Positions 1-64,000 of a stretch of 64,000 nt of DNA are shown here, piece after piece; position 1 is the stretch's first letter, and the number at the start of each line of letters is the position of its first letter. The stretch lies in NCBI RefSeq assembly GCF_009389715.1, contig NC_052399.1, positions 21,545,646 through 21,609,645 on the forward strand. The letters are read 5' to 3'. Position numbers and translations under genes: made by a program. The DNA is from Phoenix dactylifera (lineage: Eukaryota > Streptophyta > Magnoliopsida > Arecales > Arecaceae). The notes under the pieces were generated by a model. That model made no database searches, was not told the DNA's origin, and saw only the letters and a program-made list of their open reading frames with translations.

Positions 1-1160
1 CCCCCCCAAATCCAAACTTTCCATCAAATCCAACAAAGAAACAAAAGCCACCTCTAAATACCACTTAAAGGAAAAGCTAGACACTTCAAGATTCTCAGGA
101 CTAAAAAAGATCAAACAAAACAATAGATCACAGATTAAAATTCAAAAAAGAGAGAAGAGAAAAAGAAAAAAATTTATACCCATATTTGTTGCAGAGATTT
201 GTGAATCCACCCGATTTCAGCCAGCTTGAGCCCGAGGGCGGTACCGCTGTGGCCCGGGCTGCAGACGTCGACGAGCCAGAGCCGGAAACCTTGACAGAGA
301 GCAACCCAACAGTCATATTCGGCATGCAGCGATCATTCACCGAGGAGTCCTTCGAGAAGGATGACAAGGAGGAGAACTGGGAAGCGGGGTCTTGGACCAA
401 TCGGAAGTCCTAGATCGATTGAGACCGGCAACCGAGGGGGGGGGGATAATCATTGTCGGAGCGGCGGTGGCAGGCGAAGAGGCCGAGGGGGCTGCGATCG
501 ACCATCGACGACGTCACAGAATAGGACGCACTAGCCGCAGCGGAGGGCAGCGAAGGCGGCGAGGGACTGGGCCAGGCAGTTGGAGTAGGAGATGGTGATG
601 TGAATTGCCATGGCTCCGATCTTGGAGAAAAGGAGCAAGATCGGATGCACGGGGTCCAGAAGAGAGCGCGAAGGGATCGAGGGGAGGCTCGAGATCACAG
701 AGAAGAAGCCCTTTCTACAGAAGAGATCACCGGATTGAGATCGGAAAAGGGGAATCGAAGGGGTTACGAGGAGACTAGGATTTGATGGACGGGATTAAAG
801 TTAGGATTTCATTGATTTTCCAAGCTCTCTTCTTCCTTTTACCAAAAAAAAGCTCTTTTCTTCCCTCGAAGGGAAGAGAGAGAGAGAGAGGGGCTCAGGA
901 GAGGCCAAGAGACCTCTACTTTTCAGACTGTTTCCCACGTCTTTTCAGCCTCTGGTGCCCTGGTGCCGCGGTGCGATGGGAAGTAGGCAAGTAGCCCATG
1001 GTGTAATGGAAGTAGCCTCTTGCAGTGCGGAAAGTAGCCGTAGCACTGTAGCAAGAAATTTTAAAATTTTACTGTAGCTCGTATTTCTCTGCGGTGGGCC
1101 TTGCTTCAGCCCGAGGCCTTAGGCGGCCGCCTATCTCGCCTAAGGGTCGGGCCGGCCCTG
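1..1160. mobile_element. hAT-like element, right end only, enclosing gene-derived sequence
   Basis: The sequence ends at 1160 in GGGCCGGCCCTG, the inverse of the CAGGGCCGGCCC end of the hAT element that starts at 3257. Just inside lies the same subterminal 'ccttaggcggccgcc' motif found near other ends in this window. The next 8 bases, atgaatat (1161-1168), would be one half of an 8-bp target duplication. The matching left end is not in the window. Between lie a GC-rich gene-like stretch (about 186-780), a short GA run near 868-892 and filler. If this is one element it is a gene-capturing (Pack-type) hAT; this is inference because the left terminus is missing. Confidence 0.45.
186..611 (-). 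pseudogene. Unrecognised 5' exon or gene fragment
   Basis: On the minus strand a GC-rich, pyrimidine-rich leader (about 780-612) leads to an ATG at 611 opening with MAIHITISYSNCLAQSL. The frame stops after 26 codons. An open frame then follows in another phase (about 400-186) and ends at a good 5' splice site (ATGG/GTATAAAT, near 184). From there the strand is T-rich as in a plant intron, and continues off the window. This reading explains the composition better than a plus-strand reading. I do not recognise the protein; the N terminus could be an organelle transit peptide. The early stop suggests a decayed or transposon-captured copy. Confidence 0.35.
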
Positions 1161-1310
1161 ATGAATATCCGGAGATTTTTAGTCACTGGACCATAGCCTA
1201 CCAAATACATCGATCTTAGATCACTGGAGATCAAATCATCCTAGCATTCGGATCACCGAGGATCTTAAATCACCGTGATGATCTTGTTGGGGTTACCAAA
1301 CGCCCCCTTA

Positions 1311-1739
1311 GGGCGAAGGTAGGCACGAGGCGGCCATACCATCACTTATGGACCCCACCAAGTTATCCACCCATGAGCTAGCGGTCGCAGGCCTCCTCCA
1401 CTTTCCTGAAGAATCTTGGAAAAAACGAAGACTAAGTGATTTTCCCTAAGCCAAAAGGAATCCACAAGGGGTAAATGATGAAAGAAGGGTCGATGGCGGA
1501 ACGTGGAAGTCAGTCAATGATAGATGGCAGGACATAGAAGTCAGTCAACACTAGATGGCAGTCAGAAAATTCTAGGAATAATGGACAAAATTGTGAGTGG
1601 ACAGGATAAGAAAGAAACCATGGGCATTGGAGAATGTGAGGTTCCAGTTCTGCCCAACTCTCGTTGGTTATAAAAGCCAGAGCTTAGTAGAAGGGTCTAT
1701 CATATTTCAGGAGAACGAAGTGCAGCGGATAAAAGGAAA
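1311..1739 (+). promoter_or_regulatory. Promoter region of secreted-peptide gene 1
   Basis: This segment (from 'gcgaaggtaggcacgaggcgg') is shared, with small changes, with 10300-10672 upstream of the sister gene. In shorter or rearranged form it also occurs at 48530-48785, 55400-55470, 57290-57430 and 60660-61085. It includes a conserved block around 'accatcacttatggaccccaccaagt' and ends in a TATA box at 1669-1676, 71 bp before the ATG. Conservation up to the ATG suggests the whole promoter was copied with the gene. Confidence 0.55.
1669..1676 (+). promoter_or_regulatory. TATA box of peptide gene 1
   Basis: TATAAAAG lies 71 bp upstream of the ATG at 1740, leaving room for a short leader. The same box at the same spacing occurs in the paralog at 10603. 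Confidence 0.65.
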
Positions 1740-2582
1740 ATGCTTCCAAAGACATTCCTCCTACTCTCTCTGCTTCTCCTTTCCACTTCATTCATTCCAA
1801 ACGTGACAACTGCTAGGGAGCTTGTTAAGCCAAGTGAGCCTGATTTATATTTCCTCCCAAGAAGTAAATTTAATCTATCATGTTCTTTCCTACTCTTTTA
1901 TGCTTGACCTCCCTACTGCACCAAGACATGGGCCATATGTATAAAAAATAAGCATTTAGCTAGGGTAAGTTGAATGTTTTTTTTTTTTTTTTTCTTCTAA
2001 AAGACCGCTAAAATATCATTTATATTTGCTTTATATGCCATGCTATCGAATCTAACTCATGATCAGAATCCATCTCATTTCTTAGCTCAACTGGTTGGCA
2101 TCCATCTCGATCTCGAAGAGATCCAAGGCTCAAACCTCGGCGGTGGTGCTGCCATCATATTTTTCTTAAAAAAAACAAAAGAAAAGGAAAACAGTGGGCT
2201 TAAGTATATTCTGTGTCAGCTACATATATATCCTACCCCTAGATGTTCTCACCCTTGCCAGAATCAGCTAAGCTTAGGTTTTAGTGTGTTCCCCCTCGTA
2301 AGAAATCATAAAAATCTTTTCCGCTGCAAGAAAACATTCCAAACATAATTATATCTTGCTTGTTGGTTAAATCTGAATACGGATATAACTTGCTATTGGT
2401 GCATGGGTGCAGCAACTGGTGGCCAGACGCCTGTGGATGCCACGCGCGCCGTCCCATATCGTGCGGTCCGGCCACCAAGGTTACCCTTGGTGCCTCCTTC
2501 TCCCCTTCACAATGTTCACCCCATGCCATATCGTCGTAGGTGCGAGAAGAACTATTACCATTGTCGACCCCCGGTCCCATAG
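1740..2582 (+). CDS. Small secreted peptide precursor, gene 1 (two exons, 87 aa)
   Basis: Spliced coding sequence join(1740..1833, 2413..2582), 264 nt, 87 residues. Exon 1 encodes a classic signal peptide (MLPKTFLLLSLLLL...) with probable cleavage before ARELVKP. The donor is AA/GTGAGC, the acceptor GTGCAG/CAACT, the intron 579 bp and phase 1. Exon 2 reads TTGGQTPVDATRAVPYRAV, then a proline-rich stretch, then a basic Cys-containing end: PYRRRC at 70-75 and a second Cys at 82, followed by RPPVP and a stop. Length, signal peptide and conserved C terminus fit a secreted peptide hormone or a small antimicrobial-type peptide. The tail 'PYRRxC...C' recalls the second Cys pair of RALF peptides, but only two Cys are present, so assignment to RALF is weak. 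Gene structure matches 10673, 23713 and 49009. The splice model is from sequence only. Confidence 0.6.
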
Positions 2583-3248
2583 CTGCAGAGTAAAATCGTA
2601 GGTGTACCACCAGTAATGGCTGCAGCGGGTGCTACATCCTCGCATATATTTAGCGGCCGCATCATGATGTCATCTTCGGTTTGTTGTACGTGTACTGCGT
2701 ACCTAATGGTAATTGGGAATTTTAAAGATGCTGCGTCGTTCTGTTGCTGTTGCATGGAGTTACGGGCTCTCTCTTATCCACTTCTTTTTCACTATTTTTT
2801 GCAATCCTCGTTGCTCAGATGGGAATTTTGACATCCTCTACTCCTTGCATTAATTATTAAATGGCTGCTTGTCCGAGTTGTTTCCAACACCGGATCCCCT
2901 TTAAAAATTAAAGCCTTCGTGTGTCGCTGAGCTGGTGGACTCGTCAATCTACGGACCAACACATACAAAGGTGCATGCATCCCGTTCTTTTTCTTCTTTT
3001 GGTCCGAATTGTTGCATGTTGGTTCATAGTTGGGCTGATCCACTGCAACCCATAATCACTTCTGGCAGAGAACGCTGCGTGGGAACTTTGGTAGCTGCGT
3101 TTTCTACGATGATGCACCCTGAAATAGTTGACCACGTTCTCCTATCTTGTTCTTCTCCCCTCCAGTTCCTCCTGATAACTTGCTGCATCTCGTGCACCGA
3201 CAATTTTCCTCCATTCTTGCAATCAGCTATATGTATACATACATATAC
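2583..3248 (+). repeat. 3' flank of peptide gene 1, duplicated at 11345-11900
   Basis: Downstream of the stop the sequence matches 11345-11700 closely (for example 'cctaatggtaattgggaattttaaag'). The block around 3170-3230 matches 11830-11890. It is presumably 3' UTR and flank copied with the gene. No further gene was seen. Confidence 0.6.
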
Positions 3249-3256
3249 GTTTACAT

Positions 3257-3432
3257 CAGGGCCGGCCCGAGCCCTAGGCGACTGAGGCGGTCGCCTAAGG
3301 CCCCGGGCCAATGGAAGGCCTCCGGGAGCAGAAGCTAGCTACGAGTCTTCCCCCTTGATGGAAGGGAGGTGGAGGGTTTCCTGGCCTGCAGAGGGCAATC
3401 GGGGAAGTTGGGGACAGTAGTTTTGTTTTGGG

Positions 3433-3470
<38 letters not shown>

Positions 3471-4232
3471 GGATTTGGTTGGCTTCATACACACCTGAAG
3501 CCACTCTTATCTTTCATCCCTTCTCTTTTTTGGTTTTGGTCTTGGTTTTCCTTCCCTCACATTACTCCTGATCCAGTTGGGCCATCAGGAAGAAAGATAG
3601 GGGGATTGGAGATGGACTTCTTGGAGGGTGGAGATTCTTTTAATTTTCTCCTCTCGGTTTCTTCTCCCCTCTTGGGTGGTAGAGAGAGAAAAGGAGGGAG
3701 GGGGTTGAATGGCTGCTGTGCCGTGATGTTGCAGTTGCAGCTTCGGTGCTCACTTGAAGGGGGAGATGGTCTTTAGCAAAAGAAAAGGAGGGTAGAGAAA
3801 GAGGAGGGAGGGGGGGTTGAATGGCTGCTGTTCCGTGATGTTGCAGGGGCTGCTTGGGTACTCACTTGAAGGGAAGATGGTGGGATGGGACTTTTATTAA
3901 TTAGATGGAGTGAATTTCCCATAATGACCCTACTTTTATTCTGCTCTTGCTTCACATGGTAAACAGTATTGCCAAGAACAGTTCCATGGCCCTTTTTTTT
4001 TTAAGTATTTTTTTTTAATATTTTCATTCAAGAATTATATTAAACTGAAGAGGCTTTTTGTCGACTTTTATTAGATTCATGCATCTTTGTAGAAATAGTG
4101 TACTTGACAGCAATCTATTTCCATAACATTTTTTTAAGTATTTTATATTTATTAAAAAAATTATTATTTAAAAAAAAGAGGCCCCATTTACTGAATTCGC
4201 CTTGGGCCCCCAGATGTATTGGGCCGCCCCTG
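3257..4232. mobile_element. Non-autonomous hAT element with 8-bp target duplication
   Basis: The left end is CAGGGCCGGCCC and the right end, read inverted, is CAGGGGCGGCCC, a 12-bp terminal repeat with one mismatch. It is flanked by perfect 8-bp duplications gtttacat at 3249-3256 and 4233-4240. Eight-base target duplications with CAGGG ends are the hallmark of hAT transposons. The 976-bp interior holds a GA microsatellite and two imperfect copies of a roughly 100-bp 'ggagggggttgaatggctgctg' segment (about 3690 and 3810), but no transposase. Confidence 0.85.
3434..3468. repeat. (GA)n microsatellite
   Basis: Uninterrupted GA run inside the hAT element. Confidence 0.9.
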
Positions 4233-4258
4233 GTTTACATATGCATATCAATTTAACC

Positions 4259-5515
4259 TGACGGAAGTAGAGGAAAAATCACCGGTCGGATTAAGCTGCC
4301 AAATGATGCCGTCACAATTGGAATTTGGAAGAAAGCTGAAAAGATGGCATGCAACTGAACGGATTCTTTGCATGCTACTGGAGGAAGTATAAAACCACAT
4401 TTGAGATTCTATATCTGGCACCTGAGATTAAAAAATTTATCAGCAATGCCAGATTTAAGATGGCGAGCCCGATAAAGGTGGGGGGAATAATTCGTCTGGA
4501 AACGGGCCGGGATGGTCCGGGCTTTAGGCTAGGCTTGGTCCCGCAAACTTTTGAAAATTTCTGGTCTGAGCCTCGGCTTGGTCCCAACTTGAATCCGATC
4601 AGGCCCAGCTTGAAATATCTGTATGGGCTCAAAATTGAGCTGTGTTTTTTTGATAAAATAATATAGCTTCATGTTAGCAACCATTTAATGATCAGAAACA
4701 TCTTCACTAAAAAATCAAATTCTAAACACGATTGAAATAACATTTCTATTTTTTAAGCTGTTCATAAATAAGTACCTAATTGAATAAACCTCAGACAGAC
4801 ATGACTAAACCAGTTCTTTAACGATCAACTGTGGTGTATCAATAGAGAACTCTTTTTTTCATACTTCATTTTCTAAATTATCTGATTTCTTGCTTGCTGG
4901 TGCCAAGTGACTGCCCCATTCTCTTCGTTGGATGTAAAACTTGAAGCATATGCATGAAAGGAAATTGTTGCTATAAAAGCACCTTGATCAGCTATCAAAG
5001 AGAAGTTGATGAGCCTGAAGTTGGCTCATGAAAATGCCATACACCTGAGCCAAAAAATACAAGCAAAAATCACTTGCTCAGAAGGACCAACAAAATTGGT
5101 CTTTAGACTGCAAGTTGAGTGATTCTACCATGAGGTATGGCAATGTACACAAAACATGGACCAAAAAATGGTAAACCTACAAATCAACCCCAATGGAACA
5201 CATTATGAGGGATTACATTCAAAAACAAAAGAAAAGGAAAGCAAAAATTTGTAGCAATTAATTGATGGCCCAGGACTACAAAACTACACTTGAAACTTGA
5301 AACAATTCAAACTCCACCCTCAAACACTCCTTTTATTGTGCTAATTAGAGGGAAAAATGATCAGACCTATTTTGGACTGAGCAACAAAGTCAGGGCTATT
5401 TTGGAAATTATCGGGCTAGGTTTGGGTTCCATTTTGGGCCTCATCCAAGCTCAGGTCAATGATATGCTCGACCCTGGCTTGAAAAAAAAATATATGCTCT
5501 ATATTTAAACCTATA
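4259..5515. repeat. Dispersed repeat block, copy 1 (with LINE end)
   Basis: This begins with about 230 bp of LINE sequence (minus strand, matching 7546-7990). It continues through a GGGCC-rich segment and an AT-rich part with landmark 'ttgctcagaaggaccaacaaaattgg'. The same block recurs at about 7546-9120, 47243-48440 and 52780-55140. No coding sequence beyond the LINE remnant was seen. Confidence 0.6.
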
Positions 5516-5517
5516 TC

Positions 5518-6952
5518 CCTGGCATTATCGAAAATACCACCCTCTGGGACTTTGCCCTCACAATCATTGAATGAAAGATTAAGATAATGTAGAGAACAAA
5601 GAGACTTGAAGAAATTTAGAATTGGCCCGGATAAGTTGTTTCGAGAAAGATCCAAGTCCACCATTTCTTTCAAGGATTCAAGTCCTTGAGGAATGCTGCC
5701 TTTAAAAAAGTTGCCATGCATGTATAGGTGTTCCAAGAGCTGGCAAGCACCTAAGGTGGAAGGGATGTCATCGGACAATCAGTTCTCGGAGACATCTAAA
5801 CGATTAAGGTTAATCAAGTTGACAACTTCCATTGGCATGGTCCTGGTGAGATAATTATGCGACAGGTCCAAATATTGTGCAAAAGAGGAAATGCTGATGA
5901 GTTCTCTTGGTATGCTTCCAAGAAAAGCATTGTGGGAAAGGTTTAATACTCCCAACTTTCTGCAATTTCCGAAGCTTGCAGGGATATTACCGCTTAGTTC
6001 ATTTTCTTGCATATAAAGCTCGTTCAATTGAGCGAGGTTGCCAATAGTAGAGAGGATCGGTCCTGATAATTTGTTTCCTGATAAGTACATCACATGTAAG
6101 TTCTGAAGCTTTCCTACAGTCTCTGGAATTTCTCTTGTGAAAAAGTTTTGATCTAGGAAAAGCATGGTTAGGCCGACAAGATTCCTTATCTATGCAGGAA
6201 CGGGCCCGGATATTTAATTTTTTTCCAATCAATAACCATTCAAGCTGTGTGGAGAGATTGCCTATCGAACTAGGCAGTCGGCCTCAAATTTGTTCTGGTG
6301 CAGGTTTAATCTCTCCAAAAAGCTACAATTAGTTAGAGAAGAAAAGACGCTCCATTCATGGGCTTGGAGCTGATTCCAGCCAATGTATAAATAGCACAAG
6401 TTCTGTAGGGATCCTAGATTAAGGCACCAATCCACTGAATGAATTATTGGAAAGATCAAGCATCTGAAGCTCGGAAGCATTGCATAATGAAACTGGGATC
6501 GGTCCATGGAATTGGTTCCCTTGCATGACCAAGTTTTGGAGGATCGGAAGAGTAAGTCCCATATTCGATGGAAGTGTCCCGGAGAACCAATTGCTTGCGA
6601 CACCAAAATAAGCGAGCGAAGAGTGGTTGTACAGAGAAGTTGGGATTTGGCCAGACAAGTTGTTGATGGTCAAATCCGGCTCTTGTAGGTCGGGGATGTT
6701 GCATAGGCTTTCTGGAATGCTTCCCACCAAGTTATTGCTGGCAAGATAAATATACTGGAGAGAGGAGAGGTTCCCCAATGAAGACGGGATGCCTCCTGAA
6801 AGTTGGTTCGTAGACAGCCCAAGGAAAGAAAGGCTTGAGGGGATGGCCAAGAAAGGTGGCAAACCTCCTCTCAGATTGTTCATTGCTAGATCAATATAGG
6901 CGAGGGATGAGCTGTTACCTAATGATCGGGGGATCTCTCCCGTGAGACTGTT
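5518..6952 (-). pseudogene. LRR receptor kinase pseudogene, ectodomain only
   Basis: This matches the middle of the intact LRR kinase ectodomain at about 38893-40325 almost collinearly, at about 90% identity by eye. It encodes tandem LxxLxxLxLxxNxLxGxIP repeats, for example LNLSFNDCEG and LSGPILSTIGNL. The frame is interrupted several times: readable stretches lie near 5779-6165 and 6419-6964, joined only by shifts near 5779, around 6165-6300 and near 6420. There is no signal peptide, transmembrane segment or kinase. The left edge falls inside the juxtamembrane part of the ectodomain and the right edge inside the LRRs, so this is a duplicated gene piece with no promoter. Confidence 0.85.
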
Positions 6953-6964
6953 GGAGAGAAGCAA

Positions 6965-7990
6965 AAGCCATCACTACAAGGATGATATATAGTTCACCCA
7001 GAAGAGATCTTATATAAGAATCCTTTTTCAATTTCCCTTAGACCTTACCAAAGCCTGGTAACTCTTTCGAACCACAGAGGATCAGCCAGCCATTTAGAAG
7101 ATGCATGAATTTGCAGGCAGTGACAGCAGGAGAGGAGCATCTATTGAGAAAAATGAGTGTGCATTCCTTTCTTGCCAGCAGCTCCAAAAGGGCAGCGATG
7201 ATCATAGAGATAGATGGTTGCTGTCCTTTAGGAAATAAGATATGGATCCAATCATTGCTGAGGTTGCATACATCACCTTCAGGAGGGGGCATTACAAGAG
7301 AAGAATAGAATACATACCATAGATTAGCTGAAAAGGGGCGGGAGATGAAGAGATGGTTAATCGATTCCATAGGGTCCACACAAAGAGGGCAACCACCAAA
7401 TATTTTCTAGTTTTTTTCTATAAATTGTTCCTTGCTTTAATCCTGTTGGGAAGACAGTAGCAAAGGCAAAAACTTTTGAAGGGGCCTCGATTTTCCAAAG
7501 ACTCTGAGCCATTTTCCATTGAATGCCTCTAGAATTAATGAAACGGTAGAGGGGAGCAGAGAAAAAATCAGCAGTCGGATTAAGCTGCCAAATGATGCTG
7601 TCACGGTTGGAAGAAAGCTGGAAAGATGGCATGCAACTGAATGGATTCTTCGCGTGTTACCGGAGGAAGCAGGACCGGCCCAATGTATTTGGGAGCCTAA
7701 GGTTGTTTTGTCTTTGAGGTCTTTTCTACAGTGGGCCGGCCTAAGGCGATCTCATAGGGAAGCCTTTTTTTCTTTCCATTTGGTCCTTGAGGCCTTTCCT
7801 ACGGTGGGCCTTTTTTGGACCGGAGCCTAAGGCGACCGCCTCAGTCGTCTAAAGATTGGGCCGGCCCTGGGAGGAAGTATAGAGCCACATATGAGATTCC
7901 ATATATATCTGGCACATGAGATTAAAAAATTTATTAGCAAGACTAGATTTAAGATGGCAAGCCCGATAAAGGTGGGGGATAATTGGTCTC
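6965..7990 (-). mobile_element. LINE 3' fragment (end of ORF2, zf-RVT region)
   Basis: The minus strand encodes the C-terminal part of a plant L1-type LINE reverse-transcriptase protein. The spacer before it reads like WNLICGSILPPV, then IIWQLNPTADFFSAPLYRF, then the zf-RVT region (MAQSLWKIEAPSKVF; INHLFISRPFSANLWYVF). The frame shifts at least once near 7370. A hAT MITE (7670-7869) is inserted in it. Related pieces lie at 4259-4490 and 52598-53060. Confidence 0.65.
7670..7869. mobile_element. 200-bp hAT MITE nested in a LINE
   Basis: The ends are CAGGACCGGCCCAAT and, inverted, CAGGGCCGGCCCAAT. Both sides carry the 8-bp duplication ggaggaag (7662-7669 and 7870-7877). The paralogous sequence at about 4380 ('ctactggaggaagtataaaacc') is the empty site, which confirms the insertion and its limits. 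Confidence 0.9.
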
Positions 7991-9120
7991 GAAACATGCC
8001 GGAAAAACTTTTGAAAAGTCCTGATCCGAATTTAAGATTCCATATATATCTTGCCTAGGCATGAGCCCACCTTGAACCCAATAGGGCCAGCCTGAAATAT
8101 CTGTATGGGCTAAAAATTGGGCTAGCCTGAATTTGATTGAAGCTTAATCATTCAATATCTCGTATTGTAGCTCAATATTTTTTTGATGAAATGATGTAGC
8201 TCCATGTTAGCAACCATCTAATAATTAGAAACATGTTTATTAAAAAATCAAATTCATAACACAATTGGAAATGACATTTCTATTTTTTGAGCTGTTTATA
8301 ACTAAGTACCTAATTGGATAAACCTCAGACAGGCAAGACTAAACCAGTTCTTTAACAATCAACTGTGGTTTATTAGTAGAGTCTTTTTTTCATACTTCAT
8401 TTTCAAAATTATCTGATTTTTACTTGCTGGTGCCAAGTAGCTACTCATTTCCTTCGTCAGATGTAAAATTAGAAGCATATGCATGGAAAGGAAATTCTTG
8501 CTGCAAAAGCACCTTGATCAGCTATCAAAGAGAAGTTGATGAGCCAGAAGTGGCCAAGAAATACAAGCATAAATCACTTGCTCAGAAGGACCAACAAAAT
8601 TGGTCTTTTACCTGCAAGTTGAGTGACTCTACCATGAGGTATGACAATGTACACAAAACATGGACCAAAAAATGGTAGACTTACAAATCAAACACCATGG
8701 AGCACAATATGAGGGATTACATTAAAAAACTAAAGAAAAGAAAGGCAACAAGTTGTAACAATTAATTGACAGCCTGGGAGCTACAAAACTGCAACTGAAA
8801 CTTGAAACAATGCAAACTCCACCCACAAACACTCCTTTTATTGTGCTTAGCTAGAGGGAATAATGATCAGACCTGCTTTGAACTAAGCAACAATGTCAGG
8901 GCTATTTTGGAAATTATCGGGCTAGATTTGGGCTCCATGCTTGGGCCAATGATATGCTCGAGCCTGGCATGAAAAAATATATGAGCTATATATTTAAGCT
9001 TGAATTAAGTCCAAAATTTTTTTGATCTAGCTCGTAGCCCGATCTGAGAGTCCGGCCCGATGGGCCTCAAGCTGGCTCAGTCTAGTTCCAATTCTATGGA
9101 ATAAGGATTAGAGCGGAGCA
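7990..9120. repeat. Dispersed repeat block, copy 2
   Basis: This continues the LINE-associated block of 4490-5515 with many shared stretches ('gatcagctatcaaagagaagttgatgagcc'). No gene was seen. A short open frame at 8424-8678 is not conserved in the sister copies and is treated as chance. Confidence 0.55.
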
Positions 9121-10240
9121 CTTAAGCAAAGGAACTGAAGTCGAGACTTACATGAGGATCAGATCTGACCAAGCTATGTAAGTTCCATCAACAGAGCGTG
9201 TTATGGCGTGTTTTGCTTGTGGAGATAAATCTCACCAATTCATGCGTGGCCACATTCTAACATCATTTTTTTTTATCATATACAGCATAGCATATGAGAT
9301 TTATTTACAAGGGTATAGAAATTTTTTATATACCTAAAAGGATATCGATGATAGTCCCATTCGACGATGAATATAAGATATTTAACAATTTTAAAAATAA
9401 AATATAATTTTTAGAAAATATTGAAGATTTATATGGTAAATTTCTGTGAACTATGCGATGACATCAAGCAAATCACGTGCGAAGGGAGTAATTGCCTGTG
9501 GATCCCACCGAGCAATCAGACTAGTGCAGCATCGCATCAGAATGCAACATCTCAGTATTCTTTTATTAGAATCTTGGAAAAATGAGTGCGGATCCAAAGA
9601 AACCAAAGAATTAAAGAGAAGATGAAAAGGAAGAGGTCATGGGCAGAACATGGAGGCTCCCGCGACTCTATACCGAGGTAGGAAAGATATCGCTTATGGT
9701 ATGGAGACCGGCATAGAAATAATTAAGGCTTTTATCTCTTTGGTGCTAAAAGTAATCATGATCGATCACGGTCAGTACTTTAAAAAAACTTAGCTTTTTT
9801 AACGATTGATCCTCCTCATGCAATCAGAAGCAGCTGTCTGGCTTTAGAAAAATCTGCATAAAGATAAAGAATATATCACCACTGTTGAAGGATAACTTAG
9901 AGTCAGAATGTTGAAGAATAAAGAATATATCACCATAGTGATTTTTCATCGCTGTTGAAAAATCAATTGTTATTTTATTTGGTAGGATTCAGGCTTTTTT
10001 TTTTTTTGAGAAGATATTGGTACTTTACTTTAATATTCGCTAATCCTTTCTTTCTTTCTTTCTTTCAGTAATTATGTAAATATTATTTTTATTTAATAAA
10101 AAATCTGGATGGGTTTTTTTGTCTTACCTTATCAATAAAAAAAATATAATCACGACCGATGGTGATCCGTTACTGATACAGTGCGAAGATAAAAAGCTTT
10201 CTTCCAATACCGTGCTAAATATTTCCAATTATCTATGATC
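9121..10240. other. Intergenic, no gene
   Basis: AT-rich sequence. 9380-9560 matches 48000-48270 and 54540-54810. 9845-9975 carries two inverted cousins of the 155-bp tandem repeat at 21703-22160 ('aaagaatatatcacca..gtgatttttcatc'). A (TTTC)n tract lies near 10045-10070. No coding signal was found. Confidence 0.5.
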
Positions 10241-10602
10241 TGACTAGCTCAATTCAACGTCACATGAGACATGATTATTCGGTAAAGCGGGACGGAGGTA
10301 ACTTTCCGAAGGTAGGCACGAGGCGGCCATACCATCACTTATGGACCCCACCAAGTCATCCGCCCATGAGCTAGCGGTTGCAAGCCTCCTCCGATTTTCT
10401 GAAGAAAAACTAAGCCAAAAGGATCCGCAAGAGGTAAATGATGCAAGTAGGGTCGATGGCGGAAGCATAGAAGTCAGTCAACACCAGACAGCAGTCAGAA
10501 AATTCTAGGAATAATGGACAAAATTGTGAGTGGACAGGATAAGAAAGAAACCATGGGCATTGGAGAATGTGAGGTTCCAGTTCTGCCCCAACTCTTGTTC
10601 GT

Positions 10603-10610
10603 TATAAAAG
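10603..10610 (+). promoter_or_regulatory. TATA box of peptide gene 2
   Basis: TATAAAAG lies 70 bp before the ATG at 10673, collinear with the box of gene 1. Confidence 0.6.
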
Positions 10611-10672
10611 CCAGAGCTTGGTAGAAGGATCGTCATATTTCAGGAGAACGAGGTGGAGCGGATAAAAGGAAA

Positions 10673-11344
10673 ATGCTTCCAAAGACATTCCTCCTACTCT
10701 TTCTGCTTCTCCTTTTCACTTCATTCATTCCAAACGGGACAACTGCTTGGGAGCTTGTTAAACCAAGTGAGCCTGATTTATATTTCATCCCAAGAAGTAA
10801 ATTTAATCTATCATGTTCTTTTTTGCTCTTTTATGCCTGACCTCCCTACTCTACCAAGACATGGGCCATATGTATAAAAAATAAGCATTTAGCTAGGGTA
10901 AGTTGAATGCTTTTTTTTTTTCCTTTTCTTTTCTTGAAGATCGCTATAACATCATTTATATTTGCTTTATATTCCATGCTATCGAATCTATCTCATTATT
11001 AGAATCCATCACAATTCTTAGCTCAACTGGTTGGCATCCATCTCGATCTCGAAGAGATCCAAGGCTCGAACCTAGGCAGTGGTGCTGCCATGATATTTTT
11101 CTTGAAAAAAGAAAAGAAAACAAAAACAAAATCAGCTAAGCTTAGGTTTTAGTGTGCATCCCCCGTAAGAAACCATAAAAATCTTTTCCGCTGAAAGAAA
11201 ACATTCCAAACATAATTATATCTTGCTTGTTGGTTAAATCTAAATACGGATATAACTTGCTGTTGGCGCATGGATGCAGCAACTGGTGGCCAGACGCCTG
11301 TGGATGCCACGGACCGCATCGGATATCGACCCCCGGTCCCATAG
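10673..11344 (+). CDS. Small secreted peptide precursor, gene 2 (shortened paralog, 52 aa)
   Basis: Spliced model join(10673..10766, 11280..11344), 159 nt, 52 residues, intron 513 bp, phase 1, same donor (AA/GTGAGC) and acceptor (GATGCAG/CAACT) as gene 1. The signal peptide (MLPKTFLLLFLLLLF) is kept. Exon 2 begins TTGGQTPVDAT and ends RPPVP like gene 1. However, 105 bp (35 codons), including the proline-rich part and both cysteines, are missing in frame. The conserved Arg after the signal peptide (ARELV) is changed to Trp (AWELV). It is a tandem-type duplicate of gene 1 with promoter and 3' flank. It may encode a truncated, altered or non-functional product; the open frame survives. Confidence 0.5.
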
Positions 11345-11900
11345 CTGCAGAGTAAAATCGTAGGTGTGCTACTATACTAATGGCTGCAGCGACTGCTACA
11401 TCCTCGCATAAATTGCCCTGAAATGGGCATATGAACTAAATAAGCGGCCGTATCAAGATGTCATGTTCGCTTTGTTGTACGCGTACTGTGTACCTAATGG
11501 TAATTGGGAATTTTAAAGCTGCCGCGTTGTTCTGTTGTTGCTGTTGTATTGAGTTACGGGCTCTCTCTTATCTCCTTCCTTTTCACTATTTTTTGCAATC
11601 CTCGTTGCTCTGATGGGAATTTTGACATCCTCCACTCCTTGCATTAGTTATTAATTAAATGGCCGCTTGCCCGAGTTGTTTCCAACACCGCAACCAATAA
11701 CCACTTCGCTGCGTAGGCACTTTCGTAGCTGTGCCTCCGATAAAAAAAATATAAAATAAATTTATCTTATTTTATCGGGTTAAGTTTTTGAGATAAATGG
11801 TGATTTCAACGTGAAATAGATTCTTCAGATCCTCCTCATAACTTGCTGCATCTCACGCACCGAGAATTTTCCTCCACTCTTGCAATCAGCTATTCTTGGA
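11345..11900 (+). repeat. 3' flank of peptide gene 2
   Basis: Matches 2583-3230 downstream of gene 1, with small insertions including an AT-rich piece near 11740-11825. No gene was seen. Confidence 0.55.
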
Positions 11901-12135
11901 TTGAGATGAACTCCCGCATCTTCCTGCACCAGAGCTTTCCCCTTTGGGTCCTGATAAATAACTCTACGGCTTCTCTAGGCTGGCTGCAAAGCTGCAGGAG
12001 AATCGCTCACAGATTGGTCATGTGATACGGCCACACATTTTCTAGAGAATATGCTAGGCTTGAAATTTTATCACATCCTCAAAAATTCATAAACAAAAAT
12101 CATCTCATTTTATAATAAGAATAAACCTGTATAGG

Positions 12136-12280
12136 ATGCATGGCCCAGGCGCTAATACAAAGCTTGGTGTGGTGGATTATAGGATGCATGCCCAGGCTCT
12201 GACGCTGGCGGTGCTCTCGGGTGCAACGCTGCTACACTATTACGACGCCAAGCATGCAATTGAGGACGACGAAAAAGTTC
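12136..12280 (+). pseudogene. HIG1-domain (hypoxia-induced) protein gene fragment
   Basis: The open frame reads RMHAQALTLAVLSGATLLHYYD, very like the conserved (A)R(L/M)HAQALTLA.L.GA...YYD segment of plant HIG1-type mitochondrial inner membrane proteins, which support respiratory supercomplexes. A possible 3' splice site (cctgtatag) lies just upstream, and the similarity fades after the Asp/Lys-rich stretch, about 12280. The N-terminal part and first membrane helix are not seen nearby, so this looks like one isolated exon. Whether it is spliced to anything is unknown. Confidence 0.5.
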
Positions 12281-13081
12281 AAGGGGCTTATAATATGTCC
12301 GTTACTTTGTTAGCAATGGCCATAAAAGTGAGAAGCAATGATGTTGTTGAGGGGGTAAGACTACTACTCTCGGCATCTTGCCCATTTGTACTTGGTATAT
12401 ATGGACTACGTTATATGATTTTGAGCATATATATGAACGATTTCAATCTAGTATGATCTCTTCTGTGACAAATTTCTCCGCCTGGTGTGATCAAACTTAA
12501 TGCTTTCATCAGGGTGTTGAAAATTTGAGAGAGAAAAAAAATATATATATCCTATATTGATGGATGAAGTGATCAAGGCGGATACCTTGAGCATCATCAA
12601 GTGTACAATATGGCAGTTTGCCAACTTCTCCATGCGGACTGTGTGCATAGGGTTCGTGTTCGTGTGTAGAATGCAACGGAGGATGCATTTACCTAAATAT
12701 CTTACCCTGTTTGATTAAGCTAATCAGCCAAAGTAATCACATGCTATCAATCATCTATTGGACCACCCATGTTTGTTATACTATGATAATTTGGCTAATA
12801 ACATCACATTGTTCTTCCAAAAGACTGACTTGTCGTGTAAAGTTCTTCGGCCAAGCTAATCTGATATGATAACATCCAATGTGTTGCTAAACCGAAATCT
12901 TATTTGAGTTGCACTAAGTTGGCAGAGGTTAGCGTTTAGACCTTTGTACCGAGCTTAAAAGTCTACCTCTTGCTTTTGGATTGCTTACCCCATATCCTAA
13001 GTAACTTGGACCAATCAATTGCAAATCGGTCAAGCCACTGGCTTACTGAATAAAAAACAAATGGGTAGAAAGGATAGGATT
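12281..13081. other. Intergenic, no gene
   Basis: AT-rich sequence with no recognisable coding region, RNA gene or clear repeat ends. Confidence 0.4.
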
Positions 13082-13276
13082 CTTATGTTTTAGGTGAGGA
13101 TGTAGTCCATGAACATCAGGAGGCGAATAATGCAGCGGACTGGATGACCCTTGATCTAGGAGAACACTTTGACTACCTCTCTCTCTGCTCAGTTTAGAGA
13201 TATTTTATTTTCTGAAGCCTCTGATTGTATTCACATTAGATTGATTTGATGTAACTGCTCCAAAAAAAAAAAAATT
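13082..13276 (+). mobile_element. LINE 3' tail (RNase H remnant)
   Basis: The plus strand reads EHQEANNAADWM, the last conserved block of the RNase H domain of plant LINEs (REANRAADWVA). About 120 bp of 3' UTR and an A-run at 13261-13274 follow. It is severely truncated at the 5' side. Confidence 0.6.
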
Positions 13277-13278
13277 AA

Positions 13279-13302
13279 ACACACACACACACACACACAC
13301 AA
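13279..13302. repeat. (CA)n microsatellite
   Basis: CA run directly after the LINE A-tail. Confidence 0.9.
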
Positions 13303-14198
13303 AGAAGAGGCCCTTGTTCTACCATGGTCGCTGGACTCTAGGTTATCCAATTACCAAATGGCCAAACCTAATTTGATATGTCCGGGCCTCTCTTCATGTA
13401 CACAAATGCAATAAATCCAGACTCTTCAGGCGGGCCCATTAGCCCTGTAATATCTGGCTATTACAGGTTCTTTCTGAAATTTGATACTCTTCCCCCTGCC
13501 ATCGACTGGAGTCCGCCTTGTTACTTTGAGGCCGATCATATTTTGAAGCTTCTGCTACCTCCTCCTAAGTTGTATCCTCTTTGTGTTTTCATATCACATC
13601 CCACTGTAATTCTTTGTGAATCTCTCTCTTCTTCTCCGCTATGTAATCTTCTATCTGAATCAATAAATTCGGGTTTAGGTGGTCTATGCCCTCCTCTTTC
13701 ATGAAAACAAAAAGAAAACTAATTGCAATCATAAAACCTAGGCATTATTATTATTTTTTCCGATATTCGATGGAGAGAAGGAACCAATGATAAATTCCGT
13801 TTATGAATCACTGGTCGAGAAATAGCAATGGCTAAAGCAGGAATCTCTAGATGGGCATAGCTTAGAGCACAAACTCTAACCAAAGCCTCTTTCCTGCATT
13901 AGACCCCCATTAGCAACAATCTGATGGCTTGCCAGACACTACTCTTCTGCTAACGGTTGGTCTCATTTCCTGTCTAAAATTCAGATATGTGACTGCGTTT
14001 TCTCGGTTCCGGTTAGCAGAGGGTGCTGTAACTAAATTGTTCCAATATTTTACTGATCATAATTGTTACAAAAAGAAAATACACAGTAGTAATACTTGGC
14101 TAGTGAAACACATTACTTCTTGTTAGAAAAAAGAACTCATTATTCGAACCATGAACTCACACCTGGACAGACAGACAAGTAAACTATTCATCAGATCC
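13303..14198. other. Intergenic, 3' flank of LRR kinase
   Basis: No convincing coding region. A 108-codon plus-strand frame at 13378-13704 has no recognisable domain and is probably chance. The part near 14150-14198 would be the 3' UTR of the minus-strand kinase gene. Confidence 0.4.
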
Positions 14199-17100
14199 TT
14201 ACATTGCAAATGCATTTCTAATTGCACTCATTTTGTTGACCACAGTTTGCATATCCAGCCGCAAATTTGGTGCTTCCTGTGAACACAAGAGACCAATATC
14301 AACCATGGAGACCGAGCATTCCATCATTCTCTCCCTAACAATGCTTTCACTCAGACTGCCAGTTTCCATGCTTGAGAGCACACTAGGGTCCATTATCTCC
14401 ATTACTCTCTCAGGGAACCCCATCTCAACAAAATTACGAAGCGACCAACCATCTTTAAACATATCATCAGTAGGCCTCCTTCCTGTCAGCAGCTCTAACA
14501 GCAGTATCCCGTAACTGTACACATCTCCATGCGTAGAAACCTTGGCGCCCGTGCCATACTCTGCAATTCATATTTAGATGTTCATAGTATAGTAAGTTTC
14601 CAAAGCTTCATGAAGACTTCAATCGAAAAAAATGTGATGCAAGTTCAGAATTTTTACCTGGAGCTATGTATCCTATCGATCCTTTTAATGCGATCGAGTA
14701 ACTCGGGTTTTGAGTTGAGGCGGAGTTGTTTCCACGTAGAAACCTTGCTAATCCGAAGTCACCCAGGTGAGCACACATCTCGTTGTCAATCAGAACGTTG
14801 CTCGGCTTCACATCGCAATGAACAATCGGAGTCGGGCCATGGTGATGATGAAGATACTCTAGAGCAAAGGCAACATCAATGGCTATGTCCAACCTTTGAG
14901 CAAGGCTTAAATACCTTGACTCGCAACTGTCGGATACCTTGGGATGTAACCATTCTTCTAGACTCCCATTTGGCACAAACTCGAAGACTAGAGCTTTGAA
15001 ATCATTTCCACTGCGATCGATGCTTGAACATGTAGTAATGATCTTGATGAGATTCCGGTGCCTTATATTTCTCAAGGCTTCACATTCAGCTAGATAACTC
15101 TTCAAAGCTCCTCTTTCATGGAGGTTGAGTACCTTCACTGCAACAACTTTGTCGTAGGCATCTAGAATTCCTTTATACACAGAACCAAAGCTCCCGACCC
15201 CAATCAGATTGACAGAAGAAAACCCATCAGTTGCTTTGTGCAGTTCGGCGTAAGAAACCAATTTATATTGATCCCCTGATGAAGACTCAGATGGGCGTCT
15301 CTTTCTTGGGTATTTCTTCCAGCAGAGAATGGCTAGCAGAACAATCAAACTAAGAGCTACCATGACAATTATGAGTATATTTTTGAGTGAAGCAAATGTT
15401 TTTCTTGCATTCGAGCACGAAGGAAGCAGCAACCTTGGATCACCCCCACAGAGCTTATCATTGCCTTGAACAAAAACTTCACTCGTATTTGTAAAGAGAC
15501 CTTTAACTGGTACCGGACCCTCAAAATCATTGAAAGATAAATTGAGATATTGGAGGGTACCAATGTCACTGAAGAATTCTGGGATTCGGCCAGACAGCTT
15601 GTTGCGCGAAAGATCAAGCCGTTGGATACTTTTCAGATTGCTCAACTGCAAAGGAATGCGCCCCTCAAAGAGGTTTCCTTCCATGAAAAGGTCATTCAAG
15701 GTCACACAATCACCAAGAGCACTAGGAATTTCACCAGAGAGTTTGTTTTCAGAAATATCAAGAAGAATAAGAAGATTCAACTTGCGGACATCCGATGGTA
15801 CGGACCCAGCCAGAGAATTATGGGACAGATCGAGGACCTTTGTAAGAGAAGAAATGCTGAGAACCTCACTCGGTATGGTGCCACCGAGCTGGTTTTGGGA
15901 AAGGTCCAGCACATTTAGATGCATGTAATTTATGAAGCTTTTTGGAATGTTTCCTTGCAAATTATTGCGTCCCAACTGGAGTACTTCAAGCTGAGCGAGG
16001 TTGCCAAGCGAGGCTGGTATTGGCCCTGAAAATTTGTTCCCAAACAAAGTTAATCGAACCAAGTTGTGAAGCTTCCCTATTGTACCAGGAATGTTGCCGC
16101 CGAGAAGGTTATAACTCAGATCGAGTTCCTGTAATCCCTTGAGATTCTCAATCTCTCGAGGAATCTGCCCTGATATTTGAAGCATGGGCAACAATAGCTT
16201 TTCCAGTTGCGTGGAGAGGTTTGCAATAGATCTGGGAAAATTGCCTGCAAGAGCATTGCTGGAGAGATCCAACAATTTTAGATTTGTACAGTTGGTTAGA
16301 GAAGCAAGAAAACTCCAATCACCGGCATTCCTTGCCTCGAGCCGGTTGTACCCAAGTGTTAGGCGAGATAGATTCTGAAGCTGTCCTAGATTCGAAGGCA
16401 CGGGTCCACTAAATTTGTTACGAGAAAGATCAAGTAGTTGGAGGTTCGAAGCATTCGATAGCGAGGGTGGAATAGGTCCTTCCAGCTGGTTCCCCATCAC
16501 GCAAAGATATTGGAGTCTAGGGAGGGTGCGGCCCATGCTGGGTGGAAGCCTTCCGATGAAATGATTTGATGCCAAACTCAAAAACTCCAAGGACGAGAGA
16601 TTGTACAGAGAAGAGGGAACCATGCCTGATAATTTGTTGTATGATAAGTCAAAATATTTCAAGCTTGTGATGTAGCCAAGACTCTCCGGAATTTCCCCCT
16701 CCAATCTGTTTGTTCTTAGATAAAGAGAGATCAGTTTGGAGCAATTACCAAGCGAAGGTGGTATGGGTCCTGTGAGACTATTTTGACTAAGAAGGAGATA
16801 CGTGAGGGTGGAAAGGTTCCCTAGAGAAGGTGGAATGATTCCTGTAAGACTGTTGTTTGATAGCATAACAGTAGCGAGCGAAGGGCTCCTCCCCATCCCA
16901 GGTGGAATGAGACCAGAAAATTCGTTAGTGCCAAGATTTAGCGAAGAAAGTTTTGGAAGAGAGAAGAGCTCATCAGGAATCTCTCCGATGAGGAGGTTAG
17001 CTTCGAGAGAGATGCTGCGGAGGTCCGAGCACTGGGCGAGGCTGGAGGGGAGCCACCCACTTAGCTTGTTGTTGCCCAAACTAATATTTTGGAGTTTGGA

Positions 17101-17598
17101 GCAATTGGACAGGGAGGCCGGGATCCCTCCTTCAAGGGCATTGTAGCTCAGGTTGAGATGCAGAAGGCGAGGCAGGCGGCCAAGCTCAGGTGGGATGGAT
17201 CCATTTAGGTAATTGCCGGCAAGGTGAAGTCTCTTGAGGAAGGTAAGATTGGCTAAAGAGGGGGATATGGAACCTGTCAGGTTCAGCGAGTCCAGCTCCA
17301 AGGCCGTCACTCTTTCTGGGTGCTGGTGGCTGCCGCAAGTCACGCCATACCAATCGCAGTAATGGAGAGTCCGGTTGCTCCACGAGGACAAGGCGTCGCC
17401 AGGATCTGACAGTAGGGACTTGAAGGATTGGAGAGCAATACCCTCTCCGGTGGAGGTTGAGTAGGATCGTCGGATGCGAACAAGAGAGGATTGGTTTGTT
17501 AAGGTGGCCATGCAGGCGAGAAGGATGATTGCTTGTAAGGAAGGAACCAATCTACAAGGAAGAGAGTGTAGGAACCCCATTGCCATGAAAGCATGCAT
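14199..17598 (-). CDS. LRR receptor-like kinase, LRR-XII (EFR/XA21-like), non-RD
   Basis: Coding sequence complement(join(14199..14560, 14658..17598)), 3303 nt, 1100 aa. The 97-bp intron follows GYIAP with a perfect frame (P/E-YGTGAK), the usual place in this family. In order: signal peptide (hydrophobic stretch ...[12 protein letters not shown]), LRRNT ([17 protein letters not shown]), over 20 LRRs to about residue 700, a Cys pair cap ([14 protein letters not shown]), a transmembrane helix ([16 protein letters not shown], near 740), and a kinase with [12 protein letters not shown], catalytic Lys in [14 protein letters not shown] in the catalytic loop and DFGLARF. Cys in place of Arg before the catalytic Asp makes it non-RD, typical of immune pattern receptors. 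The start at 17598 was chosen as the first Met ahead of the hydrophobic stretch; 17586 and 17580 are alternatives. All key kinase residues are intact. It probably acts at the plasma membrane in pathogen or peptide perception. Confidence 0.92.
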
Positions 17599-17815
17599 GC
17601 CTTCTGCCGTCGAATTAATCCACCCACCGCTGTTATATTGCCTGCAGGCGCAGATGCGGCATCTGTCAGCTTCTAGATTCGTGCTACAAAAATCATTAGT
17701 CCAACACAAAGCTACCTTTCGTGCATAAATTTTTGGTCAACATGACCTCCTGTTACCGTGGAGTCTTTAGAGGGATGGAAAAGTAATTTCCTGTAAATTT
17801 TTATGCCCAAAAAGT

Positions 17816-18711
17816 GGGTGGTTCTATATACACCCCCCCTATTGCTCAGGACACCCCCCAAAAATTAAAAAAAAATTAAATACTCTCTACACCCCCCCAT
17901 TTGCTAAGGACACCCCTAAAAAATTAAAAATTCCTAAATTACCCCCCACCCTCCCCACCTCCTCACCTAAATTGCTCTCTACACCCCCCAAACCCCCCCC
18001 ACCCCGCTCTTCCCCTCCAAAACACCCGCCGGCTTCTCCCTTCCGCCCAAAAAACCTCGCCTCAAGCACCTCGCCGGCGGCCAAACCCCCTCCGTCTCCC
18101 TTTGAACTGTTCCGCCCAAAGCACCTCGCCAACGCCCAAAACCCCCCCGTTCCCCCTTCTCCCTCTCGTCGCCGGCATTCTGTTCGGCTGCACAGAGCCG
18201 GACAGAACCCTTCTGTTCGGCTGCACAGTGCCGGACAGAAGCCTTCTGTTCGGCACTATGCAGCCGAACAGAAGAGTTCGGTTGAGGGTTGCCGAACAGA
18301 AGGCTTCTGTTCGGCACTGTTCAGCCGAACAGAAGCCTTTTGTTCGGCGATCCAGTGCCGAACGGAGCACGAACCGTGAAAAAAAAAATTTCGAAACAAG
18401 GTGGAACACGTACCTTTGCGGCCGATTCTTCGTCCCAAATCACTAGTTGCTTGTCCATGCTTCGAATGGGGCTTAAATCTCCTTCAAAGATCGCCTAAAC
18501 GATGTAAATGGATCGAGGGGTTTAAGGGGGGTTTGAGGGGTGTTTTTTTTTTTTCTTTTCAAAACGAAATGGAGGAGGAGGAAGGGGGGGTGTACTGAGA
18601 AAATTTCAAGGGCAATATGGTAATTACACTAAAGGTTAGTTTGGGTATTTTTTTTTTTTGGTTTTTGGGGGGTGTCCTTAGCAATAGGGGGGTGTATATA
18701 GAACCACCCCC
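17816..18711. mobile_element. Terminal-inverted-repeat element (Mutator-like?) with GC-rich cargo
   Basis: The two ends are inverted copies of about 48 bp: GGGTGGTTCTATATACACC at 17816 and its complement ending at 18711, both followed by 'tattgct.aggacacccccc'. Long terminal repeats of this kind fit a Mutator-like or similar DNA transposon, but I could not find a convincing target duplication. The interior is C-rich, carries no transposase, and holds the hairpin array at 18178-18368. Confidence 0.7.
18178..18368. repeat. Array of six 32-bp hairpin units
   Basis: Units start near 18178, 18210, 18243, 18275, 18304 and 18336, a 29-33 bp period. The best units are perfect or near-perfect 12-bp inverted repeats, CTTCTGTTCGGC and GCCGAACAGAAG, around an 8-bp loop. 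The fourth and sixth are degraded. Every reading frame therefore shows a repeating pattern such as AEQKxSVR, a by-product of the palindromes. Confidence 0.85.
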
Positions 18712-19866
18712 AAGAAGTCTTGTTCGGGGCTTTCACTTTTGAATTGGTCCATCTCTTCTCAGCTTGTGCTGTAGAGAGTGCCAATTTTGACTTTGGTTCT
18801 TGGGTCGGGGCTGCCGTACTGGGAAAGTCAAAAAGAAATAAAGAAAAGGGAGAATGAAAGCACCTCATCCGGTCATGAGCAGTGCTACTGATGTTAATCA
18901 GCTTGGCTTTTGGTTATGCTGAAGGATAAAAGAGTTCAAATCCTAGCTACATAAAATTTCGATGGTCAAAATTTGTGACAGATTTTTTATTTACTGTGCA
19001 GTTCGGGGTTGCATCTAATATACTGCAGTCGTAGGTTTGAATTGTAATCAACAATTTGGTTTTGACAATCGACATGTCTGCGTTGTTGGAATTTTTTACA
19101 ATTTGAGTTGTACAGGATCCTTTCCGATAGAGGTCTGTCTGATGATTATATGGGAATATCTCTCTTATTTAGCGGCTATTTTTTAGCGAACAACTTAATT
19201 AATAAACGTTATCATCAATGTCCGGTCAATTCTGGACCAATACCGAGTTCATTACTTTTCGAGAACACTAGAAATGGTCAGCCACTTCGAGCGACATTGA
19301 CATAGCATGTCAAAGTCAATCCTGCTAAGTAGGCTGTCTTACGCTGAAGATCTTTCTTGGCAACTTATCTCGTGCTTTTGTGATGAGAAATGGGTGTTGC
19401 TAGGTCTTTTCCTTTCTTCTACGCACCCGAATATAAGAGAAAGGAAGTCCAACCGATAGCTTTAGTAGATCTACAAGCGAAAAATATTTGTAGATGTCAT
19501 TATCTATGTCGAGACAATCTTGGTCAATAAATGATTGTTTGTCTGGAAGAGTAGGAACGGCAAGCAATTTTTGACCACCGGCAAAACATGCCATGCGAAG
19601 TCAGTGCAGCTCTAATTGGACTTTGTCCTCTTATTTACTTGGTAAGAAATAAGCTACATATGATTGACTAGAAGTGCACTTGGAGGCTATAGTAGACCGG
19701 CAAGTCCTATGTGACAAGTCAGCAGTACTAAGTTAAAATTTTCTATTAGTTTTTTGTTGTTGAGAAAAGAGATGGGAATCTCCATCTAACTCTCCTTGAA
19801 TGAGACAACCAGGCTGAAGTACTATAGAAAGGACCATCCAAGCTCATTTGGTATATACGAGTCCAT
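18712..19866. other. Intergenic, no gene
   Basis: No gene was recognised. A segment near 19625-19665 ('cttggtaagaaataagctacatatgattgact') recurs at 23410-23450, so some of this is repeat-derived. Confidence 0.4.
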
Positions 19867-21067
19867 TATAAAGAAGAATAGGCTCGGCTGGAATTTTGGC
19901 AATACGATCAGTTGTATTTGAGAGGTGGAGCTATACCTGTATATATAATGGAGTTGGTTACAACAGATTCAGAAGATTACAATTTAAAAATATAAATCCA
20001 AGAAATCAGGAGATTGTTGTGGAGATATGATTCGGTTGTTGCAGATCCTAAAGATCCGAGCTTAAATGATCTTTACAAATCTTCTTGTTATTACTCCCCT
20101 GCAAGCTGAACGGTGGTGGGGCAACTTTCAGCTTGTCCCGCAGAAACTGAAAACGTAAGGAAGGCAGAGGCTTGGTAAGCACATCAACAATTTGATCTTT
20201 GCTTGATAAGAACCGGACGTCTAGTAGCTTTTGTTGCACCTTCTCACGGACAAAATGATAATCTAATTCCACATGTTTCATCCATGCATGGAACATAGGA
20301 TTAGTAGAACCATAAGTTGCACCAACGTTATCACACCACAATGTTGGAGGACATGAGAAGAAGATGCCCAATTCACGCATAAGAGACATAATCCATAAGG
20401 TTTCTGCAGCGGCATTGGTGACTACTTTATATTCAACCTCTGTTGATGAACGAGCAACCATTGGCTGCTTCTTTGATGAACTAGAGATGAGGTTGGAACC
20501 AAAATAAACACAATAAGCTCCAGGGCTCTCATCCTCTAGGGTATGTTCATCCACAATTTTCTGATCATGTCTATCACCTGCATAAGGCTCTTTACGACTT
20601 GAAGCAAGCCTCACAGGCCTGGTATGCTCAACTTCATGTTCATCTTCTTGCCTCTGGCTTTACTAACTCTAAGGCCGATACTTCTCTCTTTATTTACAAT
20701 TATCGCGGTGTTTAGATTTTTGTGTTAGTCTATGTTGACGACATTATTATCACCGGCTCTCATTTGGCCTCCATTGAGGCTTTTATTCATTCATTTAATC
20801 GAGAGTTTGCACTTAAGGATTTGGGTGATCTCAACTACTTTCTGGGAGTGGAAGCCACTAGATCTCCATCGGGAATGTTTCTGTCTCAACGGAGATATAT
20901 CTTCAACCTCTTACAGAGGACAAAAATGGCTGAAGCAAAGCCAGTTTCATCGCCAACCTCTTCTGAATCTATTGTAACCAACTCCATTACACATATAGGC
21001 ATAGCCCCACCTCTCAAATACAACTAAGAGCATTGCCAAAATCCCAGCCGAGCCTATTCTTCTTTAT
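19867..21067. mobile_element. Two head-on Ty1/copia fragments forming an inverted repeat
   Basis: Fossil. The minus strand at about 20048-20614 shows the copia RNase H region (for example VARSSTEVEYK, VDVLTKPLP). The plus strand at about 20722-20990 shows the end of a copia reverse transcriptase (YVDDIIITG). The outer edges, 19867-19977 and 20961-21067, are inverted copies of each other of about 108 bp and look like LTR-derived sequence. Broken, with most of the element missing; two partial copies of one family lie in opposite orientation. Confidence 0.75.
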
Positions 21068-21275
21068 AGTATCAGAGCAGAGGTCCTGAGTTCGAACTCT
21101 GTCTTCGCACTCTTTAACCCCATTATTAAAAATTTCACATGTTGGGCTCACCCATTAAAAGAAAGTCTGACCCACATATGAGGGGAAGTGTAAGAAAATA
21201 TAAAATATATAAATAAATCTACCTTATCCTATTAGCTTAAGCTTTCAGGATAAGTGGTGATTTCAACACATTAAG
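21068..21275 (+). mobile_element. TRIM-like short LTR element remnant
   Basis: Fossil. It starts with a primer-binding-like 'agtatcagagcagaggtcc', then about 120 bp of non-coding interior, a purine tract (gaggggaag) and an 80-bp LTR-like end (TGTAAGAAAATA ... GATTTCAACA, 21193 onward). This matches the common terminal-repeat-in-miniature layout in plants. The first LTR is not seen. A degraded sister piece may lie at 11740-11810. Confidence 0.5.
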
Positions 21276-21702
21276 GTAATTGCTTGCGACGGGAACTCCC
21301 TCAAGGAAAGATATAAACAGGGTTGCGAACCGGTTGGGTTCCGCGAGCCTAGATCTAATGCCAAGACTTTTTCAGAGTGCTGGATTTCATGGCAGTGGAT
21401 CCAAAATGGGAGGAATGGTTTAGCAAGGAAGACTTGATGCAAATTTCCCCGGATGTTGAGAGTTTTTAACTTTTTACCGCTGTTCTTTTTTCCATTAGAA
21501 GTTTTTTTTTTTAATTATTGTGAGGGGGAAAGGGAGGCAAAAGGCCATCTATTTTTTTTTTTTTGTTAAATAGAAAAAAGTATTTACATAATTACCAAAA
21601 GGAGGGAAGGATTAGCAATTGTTACAACATAGTATCTATATCTTTCTCAAAACAAAATTTCCTTCCAGCAGGGAAAAAGACTCCAATCCTACCAAATAGA
21701 AT

Positions 21703-22160
21703 AACATACTTGGGCCATAAATCAACGGATTTTTCAACTGTGATGAAAAATCACTATACTTACATATTTTCTATCATTCAAGAGTCTGCTTCTTAGTCAT
21801 CTTTCAGTAGTGAAGTTATTGTAGTCTATTTAATTGACTATATGGTCTTGGTAAAACAGCATACTTGGCCCATAAAACGACAGATATTTCAACAGCGATG
21901 AAAAATTATTATGGTGATATATTTTTTGTCCTTCAACAGTCTGCTTCTTAGCCATGCTTCAATAATGAAATTATTGTAGTCTATTTTATTGACTACATGA
22001 TATTGGTCAAATAACATACTTGGCCCATAAAATAATAGATTTTTCAATAGTGATGAAAAATCACTGCAGTGATATATTTTTTGTCCTCCAACGGCCTGCT
22101 TCTTAGTCAACCTTCAACGGTGACATTATTGCAGTCTGTTTTATTGACTATATGATATTG
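21703..22160. repeat. Three-copy tandem repeat, about 155 bp per unit
   Basis: Units begin near 21703, 21857 and 22013 at 'catacttggcccataaa'. Each contains 'tttttcaa.agtgatgaaaaatcact', itself a small imperfect palindrome, then 'tctgcttcttagtca'. Inverted cousins lie at 9845-9975. No coding content. Confidence 0.75.
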
Positions 22161-22698
22161 CTAAACATTCTTGACCACATGTTTGCTATGGAGGCTTTCT
22201 ATCAAAAGTCACATTATTAGTTGGACTTTTGAAAGCACGCGCGACTACTCTTTAGTCTCTTTTTATTGTTAGGGAGAGTCAGAAAGGAGGGTGCAAGTTC
22301 CGCCGATCACGTAGAAAAACTCGGCCCCAGCCTCCACAAAAAGAATTGTATATGTCGAAGGAAAATCCGCCCCAGATTGGCCGTCTTTTTTCACGTTTAT
22401 ATAATACCTTTGTGACTCAAAATTATACCTGGCTGATAATTTCAATGACCATCTTATATTCAGCCCAAAGCCCGTCTACCAGATGAGCATAACTACATGC
22501 GCCGTGTTTCAAAGAAAAAAATAAACAGAAAATGATAGACTGCGCAGTCCTTATAGAAAATGCGGAGCCCGGATTCTTTTCGACCAGTTATTTAAAGAAA
22601 AGCTGGATCTCCTCAACATAAAATAGATTTCCTTTACAATATGGTTTAGAATTTTGTATTACGTACCATTCGATAGATTATGTATATATGCATGTACG

Positions 22699-22753
<55 letters not shown>

Positions 22754-23642
22754 TATATATAGAGGTATTAGTTTCACTTAGTTGCATCTTCTCACACAAA
22801 TCTTCTGGCGGCACATTAAAAAGCTTTTTCCTAAAAAATTAAAGTCATGGTTAAGGCCCGTAGCATTACAAGCATTATTCCTAATCTTCACGGGACGAAG
22901 ACATTTTCAACGAAGATTGTGGCTTTTTCCACATACCCGATCGCGTACGCTAAATGAGTGCCCGCCAAACCAGGTTTTTCTTTGGACCATAAACCAGGGT
23001 AGGTGGTGTATCAATTCAAGTTTGAAGTTCCTTGAGAGTCGGAATGCTTGACATGCATTGATCTGCAGATACTTGGGTGCACCCTTTCATGTGCCGAACT
23101 TTATGCAAATAAGTTTCATATGCATCCATATTGGAACTTGTCGAAGTTGATACATGCGAATACATGCGAATCCCACCTACACCCAGATGGTTAGGTAGGG
23201 GTTAACGTAGGCTTTCCTTTTTCTCTAAAAAAAATTCTCTGTTTCATTGTAACATGCATGACTTTTTACTGTTGCGAGGGATCATCTAAATTGACGAGTT
23301 ACAAATTACGAATCATGATTTTGGCAATATCAACTTAACTAAGAAGCCTAACATCTCGGTAGTAAACCATGGAAACTCCACTTCTTAGATGGGGAAACTC
23401 TACTTCTTATTTACTTGGTAAGAAATAAGCTACATATGATTGACTAATGACTAGAACTCCATACCTACGTGCACTCCCCATAGTCTACACCGTGCGGCCA
23501 ACACAAGTGATTGGGGTTGGTTTTGTGGGAAAAGAGTATGTGTCATCTGTAACAATTTACAGGACACCAGGTAAAACTTAAAACTGACCATGAGGTGGGT
23601 TGTGGGATGGATGGATGCCGTGGTTCCCTCCCTCTATTTGGC
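22161..23642. other. Intergenic and upstream region of peptide gene 3
   Basis: Contains a (TG)n tract but no recognisable gene. The 300 bp before 23643 presumably holds the promoter of the peptide gene. I see no copy of the promoter block shared by genes 1, 2 and 4. Confidence 0.4.
22705..22751. repeat. (TG)n microsatellite
   Basis: About 23 TG units in a row. Confidence 0.95.
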
Positions 23643-23650
23643 TATAAATA
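23643..23650 (+). promoter_or_regulatory. TATA box of peptide gene 3
   Basis: TATAAATA lies 70 bp before the ATG at 23713, the same spacing as in genes 1 and 2. Confidence 0.65.
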
Positions 23651-23712
23651 TTACGGCTACGGGAGGGGGAATCACGTCGTCTCATCTTTAGATGTGAGGG
23701 GTGTGTCAAGAG

Positions 23713-24429
23713 ATGATGGCTCCCAAAACACGCATACTGCTCTTGCTTCTTGTGTCTAGTATAGCCATCATGCCCGTTTTGGCCTCGAGGGAACTTATTG
23801 TTCAAAACGCTCAGCAAAGTAAGTATCGTTCTCTCGCTCTCTCCCTTCCCCTTCCCCCTCCAAAAAAATCATCATACCCACTTATCATAGAACAGCTTAA
23901 TTTAGCAAGAGAAATTTTATTTCATGCGGAAGGGGCATAAATGAGCGAGCATCATTGGCTCGTTGGCTTCTCTGGTATCATCATTTATTTTAGTCATGCA
24001 GCAGCTAATTATGTTGGGCAAGGATAATAACCAATTAAACTTCTGGGCCTAGGCTGCCGTGTAGATATATGGAAACCTTGCTTACTAGATTTCTTCTGCT
24101 AATTCCTCTGTTAAACTATTACGTATCTGTCAAGTTGATGAGGAGGAGAGTTTTATTTTCTTTATTTTGGAGTCATGCATCAACCAACTGGTGCTGTCCT
24201 TCACCTATCCCCATAATTTTTGTTTTTTTTTTTTTTGAGAATCCTATCCACACATAAATCAGTTATATTTTTCATGGTTGTTGCAGAGGCAAAGGTGGTG
24301 GGCAACGAGAACATCAATACAAATACAAGTGGGGCAAAGAGGATGCTCGACTCCTACAGCGACCCAGTGTATCCTGCTCCCGGTGAATATCCCCAACTAC
24401 CAGGGTGCCCACCAACCTGTAACCCCTGA
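23713..24429 (+). CDS. Small secreted peptide precursor, gene 3 (82 aa, YPxPGxxP and CxxxC end)
   Basis: Spliced coding sequence join(23713..23818, 24287..24429), 249 nt, 82 residues. The donor is AAA/GTAAGT, the acceptor TTGCAG/AGGC, the intron 468 bp and phase 1 as in its relatives. The signal peptide (MAPKTRILLLLLVSS...) would be cut near VLAS/RELIVQ; RELI matches RELV of gene 1. A Lys-Arg pair at 53-54 could be a processing site. The predicted mature end is MLDSYSDPVYPAPG then EYPQLPGCPPTCNP, with Cys 76 and Cys 80. The stretch YPAPGEYP resembles the YPPPGANP core of RaxX and, less closely, plant PSY peptides. Tyrosine sulfation would be less favoured because the residue before Tyr 64 is Val. 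A second ATG three bases downstream is an equally good start. There may be a 3' UTR intron (about 24438 to 24905). Confidence 0.65.
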
Positions 24430-25839
24430 AAACCATAGGTACATTTAATTTTAAGCAAATGGAAATATCTTTATTTGTATCCCGAATCAGAGCAAGGTCA
24501 AGTTTTAGTGCAATATATGGAATAGATGTTTTATTCAGGACTCCAATATCCATGGATTTTGTCCCTGGCAATCCAGCAAAAAACTGTTTTGGATAAAATT
24601 TGCGTATGTAAAGAATTTTTGAAGCAATTGGAGGGCCTGCGGATTACCTCATGAGTAGATCTAAACTGTCTAAATTTGTATTTTACTTGATGTCTATTAA
24701 GTATTACATTAATGTTAAATTAACGTGGTAACATCTTGTTTTTAACTCGACATCATTCACAAAAAGAAATGAGTGCTACATCACCGCAGCTGATACCTTT
24801 TATTCTACCTGTCTCAGTTAACCATTTGGCGTATAATGTCGTCTGATTTAGCACAGAGGATCATTTCAGAATGGTATTAACCTAACTATTTGGATTTTGC
24901 TGCAGAGGAAGAGTGGGGTCGTCTGCTTGCTTAGTGCGAACATCAAATCTGCAAGGCTCGCACATAATTAATTGGTCTTCTATAAATGGATTGGCGAGGT
25001 TCTTCTTTCAAGTACCTAGGTTGATGCAAGCTTTCTACTTCGCTGGTTATCAAAATAGTAAATAAGATGCTAAAGCTAACGCATTACGTCGATGTGTTAG
25101 ACATGCTAGCTACCTGTGTTGTGAGTGTGATGTATTCGCTCTATTAATGGACCAATCTTTATGTATCCTACAAGTGCTAATTTATTGGCTTTTATAGTGC
25201 TTGTACTCTTAGCTTGGTGTACTCTCTCAATCTATCATTCGTTAAGTTTGGTGGACTGGGGCTCAAATCTGTTGAGGAGTGAAAAAAATAAAAGGTTATG
25301 GGTATAACTGTGAAGGCGGTTTAAGATACTTTGCCGTCGCTTAAACTTTTTAACTCCTGCTTTTGGCTGTGGGCGAGACATCTTTGCTGCATGTCTTTGT
25401 TAATCTGGGCAACCCAAAAATCCAAAAATTGTCGCATCTACATGCATAAATGAAGTAAATAAATAATCAAACACGTACATTACTTATGTAGTACATATGG
25501 ACGGGAGAATTATCCATCTAATAATATATTAGAAAATAATAAGTATACCCGTTGAAAGAGATTAAGGGATCAGGATTGTCCCACTTTTTTTATCTAATCA
25601 GAATGACAAAATCATGAGGGGAACGGAATGGGAAAAAAATACATTTCTCAAAAGGTGAGCGAGAGAAAAGAAAAAGAATCGCGGTTTGAGTCGCGCGTGC
25701 GTTCTGAATCATGCTGTGTCCGGGTCATTTCGTCGAACGAGTGTTGGTTGTGATTTATGGGCAACCAAAAGTTGAAGACGACGAAGGAGGCTCCCGACGG
25801 CGAGGATCGAGAGTGTATATGAGGAGGAGGGTCAAGAAG
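24430..25839 (+). other. 3' UTR of peptide gene 3 and intergenic DNA
   Basis: A possible 3' UTR intron runs from CATAG/GTACAT (about 24438) to GCTGCAG/AGGAAG (24905). After that the sequence is AT-rich with no further gene seen. Confidence 0.35.
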
Positions 25840-26290
25840 GTGTTGGTTTTGCGATCAGGGATGCCGACTCTACATTAATCGTAGCTGGGGAGAGTCAACT
25901 CTATGATAGTTCTATTTCAGAAGTCGAGCTTAGAGCTGCTTGGGAAGTAATCATTTATGCACAAGTTAGGTTGGGGGTTGAGCGATCCATTTAGAAGGTG
26001 ATTCAGCTACTGTGATCTGGTAGATTCAGGGCTCTGTGAGAGCCGGTGGCGAGCACTATAGGACAACAGAGACTTTTTGAGGGACTATGTGGCCTTGCAG
26101 GTTTTTCATGCTTACCATGAGGCGAACAATAAAGCTGATTGAGTTGCCTCATTCGTTATGCAGCACTTTGGTGATTGGATTTGTGAGAGCTACGAGATTG
26201 TTCTACTCTTTTTTTGCTTCTTTTTTTTTCCGACTTTGTTGGATATGGTGATGCTAGAAGGTAATGTTGTACCTGATTTTAGAAAAAAAT
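25840..26290 (+). mobile_element. LINE RNase H-domain fragment
   Basis: The plus strand contains degraded copies of the LINE RNase H blocks: EVELRAAWEVIIYA, HLEGDSATV and YHEANNKAD. Stops (near 25994, 26023, 26077 and 26141) and shifts separate them. A poly-A-like stretch near 26282-26296 probably marks the 3' end. Confidence 0.65.
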
Positions 26291-26323
26291 AAAAGAAGAG
26301 AGAGAGACGAATAAAAGATGATG

Positions 26324-26324
<1 letters not shown>

Positions 26325-26372
<48 letters not shown>
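26325..26372. repeat. (GA)n microsatellite
   Basis: About 24 GA units following the LINE tail. Confidence 0.95.
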
Positions 26373-26375
<3 letters not shown>

Positions 26376-26722
26376 TAAAAGATGATGTTTTATCACACCG
26401 CAATAGTTAATAACTCATACTTTATCAATCATTCAGGAGTCATTTCCTCGTTCAGTTCTCAGCCTTTTAGTCATATGAGATATCCCTTCTTTGATAGGTC
26501 CTTGAAGGCACATCATCTAGCATTCAAATAAGGAAAGGCTACCGTATTTTTTGTGAACGCTTCGAAGCTGAAGATTCTCTTGTTGCACTCTCTCCGGATC
26601 ATCCAAAAAGATCACAATTACGACGCAGGCCCAAGCCCTTTATTTGATGTTCTTTGGCAGATGACTTCTCAATTTTTTTTTTGTAAAAAAAGGCCACATA
26701 TTGTCGACGCTGTTTTGGCGGT

Positions 26723-27600
26723 CAGGCCCGGCCCAAGTCTTAGGCGACGCATTCGGGGTCCCATAAGGCTCCGGCAAAAACAAAACAAACAAAAAAAAGC
26801 CCATGGCCAGCGGCCCCGTCGTCCGTACTCTTAGCTACAGTGAATCGCCCGTCGGCCATGACCATCGCAGGCTCGCAGCCAGGCTGTAAAGCTATAAACC
26901 TTCTCCTCCTCTTCTACATGTTCCTCCTCAGTCCTCATCGTCCTCCTTAGCTCCTCTAAGTCCTCTTCTGCTTCACCGACCACCGTCTTCGCCTTCGTCG
27001 TGACCAACAAGGGCCGAAGGGCGCCGACGAGCTGGCGAGGTTGTCTCCGGCCGGGGTTACAAGGAGTACCGCGACCGCGGCTACGGGCTACCGCGGCACC
27101 CCCTTCTGGCTCTTACCTCTTCTGAAGCCTTCAGAAGAGGTTCAACACTCGTTCACTCAACAACGAAAAAAACTGGGCGTCCGGTAAATCTTGGGAGTTA
27201 GGTCGTCTGGTCAACACTCATCAAAGACAACCTCCGCGCCGCCTCCCCCCCATTGGCCTCAGGCCGCCCCATGCCCCTGGAAAATCTTGGGAGTTAGGTC
27301 TTTGTTTCTGGCTAATTTGAATCTTTTTTTTGTTCTAAAGATTGCTTCTCGGGCTTTGATATCTAGTTTCTTTCTGGGTTTTGCCTTGCTTGGTGCTTTT
27401 CTCCACCGGCTTCGGAGCCGGCCGCTCACCCTCAACGCCTTTCCCTTTGTCCCCCTTATTCCTCCGGATCTCCTCCGCCATCTTCTCCTCCGTCACGGTA
27501 CTCTGTCCTCTGTGTATTCGTCCCTGCGAACCCCCTGTTGTTTGCTGAAATGCCACTGAAGTCGCACAGATATTAAAGCAGTAGCCCTCTGGTCGCACTA
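26723..27600. mobile_element. hAT-like left end with GC-rich gene-derived cargo
   Basis: It begins CAGGCCCGGCCC with the subterminal 'cttaggcga' seen in the other hAT ends, preceded by ttggcggt as a possible target site. The next 850 bp are GC-rich and CTC-rich, like captured coding and 5' UTR sequence of a host gene. 'aatcttgggagttaggtc' is repeated at about 27187 and 27287. I cannot name the source gene, and I see no right terminus before the chromovirus at 28277; the end given is where composition changes. Confidence 0.4.
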
Positions 27601-28276
27601 GGCGCGCTCTCCCCGAGGATCCCGTTTGCTATTACTCTATATTTTTTGCTTCTTCTTTGTTCGTTGATTGATTTTGGTTTAGGTGTCCTTTGGTGTTTAT
27701 ATCTTCATGATCGTGGTCTTTTTCCCTGGGTTCTAGTGATTTAGTTTGGGTACGTGGAAGTGGGATGGGCTAATTTGGTTTGCGATCATGAGATGAGGAC
27801 TGGTTTTGAGTGCATAAGGATAATGAGGTATAATCTTAGGGAGGATTTAATCCTTAGTAGCATCTCAGGTTACTTTACATCTTATTTGGGTTTTGATTGT
27901 GCTGATGATTGAGTGAATTTCTGTTCCATATACATGGTTTGAATGTTTGGTTGGGAACTAGGATACAACTGACTATGAAGAACTAAGTAATTTATTTTTA
28001 AGTTAATTTAACCAAGTATTTGATGTATCTTGAGAAGTAGTTCCATTGTCTTTTTTCTTTTGTGGGAATAAACGGAATTCTTTCAGTTGTTCATCTGAAC
28101 TTTTAATCTTGATATGGAAAGTCTTGTTTTTCTGATATGTTTTCCTTCATTTATAAGATTAGCATGCTAGACCACTTTGACAGTAATTTTATTATGTTAT
28201 CTGTATAATTATCATTTCAATTCCAGTTCGTACTGTGTCTTCCTTTAATATGTTGTTGTTGATTGGAGTCTGGGCT
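27601..28276. other. Intron-like AT-rich DNA interrupted by the chromovirus
   Basis: T-rich sequence of the kind found in plant introns or 5' flanks, interrupted at 28276 by the chromovirus and continuing at 35765. No open frame or RNA gene was recognised. Confidence 0.4.
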
Positions 28277-28636
28277 TGGTGCGGACACGAGTACTGGACT
28301 GATTATTTTGCAGGATCATGGTTGTCGCAGGAAGACGGTCCAGCCACTTTCGTTGTGGCTGGATTGATTGATGTCATTTTTATTATTTATTTTATGTGGG
28401 TAGGATTAGTTTGCATATTGTCTTTTGAGGGCCTCTTTCGAATTGTTTTCTTCATAGGGACTTATTTGTTATTTGGTGGCCCTACATATATAGGGCATGC
28501 ATTTGCTTAATTTTTAATGAATGAATTCCAGAAAATTAGCCTTCTTCTTCTTCCTCCTCCTCTCCTCTTTCTTCTTCTTCCCCTCTTCTTCTCCTCTTTC
28601 ACGCTGCCTTCCATCTTTTACATCTGTTCTGCGTCA
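28277..28636 (+). repeat. 5' LTR of the chromovirus
   Basis: Starts TGGTGCGG and ends TGCGTCA. Essentially identical to 35400-35759. Confidence 0.95.
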
Positions 28637-30493
28637 GCTTTGGTATCATAGCAGGGCTGACTTTACCTCTGTTGCTGAAGTCAAGGGATCCAGTTTATGG
28701 ACGGACCCCCGCCGATTCCTTTTCGGCCTTTCCCTCACCTGCATTTTGCTGGAGTAGCTGCACCGCAAACGCCGGAACGCACGGAGGATCGCTGCACGAC
28801 ACGTAGTTCGAAGAAGAAGGGGCGTTCTCTTTCTTCTTTGTTTTCTTCCCTCTCCCTCATTTCATCTCCCGTGAGGAAAAAAAGGGCAAAACCCTCCCGT
28901 CGGTCGCTTCCCACCCGTCGCCACTCCACCGGCCCTCTTCACCATACTCCATCGTCGCCTTCGTTCCCCATCACCACATCCTCCGTCTCCTTTCCTTTTT
29001 CCCTCCCTCTCGGTTCCTGCACAGAAGGGGAAGACCCCGTTGCCGGCTACCCCCACAGTGGACCGAGAGGCAAATAAGCCCCCCCCCCCACCCCCTCGCC
29101 GTTTTCCCTTCCGGCCGCCGCTACGCATGCGCCAACCACCGCCTTCACCTTGCAGCGCCGCCGATTCACCATTGGAAGCCACTGCGTTGCCCTGGAAGTT
29201 TCGGCCGCACCCTACAGCCACCGCCCGTGGCCGAAGCTCGGAGAAGGACGCCACCTCCTCACGAGACACCGCCCCAGCACTCTCCTCCGTCGGTGCAACG
29301 CCTCCCCGCACCCACCGCCGCAAAATCAGGCGAGATCCGGCGGAAGCGAACGGACGGTTGAAGGTTGAAGATGATCTACAGTGCGGGTAAGATCTAGACC
29401 CGTTAACCCATCACCCATTAGCCCGATTCAATTCAAAAAAAAAAATTTTCAAAATTCAAAATTTCAATATCGCGGATCGGACTATCTTAACGGGTTGGGT
29501 CTGTTAACCCGATAACCCGAGTCCATTTGGGTTATCAAAAAAAAAAAAAAAAAGCGCTGCACGTGACGCGTAAGTCACGCACGTGCCGCGGTGTTCATTT
29601 CTCCTTTCCTCTTCTTCTTTATTCTCCCGATCCTCTTCTTCGTCTCCGATCACCGCCTCCCGCCGCCCCACGCCAGCTCCCACGCCGTCCCACCACCAAC
29701 ATTTCCCGCGGCCTTCCACTGCTCTCTGCGCCACCGCCCTTGTCCCACCGCCGCTGCCATCTCCGCTGCTTGCACCACCGCGCCGCGCGCCGCTCACGCC
29801 TCTTCCGTACCGCCGCTTGCCGCTGCTAGTTGCTGCCGCACCGCCGCGCCGCCGGGTTGCTCTCACCGCCGCGCCGCCGCGTTGCCGTCGCCGCCGTCGA
29901 CTGCTGCACCACCACTGTCAGCTCTGACAGCCATCACCGCAGACCGCTCCAACCGTCCCTGCCATCAGTTGCTCCGACCACCTCCACCGGACCCTGCAAC
30001 GCCGTGACCATCTTCCCAGCATCATCTCAGCTTGAACATCTTCTGCAAGCACAGGCCTCTATCCGGTTTGGGTCAACTCTGTTTCCCCTCCCCGCAGGTT
30101 AAATTTGTTCATTTAAGTTGGCATTAATTATCAAATTTTGTGCTTGGTGATTAGTTCCACATATTCCAACACATGCAACCACATACATCCACAAGACAAC
30201 CAGAAACCCTAGTAGTCACATTTCTTTAATATTAACTGTGGAGCTAGATCAAATCGAGGAGACATATGTGGCTCCGTGACACCTTGCATAGTCCGAGAAC
30301 TTGGTACTACTTGTTTGCAGCTACTTGTTGGCCTGCGTCTTATATTAATTTTCAGTTTGCAATAACTATTTGCTAGGGAGTAGTTTTAGTTTATATTGAG
30401 CATCTACTTTGCAATTGTGAATTCATTTCATGCATTAGGTCTACTTAGGAACCTTTTATAGTTGGTCGGCTCATACATTTTGTCATTCATTTT
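28637..30493 (+). other. Leader region of the chromovirus
   Basis: A 1.86-kb untranslated region between primer-binding site and gag, unusually long. It has a very GC-rich, CCG-repeat section (about 28900-29390 and 29640-30010), separated by an AT-rich piece with GGGTTA/TAACCC motifs (29390-29550). The GC-rich part may be captured host sequence. Its open frames are proline- and arginine-rich shadows. Confidence 0.6.
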
Positions 30494-33400
30494 ATGCATC
30501 TACGTAGTGGTCGTGTCGCATCTCATCCTGAGTCCCACCTAGACATGGATTCCAAAATTGAAACCCTACTAAAAGCTATCCACGACACTAATGCCCAAGT
30601 TCAAAAAACTAATACTCAAGTCCAAAATACCAATGCCCAAGTCCAAGCAAACAATGCCCAAATTCATGACTTAACCACAATATCCACCCAGGTTAATGCC
30701 CGACTCGATTCAATTGAGGCTTCACTTCAAAGGGTTATTGAATCCCAAAGAGATAGTACTCCCCATTTACCGGGTCTTGATGAGGACGACACCTTAGAAC
30801 AAATCCTAGAACAACAAGGCTCGGTTCGGCAGGACAACTTTGATAATAGGTCTGTTCCAGGTCACCATTATGCCTTCCCTCGTCTTAGAGGACCTGGTCC
30901 CATTCCTCATGTTGATAAAGGTCACCGACATACCGTAGAACCCAGAGAACCTCGTGACCCTGATGAAGATATAATGCGAGGCATTAGGATTGAAGCCCCC
31001 ACTTTTGATGGTCGTCTTGATCCAAAGGTCTTCTCCGATTGGCTACACGAAATGGACCACTTCTTTGAGTGGTACAATCTGTCGGAGGGAAAAAGGGTCC
31101 GATTCGCTAGAATGAAACTCCTTGGTCGAGCTAAGTTGTTTTGGCAAGATACTGAACAACTGTTAGCCAGGAGACATCAGCCTGCTATTACAGATTGGGT
31201 AGAAATGAAAGAAAAATTGAAAGAAAAATACCTTCCACTAAGTTATCAAGCTGACCTCCTAGATCGATGGAACAATTTACGACAAGGTAGCCGCACAGCT
31301 ACTGATTACATCGCCCAATTTGATGAATTTATGATGCGAAGTAATATAGCTGAAGATGAACGTATGATCTTAAGCCGGTTTCGACGAGGCCTAAATGATG
31401 AGCTTAGGAAAGAACTTGTCCTTCGTGAAGTGGCCACCTTAGACCAAGCATATACATTTGTGCAAAACTACGAACAATTCTCCAAATCTATGTTTGCTAG
31501 GCGCCCTGACACCAGGCGTGTTCCCACTAGTGCCCAACCATCTGGACCCAGACCCCCAGTCGGTTCTGTCCCACCTAAACCCTTTTCTTCTCCACCTATC
31601 CAAAATCGAGATATTAAAGGCAAAGAAATTTTAGGTGAACCTCCAAAAACAAGCTCAAGAATTCAGTGCTTTAAATGCCAAGGGTTTGGTCATGTTGCCT
31701 CCCAATGTGCAAATCAGACCCTTGTTATTGATGCACATGAACAGAAGGATGACATAGATAATTTGGAGGAACAAATTTATGAGCCTAATTTAGATGATAT
31801 TCAAGATGTCGAAGATGAACCCGAGGAAGAATCACACACTTTAGGTTGTATCCGACCTACTCCCCAGATAATTGCCCACGAACCTGACCGATCCACTATG
31901 AATGTAGTAAGGTGTGCAATTACCCAGCCTAAGGAGACTGATGACTGGAGACGAACCTCAATTTTCCACACTTACATTAAGTGCGGAGAAAAAGATTGTA
32001 AAGTTATCATTGATAGTGGGAGCTGCATTAATGCAATATCTTCCAGCATTGTCGCCCGCTTGGGTCTGACTCCTATGTCCCAACCTCAACCATATAAGGT
32101 TTCCTGGATCGACACGTCGTCCATTCACATTGAGGAACGGTGTCTTGTACCTATTCAAATCCTTTCTTATACAGACACCGTCTGGTGTGACGTACTCCCA
32201 ATGGACGTAGGTCATCTGATATTAGGTAGACCTTGGTTGTTCGATCACGATGTCACCATCTACGGTCGAACTAACTCTTGCTCTTTTGTATTCCAGGGTA
32301 AAAAGATTAAGCTTAATCCTTTACGGCCCAAAACGCTAGATAAGAGTACGAACAAGAGTAAATCAAAGGGGAAGGAACTGCATATCCTTAATCCCACGGA
32401 ATTTGAGAGGAACGTCTTTAAGGACTCTCCGGTGTTTGCCCTGCTAGTTAAAGAACTTCAGCCACATCTTAAAAGCACATTATCGGCTGAATCCCTCGCT
32501 ATCCTCGAGGAGTTCAAAGAAGTTTTTCCTGAGGATCTCCCGGATCATTTACCCCCTTTGCGTGATATTCAGCACGCCATTGATCTAGTCCCGGGAGCTA
32601 CCCTTCCTAACTTGCCCCATTATCGGATGAACCCTTCTGATCATGCAGAGCTCCTAAGGCAAATTAGCGAGCTTCTACAAAAGGGATTTATTCGGGAGAG
32701 TCTAAGTCCTTGTGCCGTACCTGCCCTCCTTACTCCAAAAAAAGATGGGACTTGGAGAATGTGTGTAGACAGCCGGGCTATTAATAGAATCACGGTCAAG
32801 TACCGTTTTCCTATTCCCCGGCTCGATGATATGTTGGATATGATGGCAGGTGCCACGATTTTCTCCAAGATTGACTTAAAAAGTGGCTACCATCAAATCC
32901 GGATTCGTCCAGGAGATGAATGGAAGACAGCATTTAAGACAAAAGATGGCCTCTATGAATGGCTGGTAATGCCTTTTGGCCTCTCAAACGCTCCTAGTAC
33001 ATTTATGCGAGTGATGACTCAAGTACTCCGGCCTTTCATGGGCAAATTTTTAGTCGTGTACTTTGACGATATCCTTATTTATAGCCAATCTAAAGAGCAA
33101 CATTTAGGTCATTTAAGGCAAGTTTGTACGACTTTACGCAACGAGAGCCTCTATGCTAACCTTAAGAAGTGTTCATTTTTCACTACTCACGTCAACTTCT
33201 TACGGTATATAGTCTCCTCTGAGGGTTTATCTGCTGACCCTGTGAAAATCACTGCAATTGTTGAATGGCCTGAACCTAAGAATATTACTGACTCCGTAGT
33301 TTTTACGGCCTTGCCACATTTTACCGTCGTTTCATAAAGGGCTTCAGTACACTTATGTCACCTATCACAGATTGCCTTAAACGAGGTGATTTTCAGTGGA

Positions 33401-35490
33401 CACGCGCAGCTGCTAACGCATTTAGTGCCATAAAGAAAAGAATGACGGAGGCGCCAGTTATGCGGCTCCCTGATTTTAGCAAAGTTTTTGAGGTGGAATG
33501 TGATGCATCTGGCTTAGGAATAGGTGGTGTGCTTAGTCAAGAACGTCATCCTATCGCCTATTTTAGTGAAAAGCTGAACGAGGCTAGACAAAGATATTCC
33601 ACATATGACAAGGAATTTTATGCCATAGTCCAGGCCCTACGGTATTGGCGACATTATCTCCTTCCTAATGAATTTGTTCTCTATTCTGACCATGAAGCAC
33701 TTCGTTTTCTTAATTCCCAGAAAAAACTTAATCATCGACATGCCAAGTGGGTTCAATTCCTCCAGGATTACACTTTTGTCCTTAAGCATATGTCAGGTGC
33801 CGCGAACAAAGCTGCTGATGCGTTAAGTCGTCGAGTAACTCTGTTGTCCGCCATGTCTGTTTCCATCACCGGTTTTGACAGACTTAAGCTCGATTACTTG
33901 TCTTGCCCAGATTTTGGCCAACTCTATAATGCCCTCGCTGATGGACAAGGACCTTTGATTGATGGTGTTTATCTTCAAGACGGGTACTTATTCAAAGCTT
34001 CCAAGCTCTGCATTCCGCAAACTTCCGTGCGCGATTTCTTGATATGGGAAGTACATGCCGGCGGTCTCGCTGGACATTTTGGCCGTGATAAGACCATAGA
34101 AGAAGTTGAACGTCAGTTTTTTTGGCCAAGTTTGAAACGGGATGTTGCTAAAATTGTGGGACAGTGTCGCACGTGTCAACTAGCTAAGCACAAAAAACAA
34201 AATACTGGCCTCTACACTCCATTACCTGTCCCAGATCGCCCTTGGCTTGACCTTAGTATCGACTTCGTGCTCGGCCTTCCTCGCACGTTTCGAAAACATG
34301 ATTCCATTTTTGTGGTTGTGGATCGTTTTTCTAAAATGGCCCACTTCCTCCCTTGTTCCAAGACTTCTGATGCCTCTCGAGTAGCCAAGATATTTTTTGA
34401 TGAGATTGTTAAGTTATATGGTCTACCGAAAACTATTGTATCCGATAGGGATGTCCGCTTCATGAGCTATTTTTGGAAAACCTTGTGGCATCTGGTTGGC
34501 ACCAAACTTAGATTTTCTACTGCTTATCATCCTCAAACCGATGGTCAAACCGAAGTCGTCAACCGAAGTCTAGGTAACCTTCTGCGAAGTCTAGTAGGGG
34601 ATCACAATCGTAACTGGGATTCTATTCTGCCTGTCGCCTAATTTGCATATAATTCGTCGGTCAATAGGTCTATCGGGATGAGTCCATTTGAAGTGGTCCA
34701 TGGTTATAAAGCTCGCAAACCTGTAGATCTCCTACCTATGTCCCCCCATATTCGCATTTCTGAGTCTGCACATGCATTTGCACAACACATTCATAATCTG
34801 CATCAGGAAATTAGCAAGCGCATTCATATGAGTAATGCTCAATATAAGCTACAGGCTGATTCTCATAAGCGAGATAAACAATTTCAAACTGGGGATTATG
34901 TTATGATACGTATTCGGCCTGAGCGGTTTCCATCTGGAACCGTCAAGAAACTGCAGGCTCGTAGTGCTGGGCCCTTTCGGGTATTGCAACGAGTGGGTAC
35001 TAATGCTTACGTTCTTGATCTTCCCTCTGATTTTGGTATTAGCTCCACTTTTAATATTGAGGATTTGGTTGCTTACAAGGGCCCCCTTTCTATTCCTACT
35101 GATCCTTTCGCTCAGCCTTCACTTGAGCTTGATGATACTCCTATTCTTGATTCCATACCATCTCCGTCCACTCTAGCTTTACCACCAGCACAAAAAGAAC
35201 ATATTGATGCCATTTTAGATGAGCAGACTGTTTCTACCAGAGATGGGGGTGTTCAGCGTTTCCTGGTTCGTTGGCGAGGACGCCCGGAGTCTGATACTAC
35301 ATGGATTACTCGTGCGGAGTTACAGCGCGTTGACCCAGATCTTTTGGAGTACTACCAGAGTCATTCGTCGGGGTCGACTTCTTCTTACCCGGGGGGAGTT
35401 GGTGCGGACACGAGTACTGGACTGATTATTTTGCAGGATCATGGTTGTCGCAGGAAGACGGTCCAGCCACTTTCGTTGTGGCTGGATTGA
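30494..35490 (+). mobile_element. gag-pol region of the chromovirus
   Basis: Parts in order, approximate positions. Gag with a coiled N terminus of repeated QVQNTNAQ-type heptads (30590-30700), the retrotransposon gag domain (31000-31480) and a CCHC knuckle CFKCQGFGHVASQC (about 31668). Aspartic protease with DSGS (about 32010). Reverse transcriptase with YFDDILIYS (about 33059). RNase H with ECDASGLGIGG (about 33496). Integrase with a zinc-binding HxxxH...CxxC region (34050-34180) and the DDE core (34250-34580). A C-terminal chromodomain (FLVRWRGRPESDTTW, about 35258), which in this clade steers integration to marked chromatin. About two interruptions in total. Confidence 0.93.
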
Positions 35491-35759
35491 TTGATGTCAT
35501 TTTTATTATTTATTTTATGTGGGTAGGATTAGTTTGCATATTGTCTTTTGAGGGCCTCTTTCGAATTGTTTTCTTCATAGGGACTTATTTGTTATTTGGT
35601 GGCCCTACATATATAGGGCATGCATTTGCTTAATTTTTAATGAATGAATTCCAGAAAATTAGCCTTCTTCTTCTTCCTCCTCCTCTCCTCTTTCTTCTTC
35701 TTCCCCTCTTCTTCTCCTCTTTCACGCTGCCTTCCATCTTTTACATCCGTTCTGCGTCA
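35400..35759 (+). repeat. 3' LTR of the chromovirus
   Basis: Same length as the 5' LTR, with about one difference seen. It begins inside the tail of the coding region, straight after the purine tract. Confidence 0.95.
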
Positions 35760-35764
35760 GGGCT

Positions 35765-37475
35765 TTGCTTCAGAATTTATTTAGTTCTGTATACCTGGGG
35801 ATGCAAATGATATATAATAGGCTGTTAACCTGATTCATTGGTCATTTAATGAGGGGAATCTGGATTTGAGAAAGTAGTCTAAGTAGATCTAAATCTGCAA
35901 AATGCCATGCAATTATGGTCAGATTTGGTTTTAGTCGGAATATTTCAAGAAACTGAAAACCAATCACACGTACCCACTTCATTGTCTGAGAGTTTTCAAG
36001 GAACCCTGTATCACCTACTCCGCATTTCACGATCTCATCTTCATCTTCATCTCCATCTCCATCAAGAACATTTTTTGGACTCAAAACTAACAAGAAGAGC
36101 CCTTAAGGGGCGAGCAGGACGCTCGGAGTCTCGCTCCTACCCGGCGGGCTCTGGTACGCGTTCTGCCGTTCCATAATTGCCCCTGCCGGTTCCCCAAATC
36201 CAGTGCCGGTACGCTTCACTGGTTCCTCTATTTTTGAATTACTTCGCCCGACCCCAATTAATTAACTTTCTGCCTGCAAGCTATTTGTTTCCTGGGCTCT
36301 GAAGACCTGGTATGTTGGAGTCTCGTGTTTGATGTATTTGCTGATATACCTCATCTCTACCACTCAGCGGTACTTTCATTTTACCGTGCATCTAATCTTT
36401 TTTATATCTATCTCTATACCTCATAACTTGTATCCTGCTCGCTAACATGCTCGTCGGGAAAAAAAATCCCTCCTTGAAAATGTTTGAATTAATCTCTGCT
36501 GTCTAAGATTCTCCTGTGGAAGCAAAATTTGTTCAATAATTTACAACTGATTATCTTTATATAGATCAGCTATGGAAGTAATTCTGCTTTCTTAGTATTA
36601 CTTATTATAATTTTGATTTCTATATGCACAATGCATGCTTCCAAATATGCACACATTTATTTTATTTAAAAATATAGATCCATTCCATTTATATGTACAA
36701 CAATGTTATATTATTTGCTTTGCATATTAATTTTACAGAGATGTTTTGTATTATAATTTTATGTAAGTTTTAATGGGTTAGTGCCAGCTTAAAGTAACTT
36801 AACACAGTCATCCTTGTGTAGCACAATTATCCTTGTGTTCTTAAAGCTTAAATAGGATTAAAAACTGGTGGTGGGATTTGAGCCATGATCTCTTGGTATG
36901 CCTTTCTCACCGAGGGGAGCAATATTCCTTTCATTGTTTCTAATCTCTCACTCCTGATGGTGGAACACAAAAGCGTTTAATCAGGCTTCATTTTGATTCA
37001 ATATTACCCATAATAGGTGTTGTGGTTGAAATTTGGCCTGAGGGTGACCACGCAGGAGGTGGTCGAGAAGACGCCGGCTGGGTGGAACACAAAAGCATTG
37101 AATCAGCTTTCATTTTGATTCAATATTACCCAGAATAGGATATAGGTTCAGCACACAATCGTGAGTCTCTGACATGGAAATGATGATGTGTAGAGTTGGA
37201 TTTCATTACGCTCTTGAAATTGAATATAGAAGTTGATTCTTTGAGTAAGTCCTTTTAAGATTACCAAAACAAAATGCACAATGTAGAAAAGCAGAAATCC
37301 TTTTTGATATCAACTTTAAATTATTCCCAATCTATGCTTGCTCGCTTAAGTACATAATCTATTGATAGGCCACCCTTATTAAGAAAAAAGAGAAAGAAAA
37401 AGCATAAGATTACATCAAGCTCCCTTCTTACATAAACAAACTAGAAAAGTAGAAATACATATATAACTGAACTTT
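35765..37475. other. Intergenic; right part duplicated at 62344-62794
   Basis: 35765-36840 is AT-rich with no gene seen. From about 36835 the sequence is the 3' flank of the LRR kinase gene and matches the flank of the third kinase. A piece around 'ggtggaacacaaaagc..ttcattttgattcaatattaccca' is doubled (about 36960 and 37081). Confidence 0.5.
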
Positions 37476-40400
37476 CTACTCGTTATGAGGTAGATTTGCC
37501 CCCTCTTCAAAGATTTCGACCACCGATAACCTGTCTTTAACTGCCTTGAGTTTATTGGCAACATCTCGCATGTCCATTCGTTCTTTAGGCGATTCTTTCG
37601 AGCACGAAAGCCCAATTCCAATTAATGAAGTAATGCATCTCCTCATTCTCATCCTGGCAGCATTTTCATTTCTACCGTTGTTATTAGCTTCTTCGCATTC
37701 TTCTTGCAGGATCTGGAGATCCAAAATCTCCATGATTCCTTCTGGAAAAGCTGTGTCGACAAATTTATGAAGATTTAGACCATCCTTGAACATGTCGTCT
37801 GTAGGTTTCTTTCCCGTAAGCGTCTCTAGCAAGAGTATTCCATAGCTATATACGTCTCCCTGCGTAGAGATTTTGCTGCCCATCGCATATTCTGCATTTC
37901 ATTGGTACATCGGTTGCAGAGTAATTGATATATAGTTTAGAAATGAAGATAATTTTTCAATCAAACAAAACATAGACTTATGTCATGAAGTAATCCATAT
38001 AGTTATCTGCAATTTCATTCAAGTATGCATATGAAAGAGAGATGAGAGAATATTTTTGAGCTCTTACCCGGTGCGACATATCCGATGGATCCTTTTATCC
38101 CCATCCAACTTGTTGAATTCTCAGATGTTGCAGAGCTGGAAGTAGGGAGAAACTTTGCTAAGCCAAAATCACCCACATGGGCAGTCATATCATTGTCAAG
38201 AAGAATGTTGCTTGGCTTGAGATCACAATGAACAACGGGCACTGCATTGCCGTGATGTAAATAGTTCAAACCAGAGGCCACATCGATGACTATGTTTAAC
38301 CTTTGAGTAAGGTTCAGCTTCTTTGCCTGGTCATGTTCGGGAGCTTTTGGATGCAACCACTCTTCTAGGCTCCCATTAGGCATGTATTCAAAGACTAGAG
38401 CTTTAAAGTCATTACCTCTTGAATCAACAGTCGAGCATGAAGTAATGATCTTAACAAGATTCCTGTGGCGCATGTTTCTTAAGGCTTCACATTCGGCACT
38501 GAAACTCTTTAGCGCTCCAATTTGATGAAGGTTGAATACCTTCACGATGATGGTATTCTCTTCAAGATCTATTTTCCCTTTATACACCGAACCAAAACTT
38601 CCGATGCCGACCAAGTTGTCTGAAGAGAAGCCATTAGTTGCTCTGTGGATGTCCGCATAAGATAATTTCTTGTACTTGCCCTCCATATTGGAGACAGAGT
38701 GAGATTTTTCCCCCGTCTTCCTTTGTCGACAAAGAATGGCCAGCAAACACAGCATAAGGACTATGGCGGCACCTGCAACTGGTATTGTAACCTTGAGGAA
38801 CATCCTCTTTGAAGCTTTGATAGAGCAAGGCGGCAGCTGCCAATTGGGATCACCTCCACAGAGCCTCCTATTCCCAAGGATAGAAATTTCGGTGGCATTA
38901 TCGAAAATACCACCCTCTGGGACTTCGCCCTCAAGATCATTGAATGAAAGATTAAGATAATGAAGAGAACGAAGAGACTTGAAGAAATCTGGAATTGGCC
39001 CGGATAAGTTGTTTCGAGAAAGATCCAAGTCCACCATGCCTTTCAAGGATCCAAGTCCTTGAGGAATGCCGCCTTCAAAAAAGTTGCCTTGCATGTATAG
39101 GTGTTCCAAGAGCTGGCAAGCACCTAAGGTGGAAGGGATGTCACCGGACAATCGGTTCTCGGAGACATCTAAACGATCAAGGTTAATCAAGTTGTCTACT
39201 TCCATTGGCATAGGCCCGGTGAGATAATTATGCGACAGGTCCAAATATTGTGCAAGATTAGAAATGCTGACGAGTTCCCTTGGTATGCTTCCAAGGAAAG
39301 CATTGTGGGAAAGGTTTAATACTCCCAACTTTCTGCAATTTCCCAAGATTGCAGGGATATTGCCGCTCAGTTCATTTTCTTGCATATAAAGCTCGTTCAA
39401 TTGAGCAAGGTTGCCAATAGTAGAGGGGATCGGTCCCGATAATTTGTTTCCTGATAAGTACATCACATGTAAGTTCTGAAGCTTTCCTATGGTCTCTGGA
39501 ATTTCTCCCATGAAAAGGTTTTGATCTAGGTAAAGCACAGTTAGGCTAACAAGATTCCCTATCTCTGCAGGAATGGGCCCAGATATTTGATTTTTCCCAA
39601 TCAATAGCCACTCAAGCTGTGTGGAGAGATTGCCTACCAAACTAGGCAGTCGGCCCTCAAATTGGTTTTGGTACAAGCTTAATCTCTCCAATAAGCTACA
39701 ATTAGTCAGAGAAGAGAAGAAGCTCCAGTCATGGGCTTCGAGCTGATTCCAGCCAATGTACAAATAGCGCAGGTTTTGTAGGGATCCTAGATTGGAAGGC
39801 ACCAATCCACTGAATGAATTATTGGAAAGATCAAGCATCTGAAGCCCGGAAGCATTGCATAATGAAACTGGAATTGGTCCATGGAATTGGTTCCCTTGCA
39901 TGACCAAGTTTTGGAGGTTAGGAAGAGTGAGGCCCATATTCGGTGGAAGTGTCCCGGAGAGCCTATTGCTCGCCACACCAAAATAGGTGAGCGACGAGCG
40001 GTTGTAAAGAGAAGGTGGGATTTGGCCAGACAAGTTGTTGATGGTCAAATCCAGCTCTTGTAGGTCGGGGATGTTGCCTAGGCTTTCTGGAATGCTTCCC
40101 ACCAAGTTATTGCTAGCAAGATAAAGATACTGGAGAGAGGAGAAGTTCCCCAATGAAGACGGGATGCCTCCTGAAAGTTGGTTCAGAGACAGCCCGAGGA
40201 AAAAAAGGCTCGAGGGGGTGGCTAAGAAAGGTGGCAAACCTCCTATCAGATGGTTCTTTGCTAGATCAATATAGAAGAGGGATGAGCTGCTACCTAATGA
40301 TCGGGGGATCTCTCCCGTGAGACTGTTGAATGATAGGTCAAGATATTGAAGGGATAAGCTGGTTCCTAGCAAAGAAGGGATGCCTCCCGTCAGACTATTG

Positions 40401-41266
40401 TAGGATAAGTTGAGATATGCAATTGGGCTGCTACCTAGCATGGGTGGAATTTCGCCAGTGAGGTTATTGTTTGATAGATCAAGAGCATGCAAAGAAGAGC
40501 TATTTCCTAGCAATTGTGGGATTACTCCAGCAAGGTTGTTATCTGATAGGAGAAGAACACTAAGGAATGAGTTGTTGGCCAGGAATGGTGGAATGCTTCC
40601 TGTGAGACGATTGCCTGAAAGATCAACCTGGGTGGGCGATGGGCTACGTCCCAACAAAGGAGGAATGCAGCCTGTGAGATTGTTATTGCTTAGAAAGAGG
40701 TTGTCAAGATTTTGAAGGGAGCTGAAGTCGGTGGGAATTTCTCCACTGAGTTTGTTGTAATCTAAACTAAGGGTTTGGAGGTTCAAACACTGACCAAGAT
40801 TGGACGGGATTTCCCCTTCAAGAGAGTTCATACTTAGGTTAAGGTACTGAAGTCGAGAGAGACGACCTAGCTCTTGTGGGATGTGTCCGTTGAGTAGGTT
40901 ATTCGGTAGATAGATTCTTCTAAGAAAGGTGAGGTTGGATACGTCGGGTGATATGACGCCTGTGAGGTTGAGGGAATCAAGGACCAAAGCCGTGACCCTT
41001 TGTGGGTGTCGCCGGCCACAAGTGACGCCCAACCACCTACAGCAATTGTGGGATTCGTTTCTCCAGGAGGTCAAGGCTCCAAGAGGGTCGGATAGCAATG
41101 ACTTGAAGGCAAGGAGAGCTAGCTTGTCGGTGGCAATGTTTGGGAGGATGGGATCAGGAGCAGCAGCAGCTAGTGCGGAGTAGGAGTGCAAGGAGCATAA
41201 GCTGAAGAGAAGGATGAGAGCTATTGGCTGGAGTACTCTAATATTGTTTACTTGTGGAAGATCCAT
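37476..41266 (-). CDS. LRR receptor-like kinase, LRR-XII (EFR/XA21-like), non-RD, large ectodomain
   Basis: Coding sequence complement(join(37476..37891, 38068..41266)), 3615 nt, 1204 aa. The 176-bp intron follows GYVAP and joins to EYAMGSKIS in frame. In order: signal peptide (VLQPIALILLFSLCSLHSYS), LRRNT with CCRWLGVTC, over 25 LRRs, a Cys-pair cap (RRLCGGDPNWQLPPC), a transmembrane helix (VAGAAIVLMLCLLAIL, near 835), and a kinase with [12 protein letters not shown], catalytic Lys in IIVKVF, HCDLKPSN (non-RD) and DFGLAKF. It is longer than the 14199 gene by about 100 residues, mostly extra LRRs. The Met at 41266 is the only one ahead of the signal peptide, and a TATA box lies about 75 bp upstream. 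All kinase motifs are present. Expected role: plasma-membrane receptor for a microbial pattern or peptide; the ligand is unknown. Confidence 0.93.
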
Positions 41267-42425
41267 TTGATAAGAGTGGGTAGAGAGGTATGGTTGGTTG
41301 AACTAAGGCAGCGTGGATTAACTCTATGGAGGAGATGCCTTTTTATAAGAATGGATCTGCAGACGCGATAATGAATATGGTAGAGGCTGCTCTTTTGGAA
41401 AAGGGAGTTCTCCCGTCCAAACTAGAAGATTCTGAGAGTAGCGTTGATTGGAAGAGGAGGGCGTCGACGGAATGGGGGAGTTAGAGTAGGAGAAGAGACC
41501 TCGAATTTGTGTGAACACAAAAGTTTGGTTTCCAAGCAGAAGACTTGGCTGGGTCGACCTACTTGTGGAGGATCCTTTTGATAAGAGTAGTGGAGCTGCT
41601 TTTTCTTGAAAAGGAAGTTAATGCATCGATCGTGTCATCCATTCTTTCCAAAAGAAAAGGATGGCGAGAAGAATGGAGTCATGGAAGTGAGGATGAAAAT
41701 GGCAAAAACGTTTCCTGTGGAGCTAAGAATATTATAGTCCAAACTAGAAGAAGAGACCTGCAATTTGTGTGGATATAAAAGTTTTGTTTTAGAGTAGAAG
41801 ATTTGGTTGAGTAGACCTACTTGTGGAAGATCCATTTGATAAGAGTGGGGAGTTACTTTTGGTTAAACTAACGTAGCATGGATCAACTTTATGGCGGAGC
41901 TACTTTTTTTTTTAAGTAAGGAACTTATTGCATCGATCATGTCACGCATTCTTTCCAAACTACAAGACTTGGGAATTATGTTGACTCGGTAGGAGAATAG
42001 ACCTCTAATTTGTGTGAACACAAGTTTTGTTTCCAAGCAGAAGACTTGGCTAAGTAGACCTACTTTTGGAAGATCCTTTTGATAAGAGCAGCGAAGCTGC
42101 CTTTTCTTAAAAAGAAACTTAATGCATCGATCATGTCATGCATTCTTTCCAAAAGAAAAAGAAAAATGTCGGTCATGTCGTGCAAAAGATGGTGAGAAGA
42201 ATGGAGTCATGGGAGTGAGGATGAAAATGGAAAAGAGTATTATAGTCCAAACTAGAAGACTTGGGAATTGTGTTTACTAGAATAGGACAGCATCGAAGCA
42301 ATGGGAGACCTAGTAGAAAAAGAGACCTTTAATTTGTGTGAACATAAAAATTTTCCTTCCAAGCAGAAGACTTGGTTAAGTAGACCTACTTGCGGAAGAT
42401 CCATTTGATAAGAGTAGGGAGATAT
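41252..42425 (-). repeat. Five degenerate copies of the gene's start region
   Basis: The segment spanning the start codon and leader ('tacttgtggaagatccatttgataagag') occurs near 41252, 41568, 41817, 42059 and 42385, spaced about 240-330 bp. The units also share 'caaactagaaga', 'aatttgtgtg.a.a.aaaagtt' and 'catcgatc.tgtcatgcattctttcc'. The copy at 41835 still begins an open frame with MDLPQV. The array lies directly upstream of the receptor gene. Confidence 0.8.
41340..41347 (-). promoter_or_regulatory. TATA box of the LRR kinase gene
   Basis: TATAAAAA on the minus strand, about 75 bp before the ATG at 41266. Confidence 0.55.
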
Positions 42426-42692
42426 TGCTGGTTAATATATTCATCTTTCTTAAACATATTTTCAAGTTTCTATTGCAAATAAATTTGTAGGGCCATCTTC
42501 ATAATCGATAAGATATCATAGTTCATATTTGTTACGAACTTTAACCCGTTGGCAGAGGATCGTTTTCATTGGATGTTAGTTTCAAGGTGTCGATTGGCCC
42601 CCATTTCTAGAGGCAGTCATAGCAATCTGAGAACCTTTAAAAATTTATATCTTTTTTCTTAAAATATACATATAAATAGTTAAAATACTAAA

Positions 42693-44809
42693 TATCACGC
42701 CCCGAACCCACCACCCGGGTCCGGTACGCGACCGGCCGCATGAGCCCTAGAGCAATGCCCTAAAGATCATGTAAGGCCTAAGATAAACAAAAAATCCAAT
42801 AAATCCATAACTAATTAATTGATTCAAATTGACAAATCCAACATGTTCAGATAATCAAATTGGTTCAATTACAAAAGCTTTCAATGTTCATTGATATCAA
42901 GATAAACTAACTAACTAATGACTCTCATACTCGCACTCTGCGCTCATCCCATCCATGTCTTTGCATCCTGCAACTCTGAAAAAAAAATAAGAAGGGAGGT
43001 GAGCTTTACAGTCCAGTAAGAATTTCTACACATCCATACCAACACAATAATAATATGAATTTGAAAAACCACGACAAATCGATGCACATTTCATGAAATC
43101 ATAAACAGTTTCCAAAAGGCTCAAATAATCAATATAAGTATGTACGTCAAATATCAATGAAGGTCCAGCCACATAGGAATGATATAGCATATGATAGCTC
43201 ATAAATCTTCATTACTATTTACAATGCTTTTTCTTTCCATTCTCTATTAACTTGATCCGAATCAATTATCTTTCTGACTTTGGGCTACATCCCGGTCACG
43301 TTTCCGGCCTGTGATGGGGCAATCGATAGTATCACATTTCCGACCTGTGATGGGGCAATCGATAGTATCACATTTCCAGCCTATGACGGGGCAATCGATA
43401 GAATCACATTTTCAGCCTGTGACGGGGCAATCGATAGTATCACATTTCCAGCCTGTGACAGGGCAATCAATAATATCACATTTCCAGCCTATGATGGGGC
43501 AATCAATAATAACGAGATAAGCCCAAAGTTCCTGTTCATTTAATCAATTCGCAAACACACATCAATCCCTTTTTCCACTTTATTTTCAACCTAGACTAAC
43601 CATGGTCACGTTTCCGGCCCGTGACAGGGCAATCAATATAATATGGTTAGTCCATACCACCACATTCATAAATCCGATTATGCAGGTATAGGTTATACAC
43701 ATACATGTATCCATTATAATACCAATCACAAGCCAACACGATCAAAATATAATTTAATATAAAACTATTTTTGCTTTATCTCGATCATAGCATATTAGCA
43801 TATATGGTGCAAAAATATTTATATCATGCAGAATTGGCGTACAAGGATTCTTACTCTTTGTTGAAAACTCAGACAAACTAATCACCGCCCTCATAGCGAT
43901 CTATGAACCGGAATGCGCATGACTCCACCCAACATCCTTTCGTCCAATAGATTGTTCCCCTACAGAATCAAGACAATATTAAAAGTTACCCAAGATATCT
44001 GACAACCCAAAGCTCTCTATGGATCCTCTCAAGGGTCTACAAGTATCTAGTACCCCAAGACTAACCAACAATTCATGATCTCCCTGAATTAAATTAGAGA
44101 GAAAACAGACTAATAAGAGACAGCAACTAGAGGGAGAAGATAAAATAACAAAGAAGAGAGAGAGTTGGCTCTCTCTCTCTCCCTCTCTTCCTTCTTCTTC
44201 CCGTCAATAAAACAACAAAGAAGAGAGAGAGTTGGCTCTCTCTCTCTCTCCCTCTTCCTTCCTCCTTCCCGACGGAAAGGAGGAGAGTGCTTGGTAGCCG
44301 GCGGCCCATGGCCGGCGACACCCCATGGTGGTGCCACGCCCGGCGACGGCCGGCCGGAACAGAAGGGGAGAAGGCCGAACAGAGGCTCGGCTTTCCCCAT
44401 CAGCCCAGCGGCTTTCCGTCCACATTCCTAAGAAAATAATAGCCAAAGACGAAGGAGAAGAAGGAGAGGGTGCTCACCTTACCTCCGGCGAGTTCCTCCG
44501 GCAAGATCGGCGGTGAACAACCCAAGTTTCTCACGGATCCCTTTTTTTTTCCTTTTTCTTTTGAACGGCACTCGGTTGATGCCCTAGGATGAGGAGAAAG
44601 GGATCTTTGTATAGATGGAGATTGGTTCCATTTAGGTAAGATTTAATCCCCCTTTTTCCTCTTTTTTTTTTTCCTCTTGCGTCGGATTCGGGGAGGGGTT
44701 GAAACAGGGGAGGGAGAAGACCCTGTTCGGGAGTCTCCCTCCCCTTCACATGAGTCGGGCCGGTGCTGTGGTTAACGGGCCGGGCTGGCTCAAAAATGTG
44801 GCTCTTACA
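42693..44809. mobile_element. Long solo LTR (probably Ty3/gypsy), 2.1 kb
   Basis: Fossil. It begins TATCACGCCCCGAACCC, a common start motif of long plant gypsy LTRs (usually TGTCACGCC), and ends CTCTTACA. It is flanked by the 5-bp duplication ctaaa (42688-42692 and 44810-44814). There are no coding parts, so it looks like the product of LTR-LTR recombination. It contains a 36-bp tandem repeat (43302-43516) and two copies of a CT-rich segment (about 44150-44250). The CT-rich, GC-rich right part probably lies near its transcription unit. Confidence 0.7.
43302..43516. repeat. 36-bp tandem repeat, six units
   Basis: The unit 'atcacatttccagcctgtga' plus 'tggggcaatcgatagt' is repeated six times, with a seventh degenerate copy near 43604. 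The period is a multiple of three, so a translation gives ITFPxCDGAIDS repeats, but there is no sign of a gene. Confidence 0.9.
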
Positions 44810-44814
44810 CTAAA

Positions 44815-46142
44815 TGATATGATTGGATTCATATTTTATAATAAAGCTATATTCATCAAAATATTTTTATATTAAAGCATAATTTTTATAACACATATGC
44901 TGATTCATAAATTTAAGAAAAGTATAATATTTCCACAAGCAAATTTTATGTATGAAAAATATGATCATTTGAAAAATAATGAGTGAAACATTTACTTACC
45001 TATTTCATCTTAGACTATCAAACTTTACTAGACAATTTAGTTAACCCTATTAAAAACATTAAAAGTGAAATTAATGTCTGTTTGATGTTTTTAATCGAAT
45101 AATAAGAAATATGGATGGTTAGTCGGATGATAGCATTTGATGATTCTGAGTAGGTCAGGTCTGAGCGATTCGATCAATAAATCATAGGGCATGGAGTCAA
45201 TTAGAGCCAAAGTCGTTTAACATAACTCATCATTAGTGGGTTCTATAGACACTTGACAAGGCTGGGTGATCGATCCAGTAGGCGACTTGTGCACAGGTCA
45301 GTTTAGGGCCTCTTTTCGGAGATCAACTCAAGTTTGTAGATCAGATCGACAGAACCTGACATCGGGTTCCTTTGATCTTCTAGAGAGAGAAAGTAGAGAG
45401 AGGAGAGAGGAGAAAGGAAGAAGAGAGAGTCTTTCATCTCTCCTCTTTTCTTCTTGGATTAAGGGGGTGGAGGCCACCAAGCGGCCGACTCCTGTGACGG
45501 CGGCCCAAGGCGATATCTTTGCCAAGGCATCGCCGGCGACAATGGTCGGCTGGCGCAAGAAAGAAAAAAGGAAGAGGATCATCAGCGAATCGATCAACTC
45601 AGCCTGATCATGGCTATTTTTCTAACCCACAACCATATGATCTCAGGGGTCCCCATGGGCGGCAAGGCTCGGCCTCTTTTCGGTGGCCAGTGGCGGCGAG
45701 CACAGGAGGAAGAAGCACTGAAACAAGGCACCCCTATTTTGGATTAAATTTCGGCGATTAGCCGGCTCAAACCCAAGTAAGGACTGCTATAAACCTAGGA
45801 AAGAAGGAGAGGAAGGCAGGCAACACTCATCTCGGTCCGGTGAGGTTCCTATGGTCCTTTTCGGCGACAAATCAGAGAGAAGATTTGGAAAAGAATCATC
45901 GAGATGGGTGGTGATTCCTGGAGAAATCGATGATGGCTTTCAATGGAGTTAAATATGCAAAGTTCCAGAGTTCTACTCGAACTTTGATTGCCTGGATATC
46001 TTCAATTTCTACTGGAATCAGAGGAGGAAGAAGACTCCTATCTCTGCTGGATCATGATACAGGGCATGGTGGCTTTAGGCCTAGCCTCTTCAGACCGGCT
46101 CGCAAGCCCAAGGAAGCACCAAGAAAAACTGGGTTATTATAG
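44815..46142. other. No gene recognised
   Basis: 44815-45250 is AT-rich. 45350-46140 is richer in GC with a GA-rich tract (45380-45440) and LTR-like composition, but I could not find ends or coding parts. Confidence 0.35.
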
Positions 46143-47237
46143 TAATGATCTTAACAAGATTTATCTGTCGCATGTTTCTTAAGGCTTGGCGTTGAAACTC
46201 TTTAGCGCTCCAATTTGATGAAGGTTGAATACCTTCACGGTGATGGCATTCTCTTCAAGATCTACTTTTCTTTTATACACGGTGTTGGGGGAATGCAAGT
46301 TCCCCCGAGTACATGAGAGCCTTGCCGGTACGGGATCGGACGACGGCCGACCTCGGACGGCCGAACTTGATGCCCGTCTTCAGAACGCCCGACCTGAAGG
46401 GCGCCCGACCCCGGGAGTCGGACTCCACCGACTCGCAGGATCACGCCTTAGGCGGCTTACTCCACAATTAATGCGTCTGACCTCTGCACGCCTTAGGCGG
46501 CTTACTCAACAATTAATGCGCCTGGTCCCAGGACACCTCAGGCGGCTTACGCCATAATTAATGCGTATGGCCTTCGCAAATCTTCGGCCTGCTCTACAAT
46601 AAATGCATGGCTCCCGGCTGTCTGCAAATCTCTAGATCGCTCTCGCAAATCTCCGGCCTGCTCTACAATAAATGCATGGCTCCCGGCTGTTTGCAAATCT
46701 CCAGATCGTCACATCGAGCCAGCTCGGTTGCAAGGCAATTTCTGATTCCGACCTCGACATAGCATTAACTTCCGCAGCCATGCATCAATTCAGGCAGTGT
46801 ACCTGATTGTATGATGACTCACCCCATCACATCACAGGTAACCCAGTATCCCCTTATAAAAGGGATACCCCGCTACCTTAGCGAAAAAGGCACTCCCTCT
46901 CTCTGGAGTGGATATTCCACCTTCTACTTTTGCCCCCCTCAGACTTAGCCATCGGAGGGCCGGCGCCGGAAAACCCGGCTACCGGCTTTTTGCAGGTTCT
47001 CCCCGGAGGACGCCGCCCGCCGACGGACCGTCGCCGCCCGCGCCAGCTTCTTCTCGCCGGAGCCCCTGTCTTTCCGGTCCAGTGGTCGCCCCCGGGCCCA
47101 GTTTCCAGCAACACACGGAACTAAAACTTTCGGTGCCAACCAAGTTGTCCGAAGAGAAGCCATTAGCTGCTTTGTGGATATCCGCATAAGATAATTTCTT
47201 GTACTTGGGGGGAGATTTTTCACCTGCCCTTTGTGGT
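46143..47237 (-). pseudogene. LRR kinase fragment split by a solo LTR
   Basis: 46143-46282 and 47114-47237 match 38431-38580 and 38580-38735 of the intact receptor gene. They cover the stretch from just before the kinase P-loop to the 'RNMRHRNLVKI' region. A small deletion near 46186 removes part of the SFSAECEA segment. No other part of the gene is present. The two halves are separated by the LTR at 46283-47113. Confidence 0.8.
46283..47113. mobile_element. Solo LTR, 831 bp, in the kinase fragment
   Basis: Fossil. Starts TGTTGGGGG, ends CAGCAACA, with the 5-bp duplication cacgg on both sides (46278-46282 and 47114-47118). It carries its own tandem repeats: three units of about 53 bp around 'ggcggcttactccacaattaatgcg' (46450-46565) and two units of about 75 bp around 'ggcctgctctacaataaatgcatggc' (46585-46700). 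A TATA box (cttataaaaggg, about 46853) lies ahead of a probable transcription start. Confidence 0.85.
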
Positions 47238-47242
47238 CAACA

Positions 47243-48440
47243 AAAAATATTTGCAACCGTCTAATGATCAGAAACAGGCTTTCTGAAAAATCAAATTCAT
47301 AACACAATTGGAAATGGCATTTCTATTTTCTAAGTTGTTCATAAATAAGTACCTAATTGAATAAACCTCAAACAGGACTAAACCAGTTCTTTAACGGTCA
47401 ACTATGGTGTATCAGCGGAGAACTCTTTTTTTCATACTTCATTTTGAAAGTTATCTGATTCTTTACTCGCTCGTGCCAAATAACTGCTCATTCTCTTCGT
47501 CACATGTAAAACTAGAAGCTTATGCTCGGAAAGGAAATTCTTGCTGCAAAAGCACCTCGATCAGCTATCAAAAAGAAGTTGATGAGCCTGAAGTTGGCCA
47601 AGAAATACAAAGCATAAATCACTTGCTCAGAAGGACCAACAAAATTGGTCTTAAGCCTGCAAGTTGAGTACCCTCCCATGAGGTATGGCAATTTATACAA
47701 AACATGGACCAAAAAAATGATAAACCTACAAATGAACCCCATTGGAACACATTATGAGTTATTACATTCAAAAACAAAAGAAAAGAAAATATTAAACTTG
47801 TAACAATTAATTGACAGATTGGGGGCTACAAAACTGTACCTGGAACTCGAAGCAATTCAAATTCCAGCCACAAACATTTTTTTATTGTGCTAAGTGGAAG
47901 GATTAGCGAACGGTCCTATTCTGGACTAAGCCACAGAGGAGTTGGACCTGTTTTATATACTTAAAAGGACATCAATGAGACTCCCATTAGATGATGAATA
48001 AAATATTTAACAATTTAAAAAATAAAAATATATTTTTTAGAAAATATTGAGGATTTATATGGTTAGTTTCTGCGAACCATACGATGACATCAAGGATACG
48101 ATGCTGAGGCCCTACAAATTGCTTGGACATGTTTGCATCCACGCGTTCTCAGAAAGCAATTGTGCCAAGACCAGTTGCGGGTCTCCCCGCTCCTTTCAGC
48201 GAGTGGTTTCACACTTTCTCATCACGTCAGAATGCAGCATCTCAGTATTCTTTTGTCAGAATCTAGGAAAAATGAGACCAAGCGACCAGCGAAAAGGAAG
48301 AGACAACTAGCAGAACCGGTAGTGATCTTTTCCTGAAACGATCCAAGACTTGGCCAAAATAAAAACCTTCTTCCGATGCCATGCTAAAGGTATTTCGAAT
48401 TAGCTGCGATCTGGCTAGGTCAAATCAATATTTCTTCTCC
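47243..48440. repeat. Dispersed repeat block, copy 3
   Basis: Same block as 4670-5480 and 8210-9560, running up to the peptide-gene promoter module. No gene was seen. Confidence 0.6.
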
Positions 48441-48800
48441 GTGGCATGGGACACGATTATTCCGTAAAGCGGACCAGAGATGCTTTTCCTGGGACACAAT
48501 GCTTTGTTCTCTCGAGTCTTTAGGACTTCAGGAGGTAGGCAGTAGGTGGACATACCATCACTTGTAGACTCCACCAAGTCATCCACCCATGAGCTAAAGG
48601 ACCATGAAAATGCAATTTTCTCCCGCCTACGTACCTCGTGTCTGTTTCCAGCTTCCGCTTCTTTTACCCCATGGAGCGTGTTCGGACCGACATTATTGCT
48701 CCAGCGGAAGAAAAACAGCATCTTCCACACTTGTTCAGGGGAAAGAAACCATTCTAAAGACGCGGATGAAGTCATTCTTTCATGACTGATTCAACGAAGA
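48441..48800 (+). promoter_or_regulatory. Promoter module upstream of peptide gene 4
   Basis: Contains the block 'accatcacttgtagactccaccaagtcatccacccatgagcta' shared with genes 1 and 2, then a second block ('ttattgctccagcggaagaaaaacagcatcttccacac') shared with 57310-57370 and 61018-61080. I see no clear TATA box between here and the ATG at 49009. Confidence 0.45.
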
Positions 48801-49008
48801 CTTCCTTCTTCCATCTCTCTCTTCTGTCTCTAGAGTTTATTTCTTAGAGATAGTGATTGCCTCCTACCTCCTAATTCTATTTTCCGGCAGGACAGCGCTT
48901 TCCTGGAAGTTTCTTATAGACTGTCGTCGACAACCTGCTTGCCTAATGCCTACAAGTAGGAAGTGTTCGCGGATGTTGGACGGGGCAAGTTTCGTGGTTG
49001 GGAATAGG

Positions 49009-49878
49009 ATGGCTTGGAAGGCTCTTCACATTCTCTCCATGCTCCTGCTACTTTCAAGCACTACTCTCGTCTCCCTTGCCCGTGATACCGGCGTTGTAGC
49101 AAGCCCACCTTCGCCACTACGTCGTGAGTATCCCCAACTAATGATTTAATCTCTATTCACAGGTTTTTTTACGCCAAAAATGCTTTAGTAACTCGAAATA
49201 TCACTCAGGCGGGGTGGTGTGTTCTCGCTCCTCCCTTTGAATTGGTAACGTGCATGAACTATACTATACCATTTAATGAAGCAAGGTAGCAATTTTTCTG
49301 AGTTATCGTAGCATGACTCTAGTTTGTACAAAACAGCGAACGCCAGGTGATCGCGGCAGGGATGAGGGCCATGTAATTGGGTGGCCGGTAGAGCCCTAGG
49401 TCAACACGACTTGCCGGATTGGGTTCATATTTTGAGCAGCCAGACTTGGGCTTTAGATATCTCGATTGGCCCTGGAACCAACTCGGGTATGGCGCAGTCG
49501 GACAAAACTCATTAATGTATATGGGGCCGTTATTTGTTTCATTTAGGTGAATTAAATTTTAATTATTAATATATAACAAAGCCGCATCGACTTTGATGGT
49601 GTGCCAAGTTGTGATTCCAATAAAAAGAACCGCCATGTGTTTTCACGCTATCAGAGCCATTTCTAATCTTTATTTTTAAGCATTTATTTTTCACTATAAT
49701 TGATGCAGAGAAGGAAGGACCCGGCGCGAATCTTCCCTGTGCAGCAAATCACATCACAGGTCATCCATGCCCTTCGTCCGGGGGCTCGAAAAACCATGCG
49801 TTTAACGCGCAACCCCCCCCAGTTGTTCGCCAAATGTATACAAAGGGATGCAAAAGTATTTATAGCTGCCGTAGATGA
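49009..49878 (+). CDS. Small secreted peptide precursor, gene 4, RALF-like Cys pattern (94 aa)
   Basis: Spliced coding sequence join(49009..49123, 49709..49878), 285 nt, 94 residues. Donor CGTC/GTGAGT, acceptor GATGCAG/AGAAG, intron 585 bp, phase 1. The signal peptide MAWKALHILSMLLLLSS would be cut near SLA/RDTG. The mature part contains NLPC (Cys 49), Cys 59, and the end YTKGCKSIYSCRR (Cys 86 and 92). The spacing C-x9-C-x26-C-x5-C has the first and last spacings of RALF peptides, and NLPC and YxxGCxxIxxCRR match the RALF NVPC and YxRGCxxIxxCRx blocks. It lacks the RRxL site and YISY motif, has a longer middle loop, and has an intron, unlike most RALF genes. So it is a divergent RALF-like candidate rather than a firm member. 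Upstream in-frame ATGs (such as 48973) would hide the signal peptide and were not used. Confidence 0.6.
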
Positions 49879-51320
49879 CGCTAGAATTCAATCCCAAAGA
49901 ACATGCAAGAACGGTCTTTTATCGTGTGTATTCTCGCGCGCCGGCATATATATATCTGGCCAAAATAAATTTCCTCAATCCTCCTCTCCGTTAATACTAT
50001 GTTTCAAACAATTCAAATATAAAGGTTTAGTAATTTGAGTTTTGAACTAAAAATAAATTTGAAATGCTTTGGCCTGATTTCGAGATGCAGCTGATCTATA
50101 AAGTTCTGCGTTGAATTGCTAATATGATTCTTTGATTCAGTAAATGATTGTTGGATCAGGACATATATGATCATATAGACTTGCTTTCATCCCTTGTGCG
50201 GATGGCTAAAATGATTTCATAGATTGCAGCTCCATTGATCTAGCGTCGGGCACCTGGATGCATGCATAAGAGAGGATTTTCAGAGTATCTGAACCTAAAT
50301 ACTTCACATGAAAGACAAAAAGGAGTCAAACTAAAGATCTACACTTTGATATTGATCTATAATGTTTAATTTTCTTTTAAATCCGGAAATAGCTTATTTG
50401 TCAGTCTTCAATCATGCAACGTTTAGTCCAAAATTTAATGTATGGTATGAAATCTTTCTCATAAATCTGCAACCGAGTTTATCAAGTTATTAACTTGCCA
50501 CGTGGTGGGGAAAAGGCGCCCAATGCAATGGCTGCAAACCTAGCTTTCATATCTAAAAAGCTCGAGTTGTAGCAAATCACTAGCTGAACAATGCTTTCCA
50601 GCCTATCTAGTTTTGCTCCTCCACCATACGATTTTTTTTGCCGCTAAAAACATAGGCAAGAAATTCATGTTCTGCATCTTCACAAGCAGCAGCATTAGAC
50701 GCACACAAGGTATACCAGACTACGCGATCACAACCCTCCTCTTAAATAATAAAAGATTCTCGGTTTGAAACTTAGATAGTGCACAGGTAATATCTGAGCA
50801 GATCTTAATACATAAATCTATGTTAGATATATGGAATACATCCAACTTCCAATTCCCTGGCAACCCATTCACAATAATTCGTACAATAGGGAAACTGGCC
50901 AGCAGCCAATTTGGGGTGGGGCACGGCAACGAGGGACCTTGAACTGCCGAGTTCAGGCACAGGATATTGCTGTTGCTGAAATTTCCAGATATATTTACTC
51001 TGCGGCAATGTAGATCATGAAACTTCCAACCAACACATACACACTGCAGGAGGGTGGGGAGGTTGTAATCGCTAATGATAGCATCCAGGCCCATCTCCCA
51101 TGGGCCACCAGTGGATGGTTACTCATTTCACCAAAATGAGTACAGGTGGCAAAAATACAAATATTGGCATCATGTTGGAAAGGAAAAAGGAAAAAAAAAA
51201 AAAAAGACAAAATTCCTAAACGTTCATCTATATTTTTGACGACTATTACTTTCAGCAGAGCTGCCTTCATTTCATGTTACAAATGTAGTTACAAAAGAAA
51301 TGCTCAAATGGCGCATGAAT
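49879..51320. other. 3' flank of peptide gene 4 and intergenic
   Basis: 50064-50640 is duplicated at 53207-53770. Beyond that the sequence has no recognisable gene. A minus-strand frame at 50720-51094 has no domain I know. Confidence 0.4.
50064..50640. repeat. Segment duplicated at 53207-53770
   Basis: About 90% identical over 570 bp, from 'gaaatgctttggcctgattt' to 'aacaatgctttcc'. It is the downstream flank of peptide gene 4. Confidence 0.8.
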
Positions 51321-52107
51321 CTATCTGTTTCCACCTTTGGAATAGGAATCGCGAAGTGTAACAGTTCTATTGAAAATCAGATTTCCTGGAGCCGTATCAG
51401 GATCCACAGCAAAGTAGCCTGAAAACAGAAAAGAAAGAATTGCAACACGAAGCAGAGTCCAAAAGAATGCAAATAATTAGGTAATCCTCAGTTCAGTAGA
51501 GAGAATTGCAAAAATATACATTCATGCAGAATTGCAAGTTTTGCATTCAAATAGTTCAGTTCGGGTATAAAGCAAACTGGGAACAGGAAACCAGATGTTA
51601 CCAAGCCATTCGAATTGAAACTTCACCAAGTACAGCACTAGCAAGTGAAGGTACTGCATTTGCTTCTGGTCTCACATCCTTAGAACAGGGATTCAAATCA
51701 GATAGCCAGTCCTCCAGTTCGGCAGGATTCTGATGTGCAACAGTTTTTAAGAAGAACTTATCACACCATCATTTGTCGAAGAAGACCAAAAGAAAACAGG
51801 CAACTGAAGACAGCAATACCCACCTCTGCAGTAAATAATCTTACTTTGTCCTTGAGCGGATCAACCCCAGGAGAAAGTTGAGCAACCCAATGAAGAACAC
51901 CCTGCATTAGTTATCAAGAAGATTAATTGATTATCTATTATCTCTGGAGTTGCCATCTGTTATGTGCTTTTCTGATAACCATCAAAAACCAAACTAGAAA
52001 CCTTCGGTTCTGTTTTCTTTGAAGGATCATACTCAGCTCGAATCTCAACTATAGTATTTGAATTGTTCCCATATATAACTTCTTCGCATTTTATGAGGAA
52101 GGTATAT
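51321..52107 (-). pseudogene. Glutaminyl-tRNA synthetase 3'-end gene fragment
   Basis: Four exons with good splice sites on the minus strand: 52002-52107, 51824-51901, 51602-51729 and 51321-51418. They encode the anticodon-binding C-terminal part of cytosolic GlnRS: EIRAEYDPSKKTEPK, GVLHWVAQLSPGVDPLK, NPAELEDWLSDLNP, FQFEWLGYFAVDPD, LIFNRTVTLRDSY and a stop. GlnRS charges tRNA-Gln in the cytosol. All catalytic (Rossmann) exons are missing from the window. The third exon has a small length change (about two bases lost near 51626, GGTGA-AGTTT) that breaks the frame. So this is a duplicated, decayed 3' end rather than the working gene. Confidence 0.85.
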
Positions 52108-52597
52108 CTGCAATTTGGAAAGAAAATGAGGAACAAACACTTTGTATACATGCAGTTATTTTAAGTACAGGAGATTTATGTAAGGCCCATGATAATCTTG
52201 TGAATCCTTGAGGCGAAAATGGGAGCGTTCGGTGTATACAACATTTGTGAAAGGAACCTATAGCGAGACCCTTAAGACGTTGATTAATATCATGTAGTAG
52301 ACTTTGTCAGTTTAAGCAACAAAAATGAATGATGAAAATATTTATCTTACCATGATACAAGAAGTATTCTGCGGTCAACAAAAGCAAAATGTGAACTCGC
52401 ATCTACTACGACCCAAGCCAAATCTTTCCCAGAATAGGGAAAATATCGTCTCTGGCTGTTTCGTTAGCAGGAAAATTTCTTGGCTTAAAACAGAATAAGG
52501 AAAATAGATTTCCATACTTATAATTCGCCGCAGAGCAAACAACTGGAAAGCTGATTTTCCAGGAGAAAGTAATCTCTTAGAAGACAGGCCAAAGATT
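52108..52597. other. No gene recognised
   Basis: A short minus-strand frame near 52370-52450 (AWVVVDASSHFAFVDRRILL) looks exon-like but does not belong to GlnRS, and I cannot name it. Confidence 0.3.
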
Positions 52598-53060
52598 TAA
52601 CTGAGAAGGGGCGGGAGATGAAGAGATGGTCAACCGTTTCCATAGTCTCCGCAAAGAGGACAACCACCAAAATATTTTCTAGTTTTTTTTTCTATAAATT
52701 GTTCCTTGCTTTAATCCTGTTGTGGAGACAGTGCCAAGGACAACAACATTTGACTTTTGAAGAGGCCTCGGTTTTCCAAAGTGTTTGAGCCAGTTTCCAT
52801 TTAATGCCTCTAGAATTAATGAAACGGTAGAGGGAAGCAGAGAAAAAATCATCAGCTGAATTAAGCTGCCAAATGATGCTGTCACAGTTGGAAGAAAGCT
52901 GGAAATTAGCGATGATGGCATGCAACTGAATGAATTCTTCGTGTGCTACCGGAGGAAGGGTAGAGCAACATCTGAGATTCCATACCTTGCACCTGAGACT
53001 AAAAAGCTTATCAACAATACCAGATTTAAGATAGCAAGCCTGATAAAGGTGGGGGAATAA
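52598..53060 (-). mobile_element. LINE 3' fragment, second copy
   Basis: Minus strand. Matches 7329-7990 (SIIWQLNSADDFFSASLYRF; KLAQTLWKTEASSKV) without the nested hAT MITE. At least one frameshift, near 52740. Confidence 0.65.
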
Positions 53061-53206
53061 TTGGGCTGAACATGGGCCAGGCCGGGCCGGGCCACTCCCC
53101 TACTCATTTCGTCCAAAATTTCATTTTGGGCTTCAGGCTGGGCTTAGATCCTAAAACTTTTGACAATTCTGGTCCGAGCCTCTCAGGTCTGTGCGTCCGT
53201 CAAATT

Positions 53207-53770
53207 CATACTGAAATGCTTTGGCCTGATTTAGAGAGGCAGCCGATCTATAAAATTCTGCTGCGTTGAATTGCTAATATGATTCTTTCATTCAGTAAAT
53301 GATTGTTGGACCAGGACATATATGATCATATAGACTTGCTTGCATACCTTGTACATATGGCTAAAATGATTTCATAGATTGCGGCTCCACTGATCTAGCA
53401 TCGGGCACCTGGATGCATGCATAAGAGAGGGTTTTCAGAGTATCTGAACCCAAATACTTCATACGAAAAACAAATAGGAGTCAAAATAAAGATCTACACT
53501 TTGATATTGATTTATATTGTTTAGTTTTCTTTTAAATCTAGAAATAGCTTATTTTTCAGTTTTCAATCATGCAACGTTTAGTCCAAAATTTAATATATGG
53601 TATGAAATCATTCTCATAAATCTGCAACTGAGTTTGTCAATTTATTAAGTTGCCACGTGGCGGGCAAAAGCCGCCCAATGCAATGGCTACAAACCTAGCT
53701 TTCATATCTAAAAAGCTCGTGTTGTAGCAAATCACAGCTGAACAATGCTTTCCTGCCAATCTAGTTTTTC
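53207..53770. repeat. Copy of the 3' flank of peptide gene 4
   Basis: Matches 50064-50640. It sits inside the dispersed repeat block, splitting it between about 53190 and 53770. No peptide exon is included. Confidence 0.75.
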
Positions 53771-55472
53771 CCCTTTAGCCCAACTTGAAACCGATTGGCC
53801 CAGCTTGGACAATCTGTTTGGGCTAAAAATTGGGCTGGCCTGAATCTGATTGGATCTCAATCGTTCAATGCCTCACATTGTAGCTTCACTTTTTTTTTGA
53901 TAAAATATTGTAGCTTTACTCTAATGATTAGAAACTTGCTTACCAGAAAATCAAATTCATAACACAATTGGAAATGGCATTTCTATTTTCTAAGCAGCTC
54001 ATAAATAAGTACTCACTGGTGCTAGGTAACTGCTCATTCCCTTCGCCATATGTAAAACTAGAAGAATATGCATGGAAAGGAATTTCTTGCTGCAAAAGCA
54101 GCTCAATCAGCTATCAAAGAGAAGTTGATGAGCCTGAAATTGGCCAAGAAATGCAAAGCATAAATCACTTGCTCAGAAGGACCAATAAAATTGGTCTTTT
54201 ACCTGCAAGTTGAGGGACTCTACCATGAGGTATGGCAATTTATACAAAACATGGACCAAAAAAATGATAAACCAACAAATCAACCCCATTGTAACACCTT
54301 ATGAGGGATTACATTCAAAAACAAAAGAAAAAAAAAAATAAAACTTGTAACAATTAATTGACAGATTAGGAGCTACGAAACGGTACCTGGAACTTGAAAA
54401 AATTCAAATTCCAGCCACAAACACTTTTTTTATTGTGCTAAGTGGAAGGATTAGCGAACGGTCCCACTCTGGATTAAGCCACAAATGAGTTGGACCTCTT
54501 TTATATACTTCAAAGGATATCAATGAGACTCCCATTAAATGATGAATAAAAATATTTAACAATTAAAAAAATAAAAATATAATTTTTAGAAAATATTGAA
54601 GATTCATATGGTTAATTTCTGTGAACTTTGCGATGACATCAAGGATAAGATGCTAAGGCCCTACAAATTGCTTGGACATATTTGCGTCCACACTTTCTCA
54701 GAAAGCAATTGAGCCAAGACCGGTTGGGGGTCTCCCAGGTCCTTCCAGCGAGTGGTTTCACATTTTCTCATCACGTCAGAATGCAGCATCTCAGTATTCT
54801 TTTCTCTGAATCTAGGAAAAATGAGACCAAGCGACTAGTGAAGATCGAAAGGAACCAAAGAATTAAAGAGAAGATAGAGAAGGAAGAGACAACTGGCAGA
54901 ACATGGAGACTCGGGGGACCCTCATAGAAATGATCTCGCTTACAGTATAGAGACCAGCGCAAAAATGGTTAAGGTTCTCGGCGCACTGTTCCTTATCACT
55001 TGCGTGCTAAAAAATAATCACGACCGATAGTGATCTGTTCCTGATACGATCCAAGACTTTGGCCAAAATAAAAACCTTTCTTCCGATGCCATGCTAATGA
55101 TATTTCCAATTAGCTATGCTCTGGCTAGGTCAACTCAGTATGTCCTCTCAGTGGCATGGGGCACGATTATTCGGTAAAGCGCACCAGAGATGCTTTTCCT
55201 GTGACATAATGCTTTACGCACCTCTTGTGTCTGTTTCCAGCTTCTACTTCTTTTTTTTTTTTTTCTCCGTGGAGCCAGCAAACTCATAGAATTGCAGACT
55301 GAGCTAAGTCTATATCTACAATTATCCAAAAATAGCTTTGAAGTGGAGTTTTTTTTAATTAAAACTCCAACAACATATGTTTTGTCCTTGAGAATCTTTA
55401 GGACTTCAGAAGGTAGGCACAAGGTGGGCATATCATCACTTGTGGACTCCACCAAGTCATTCGCCCAATAAA
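53771..55472. repeat. Dispersed repeat block, copy 4, with promoter module
   Basis: 53771-55140 matches 47243-48440. 55140-55472 matches the start of the peptide-gene promoter module, with a foreign piece near 55206-55370 that ends in 'aactccaacaacata', like the LTR end at 60633. The module then breaks into the copia fossil. Confidence 0.6.
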
Positions 55473-57287
55473 GAGTAGAAATCTATTTACCTCTAGCCAC
55501 CACTAGAGAACTCTTGGACAACTTCCATTTACCATCACCAAATTGGTTGTTGTAGCCTTCATCATCTAATTTTCCAGTAGAAATTAGATTAAGACGAATA
55601 TCCGGTACATGTCTCACATCTTTGAGCAATAATTTGCAACCAACATTTGTTTTCAAGCAAATATTACCCATTCCAACAATTTAAGAAACACCTTCATTCC
55701 CCATCCGAACATGCCCAAAGTCACCTTTGGTGTAGAAATTGAAGAAATCAGCACGTGAGGTAACATGGAATGAAGCACCAGAGTCAACCACCCAATTAGA
55801 GTCTTGACAAGTGAAATTAACATAATTGTCATCACAAACAACCAACATCTCATCGCCCAAAGTCACCACCGTGGCGTCTTCTTTCTTTCTTTCTTCACTT
55901 TTCTTGCTAATTTTGGCTTTAAGCTTCCAACATTCTTTCTTCATATGCCCTTTCTTGTGACAATAGTGGCACTCAATGTCTTTCTTCGATTTCGAATCTT
56001 CCTTGGAGCTATCACGATTTTGATCTCAAATGTGAGGCGTTCTACTTATACCTCTTCCATGCCTATTAAAAACAAGTGCCTCTGAGTTAGAAGAATTGGA
56101 TGATTTTCTTCTAACCTCTTCATTAAGCAAACCACTAGTCACTTGGCTCATAATGACTTTGCCATCGGGTGTTGAGTTACTAATTGTCACAACTAAGATC
56201 TCCCAACTTTCGGGCAACGAACTAAGGAGCAACAAAGCTTGAAGCTCATCATCAAATGAGATACTCATGGTGGCAAGTTGATTCACAATGTCTTTCATCT
56301 GATTCAAGTGCTCCGCAATAGATCCACTTTCCTTATACTTCAAGTTCACCAATTTCCGAAACAAGAAAGCTTTGTTAGTTGCTGTTTTTCTTTCATACAA
56401 GCCTTGAAGCTTCGTCCAAACCATGAGCCGAAGTCTCGGTAGAGACATGGTGGAAGACACTGTCATCAATCCATTGGCGAATGACACCAACGGCTTTTCA
56501 GTTAAACTTGGCCCACTCCTCATTTTTCATCTCTTTGGGCTTCTTCTCATCACCTTCAACGGGTCCATACAAGTCTTTGCAAAAGAAAAGATCCTCCATC
56601 TTGATTTTCCAAGTTGACCAATTGCTTCCATTAAAGCTAACCATGCGACCCATGTTGCTCTCCATGATTTACACAATCTCTACAAAGCTGGCTCTGATAC
56701 CAGTTGTTGGGAAAAAATGACTCCCCACAAGTGTAGATCAATAAAGAGAACAAAAAACAAAACAAGAACACAAGAGATTTTTACGTGGTTCCCTCAATTG
56801 AGGTACGTCCACGGGATCGAGGTCCAATTTCACTAACTTTGCAGGATTATAAAGTGTTTACAAGAGACACAAATGTCTCATAAAATGACAAGCGATTTGT
56901 AGGCCAAAATAAAGCTTTTGACAAAGGAGGAAGTAGCTACACAAAAGCTCCAAAACAAAAGAGTGAAATGTTGCTGGAAAAACAGAAGAGAATAGGCACC
57001 AAGCTCTTCAAGTCACCGAAGAGACACAAAAATGCAGTCCAAGTAATAGCTTTAAATTCCAGCACACTAATCTGAATTTTTCCACTCCTATTAGCCCTTT
57101 GGAATCCCAAAAACCAACTTCCAAAGAAGCGCCAATGTTCCCCAAGTTTGCCTTGAAACATGTAGTCAAAGAAGCTTCAATTACCCAAGCAAACATTGAA
57201 TAACCAAGTGTCTTTCCAACAAATTTGAAGATAACATATCTCACAACTTCCAAGCATAATTAAATGCATAAGGAGGGATGCCCAACA
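55473..57287 (-). mobile_element. Ty1/copia fossil: 5' LTR, gag and protease
   Basis: Minus-strand copia element, truncated. A 583-bp LTR (56705-57287; ends TGTTGGG and CCCAACA) is followed on the minus strand by a primer-binding site TGGTATCAGAGCCAG. Next come gag (SFDDELQALLLLSSLPESW region, about 56060-56520), the CCHC knuckle and linker, and the protease (WVVDSGASFHVT, about 55780). The reverse transcriptase, integrase and second LTR are absent. Broken in several places. It is inserted in the peptide-gene promoter module. Confidence 0.85.
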
Positions 57288-57434
57288 CAACTTGCACTTT
57301 TTATTCCCATGGAGCTTGTTCAGACTGACATTATTGCTCCAGCGGAAGAAAAGCAGCATCTTCCACACTTGTTCCAGCTAAAAGAGTACCATTCTAAAGA
57401 TGCGTATAAAGCCGTTCTTCCATGACTGATTAAG
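57288..57434 (+). repeat. Orphan piece of peptide-gene promoter module
   Basis: Continues the module cut by the copia fossil ('ttattgctccagcggaagaaaagcagcatcttccacacttgttcc'), ending at the T-run of the next LINE. No peptide gene follows. Confidence 0.6.
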
Positions 57435-57850
57435 TTTTATTTTTTTTTTGATACAATGGCTGCTCACACTGCTCTAAGGTGAGTGCAACCAATAGAGTCG
57501 ATGTAAAAGAGATTGCGTAAGCGTGGAGGGGCGGTTACAAAACATATCCAAAGGATCTCTCCCGAGTGGTGAGCAGCGAAGGAAGCGACCCAGTTTGCAG
57601 CCCTATTTACATTTCGATATACATTAGCAGCCTGAAATGAGTCACAGTCTCCCGCTATCTTGTGGATATCCCTGAGCAGTGGGTGGCTATCACCCCTCCA
57701 CTTCTCATCCCGAACCCACTCGACCACCATTGCTGAGTCTCCTTCTAGGAAGATATTGTTAGCCCCTAGAATACATCTCGCAAAGGTGATGCCCTCCCAA
57801 ACTACCCTGAGCTCTGTCCTAATGGTTGTCGTGTCATAGGCCAAGATAAA
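57435..57850 (-). mobile_element. LINE RNase H fragment with poly-A
   Basis: The minus strand encodes ELRVVWEGITFARCIL, FLEGDSAMVVEWVRDEKW and NRAANWVASFAAHHSG, the RNase H domain of a plant LINE, open over about 120 codons. The T-run at 57435-57449 is its poly-A tail. It is truncated at its 5' side near 57850, and sister to 61095-61520. Confidence 0.85.
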
Positions 57851-57984
57851 AACTTTTCTTCCAATGCCATGCTAAAGATTTCTAGTTATCTTTGATTTGA
57901 CTAGGTAAATTCAATATGTCCTCTCTATGGTATGGGACATGATTATTTGGTAAAGCAGACCAAAGGTACTTTTCCTGTGACATA

Positions 57985-58608
57985 TGTTGGAAATGTATTA
58001 CCTAAAATTTGCTATATCGTTATTTTATAATAGTATTATAAGAGAATAATTTACTAGAATAAAATTAGAAGATTGAAAAGAGCTTGCCTGGATCGAGTCG
58101 TATGATATACACTATCCTAAGAATGTGATTCATCTCCTACGTGCATATTTGCGGCGATCTCGTCTCCAAGGTACCACAATCTAGCTCAACCCAATCCTCC
58201 TCTAACGAGCATGATCGTTGTAGAGGCTTGACCCTACCGACTCCTTCAGATGCTTAGAAAATAAAAAAGATAAAAACAGAAAATTGAAGGATGGAAAAAC
58301 TCTATGTTCCTAGAAGAAACTCTTGGAAGACGGCATACTAGTGAGAAAAAGAGAGATCGAATTATTTTTGAATTAATCCTGGAGGAGTCTATTTATAGAC
58401 TCTATCCGGAATACTGAAGAGACACGATAGTTTCAAAGATACGTAATGTTTCAAAAACACCGCATCTTTTAGAAAACCAGCGTTCTTTTTCGAAGAGTCA
58501 CAACTCTTTTGAGGAGGCACCTCACAAAAAAGGTATTTTAAAGTATTTAAAACAACTAAAGTAGAGGGGATAAAAAAATTTAAATATTTTTTAATTAAAA
58601 CTCCAGCA
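57985..58608. repeat. Left LTR of the non-autonomous element
   Basis: 624 bp, clearly diverged from the right LTR but collinear. Confidence 0.85.
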
Positions 58609-59499
58609 ATTTCCACAAAAGATTTAAATTTTTGAAAATCATAAAGTAGAATAACTGAACAACTTATATTGTGCAATAGGTGAGGTATCCTGTGAACTTG
58701 AACCTTACTTAGTGTTGATAGTATCTATCTGAAAGACTATAGTGGATTAGACCTTGAACTAGGTTCTTTAACTCAGACTTCTACTTATGATATATACAGT
58801 ACGAATTAATTATGTCTTTATATGGTCAACGCTATTTAAAGGCCTTGCGCTTAGTACCTTGATTTTTTATGAGAATTTTATTAGGATTAGTCCAAACCCC
58901 TAATCGCGGCCTATACGACACTTCTTATATAGGTAAGTCCTCCAATAGTATTTGTGACCTAATACCCTACAAATTTCTAATCTTGGACTCATTAAGAGTA
59001 TAACTCACCCTTGCTAATATATATTTTTGTTACTGATAAGAGCAGTCATCATAGGGATGGGAGGAGATATACTTCGAAAAATATACTTTAACACGATCAC
59101 TCAATTAGTTTCATTTCTACCATATTGAACCTTCTTCATAGAATCTCCAATTATAAAGATTGAATATCCATTGTCGGTGACCAAATATTAGGCTTAAGCC
59201 CCATCCCCCTTGATGATTCTAGGACTTCACTTCTAGACAAACTCTTAGTTAATTCATCTACCATGTTTTTAAAAATACTCGACAAATTTCAAGAAAATTA
59301 TATTACTCTTTTTGAGTTATATTAAAATTTATGACGAATTCGGATATACCAGTTCATTTTTTGTTAGTACTCTTTTGGTTCATCAAGTTTTGAGTTAGAT
59401 TTTAAGTTTTGAAATAAATGCAATAAAGATCAATAATATCATTAAAATTAAATAATCACACTAAGAAATTGTAACTTTGTAATTTTTGCACGTTTTTCA

Positions 59500-59820
59500 A
59501 AGCAGTAGCAATAGGTATTTTGAAAATAACTAATAATATGCACAGTTTTTAAAGATGCAAGAGTTTTCTACACCGATTTTAAAGATGCAGAAAATTCTAC
59601 ACCGAAATTAAAGATTGCAAAAAATAGTTTGCACAGAATTTAAAGCTATAGAAAATCTACACGGATTTTAAAACTGCAGTAATTTTCAATATAGATTTTT
59701 AATCTGCAGAAAATTTCTGCACTATTTTCAAAGATACAGAAAATTCTGCAAATATTTTAAATATACAAAAAATTTCTGCATCATTTTTAAAGTTGCATAA
59801 ATCTGTTTGCACAATTTTTA
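59500..59820. repeat. Degenerate short tandem repeat inside the element
   Basis: About eight imperfect units of 35-40 bp built on 'ttttaaagatgcagaaaattctgcac'. Confidence 0.65.
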
Positions 59821-59952
59821 GAGCAATATGACTTTCTTAAAAGACTGATTTTGTGAAGAAAACAACCTTCTGAATGAAGTTAAGGCTTCCAAATATCTAT
59901 ACAATTAAACTAAATCTAATTGTATGCTATCAAATTAAATTTTGATAAACAA

Positions 59953-59954
<2 letters not shown>

Positions 59955-59987
<33 letters not shown>
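59955..59987. repeat. (TG)n microsatellite
   Basis: TG run just before the right LTR. Confidence 0.9.
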
Positions 59988-59989
<2 letters not shown>

Positions 59990-60025
59990 GCAATTTCTAG
60001 TATAATCAAGATCACGTTCTTAGAT

Positions 60026-60633
60026 TGTTGAAAATATTGCCTAGAAATTACTATATCTCTATTTTGTAGAAGTATTATAAAGGAATGAACTACTAGAATA
60101 AAATTAGAAGATTGAAAAAAGCTTATTTGGATCGAGTCGTGCGCCCTAAGAACATGATTCGCTTTCTACCTATAGGTTTGCAGTGATCTTGACCTCAAGC
60201 TACAATAATTCGGCTTAACCCGATCCTCTTCTAACGAACAGAATTGCTGTGGCGGCTTGATCCGACCAACTCCTTCAAATGCTCAAAAAATAAAGAAGAT
60301 AGAAAGTAGAAAGTTGAAGGGTAGAAAAACTCTCTCTATAAAAGAAACTCTTGAAAAACAGAGTACCAGTGAGAAAGAGAGAGATCGGATTATTTTTATA
60401 TTAATCTTGGAGAAGACTATTTGTCGACTCTATCCGGAATACTGAAAGATGCGATGGTTTCAAAAATACATAATGTTTTAGAAACACTGCATCTTTTAGA
60501 AAACCAATGTTCACTTTCGAAGAGTCACAACTCTTCTAAAAAAGACGCCTCACAAAAGAATATTTTAAATCATTTAAAACAATTAAAGTTTAGAAGATAA
60601 GAAAATTTATTTTTTTTAATTAGAACTCCAACA
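60026..60633. repeat. Right LTR of the non-autonomous element
   Basis: 608 bp, matching 57985-58608. Confidence 0.85.
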
Positions 60634-60638
60634 ACATA

Positions 60639-61094
60639 TGTTTTGTCCTTGAGAATCTTTAGGACTTCAGAAAAGGTAGGCGCGAGGCGGGCATACCATC
60701 ACTTGTGGACTCCACCAAGTCATCCACCCATGAGCTAGCCACTGCAACTCTTCTCCACTTTCCTGAAGAATTCTTAAAAATAACCTAGTCTAAGTGATTT
60801 TCCAAAAGCAAAAAGGATCCACAAGAGGTAAATGGTGAATGAAGGGTCGATGGCAGAACATAGAAGTCAGTCAACCTTAGATAAGACATGGTAGGTACAA
60901 TAGAGGGATGTCAAGAGCCGTAGAGCAAGGGTAATGAAAATTCAATTTTCTCCCACCTGCGCACCACTTGTGTCGGTTTCCAGCTTCCACTTTTTTTCCC
61001 CATGGAGCTAGTTCGCATTATTGCTCCAGTGGAAGAAAAGCAGCATCTTCCACACTTGTTCCAGCGGAAAGAATACCAGTTTAAAGAGATGCAA
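60639..61094 (+). promoter_or_regulatory. Orphan peptide-gene promoter module (most complete copy)
   Basis: Combines the blocks of the gene 1/2 promoter (60680-60880, 'accatcacttgtggactccaccaagtcatccacccatgagctagc' to 'tcgatggcagaacatagaagtcagtcaa') and of the gene 4 promoter (60930-61085). It then runs into a LINE. No signal-peptide exon follows. Confidence 0.55.
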
Positions 61095-61520
61095 ATTATT
61101 ATTATTATTATTATTTTTGGTACAATGGCTGCTCACACTGCTTTAGAGTGAGTGCAACCAACAGAGTCGATGGAAAGGAGATGGCGTAAGGGTGAAGGGG
61201 CGGCTACAAAACATATCCAAAGGACCTCTTTCTAGTGGTGAGTAGCAAACAAGGCGACCTAGTTTGCAGTCATGTTCGCCTCCTGATACATATAAATAGC
61301 CTAAAATGAGTCACTGCCTCTCACTATCCTGCGGATAATCCTGAGCAGTGGATAGCTATCACCTCTCCACTCCTCATCCCGAATCAACTTGACCACCATC
61401 GCGGAGTTCGCTTCTAGGAAGATATTATTAGCCCCTAAATTACGCCTCGCGAAGGTGATGCCCTCCCAAGCTGTTTCGAGCTCTGCCCCAAGTGCTGCCA
61501 TGTCACAGGCCAAGATAAAA
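61095..61520 (-). mobile_element. LINE RNase H fragment, sister copy
   Basis: Minus strand: ELETAWEGITFARRNL, IFLEANSAMVVKLIRDEEW. Sister to 57435-57850 and followed by the same flank (57850-57980 matches 61510-61640), so LINE and flank were duplicated together. Confidence 0.8.
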
Positions 61521-61658
61521 ACTTTTCTTCCAATATTGTGCCAAAGATTTTTAATTATCTTTGATTTGACTAGGTAAATTCAATATGTCCTCTGTGTGGT
61601 ACGGGACATAATTATACGGTAAGCGTACCAAAGGTACTTTTCTTTGTGTTCTTAAAGC

Positions 61659-62343
61659 TTGTCGTCTCCGAGGTGGGTGGTGGTTAGAGCAGTGCTTCAG
61701 GCCGAGGAGGTGACTTTATGCGCTGCTATGTGTTTTCTTGAGATGGCCAGGGACATCTGGGATACTCGCTTCGCTGTTACAGCGCTCAGGTTCGCTCTCG
61801 TTTCTTGGGTACCTCTACTCCCTGATTTTCTCAAGGTGAACTTTGATGGTAGCATGTCGGCAGACGGAAGGTCCGGAGGTATTGGATTTGTGATTAGAGA
61901 CCACCATGGCAGTTTGGTAGCAGCAGGGGGTCGGTGCATGCCAAACCTTACCATAGCTGGGGCAGAGCTTCGAACAGCCTGTGAGGGGATATCGTATGCG
62001 AGGCGAGTGCTCGGTGTCGAGCAGGTGTACATTGAGGAAGACTCATCTATGGTGATCGAGTGGATACGGGGTGCGAATAGGTATGGAGATGGTCACCCAC
62101 TTATTCGTGAGACATGGAGGTTGATAGTGGAGTGGGGTGTGCACCAGGCTCATATTTTTCGAGAGGCAAATAGGGCAGCAGATTGGGTTGCCTCCTATAT
62201 TGCACGTCATTCTTGAGAGTTCTTATGGACGCCCACAGTAGAGCTTCCATCCCTTTTGTACTTTTTACTTTCTTCTGACTTGGCAGGATGTACTCACGTT
62301 AGAGCTATATGAATTGCCGCTTTTAACCAAAAAAAAACAAAGA
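61659..62343 (+). mobile_element. 5'-truncated LINE insertion with intact RNase H frame
   Basis: The open frame to 62216 encodes the terminal RNase H domain of a LINE with all four acidic positions readable: VNFDGSM, AELRTACEG, EEDSSMVIEW and REANRAADWVASY. It is followed by a 3' UTR and an A-rich tail (62327-62343). The flanks 'cttaaagctt' and 'aaaacttgaatagg' match one continuous sequence at 36830-36855, which is the empty site. Confidence 0.85.
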
Positions 62344-62794
62344 AAAAACTTGAATAGGATTAAAAACTGGCGGTGGGATTTGAGCCATGATCACTTAGTA
62401 TGCCTTTGTCACCGAGGGAAGCAATATTCCTTTCATTGTTTTTTATCTCTCACTCCTGATGGTGGAACACCAGAGCATTGAATCAGTTTTCATTTTGATT
62501 CAATATTACCCAGAATAGGACACAGGTTCAGCACACAATCTTGTGTCTCTGACAAGGAGATGATGATGTGTAGAGTTGGATTTCATTACCCTCTTGGAAT
62601 TGAATATAGAAGTTGATTCTTCGAGTAAGTCCTTTTTAGGATTACCAAAACAAAATGCAGAAAAGCAGAAATCCTCTTTGATATCAACTTTAAATTATTC
62701 CCAATCTATGCTTTCTCGCTTAAGTACATAATCTATTGATAGGCCACCTTTATTATTAAAAAAAAAAAGCATAAGATTACATCAAGCTCGCTTC
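62344..62794. repeat. 3' flank of the third LRR kinase, duplicated from 36850-37475
   Basis: Near-identical to the flank of the 37476 gene, without the 37000-37080 insertion and doubling. Confidence 0.8.
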
Positions 62795-64000
62795 TTACAT
62801 AAACAAACTAGAAAAGTAGAAATATATATAACCGAACTTTCTACTCGTTATGAGGCAGATTTGCTCCCTCTTCAAAATTTCGACCACCGATAACCCGTCT
62901 TTAACTGCCTTGAGTTTATTGGCAACATCTCGCATGTCCTTTCGTTCTTTGGGTGATTCTTTTGAGCACGAAAGCCCAATTCCAAGTAATGAAGTAATGC
63001 ATCTCCTCGTTCTCATCCTGGCAGCATTTTCATTTCTACTGTTGTTATTAGCTTCCTCGCATTCTTCTTGTAGTATCTGGGGATCCAAAATCTCCGTGAT
63101 TCCTTCTGGAAAAGCCGTGCTAACAAATTTATGAAGATTTAAACCATCCTTGAATATGTCATCTATAGGTTTCTTTCCCGTAAGCATCTCTAGCAAGAGT
63201 ATTCCATAGCTATATACGTCTCCCTGCGTAGAGATTTTGCTGCCCATCGCATATTCTGCATTTTATTGGTACGTCGGTTGTAGAGTAATTGATATATAGT
63301 TTAGAAATGAAGATAATTATTCATTCAAAACAAAACATAGGCTTATGTCATGAAGCAATCCATATAGTTATCTGCAATTTCATTCAAGTATGCATATGAA
63401 AGAGCGATGAGAGAATAGTTTTGAGCTCTTACCTGGTGCGACATAACCGATGGATCCTTTTATCCCCATCCAACTTGTTGAATTCTTAGATGCTGCAGAG
63501 CTGGAAGTGGAGAGAAACCTTGTTAAGCCAAAATCGCCCACATGGGCGGTCATATCATTGTCAAGAAGAATGTTGCTTGGCTTGAGATCGCAATGAACAA
63601 CAAGCACTGCATTGCCGTGATGTAAATAGTTCAAACCAGAAGCCACATCGATGACTATGTTTAACCTTTGAGTAAGGTTCAGCTTCTTTGCTTGGTCATG
63701 TTCGTGAGCTTTCGGATGCAACCACTCTTCTAGGCACCCATTAGGCATGTATTCGAAGACTAGAGCTTTAAAGTCATTACCTCTTGAATCAATAGTCGAG
63801 CACGAAGTAATGATCTTAACAAGATTCCTGTGGCGCATGTTTCTTAAGGGTTCACATTCGGCGCTGAAACTCTTTAGCGCTCCAATTTGATGAAAGTTGA
63901 ATACCTTCACAATGATGATATTCTCTTCAAGATCTATTTTCCCTTTATACACGGAACCAAAACTTCCGGTGCCAACCAAGTTGTTTGAAGAGAAACCATT
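62795..64000 (-). CDS. LRR-XII receptor-like kinase, 3' part (5' beyond window)
   Basis: Coding sequence complement(join(62795..63255, 63433..>64000)); the N-terminal part and ectodomain lie beyond the right edge. The visible part starts at [20 protein letters not shown]. It includes catalytic Lys in IIVKVF, HCDLKPSN (non-RD), DFGLTRF and, after the 177-bp intron at GYVAP, EYAMGSKIS. It is about 95% identical to the 37476-41266 gene, so it is a recent duplicate. One base is missing near 62877 relative to that gene ('cttcaaaatttcg' against 'cttcaaagatttcg'), so the last residues (normally EEGANLPHNE) are replaced by a longer hydrophobic tail ending YFSSLFM. The kinase core is unaffected. Confidence 0.88.

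Follow-up and report, generated by a model that had tools for sequence, protein, structure and literature searches.

Four small plus-strand genes (g1 to g4) lie among receptor kinase genes in the window analyzed here, a 64,000-nucleotide stretch of the date palm genome. With a probability that we put at roughly 0.6, g1 and g2, two further copies of them (g1b and g1c) and probably g4 with its paralogue g4b are, judged by their sequences, divergent two-exon palm genes related to RALF, and g3 is another gene of the secreted-peptide type, which we leave unplaced. The peptides look real; sequence comparison does not support them as partners of the neighboring receptors.

Re-reading the models from the DNA confirmed the two-exon layout given for all four genes in a preliminary description of this locus, and the models support its view of them as small genes of the secreted-peptide type. 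In g1, g2, g3, and g4, exon 1 encodes a hydrophobic N terminus, a phase-1 GT-AG intron follows (579, 513, 468, and 585 bp, respectively), and the stops end at 2582, 11344, 24429, and 49878; from these features we infer splicing and secretion. Exon 1 of g1 (1740..1833; all exons are on the plus strand) encodes a putative signal peptide with the end ARELVKP and has the donor GTGAGC, and exon 2 (2413..2582) encodes a variable middle and a C-terminal PYRRRCEKNYYHCRPPVP. The corresponding exons are 10673..10766 (AWELVKP) and 11280..11344 in g2, 23713..23818 (MMAPKT...ASRELI) and 24287..24429 (end GCPPTCNP) in g3, and 49009..49123 (MAWKAL...LARDTG) and 49709..49878 (C-x9-C ... YTKGCKSIYSCRR) in g4. 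Exon 2 of g2 is 105 nt shorter than that of g1, is in frame, and has a PPVP end without the Cys pair; g2 is probably decayed. An Arg after the predicted cleavage site, ascribed earlier to all four genes, is present in three (g2 has Trp), and the C-terminal Cys pair was found in three of the four, as described. A TATA box lies 70-71 bp 5′ of the ATG in g1 (TATAAAAG, 1669..1676, plus strand, recognized by consensus only), g2, and g3; none was found in the 150 bp upstream of the g4 ATG.

A scan for such two-exon models, in which g2 falls below the minimum exon-2 length, returned g1, g3, and g4 as its only plus-strand models and nothing from the minus strand or from 20 Markov-shuffled versions of the plus strand; the scan rules were set after the models had been seen and are therefore biased towards them. 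An open exon-2 frame is weak evidence alone, since a second frame is also stop-free in five of the six g1-group and g4-group copies, and exon-2 length modulo three was discarded as uninformative, because translating up to the first stop in frame already determines it. Stronger evidence of genes comes from one and the same stop (CCATAG), which the four g1-type copies reach in frame despite unequal exon-2 lengths, and from a coconut protein that covers both exons. The copies g1b and g1c lie at C8:21.136-21.142 Mb; their exon-1 proteins are 90% identical to that of g1, and exon-2 lengths in the g1-type copies differ from that of g1 by 105, 21, and 24 nt. The coconut protein (P0001, 80 aa, E 2.2e-3) aligns with g1 over its full length with 49% identity by BLASTP and 55% in the multiple alignment. 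When the protein database was searched with a six-peptide alignment (at most 100 words used), one match among 7597 candidates was obtained. Precursors are 80-111 aa long in g1, g1b, g1c, g4, g4b, and coconut, and 52 aa in g2. We consider it very improbable that the open frames arose by chance or that these are decayed genes with no product. The Cys pair lost in g2, two gene-less copies of upstream DNA that show decay in the block, the missing g4 TATA box, and the scarcity of stops in other exon-2 frames would fit such an origin, but the shared stop, the coconut homologue, the RALF match described below, and the failure of 20 shuffles to yield a single model argue against it.

Within the g1 group the middle of the peptide varies and the last ~18 residues (PY.R.C..YY.C..PPVP) are kept, g2 retaining only PPVP of this block. 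The claim that mature ends differ strongly thus holds between g1, g3, and g4 but not within the g1 group.

The peptides had been described as an unnamed family, a reading that lost its support once the g1 group was found to fall to RALF-related peptides. When the coconut protein was used as a query, five matches within a tandem set on C4 were recovered (E 4.5e-4, 7.1e-4, 0.03, 0.125, and 0.28), all of them above the Pfam RALF cut-off; the coconut homologue bridges g1 and g2 to this tandem RALF array. One C4 copy, examined over its whole length, contains RRLL, GYKAL, and NPYTRGC...CR and reaches 28.7 bits, the cut-off being 22. Compared by hhalign with ten RALF pieces of the same genome, the g1 group matched at 95.3% (E 2.4e-8), a score attained by none of 60 column shuffles. 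When single peptides were placed on the profile of these ten pieces, full shuffles reached the score of the coconut protein in 0 of 2000 cases, of g1c in 0 of 2000, and of g1 in 7 of 2000; g1b alone fared poorly (19/2000 full and 58/2000 Cys-fixed shuffles), and the best alignment of g1c sets its first Cys on the second Cys of the profile, not on the last pair. A scan with Pfam PF05498 (RALF, cut-off 22 bits) gave no match for g1, g2, g3, g4b, or the coconut protein, and g1b and g1c, which were covered by the genome search rather than scanned one by one, are absent from its 38 Pfam-RALF matches.

The RRXL site is absent from g1, g1b, g1c, g2, g4, g4b, and the coconut protein, and RRLL is present in the five C4 pieces read. 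At the position of the YISY motif, YRA is found in g1, g1b, g1c, and coconut and FITNGAL in g4b, with nothing comparable in g4. The mature peptides contain two Cys in g1, g1b, and g1c, none in g2, and four in g4 and g4b. Introns of 513-844 bp interrupt g1, g2, g1b, g1c, g4, and g4b, whereas RALF genes are usually intronless (all of them in maize, with one exception in soybean, according to the available excerpts of the literature). We conclude that the g1 group is probably RALF-related and clade IV-like, and lies outside RALF sensu stricto (clades I-III), which is recognized by RRXL, YISY, and four Cys.

g4, together with g4b, is probably RALF-related as well. Against PF05498 it scores 13 bits (E 0.23), below the cut-off of 22. 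On the RALF profile g4 alone scores 15.6 bits, reached by 0/2000 full and 1/2000 Cys-fixed shuffles, and the score of g4b is reached by 1/2000 full shuffles; g4 and g4b combined gave 90.5% on a hand-set alignment and 6% on an automatic one. The RALF Cys spacing (x9, x5), as seen in RALF pieces of the same genome, is present in g4 only, not in g4b, and the two genes use different stops. Direct comparison of g4 with g1 produced no match beyond chance (79/1000 shuffles reach the score for exon 1 and 81/1000 for exon 2), so that their kinship rests on separate RALF matches. A protein database search with g4 alone yielded six candidates and no homologue, and a PDB search with g4 yielded no match. 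Exon 1 of g3 is similar to that of g1 (0/1000 shuffles reach the score), and its exon 2 had no match in the genome, protein database, or RALF profile comparisons; only one copy of g3 was found in the genome, and the protein database returned no candidate for g3 alone. NCBIfam gave nothing for g1 or g4 and weak bacterial matches for g3. The grouping of g1 to g4 as a single family was therefore abandoned: exon 2 of g3 matches nothing, exon 1 of g4 is unlike the others, and neither g4 exon matches g1 directly. The AREL start suggested the glycine-rich protein family PF07172, but Pfam gave no match, and this candidate was rejected.

In most copy pairs exon 2 has diverged more than other parts of the gene, and the strong change attributed to it is upheld by these comparisons. 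Aligned indels, pooled over five copy pairs, are multiples of three in 13/22 cases in exon 2 versus 7/44 in introns, which favors our reading; the exon-2 counts of only 2/4 for g1-g1c, 3/5 for g1b-g1c, and 4/9 for g4-g4b weigh against it. Exon-2 dN/dS ranged from 0.62 to 3.17 over seven pairs and was not consistently above 1, so adaptive change, or positive selection by this measure, is not shown; synonymous divergence is elevated in this exon as well, so that alignment trouble or gene conversion of the flanks is possible. Between g1 and g1b or g1c, the intron differs by 3.5% and 3.4% and upstream DNA by 10.7% and 11.0%, which looks like a conversion patch and makes the intron doubtful as a neutral yardstick for these pairs. 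An excess of exon 2 over the downstream flank was evident for g1b-g1c (p 4.3e-6) and g4-g4b (p 1e-4) and not clear for g1-g1b (p 0.074), g1-g1c (p 0.071), or g1-g2 (p 0.22), with g2-g1b and g2-g1c left out of the comparison; exon 2 of g1-g2 showed no excess over the intron (p 0.096). By analogy, fast change might come from reproductive recognition by signals expressed in flower or pollen, which we regard as possible though unlikely. Clade IV genes are, in the available text of Campbell and Turner (2017; PMC5258720), expressed mostly in inflorescences in both Arabidopsis and maize, and such a pattern is reported for most Arabidopsis members; the neighbors of the palm genes, being immune-type receptors, argue against this role.

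The receptor genes of the window lie on the minus strand. LRR-B (14199..17709, kinase end on the second exon) and lrrA (37476..41266) are LRR-XII-like receptor kinase genes with long open frames and the HCD motif. An LRR-XII-like receptor pseudogene (5491..6943) has 11 stop symbols in one translated frame, the final one included, and a receptor kinase fragment lies at 46141..46282. Three LRR-XII kinase genes had been proposed; two stand, but the third, lrrC (62795..64000, continuing beyond the window edge), is a truncated, frameshifted copy without its N-terminal half. HCD in three kinase domains marks them as non-RD, and among solved structures FLS2 is the relative that scores best with lrrA. 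FLS2 belongs to LRR-XII, and the neighboring receptors appear LRR-XII-like by their FLS2-like LRR ectodomain and non-RD kinase. The interspersion of peptide genes with non-RD, FLS2-like receptor kinase genes is supported. On the plus strand, DNA upstream of g4 (48499..48791) matches DNA upstream of g1 and g2 in its first ~100 bp and, piecewise, both gene-less copies; one of these (55377..57431) is interrupted by retroelement sequence, and the other (60638..61087) joins g1-type and g4-type upstream sequence.

The pair of lrrA and g4 recurs as lrrA′ and g4b, with order and orientation unchanged and DNA matching over much of the stretch, and is a copied block. Five of the seven peptide loci are inside the receptor cluster; g1b and g1c are outside, and no LRR-XII match was found in the 25.1 kb around them. 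A receptor cluster on C17 contained no g1 or g4 match, and all 38 Pfam-RALF matches of the genome are 0.79 Mb or more away from the scored receptors. It is highly improbable that the peptides act on adjacent LRR-XII kinases as ligands or self-decoys, with linkage kept for that reason as in SCR with SRK. This idea draws on the interspersion and the repeated pair, on the faster divergence of exon 2 than of other gene parts in most pairs, and on the linked, highly polymorphic SCR/SP11 peptide and SRK receptor genes of the Brassica S-locus (PMC13033167, available part). Yet two of the four g1-type copies and the C17 cluster show no such association, the repeated pair is explained by block duplication, and RALFs are received, in the literature excerpts at hand, by CrRLK1L/LLG and LRX proteins, so that the receptor-ligand cluster proposed earlier is not sustained. 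Peptide genes away from receptors had been named as the finding that would count against it; g1b and g1c come close to this, within one genome. Among literature titles on secreted peptides clustered with receptor kinases, none concerned palms.

For the RALF-related reading that we prefer, exon 1 would direct the chain to the cell surface, and the chain, or a C-terminal piece with a Cys-closed loop (PY.R.C..YY.C), may serve as a RALF-like apoplastic signal; the disulphide, the receptor, and the role are what we infer. The receptors would most likely be CrRLK1L/LLG or LRX proteins, not the neighboring LRR-XII kinases. Exon 2 changes fast, with the loop and end kept in g1-type copies except g2, and on this reading the mixing with receptor genes comes from the duplication of local blocks, confined to one part of a single chromosome. 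Direct antimicrobial action of basic, proline-rich, Cys-closed peptides is improbable: from the assumed cleavage site, mature g1, g1b, g1c, g4, and g4b have 9-17 Lys+Arg versus 2-3 Asp+Glu and 10-14 Pro, but RALFs are basic as well, and conservation of the C-terminal end is to be expected of a signal. Somewhat less doubtful, though still unlikely, is indirect modulation, in which a RALF-like signal acting via a FERONIA-type receptor alters FLS2-type/BAK1 assembly and linkage aids co-regulation. In Arabidopsis, according to the literature excerpts available, RALF23, perceived through FER/LLG1, inhibits the assembly of FLS2 with BAK1 that flg22 induces, and the receptors next to the palm genes are FLS2-like; the inflorescence expression of clade IV and the explanation of linkage by duplication weigh against it. 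It is a long shot that a palm RALF-related lineage, having acquired an intron and shed the standard receptor motif, diversifies in an LRR-XII cluster as a locus-linked ligand or modulator of FLS2-type receptors or their complexes. If the peptides are active, their location among FLS2-like genes poses a direct question: can one locus organize RALF-type control of immune-receptor complexes?

Among known systems, SCOOP peptides (PROSCOOP, sensed by MIK2) have, to our knowledge, no Cys pair, and differ in this from the Cys-pair peptides here. Our results add a two-exon, two-Cys palm form to RALF-related peptides, in genes beyond the reach of Pfam's RALF model; lacking annotation is a stated problem for CTNIP/SCREW (sensed by HSL3), whose monocot members are all unannotated (PMC9191895, available part). 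That family likewise has two conserved C-terminal Cys, and a distance of 9-11 between them was required of its candidates. The Cys distances are 7 in g1, 6 in g1b, 5 in g1c, 6 in coconut, and 6 for the last pair of g4; CTNIP identity was rejected because the g1-group spacing of 5-7 falls outside that range, as judged by the published criterion, and the last pair of g4b (9) and the first of g4 (10) would fit it. As with SCR/SP11 and SRK, a secreted variable peptide gene is linked to a receptor kinase gene, but that system has eight Cys, an S-domain receptor, and a shown pairing (PMC13033167, available part), none of which is found here: the g1 and g4 groups have none to four Cys and g3 has two. 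Clade IV of Campbell and Turner (2017; PMC5258720), in which, by the available text, RRXL is almost wholly missing, YISY is rare, mean length is 88 aa, and variability is very high, resembles the palm genes in short precursor, absent RRXL, degenerate YISY region, C-terminal Y.R.C...C, and strong variability. Unlike clade IV, the palm genes have an intron after the signal peptide and a sub-cut-off Pfam score, with a PPVP tail in the g1 group, and g1, g1b, g1c, and coconut have a single Cys pair with 4-6 residues between, not 5. The fully read C4 RALF copy differs from the g1 type in having one exon, a pro-region, RRLL, and a score that passes the Pfam RALF cut-off; the two-Cys RALFs of C4 (31.83-31.87 Mb) are like the g1 type in GYKAL/YRAL, in PYTRGC..YYCR/PYTRRC.YYRCR, and in having no first Cys pair.

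The four two-exon models of the preliminary description, with phase-1 introns of 468–585 bp, were all found when the sequence was read. On the plus strand of the window lie g1 (exons 1740–1833 and 2413–2582, 87 aa), g2, probably a decayed copy (10673–10766 and 11280–11344, 52 aa), g3 (23713–23818 and 24287–24429, 82 aa), and g4 (49009–49123 and 49709–49878, 94 aa); all four introns are GT-AG. A TATA box is present 70–71 bp upstream of the ATG in g1, g2, and g3, and is absent from the 150 bp upstream of the g4 ATG. A scan of the window for two-exon models, with rules fixed after the models had been seen, recovered g1, g3, and g4 from the plus strand; the minus strand gave no model, and neither did any of 20 shuffled versions of the plus strand. 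Since exon 2 has few stops in alternative frames (one other frame is stop-free in five of six copies), an uninterrupted frame is by itself only weak evidence. When an alignment of six peptides was searched against 5.8 billion proteins, a single match was obtained, the 80-aa coconut protein COCNU_03G015980 (the source's name; E = 2.2e-3). It aligned across both exons and thus supports the splice model, unless it is itself a mere prediction; such a homologue is better evidence for genes than the open frame. The observation is a good one, and g1–g4 are probably genuine genes.

Copies were sought in the whole genome (773-Mb assembly, 2,391 contigs), in which the window spans C8:21545646–21609645. 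Beyond g1 and g2, the g1 query found two loci with both exons, g1b (C8:21136059) and g1c (C8:21141331), on the same contig as the window; a nucleotide-level query made of the promoter, exon 1, and the first part of the intron gave the identical set of four places. g4 has a single paralogue, g4b (C8:21792173), with exon 1 almost unaltered and exon 2 heavily altered, and no g3 paralogue was found across the genome. All four g1-type copies keep the same in-frame stop, despite exon-2 length offsets relative to g1 of 105, 21, and 24 nt. Among the aligned indels of five copy pairs, lengths divisible by three account for 13 of 22 in exon 2, versus 7 of 44 in introns (exon 2 of single pairs: g1-g1c, 2/4; g1b-g1c, 3/5; g4-g4b, 4/9). 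A frame beginning MHGPG.NTKLGVVDYRMHAQ, found 3′ of g2 (12136–12456) and between g1b and g1c (C8:21137795–21138422), is a gene piece accompanying the g1 block. Two gene-less copies of peptide-gene upstream DNA, interrupted by retroelement-like sequence, occupy 55377–61642. Tandem arrays are seen at 21697–22161 (three copies of a 155-bp unit) and 43260–43544 (36-bp unit).

Exon 2 has diverged more than the intron (p < 1e-7) in g1-g1b (26/149 versus 20/572 differing sites), g1-g1c (30/146 versus 19/554), g1b-g1c (36/131 versus 25/556), and g4-g4b (59/167 versus 69/542), and no such excess was found for g1-g2 (9/65 versus 41/510, p = 0.096); the tests covered these five pairs. Against the downstream flank, the excess is clear only for g1b-g1c (p = 4.3e-6) and g4-g4b (p = 1e-4), and not for g1-g1b (p = 0.074), g1-g1c (p = 0.071), or g1-g2 (p = 0.22). 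Exon 2 is fast-changing, but adaptive change is not proved, because dN/dS ranges from 0.62 to 3.17 over seven pairs (3.17 for g1-g2, over 20 codons; 1.28, 0.62, 0.99, 1.24, 0.91, and 0.86 for the others). Among g1, g1b, g1c, and the coconut protein, variation lies in the middle; the conserved elements are PY.R.C, one Tyr, the second Cys, and a terminal PPVP. The g1 intron (1834–2412) differs from those of g1b and g1c by 3.5% and 3.4%, compared with 10.7% and 11.0% for the upstream flank; this greater nearness of the intron suggests gene conversion with g1b/g1c over ~410 kb.

Pfam gave no match for g1, g2, g3, g4b, or the coconut protein, and the RALF match of g4 was sub-threshold (13 bits, E = 0.23; cut-off 22). 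When the coconut protein was used as a genome query, it found g1b, g1c, g1, and g2 together with five tandem places on contig C4 (E = 4.5e-4 to 0.28), all five of which exceed the cut-off among the 38 matches of a Pfam RALF search of the genome. The fully read C4 copy has one exon, contains RRLL, GYKAL, and NPYTRGCPARYYCR, and scores 28.7 bits as RALF. Profile-profile comparison of the exon-2 parts of g1, g1b, g1c, and coconut with ten RALF pieces of the same genome, hand-trimmed and with an eleventh fetched piece (C37, which is without the DSE..R stretch) omitted, gave a match of 95.3% (E = 2.4e-8), the score of which was attained by 0 of 60 column shuffles. Against the ten-piece profile, the score of single peptides was attained, out of 2,000 full and 2,000 Cys-fixed shuffles, respectively, by 0 and 0 (coconut), 0 and 0 (g1c), 0 and 1 (g4), 1 and 1 (g4b), 7 and 1 (g1), 19 and 58 (g1b), and 32 and 25 (g3). 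The best alignment of g1c places its first Cys on the second Cys of the profile, not on the last pair. g4 and g4b together match at 6% with automatic alignment and at 90.5% with the alignment hand-set at Y.KGC; direct comparison of g1 with g4 gave no match beyond chance. By these comparisons, the g1 group appears, with good confidence, to be RALF-related, and so, with moderate confidence, do g4 and g4b; g3 lies outside this claim. The peptides had not been recognised as a named family; for the g1 group the family is recognisable.

The C4 places form a tandem set of two-Cys RALFs (C4:31827637–31870660), with two more Pfam RALF matches near (31884860 and 31947158). Two further local groups lie at C14:24235182–24359853 and C106:499405–675388; three divergent pieces from these have PPRSG (two) or PPPSN (one) between the Cys pairs.

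Of three LRR-XII kinase genes previously placed among the peptide genes, two have long open frames (14199–17709 and lrrA, 37476–41266) and the third, at the right edge of the window, is truncated and frameshifted; a receptor pseudogene (5491–6943) and a receptor fragment are also present. Three receptors carry the kinase motif HCD and are thus non-RD, and FLS2 is the top-scoring solved relative. Between g3 and lrrA lies a retroelement (28276–35767; gag-pol-like frames 30494–35490), probably a young insertion since its two end repeats of ~369 bp are 99.2% identical. Over the 264 kb examined, nine receptor-like stretches are intermixed with g1–g4 and g4b. lrrA and g4 have the same order and orientation as lrrA′ (the lrrA counterpart) and g4b, and the DNA matches along much of the interval, a pattern as after block duplication. 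No receptor match (lrrA query, E up to 1e-3) was found in 25.1 kb around g1b/g1c; among 42 scored of 1,770 candidates, the nearest is at C8:21474594, ~332 kb away across mostly unread DNA, and none of the 38 Pfam RALF matches is closer than 0.79 Mb to a scored LRR-XII place on its own contig. As far as these lists reach, the mixture of peptides and receptors is therefore one local event. The suggested functional pairing is unsupported, and the peptides as direct ligands of LRR-XII receptors are likewise not supported.

The likeliest working would be that of a secreted RALF-related peptide with a Cys-closed C-terminal loop, which we propose may be sensed by CrRLK1L/LLG or LRX proteins. RALF23, sensed by FER/LLG1, is reported to inhibit flg22-induced FLS2-BAK1 complex formation in Arabidopsis, and by analogy the palm peptides could influence the adjoining receptors indirectly. 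A reproductive role would be as plausible, given that the clade IV genes of Campbell and Turner (PMC5258720) are described as expressed mostly in inflorescences of Arabidopsis and maize. As RALF-related peptides, the palm products can be set beside clade IV by description: its members, for which those authors proposed the name RALF-related, are reported to be almost wholly without RRXL, very variable, of mean length 88 aa, and in many cases missing the second Cys, with YISY present in 3 of 264. The palm genes fit this description but differ in carrying an intron: maize RALFs are all reportedly intronless, one soybean RALF is reported to have an intron, and no intron is reported for EaF82, which is described as an alkalinising clade IV peptide from another monocot.
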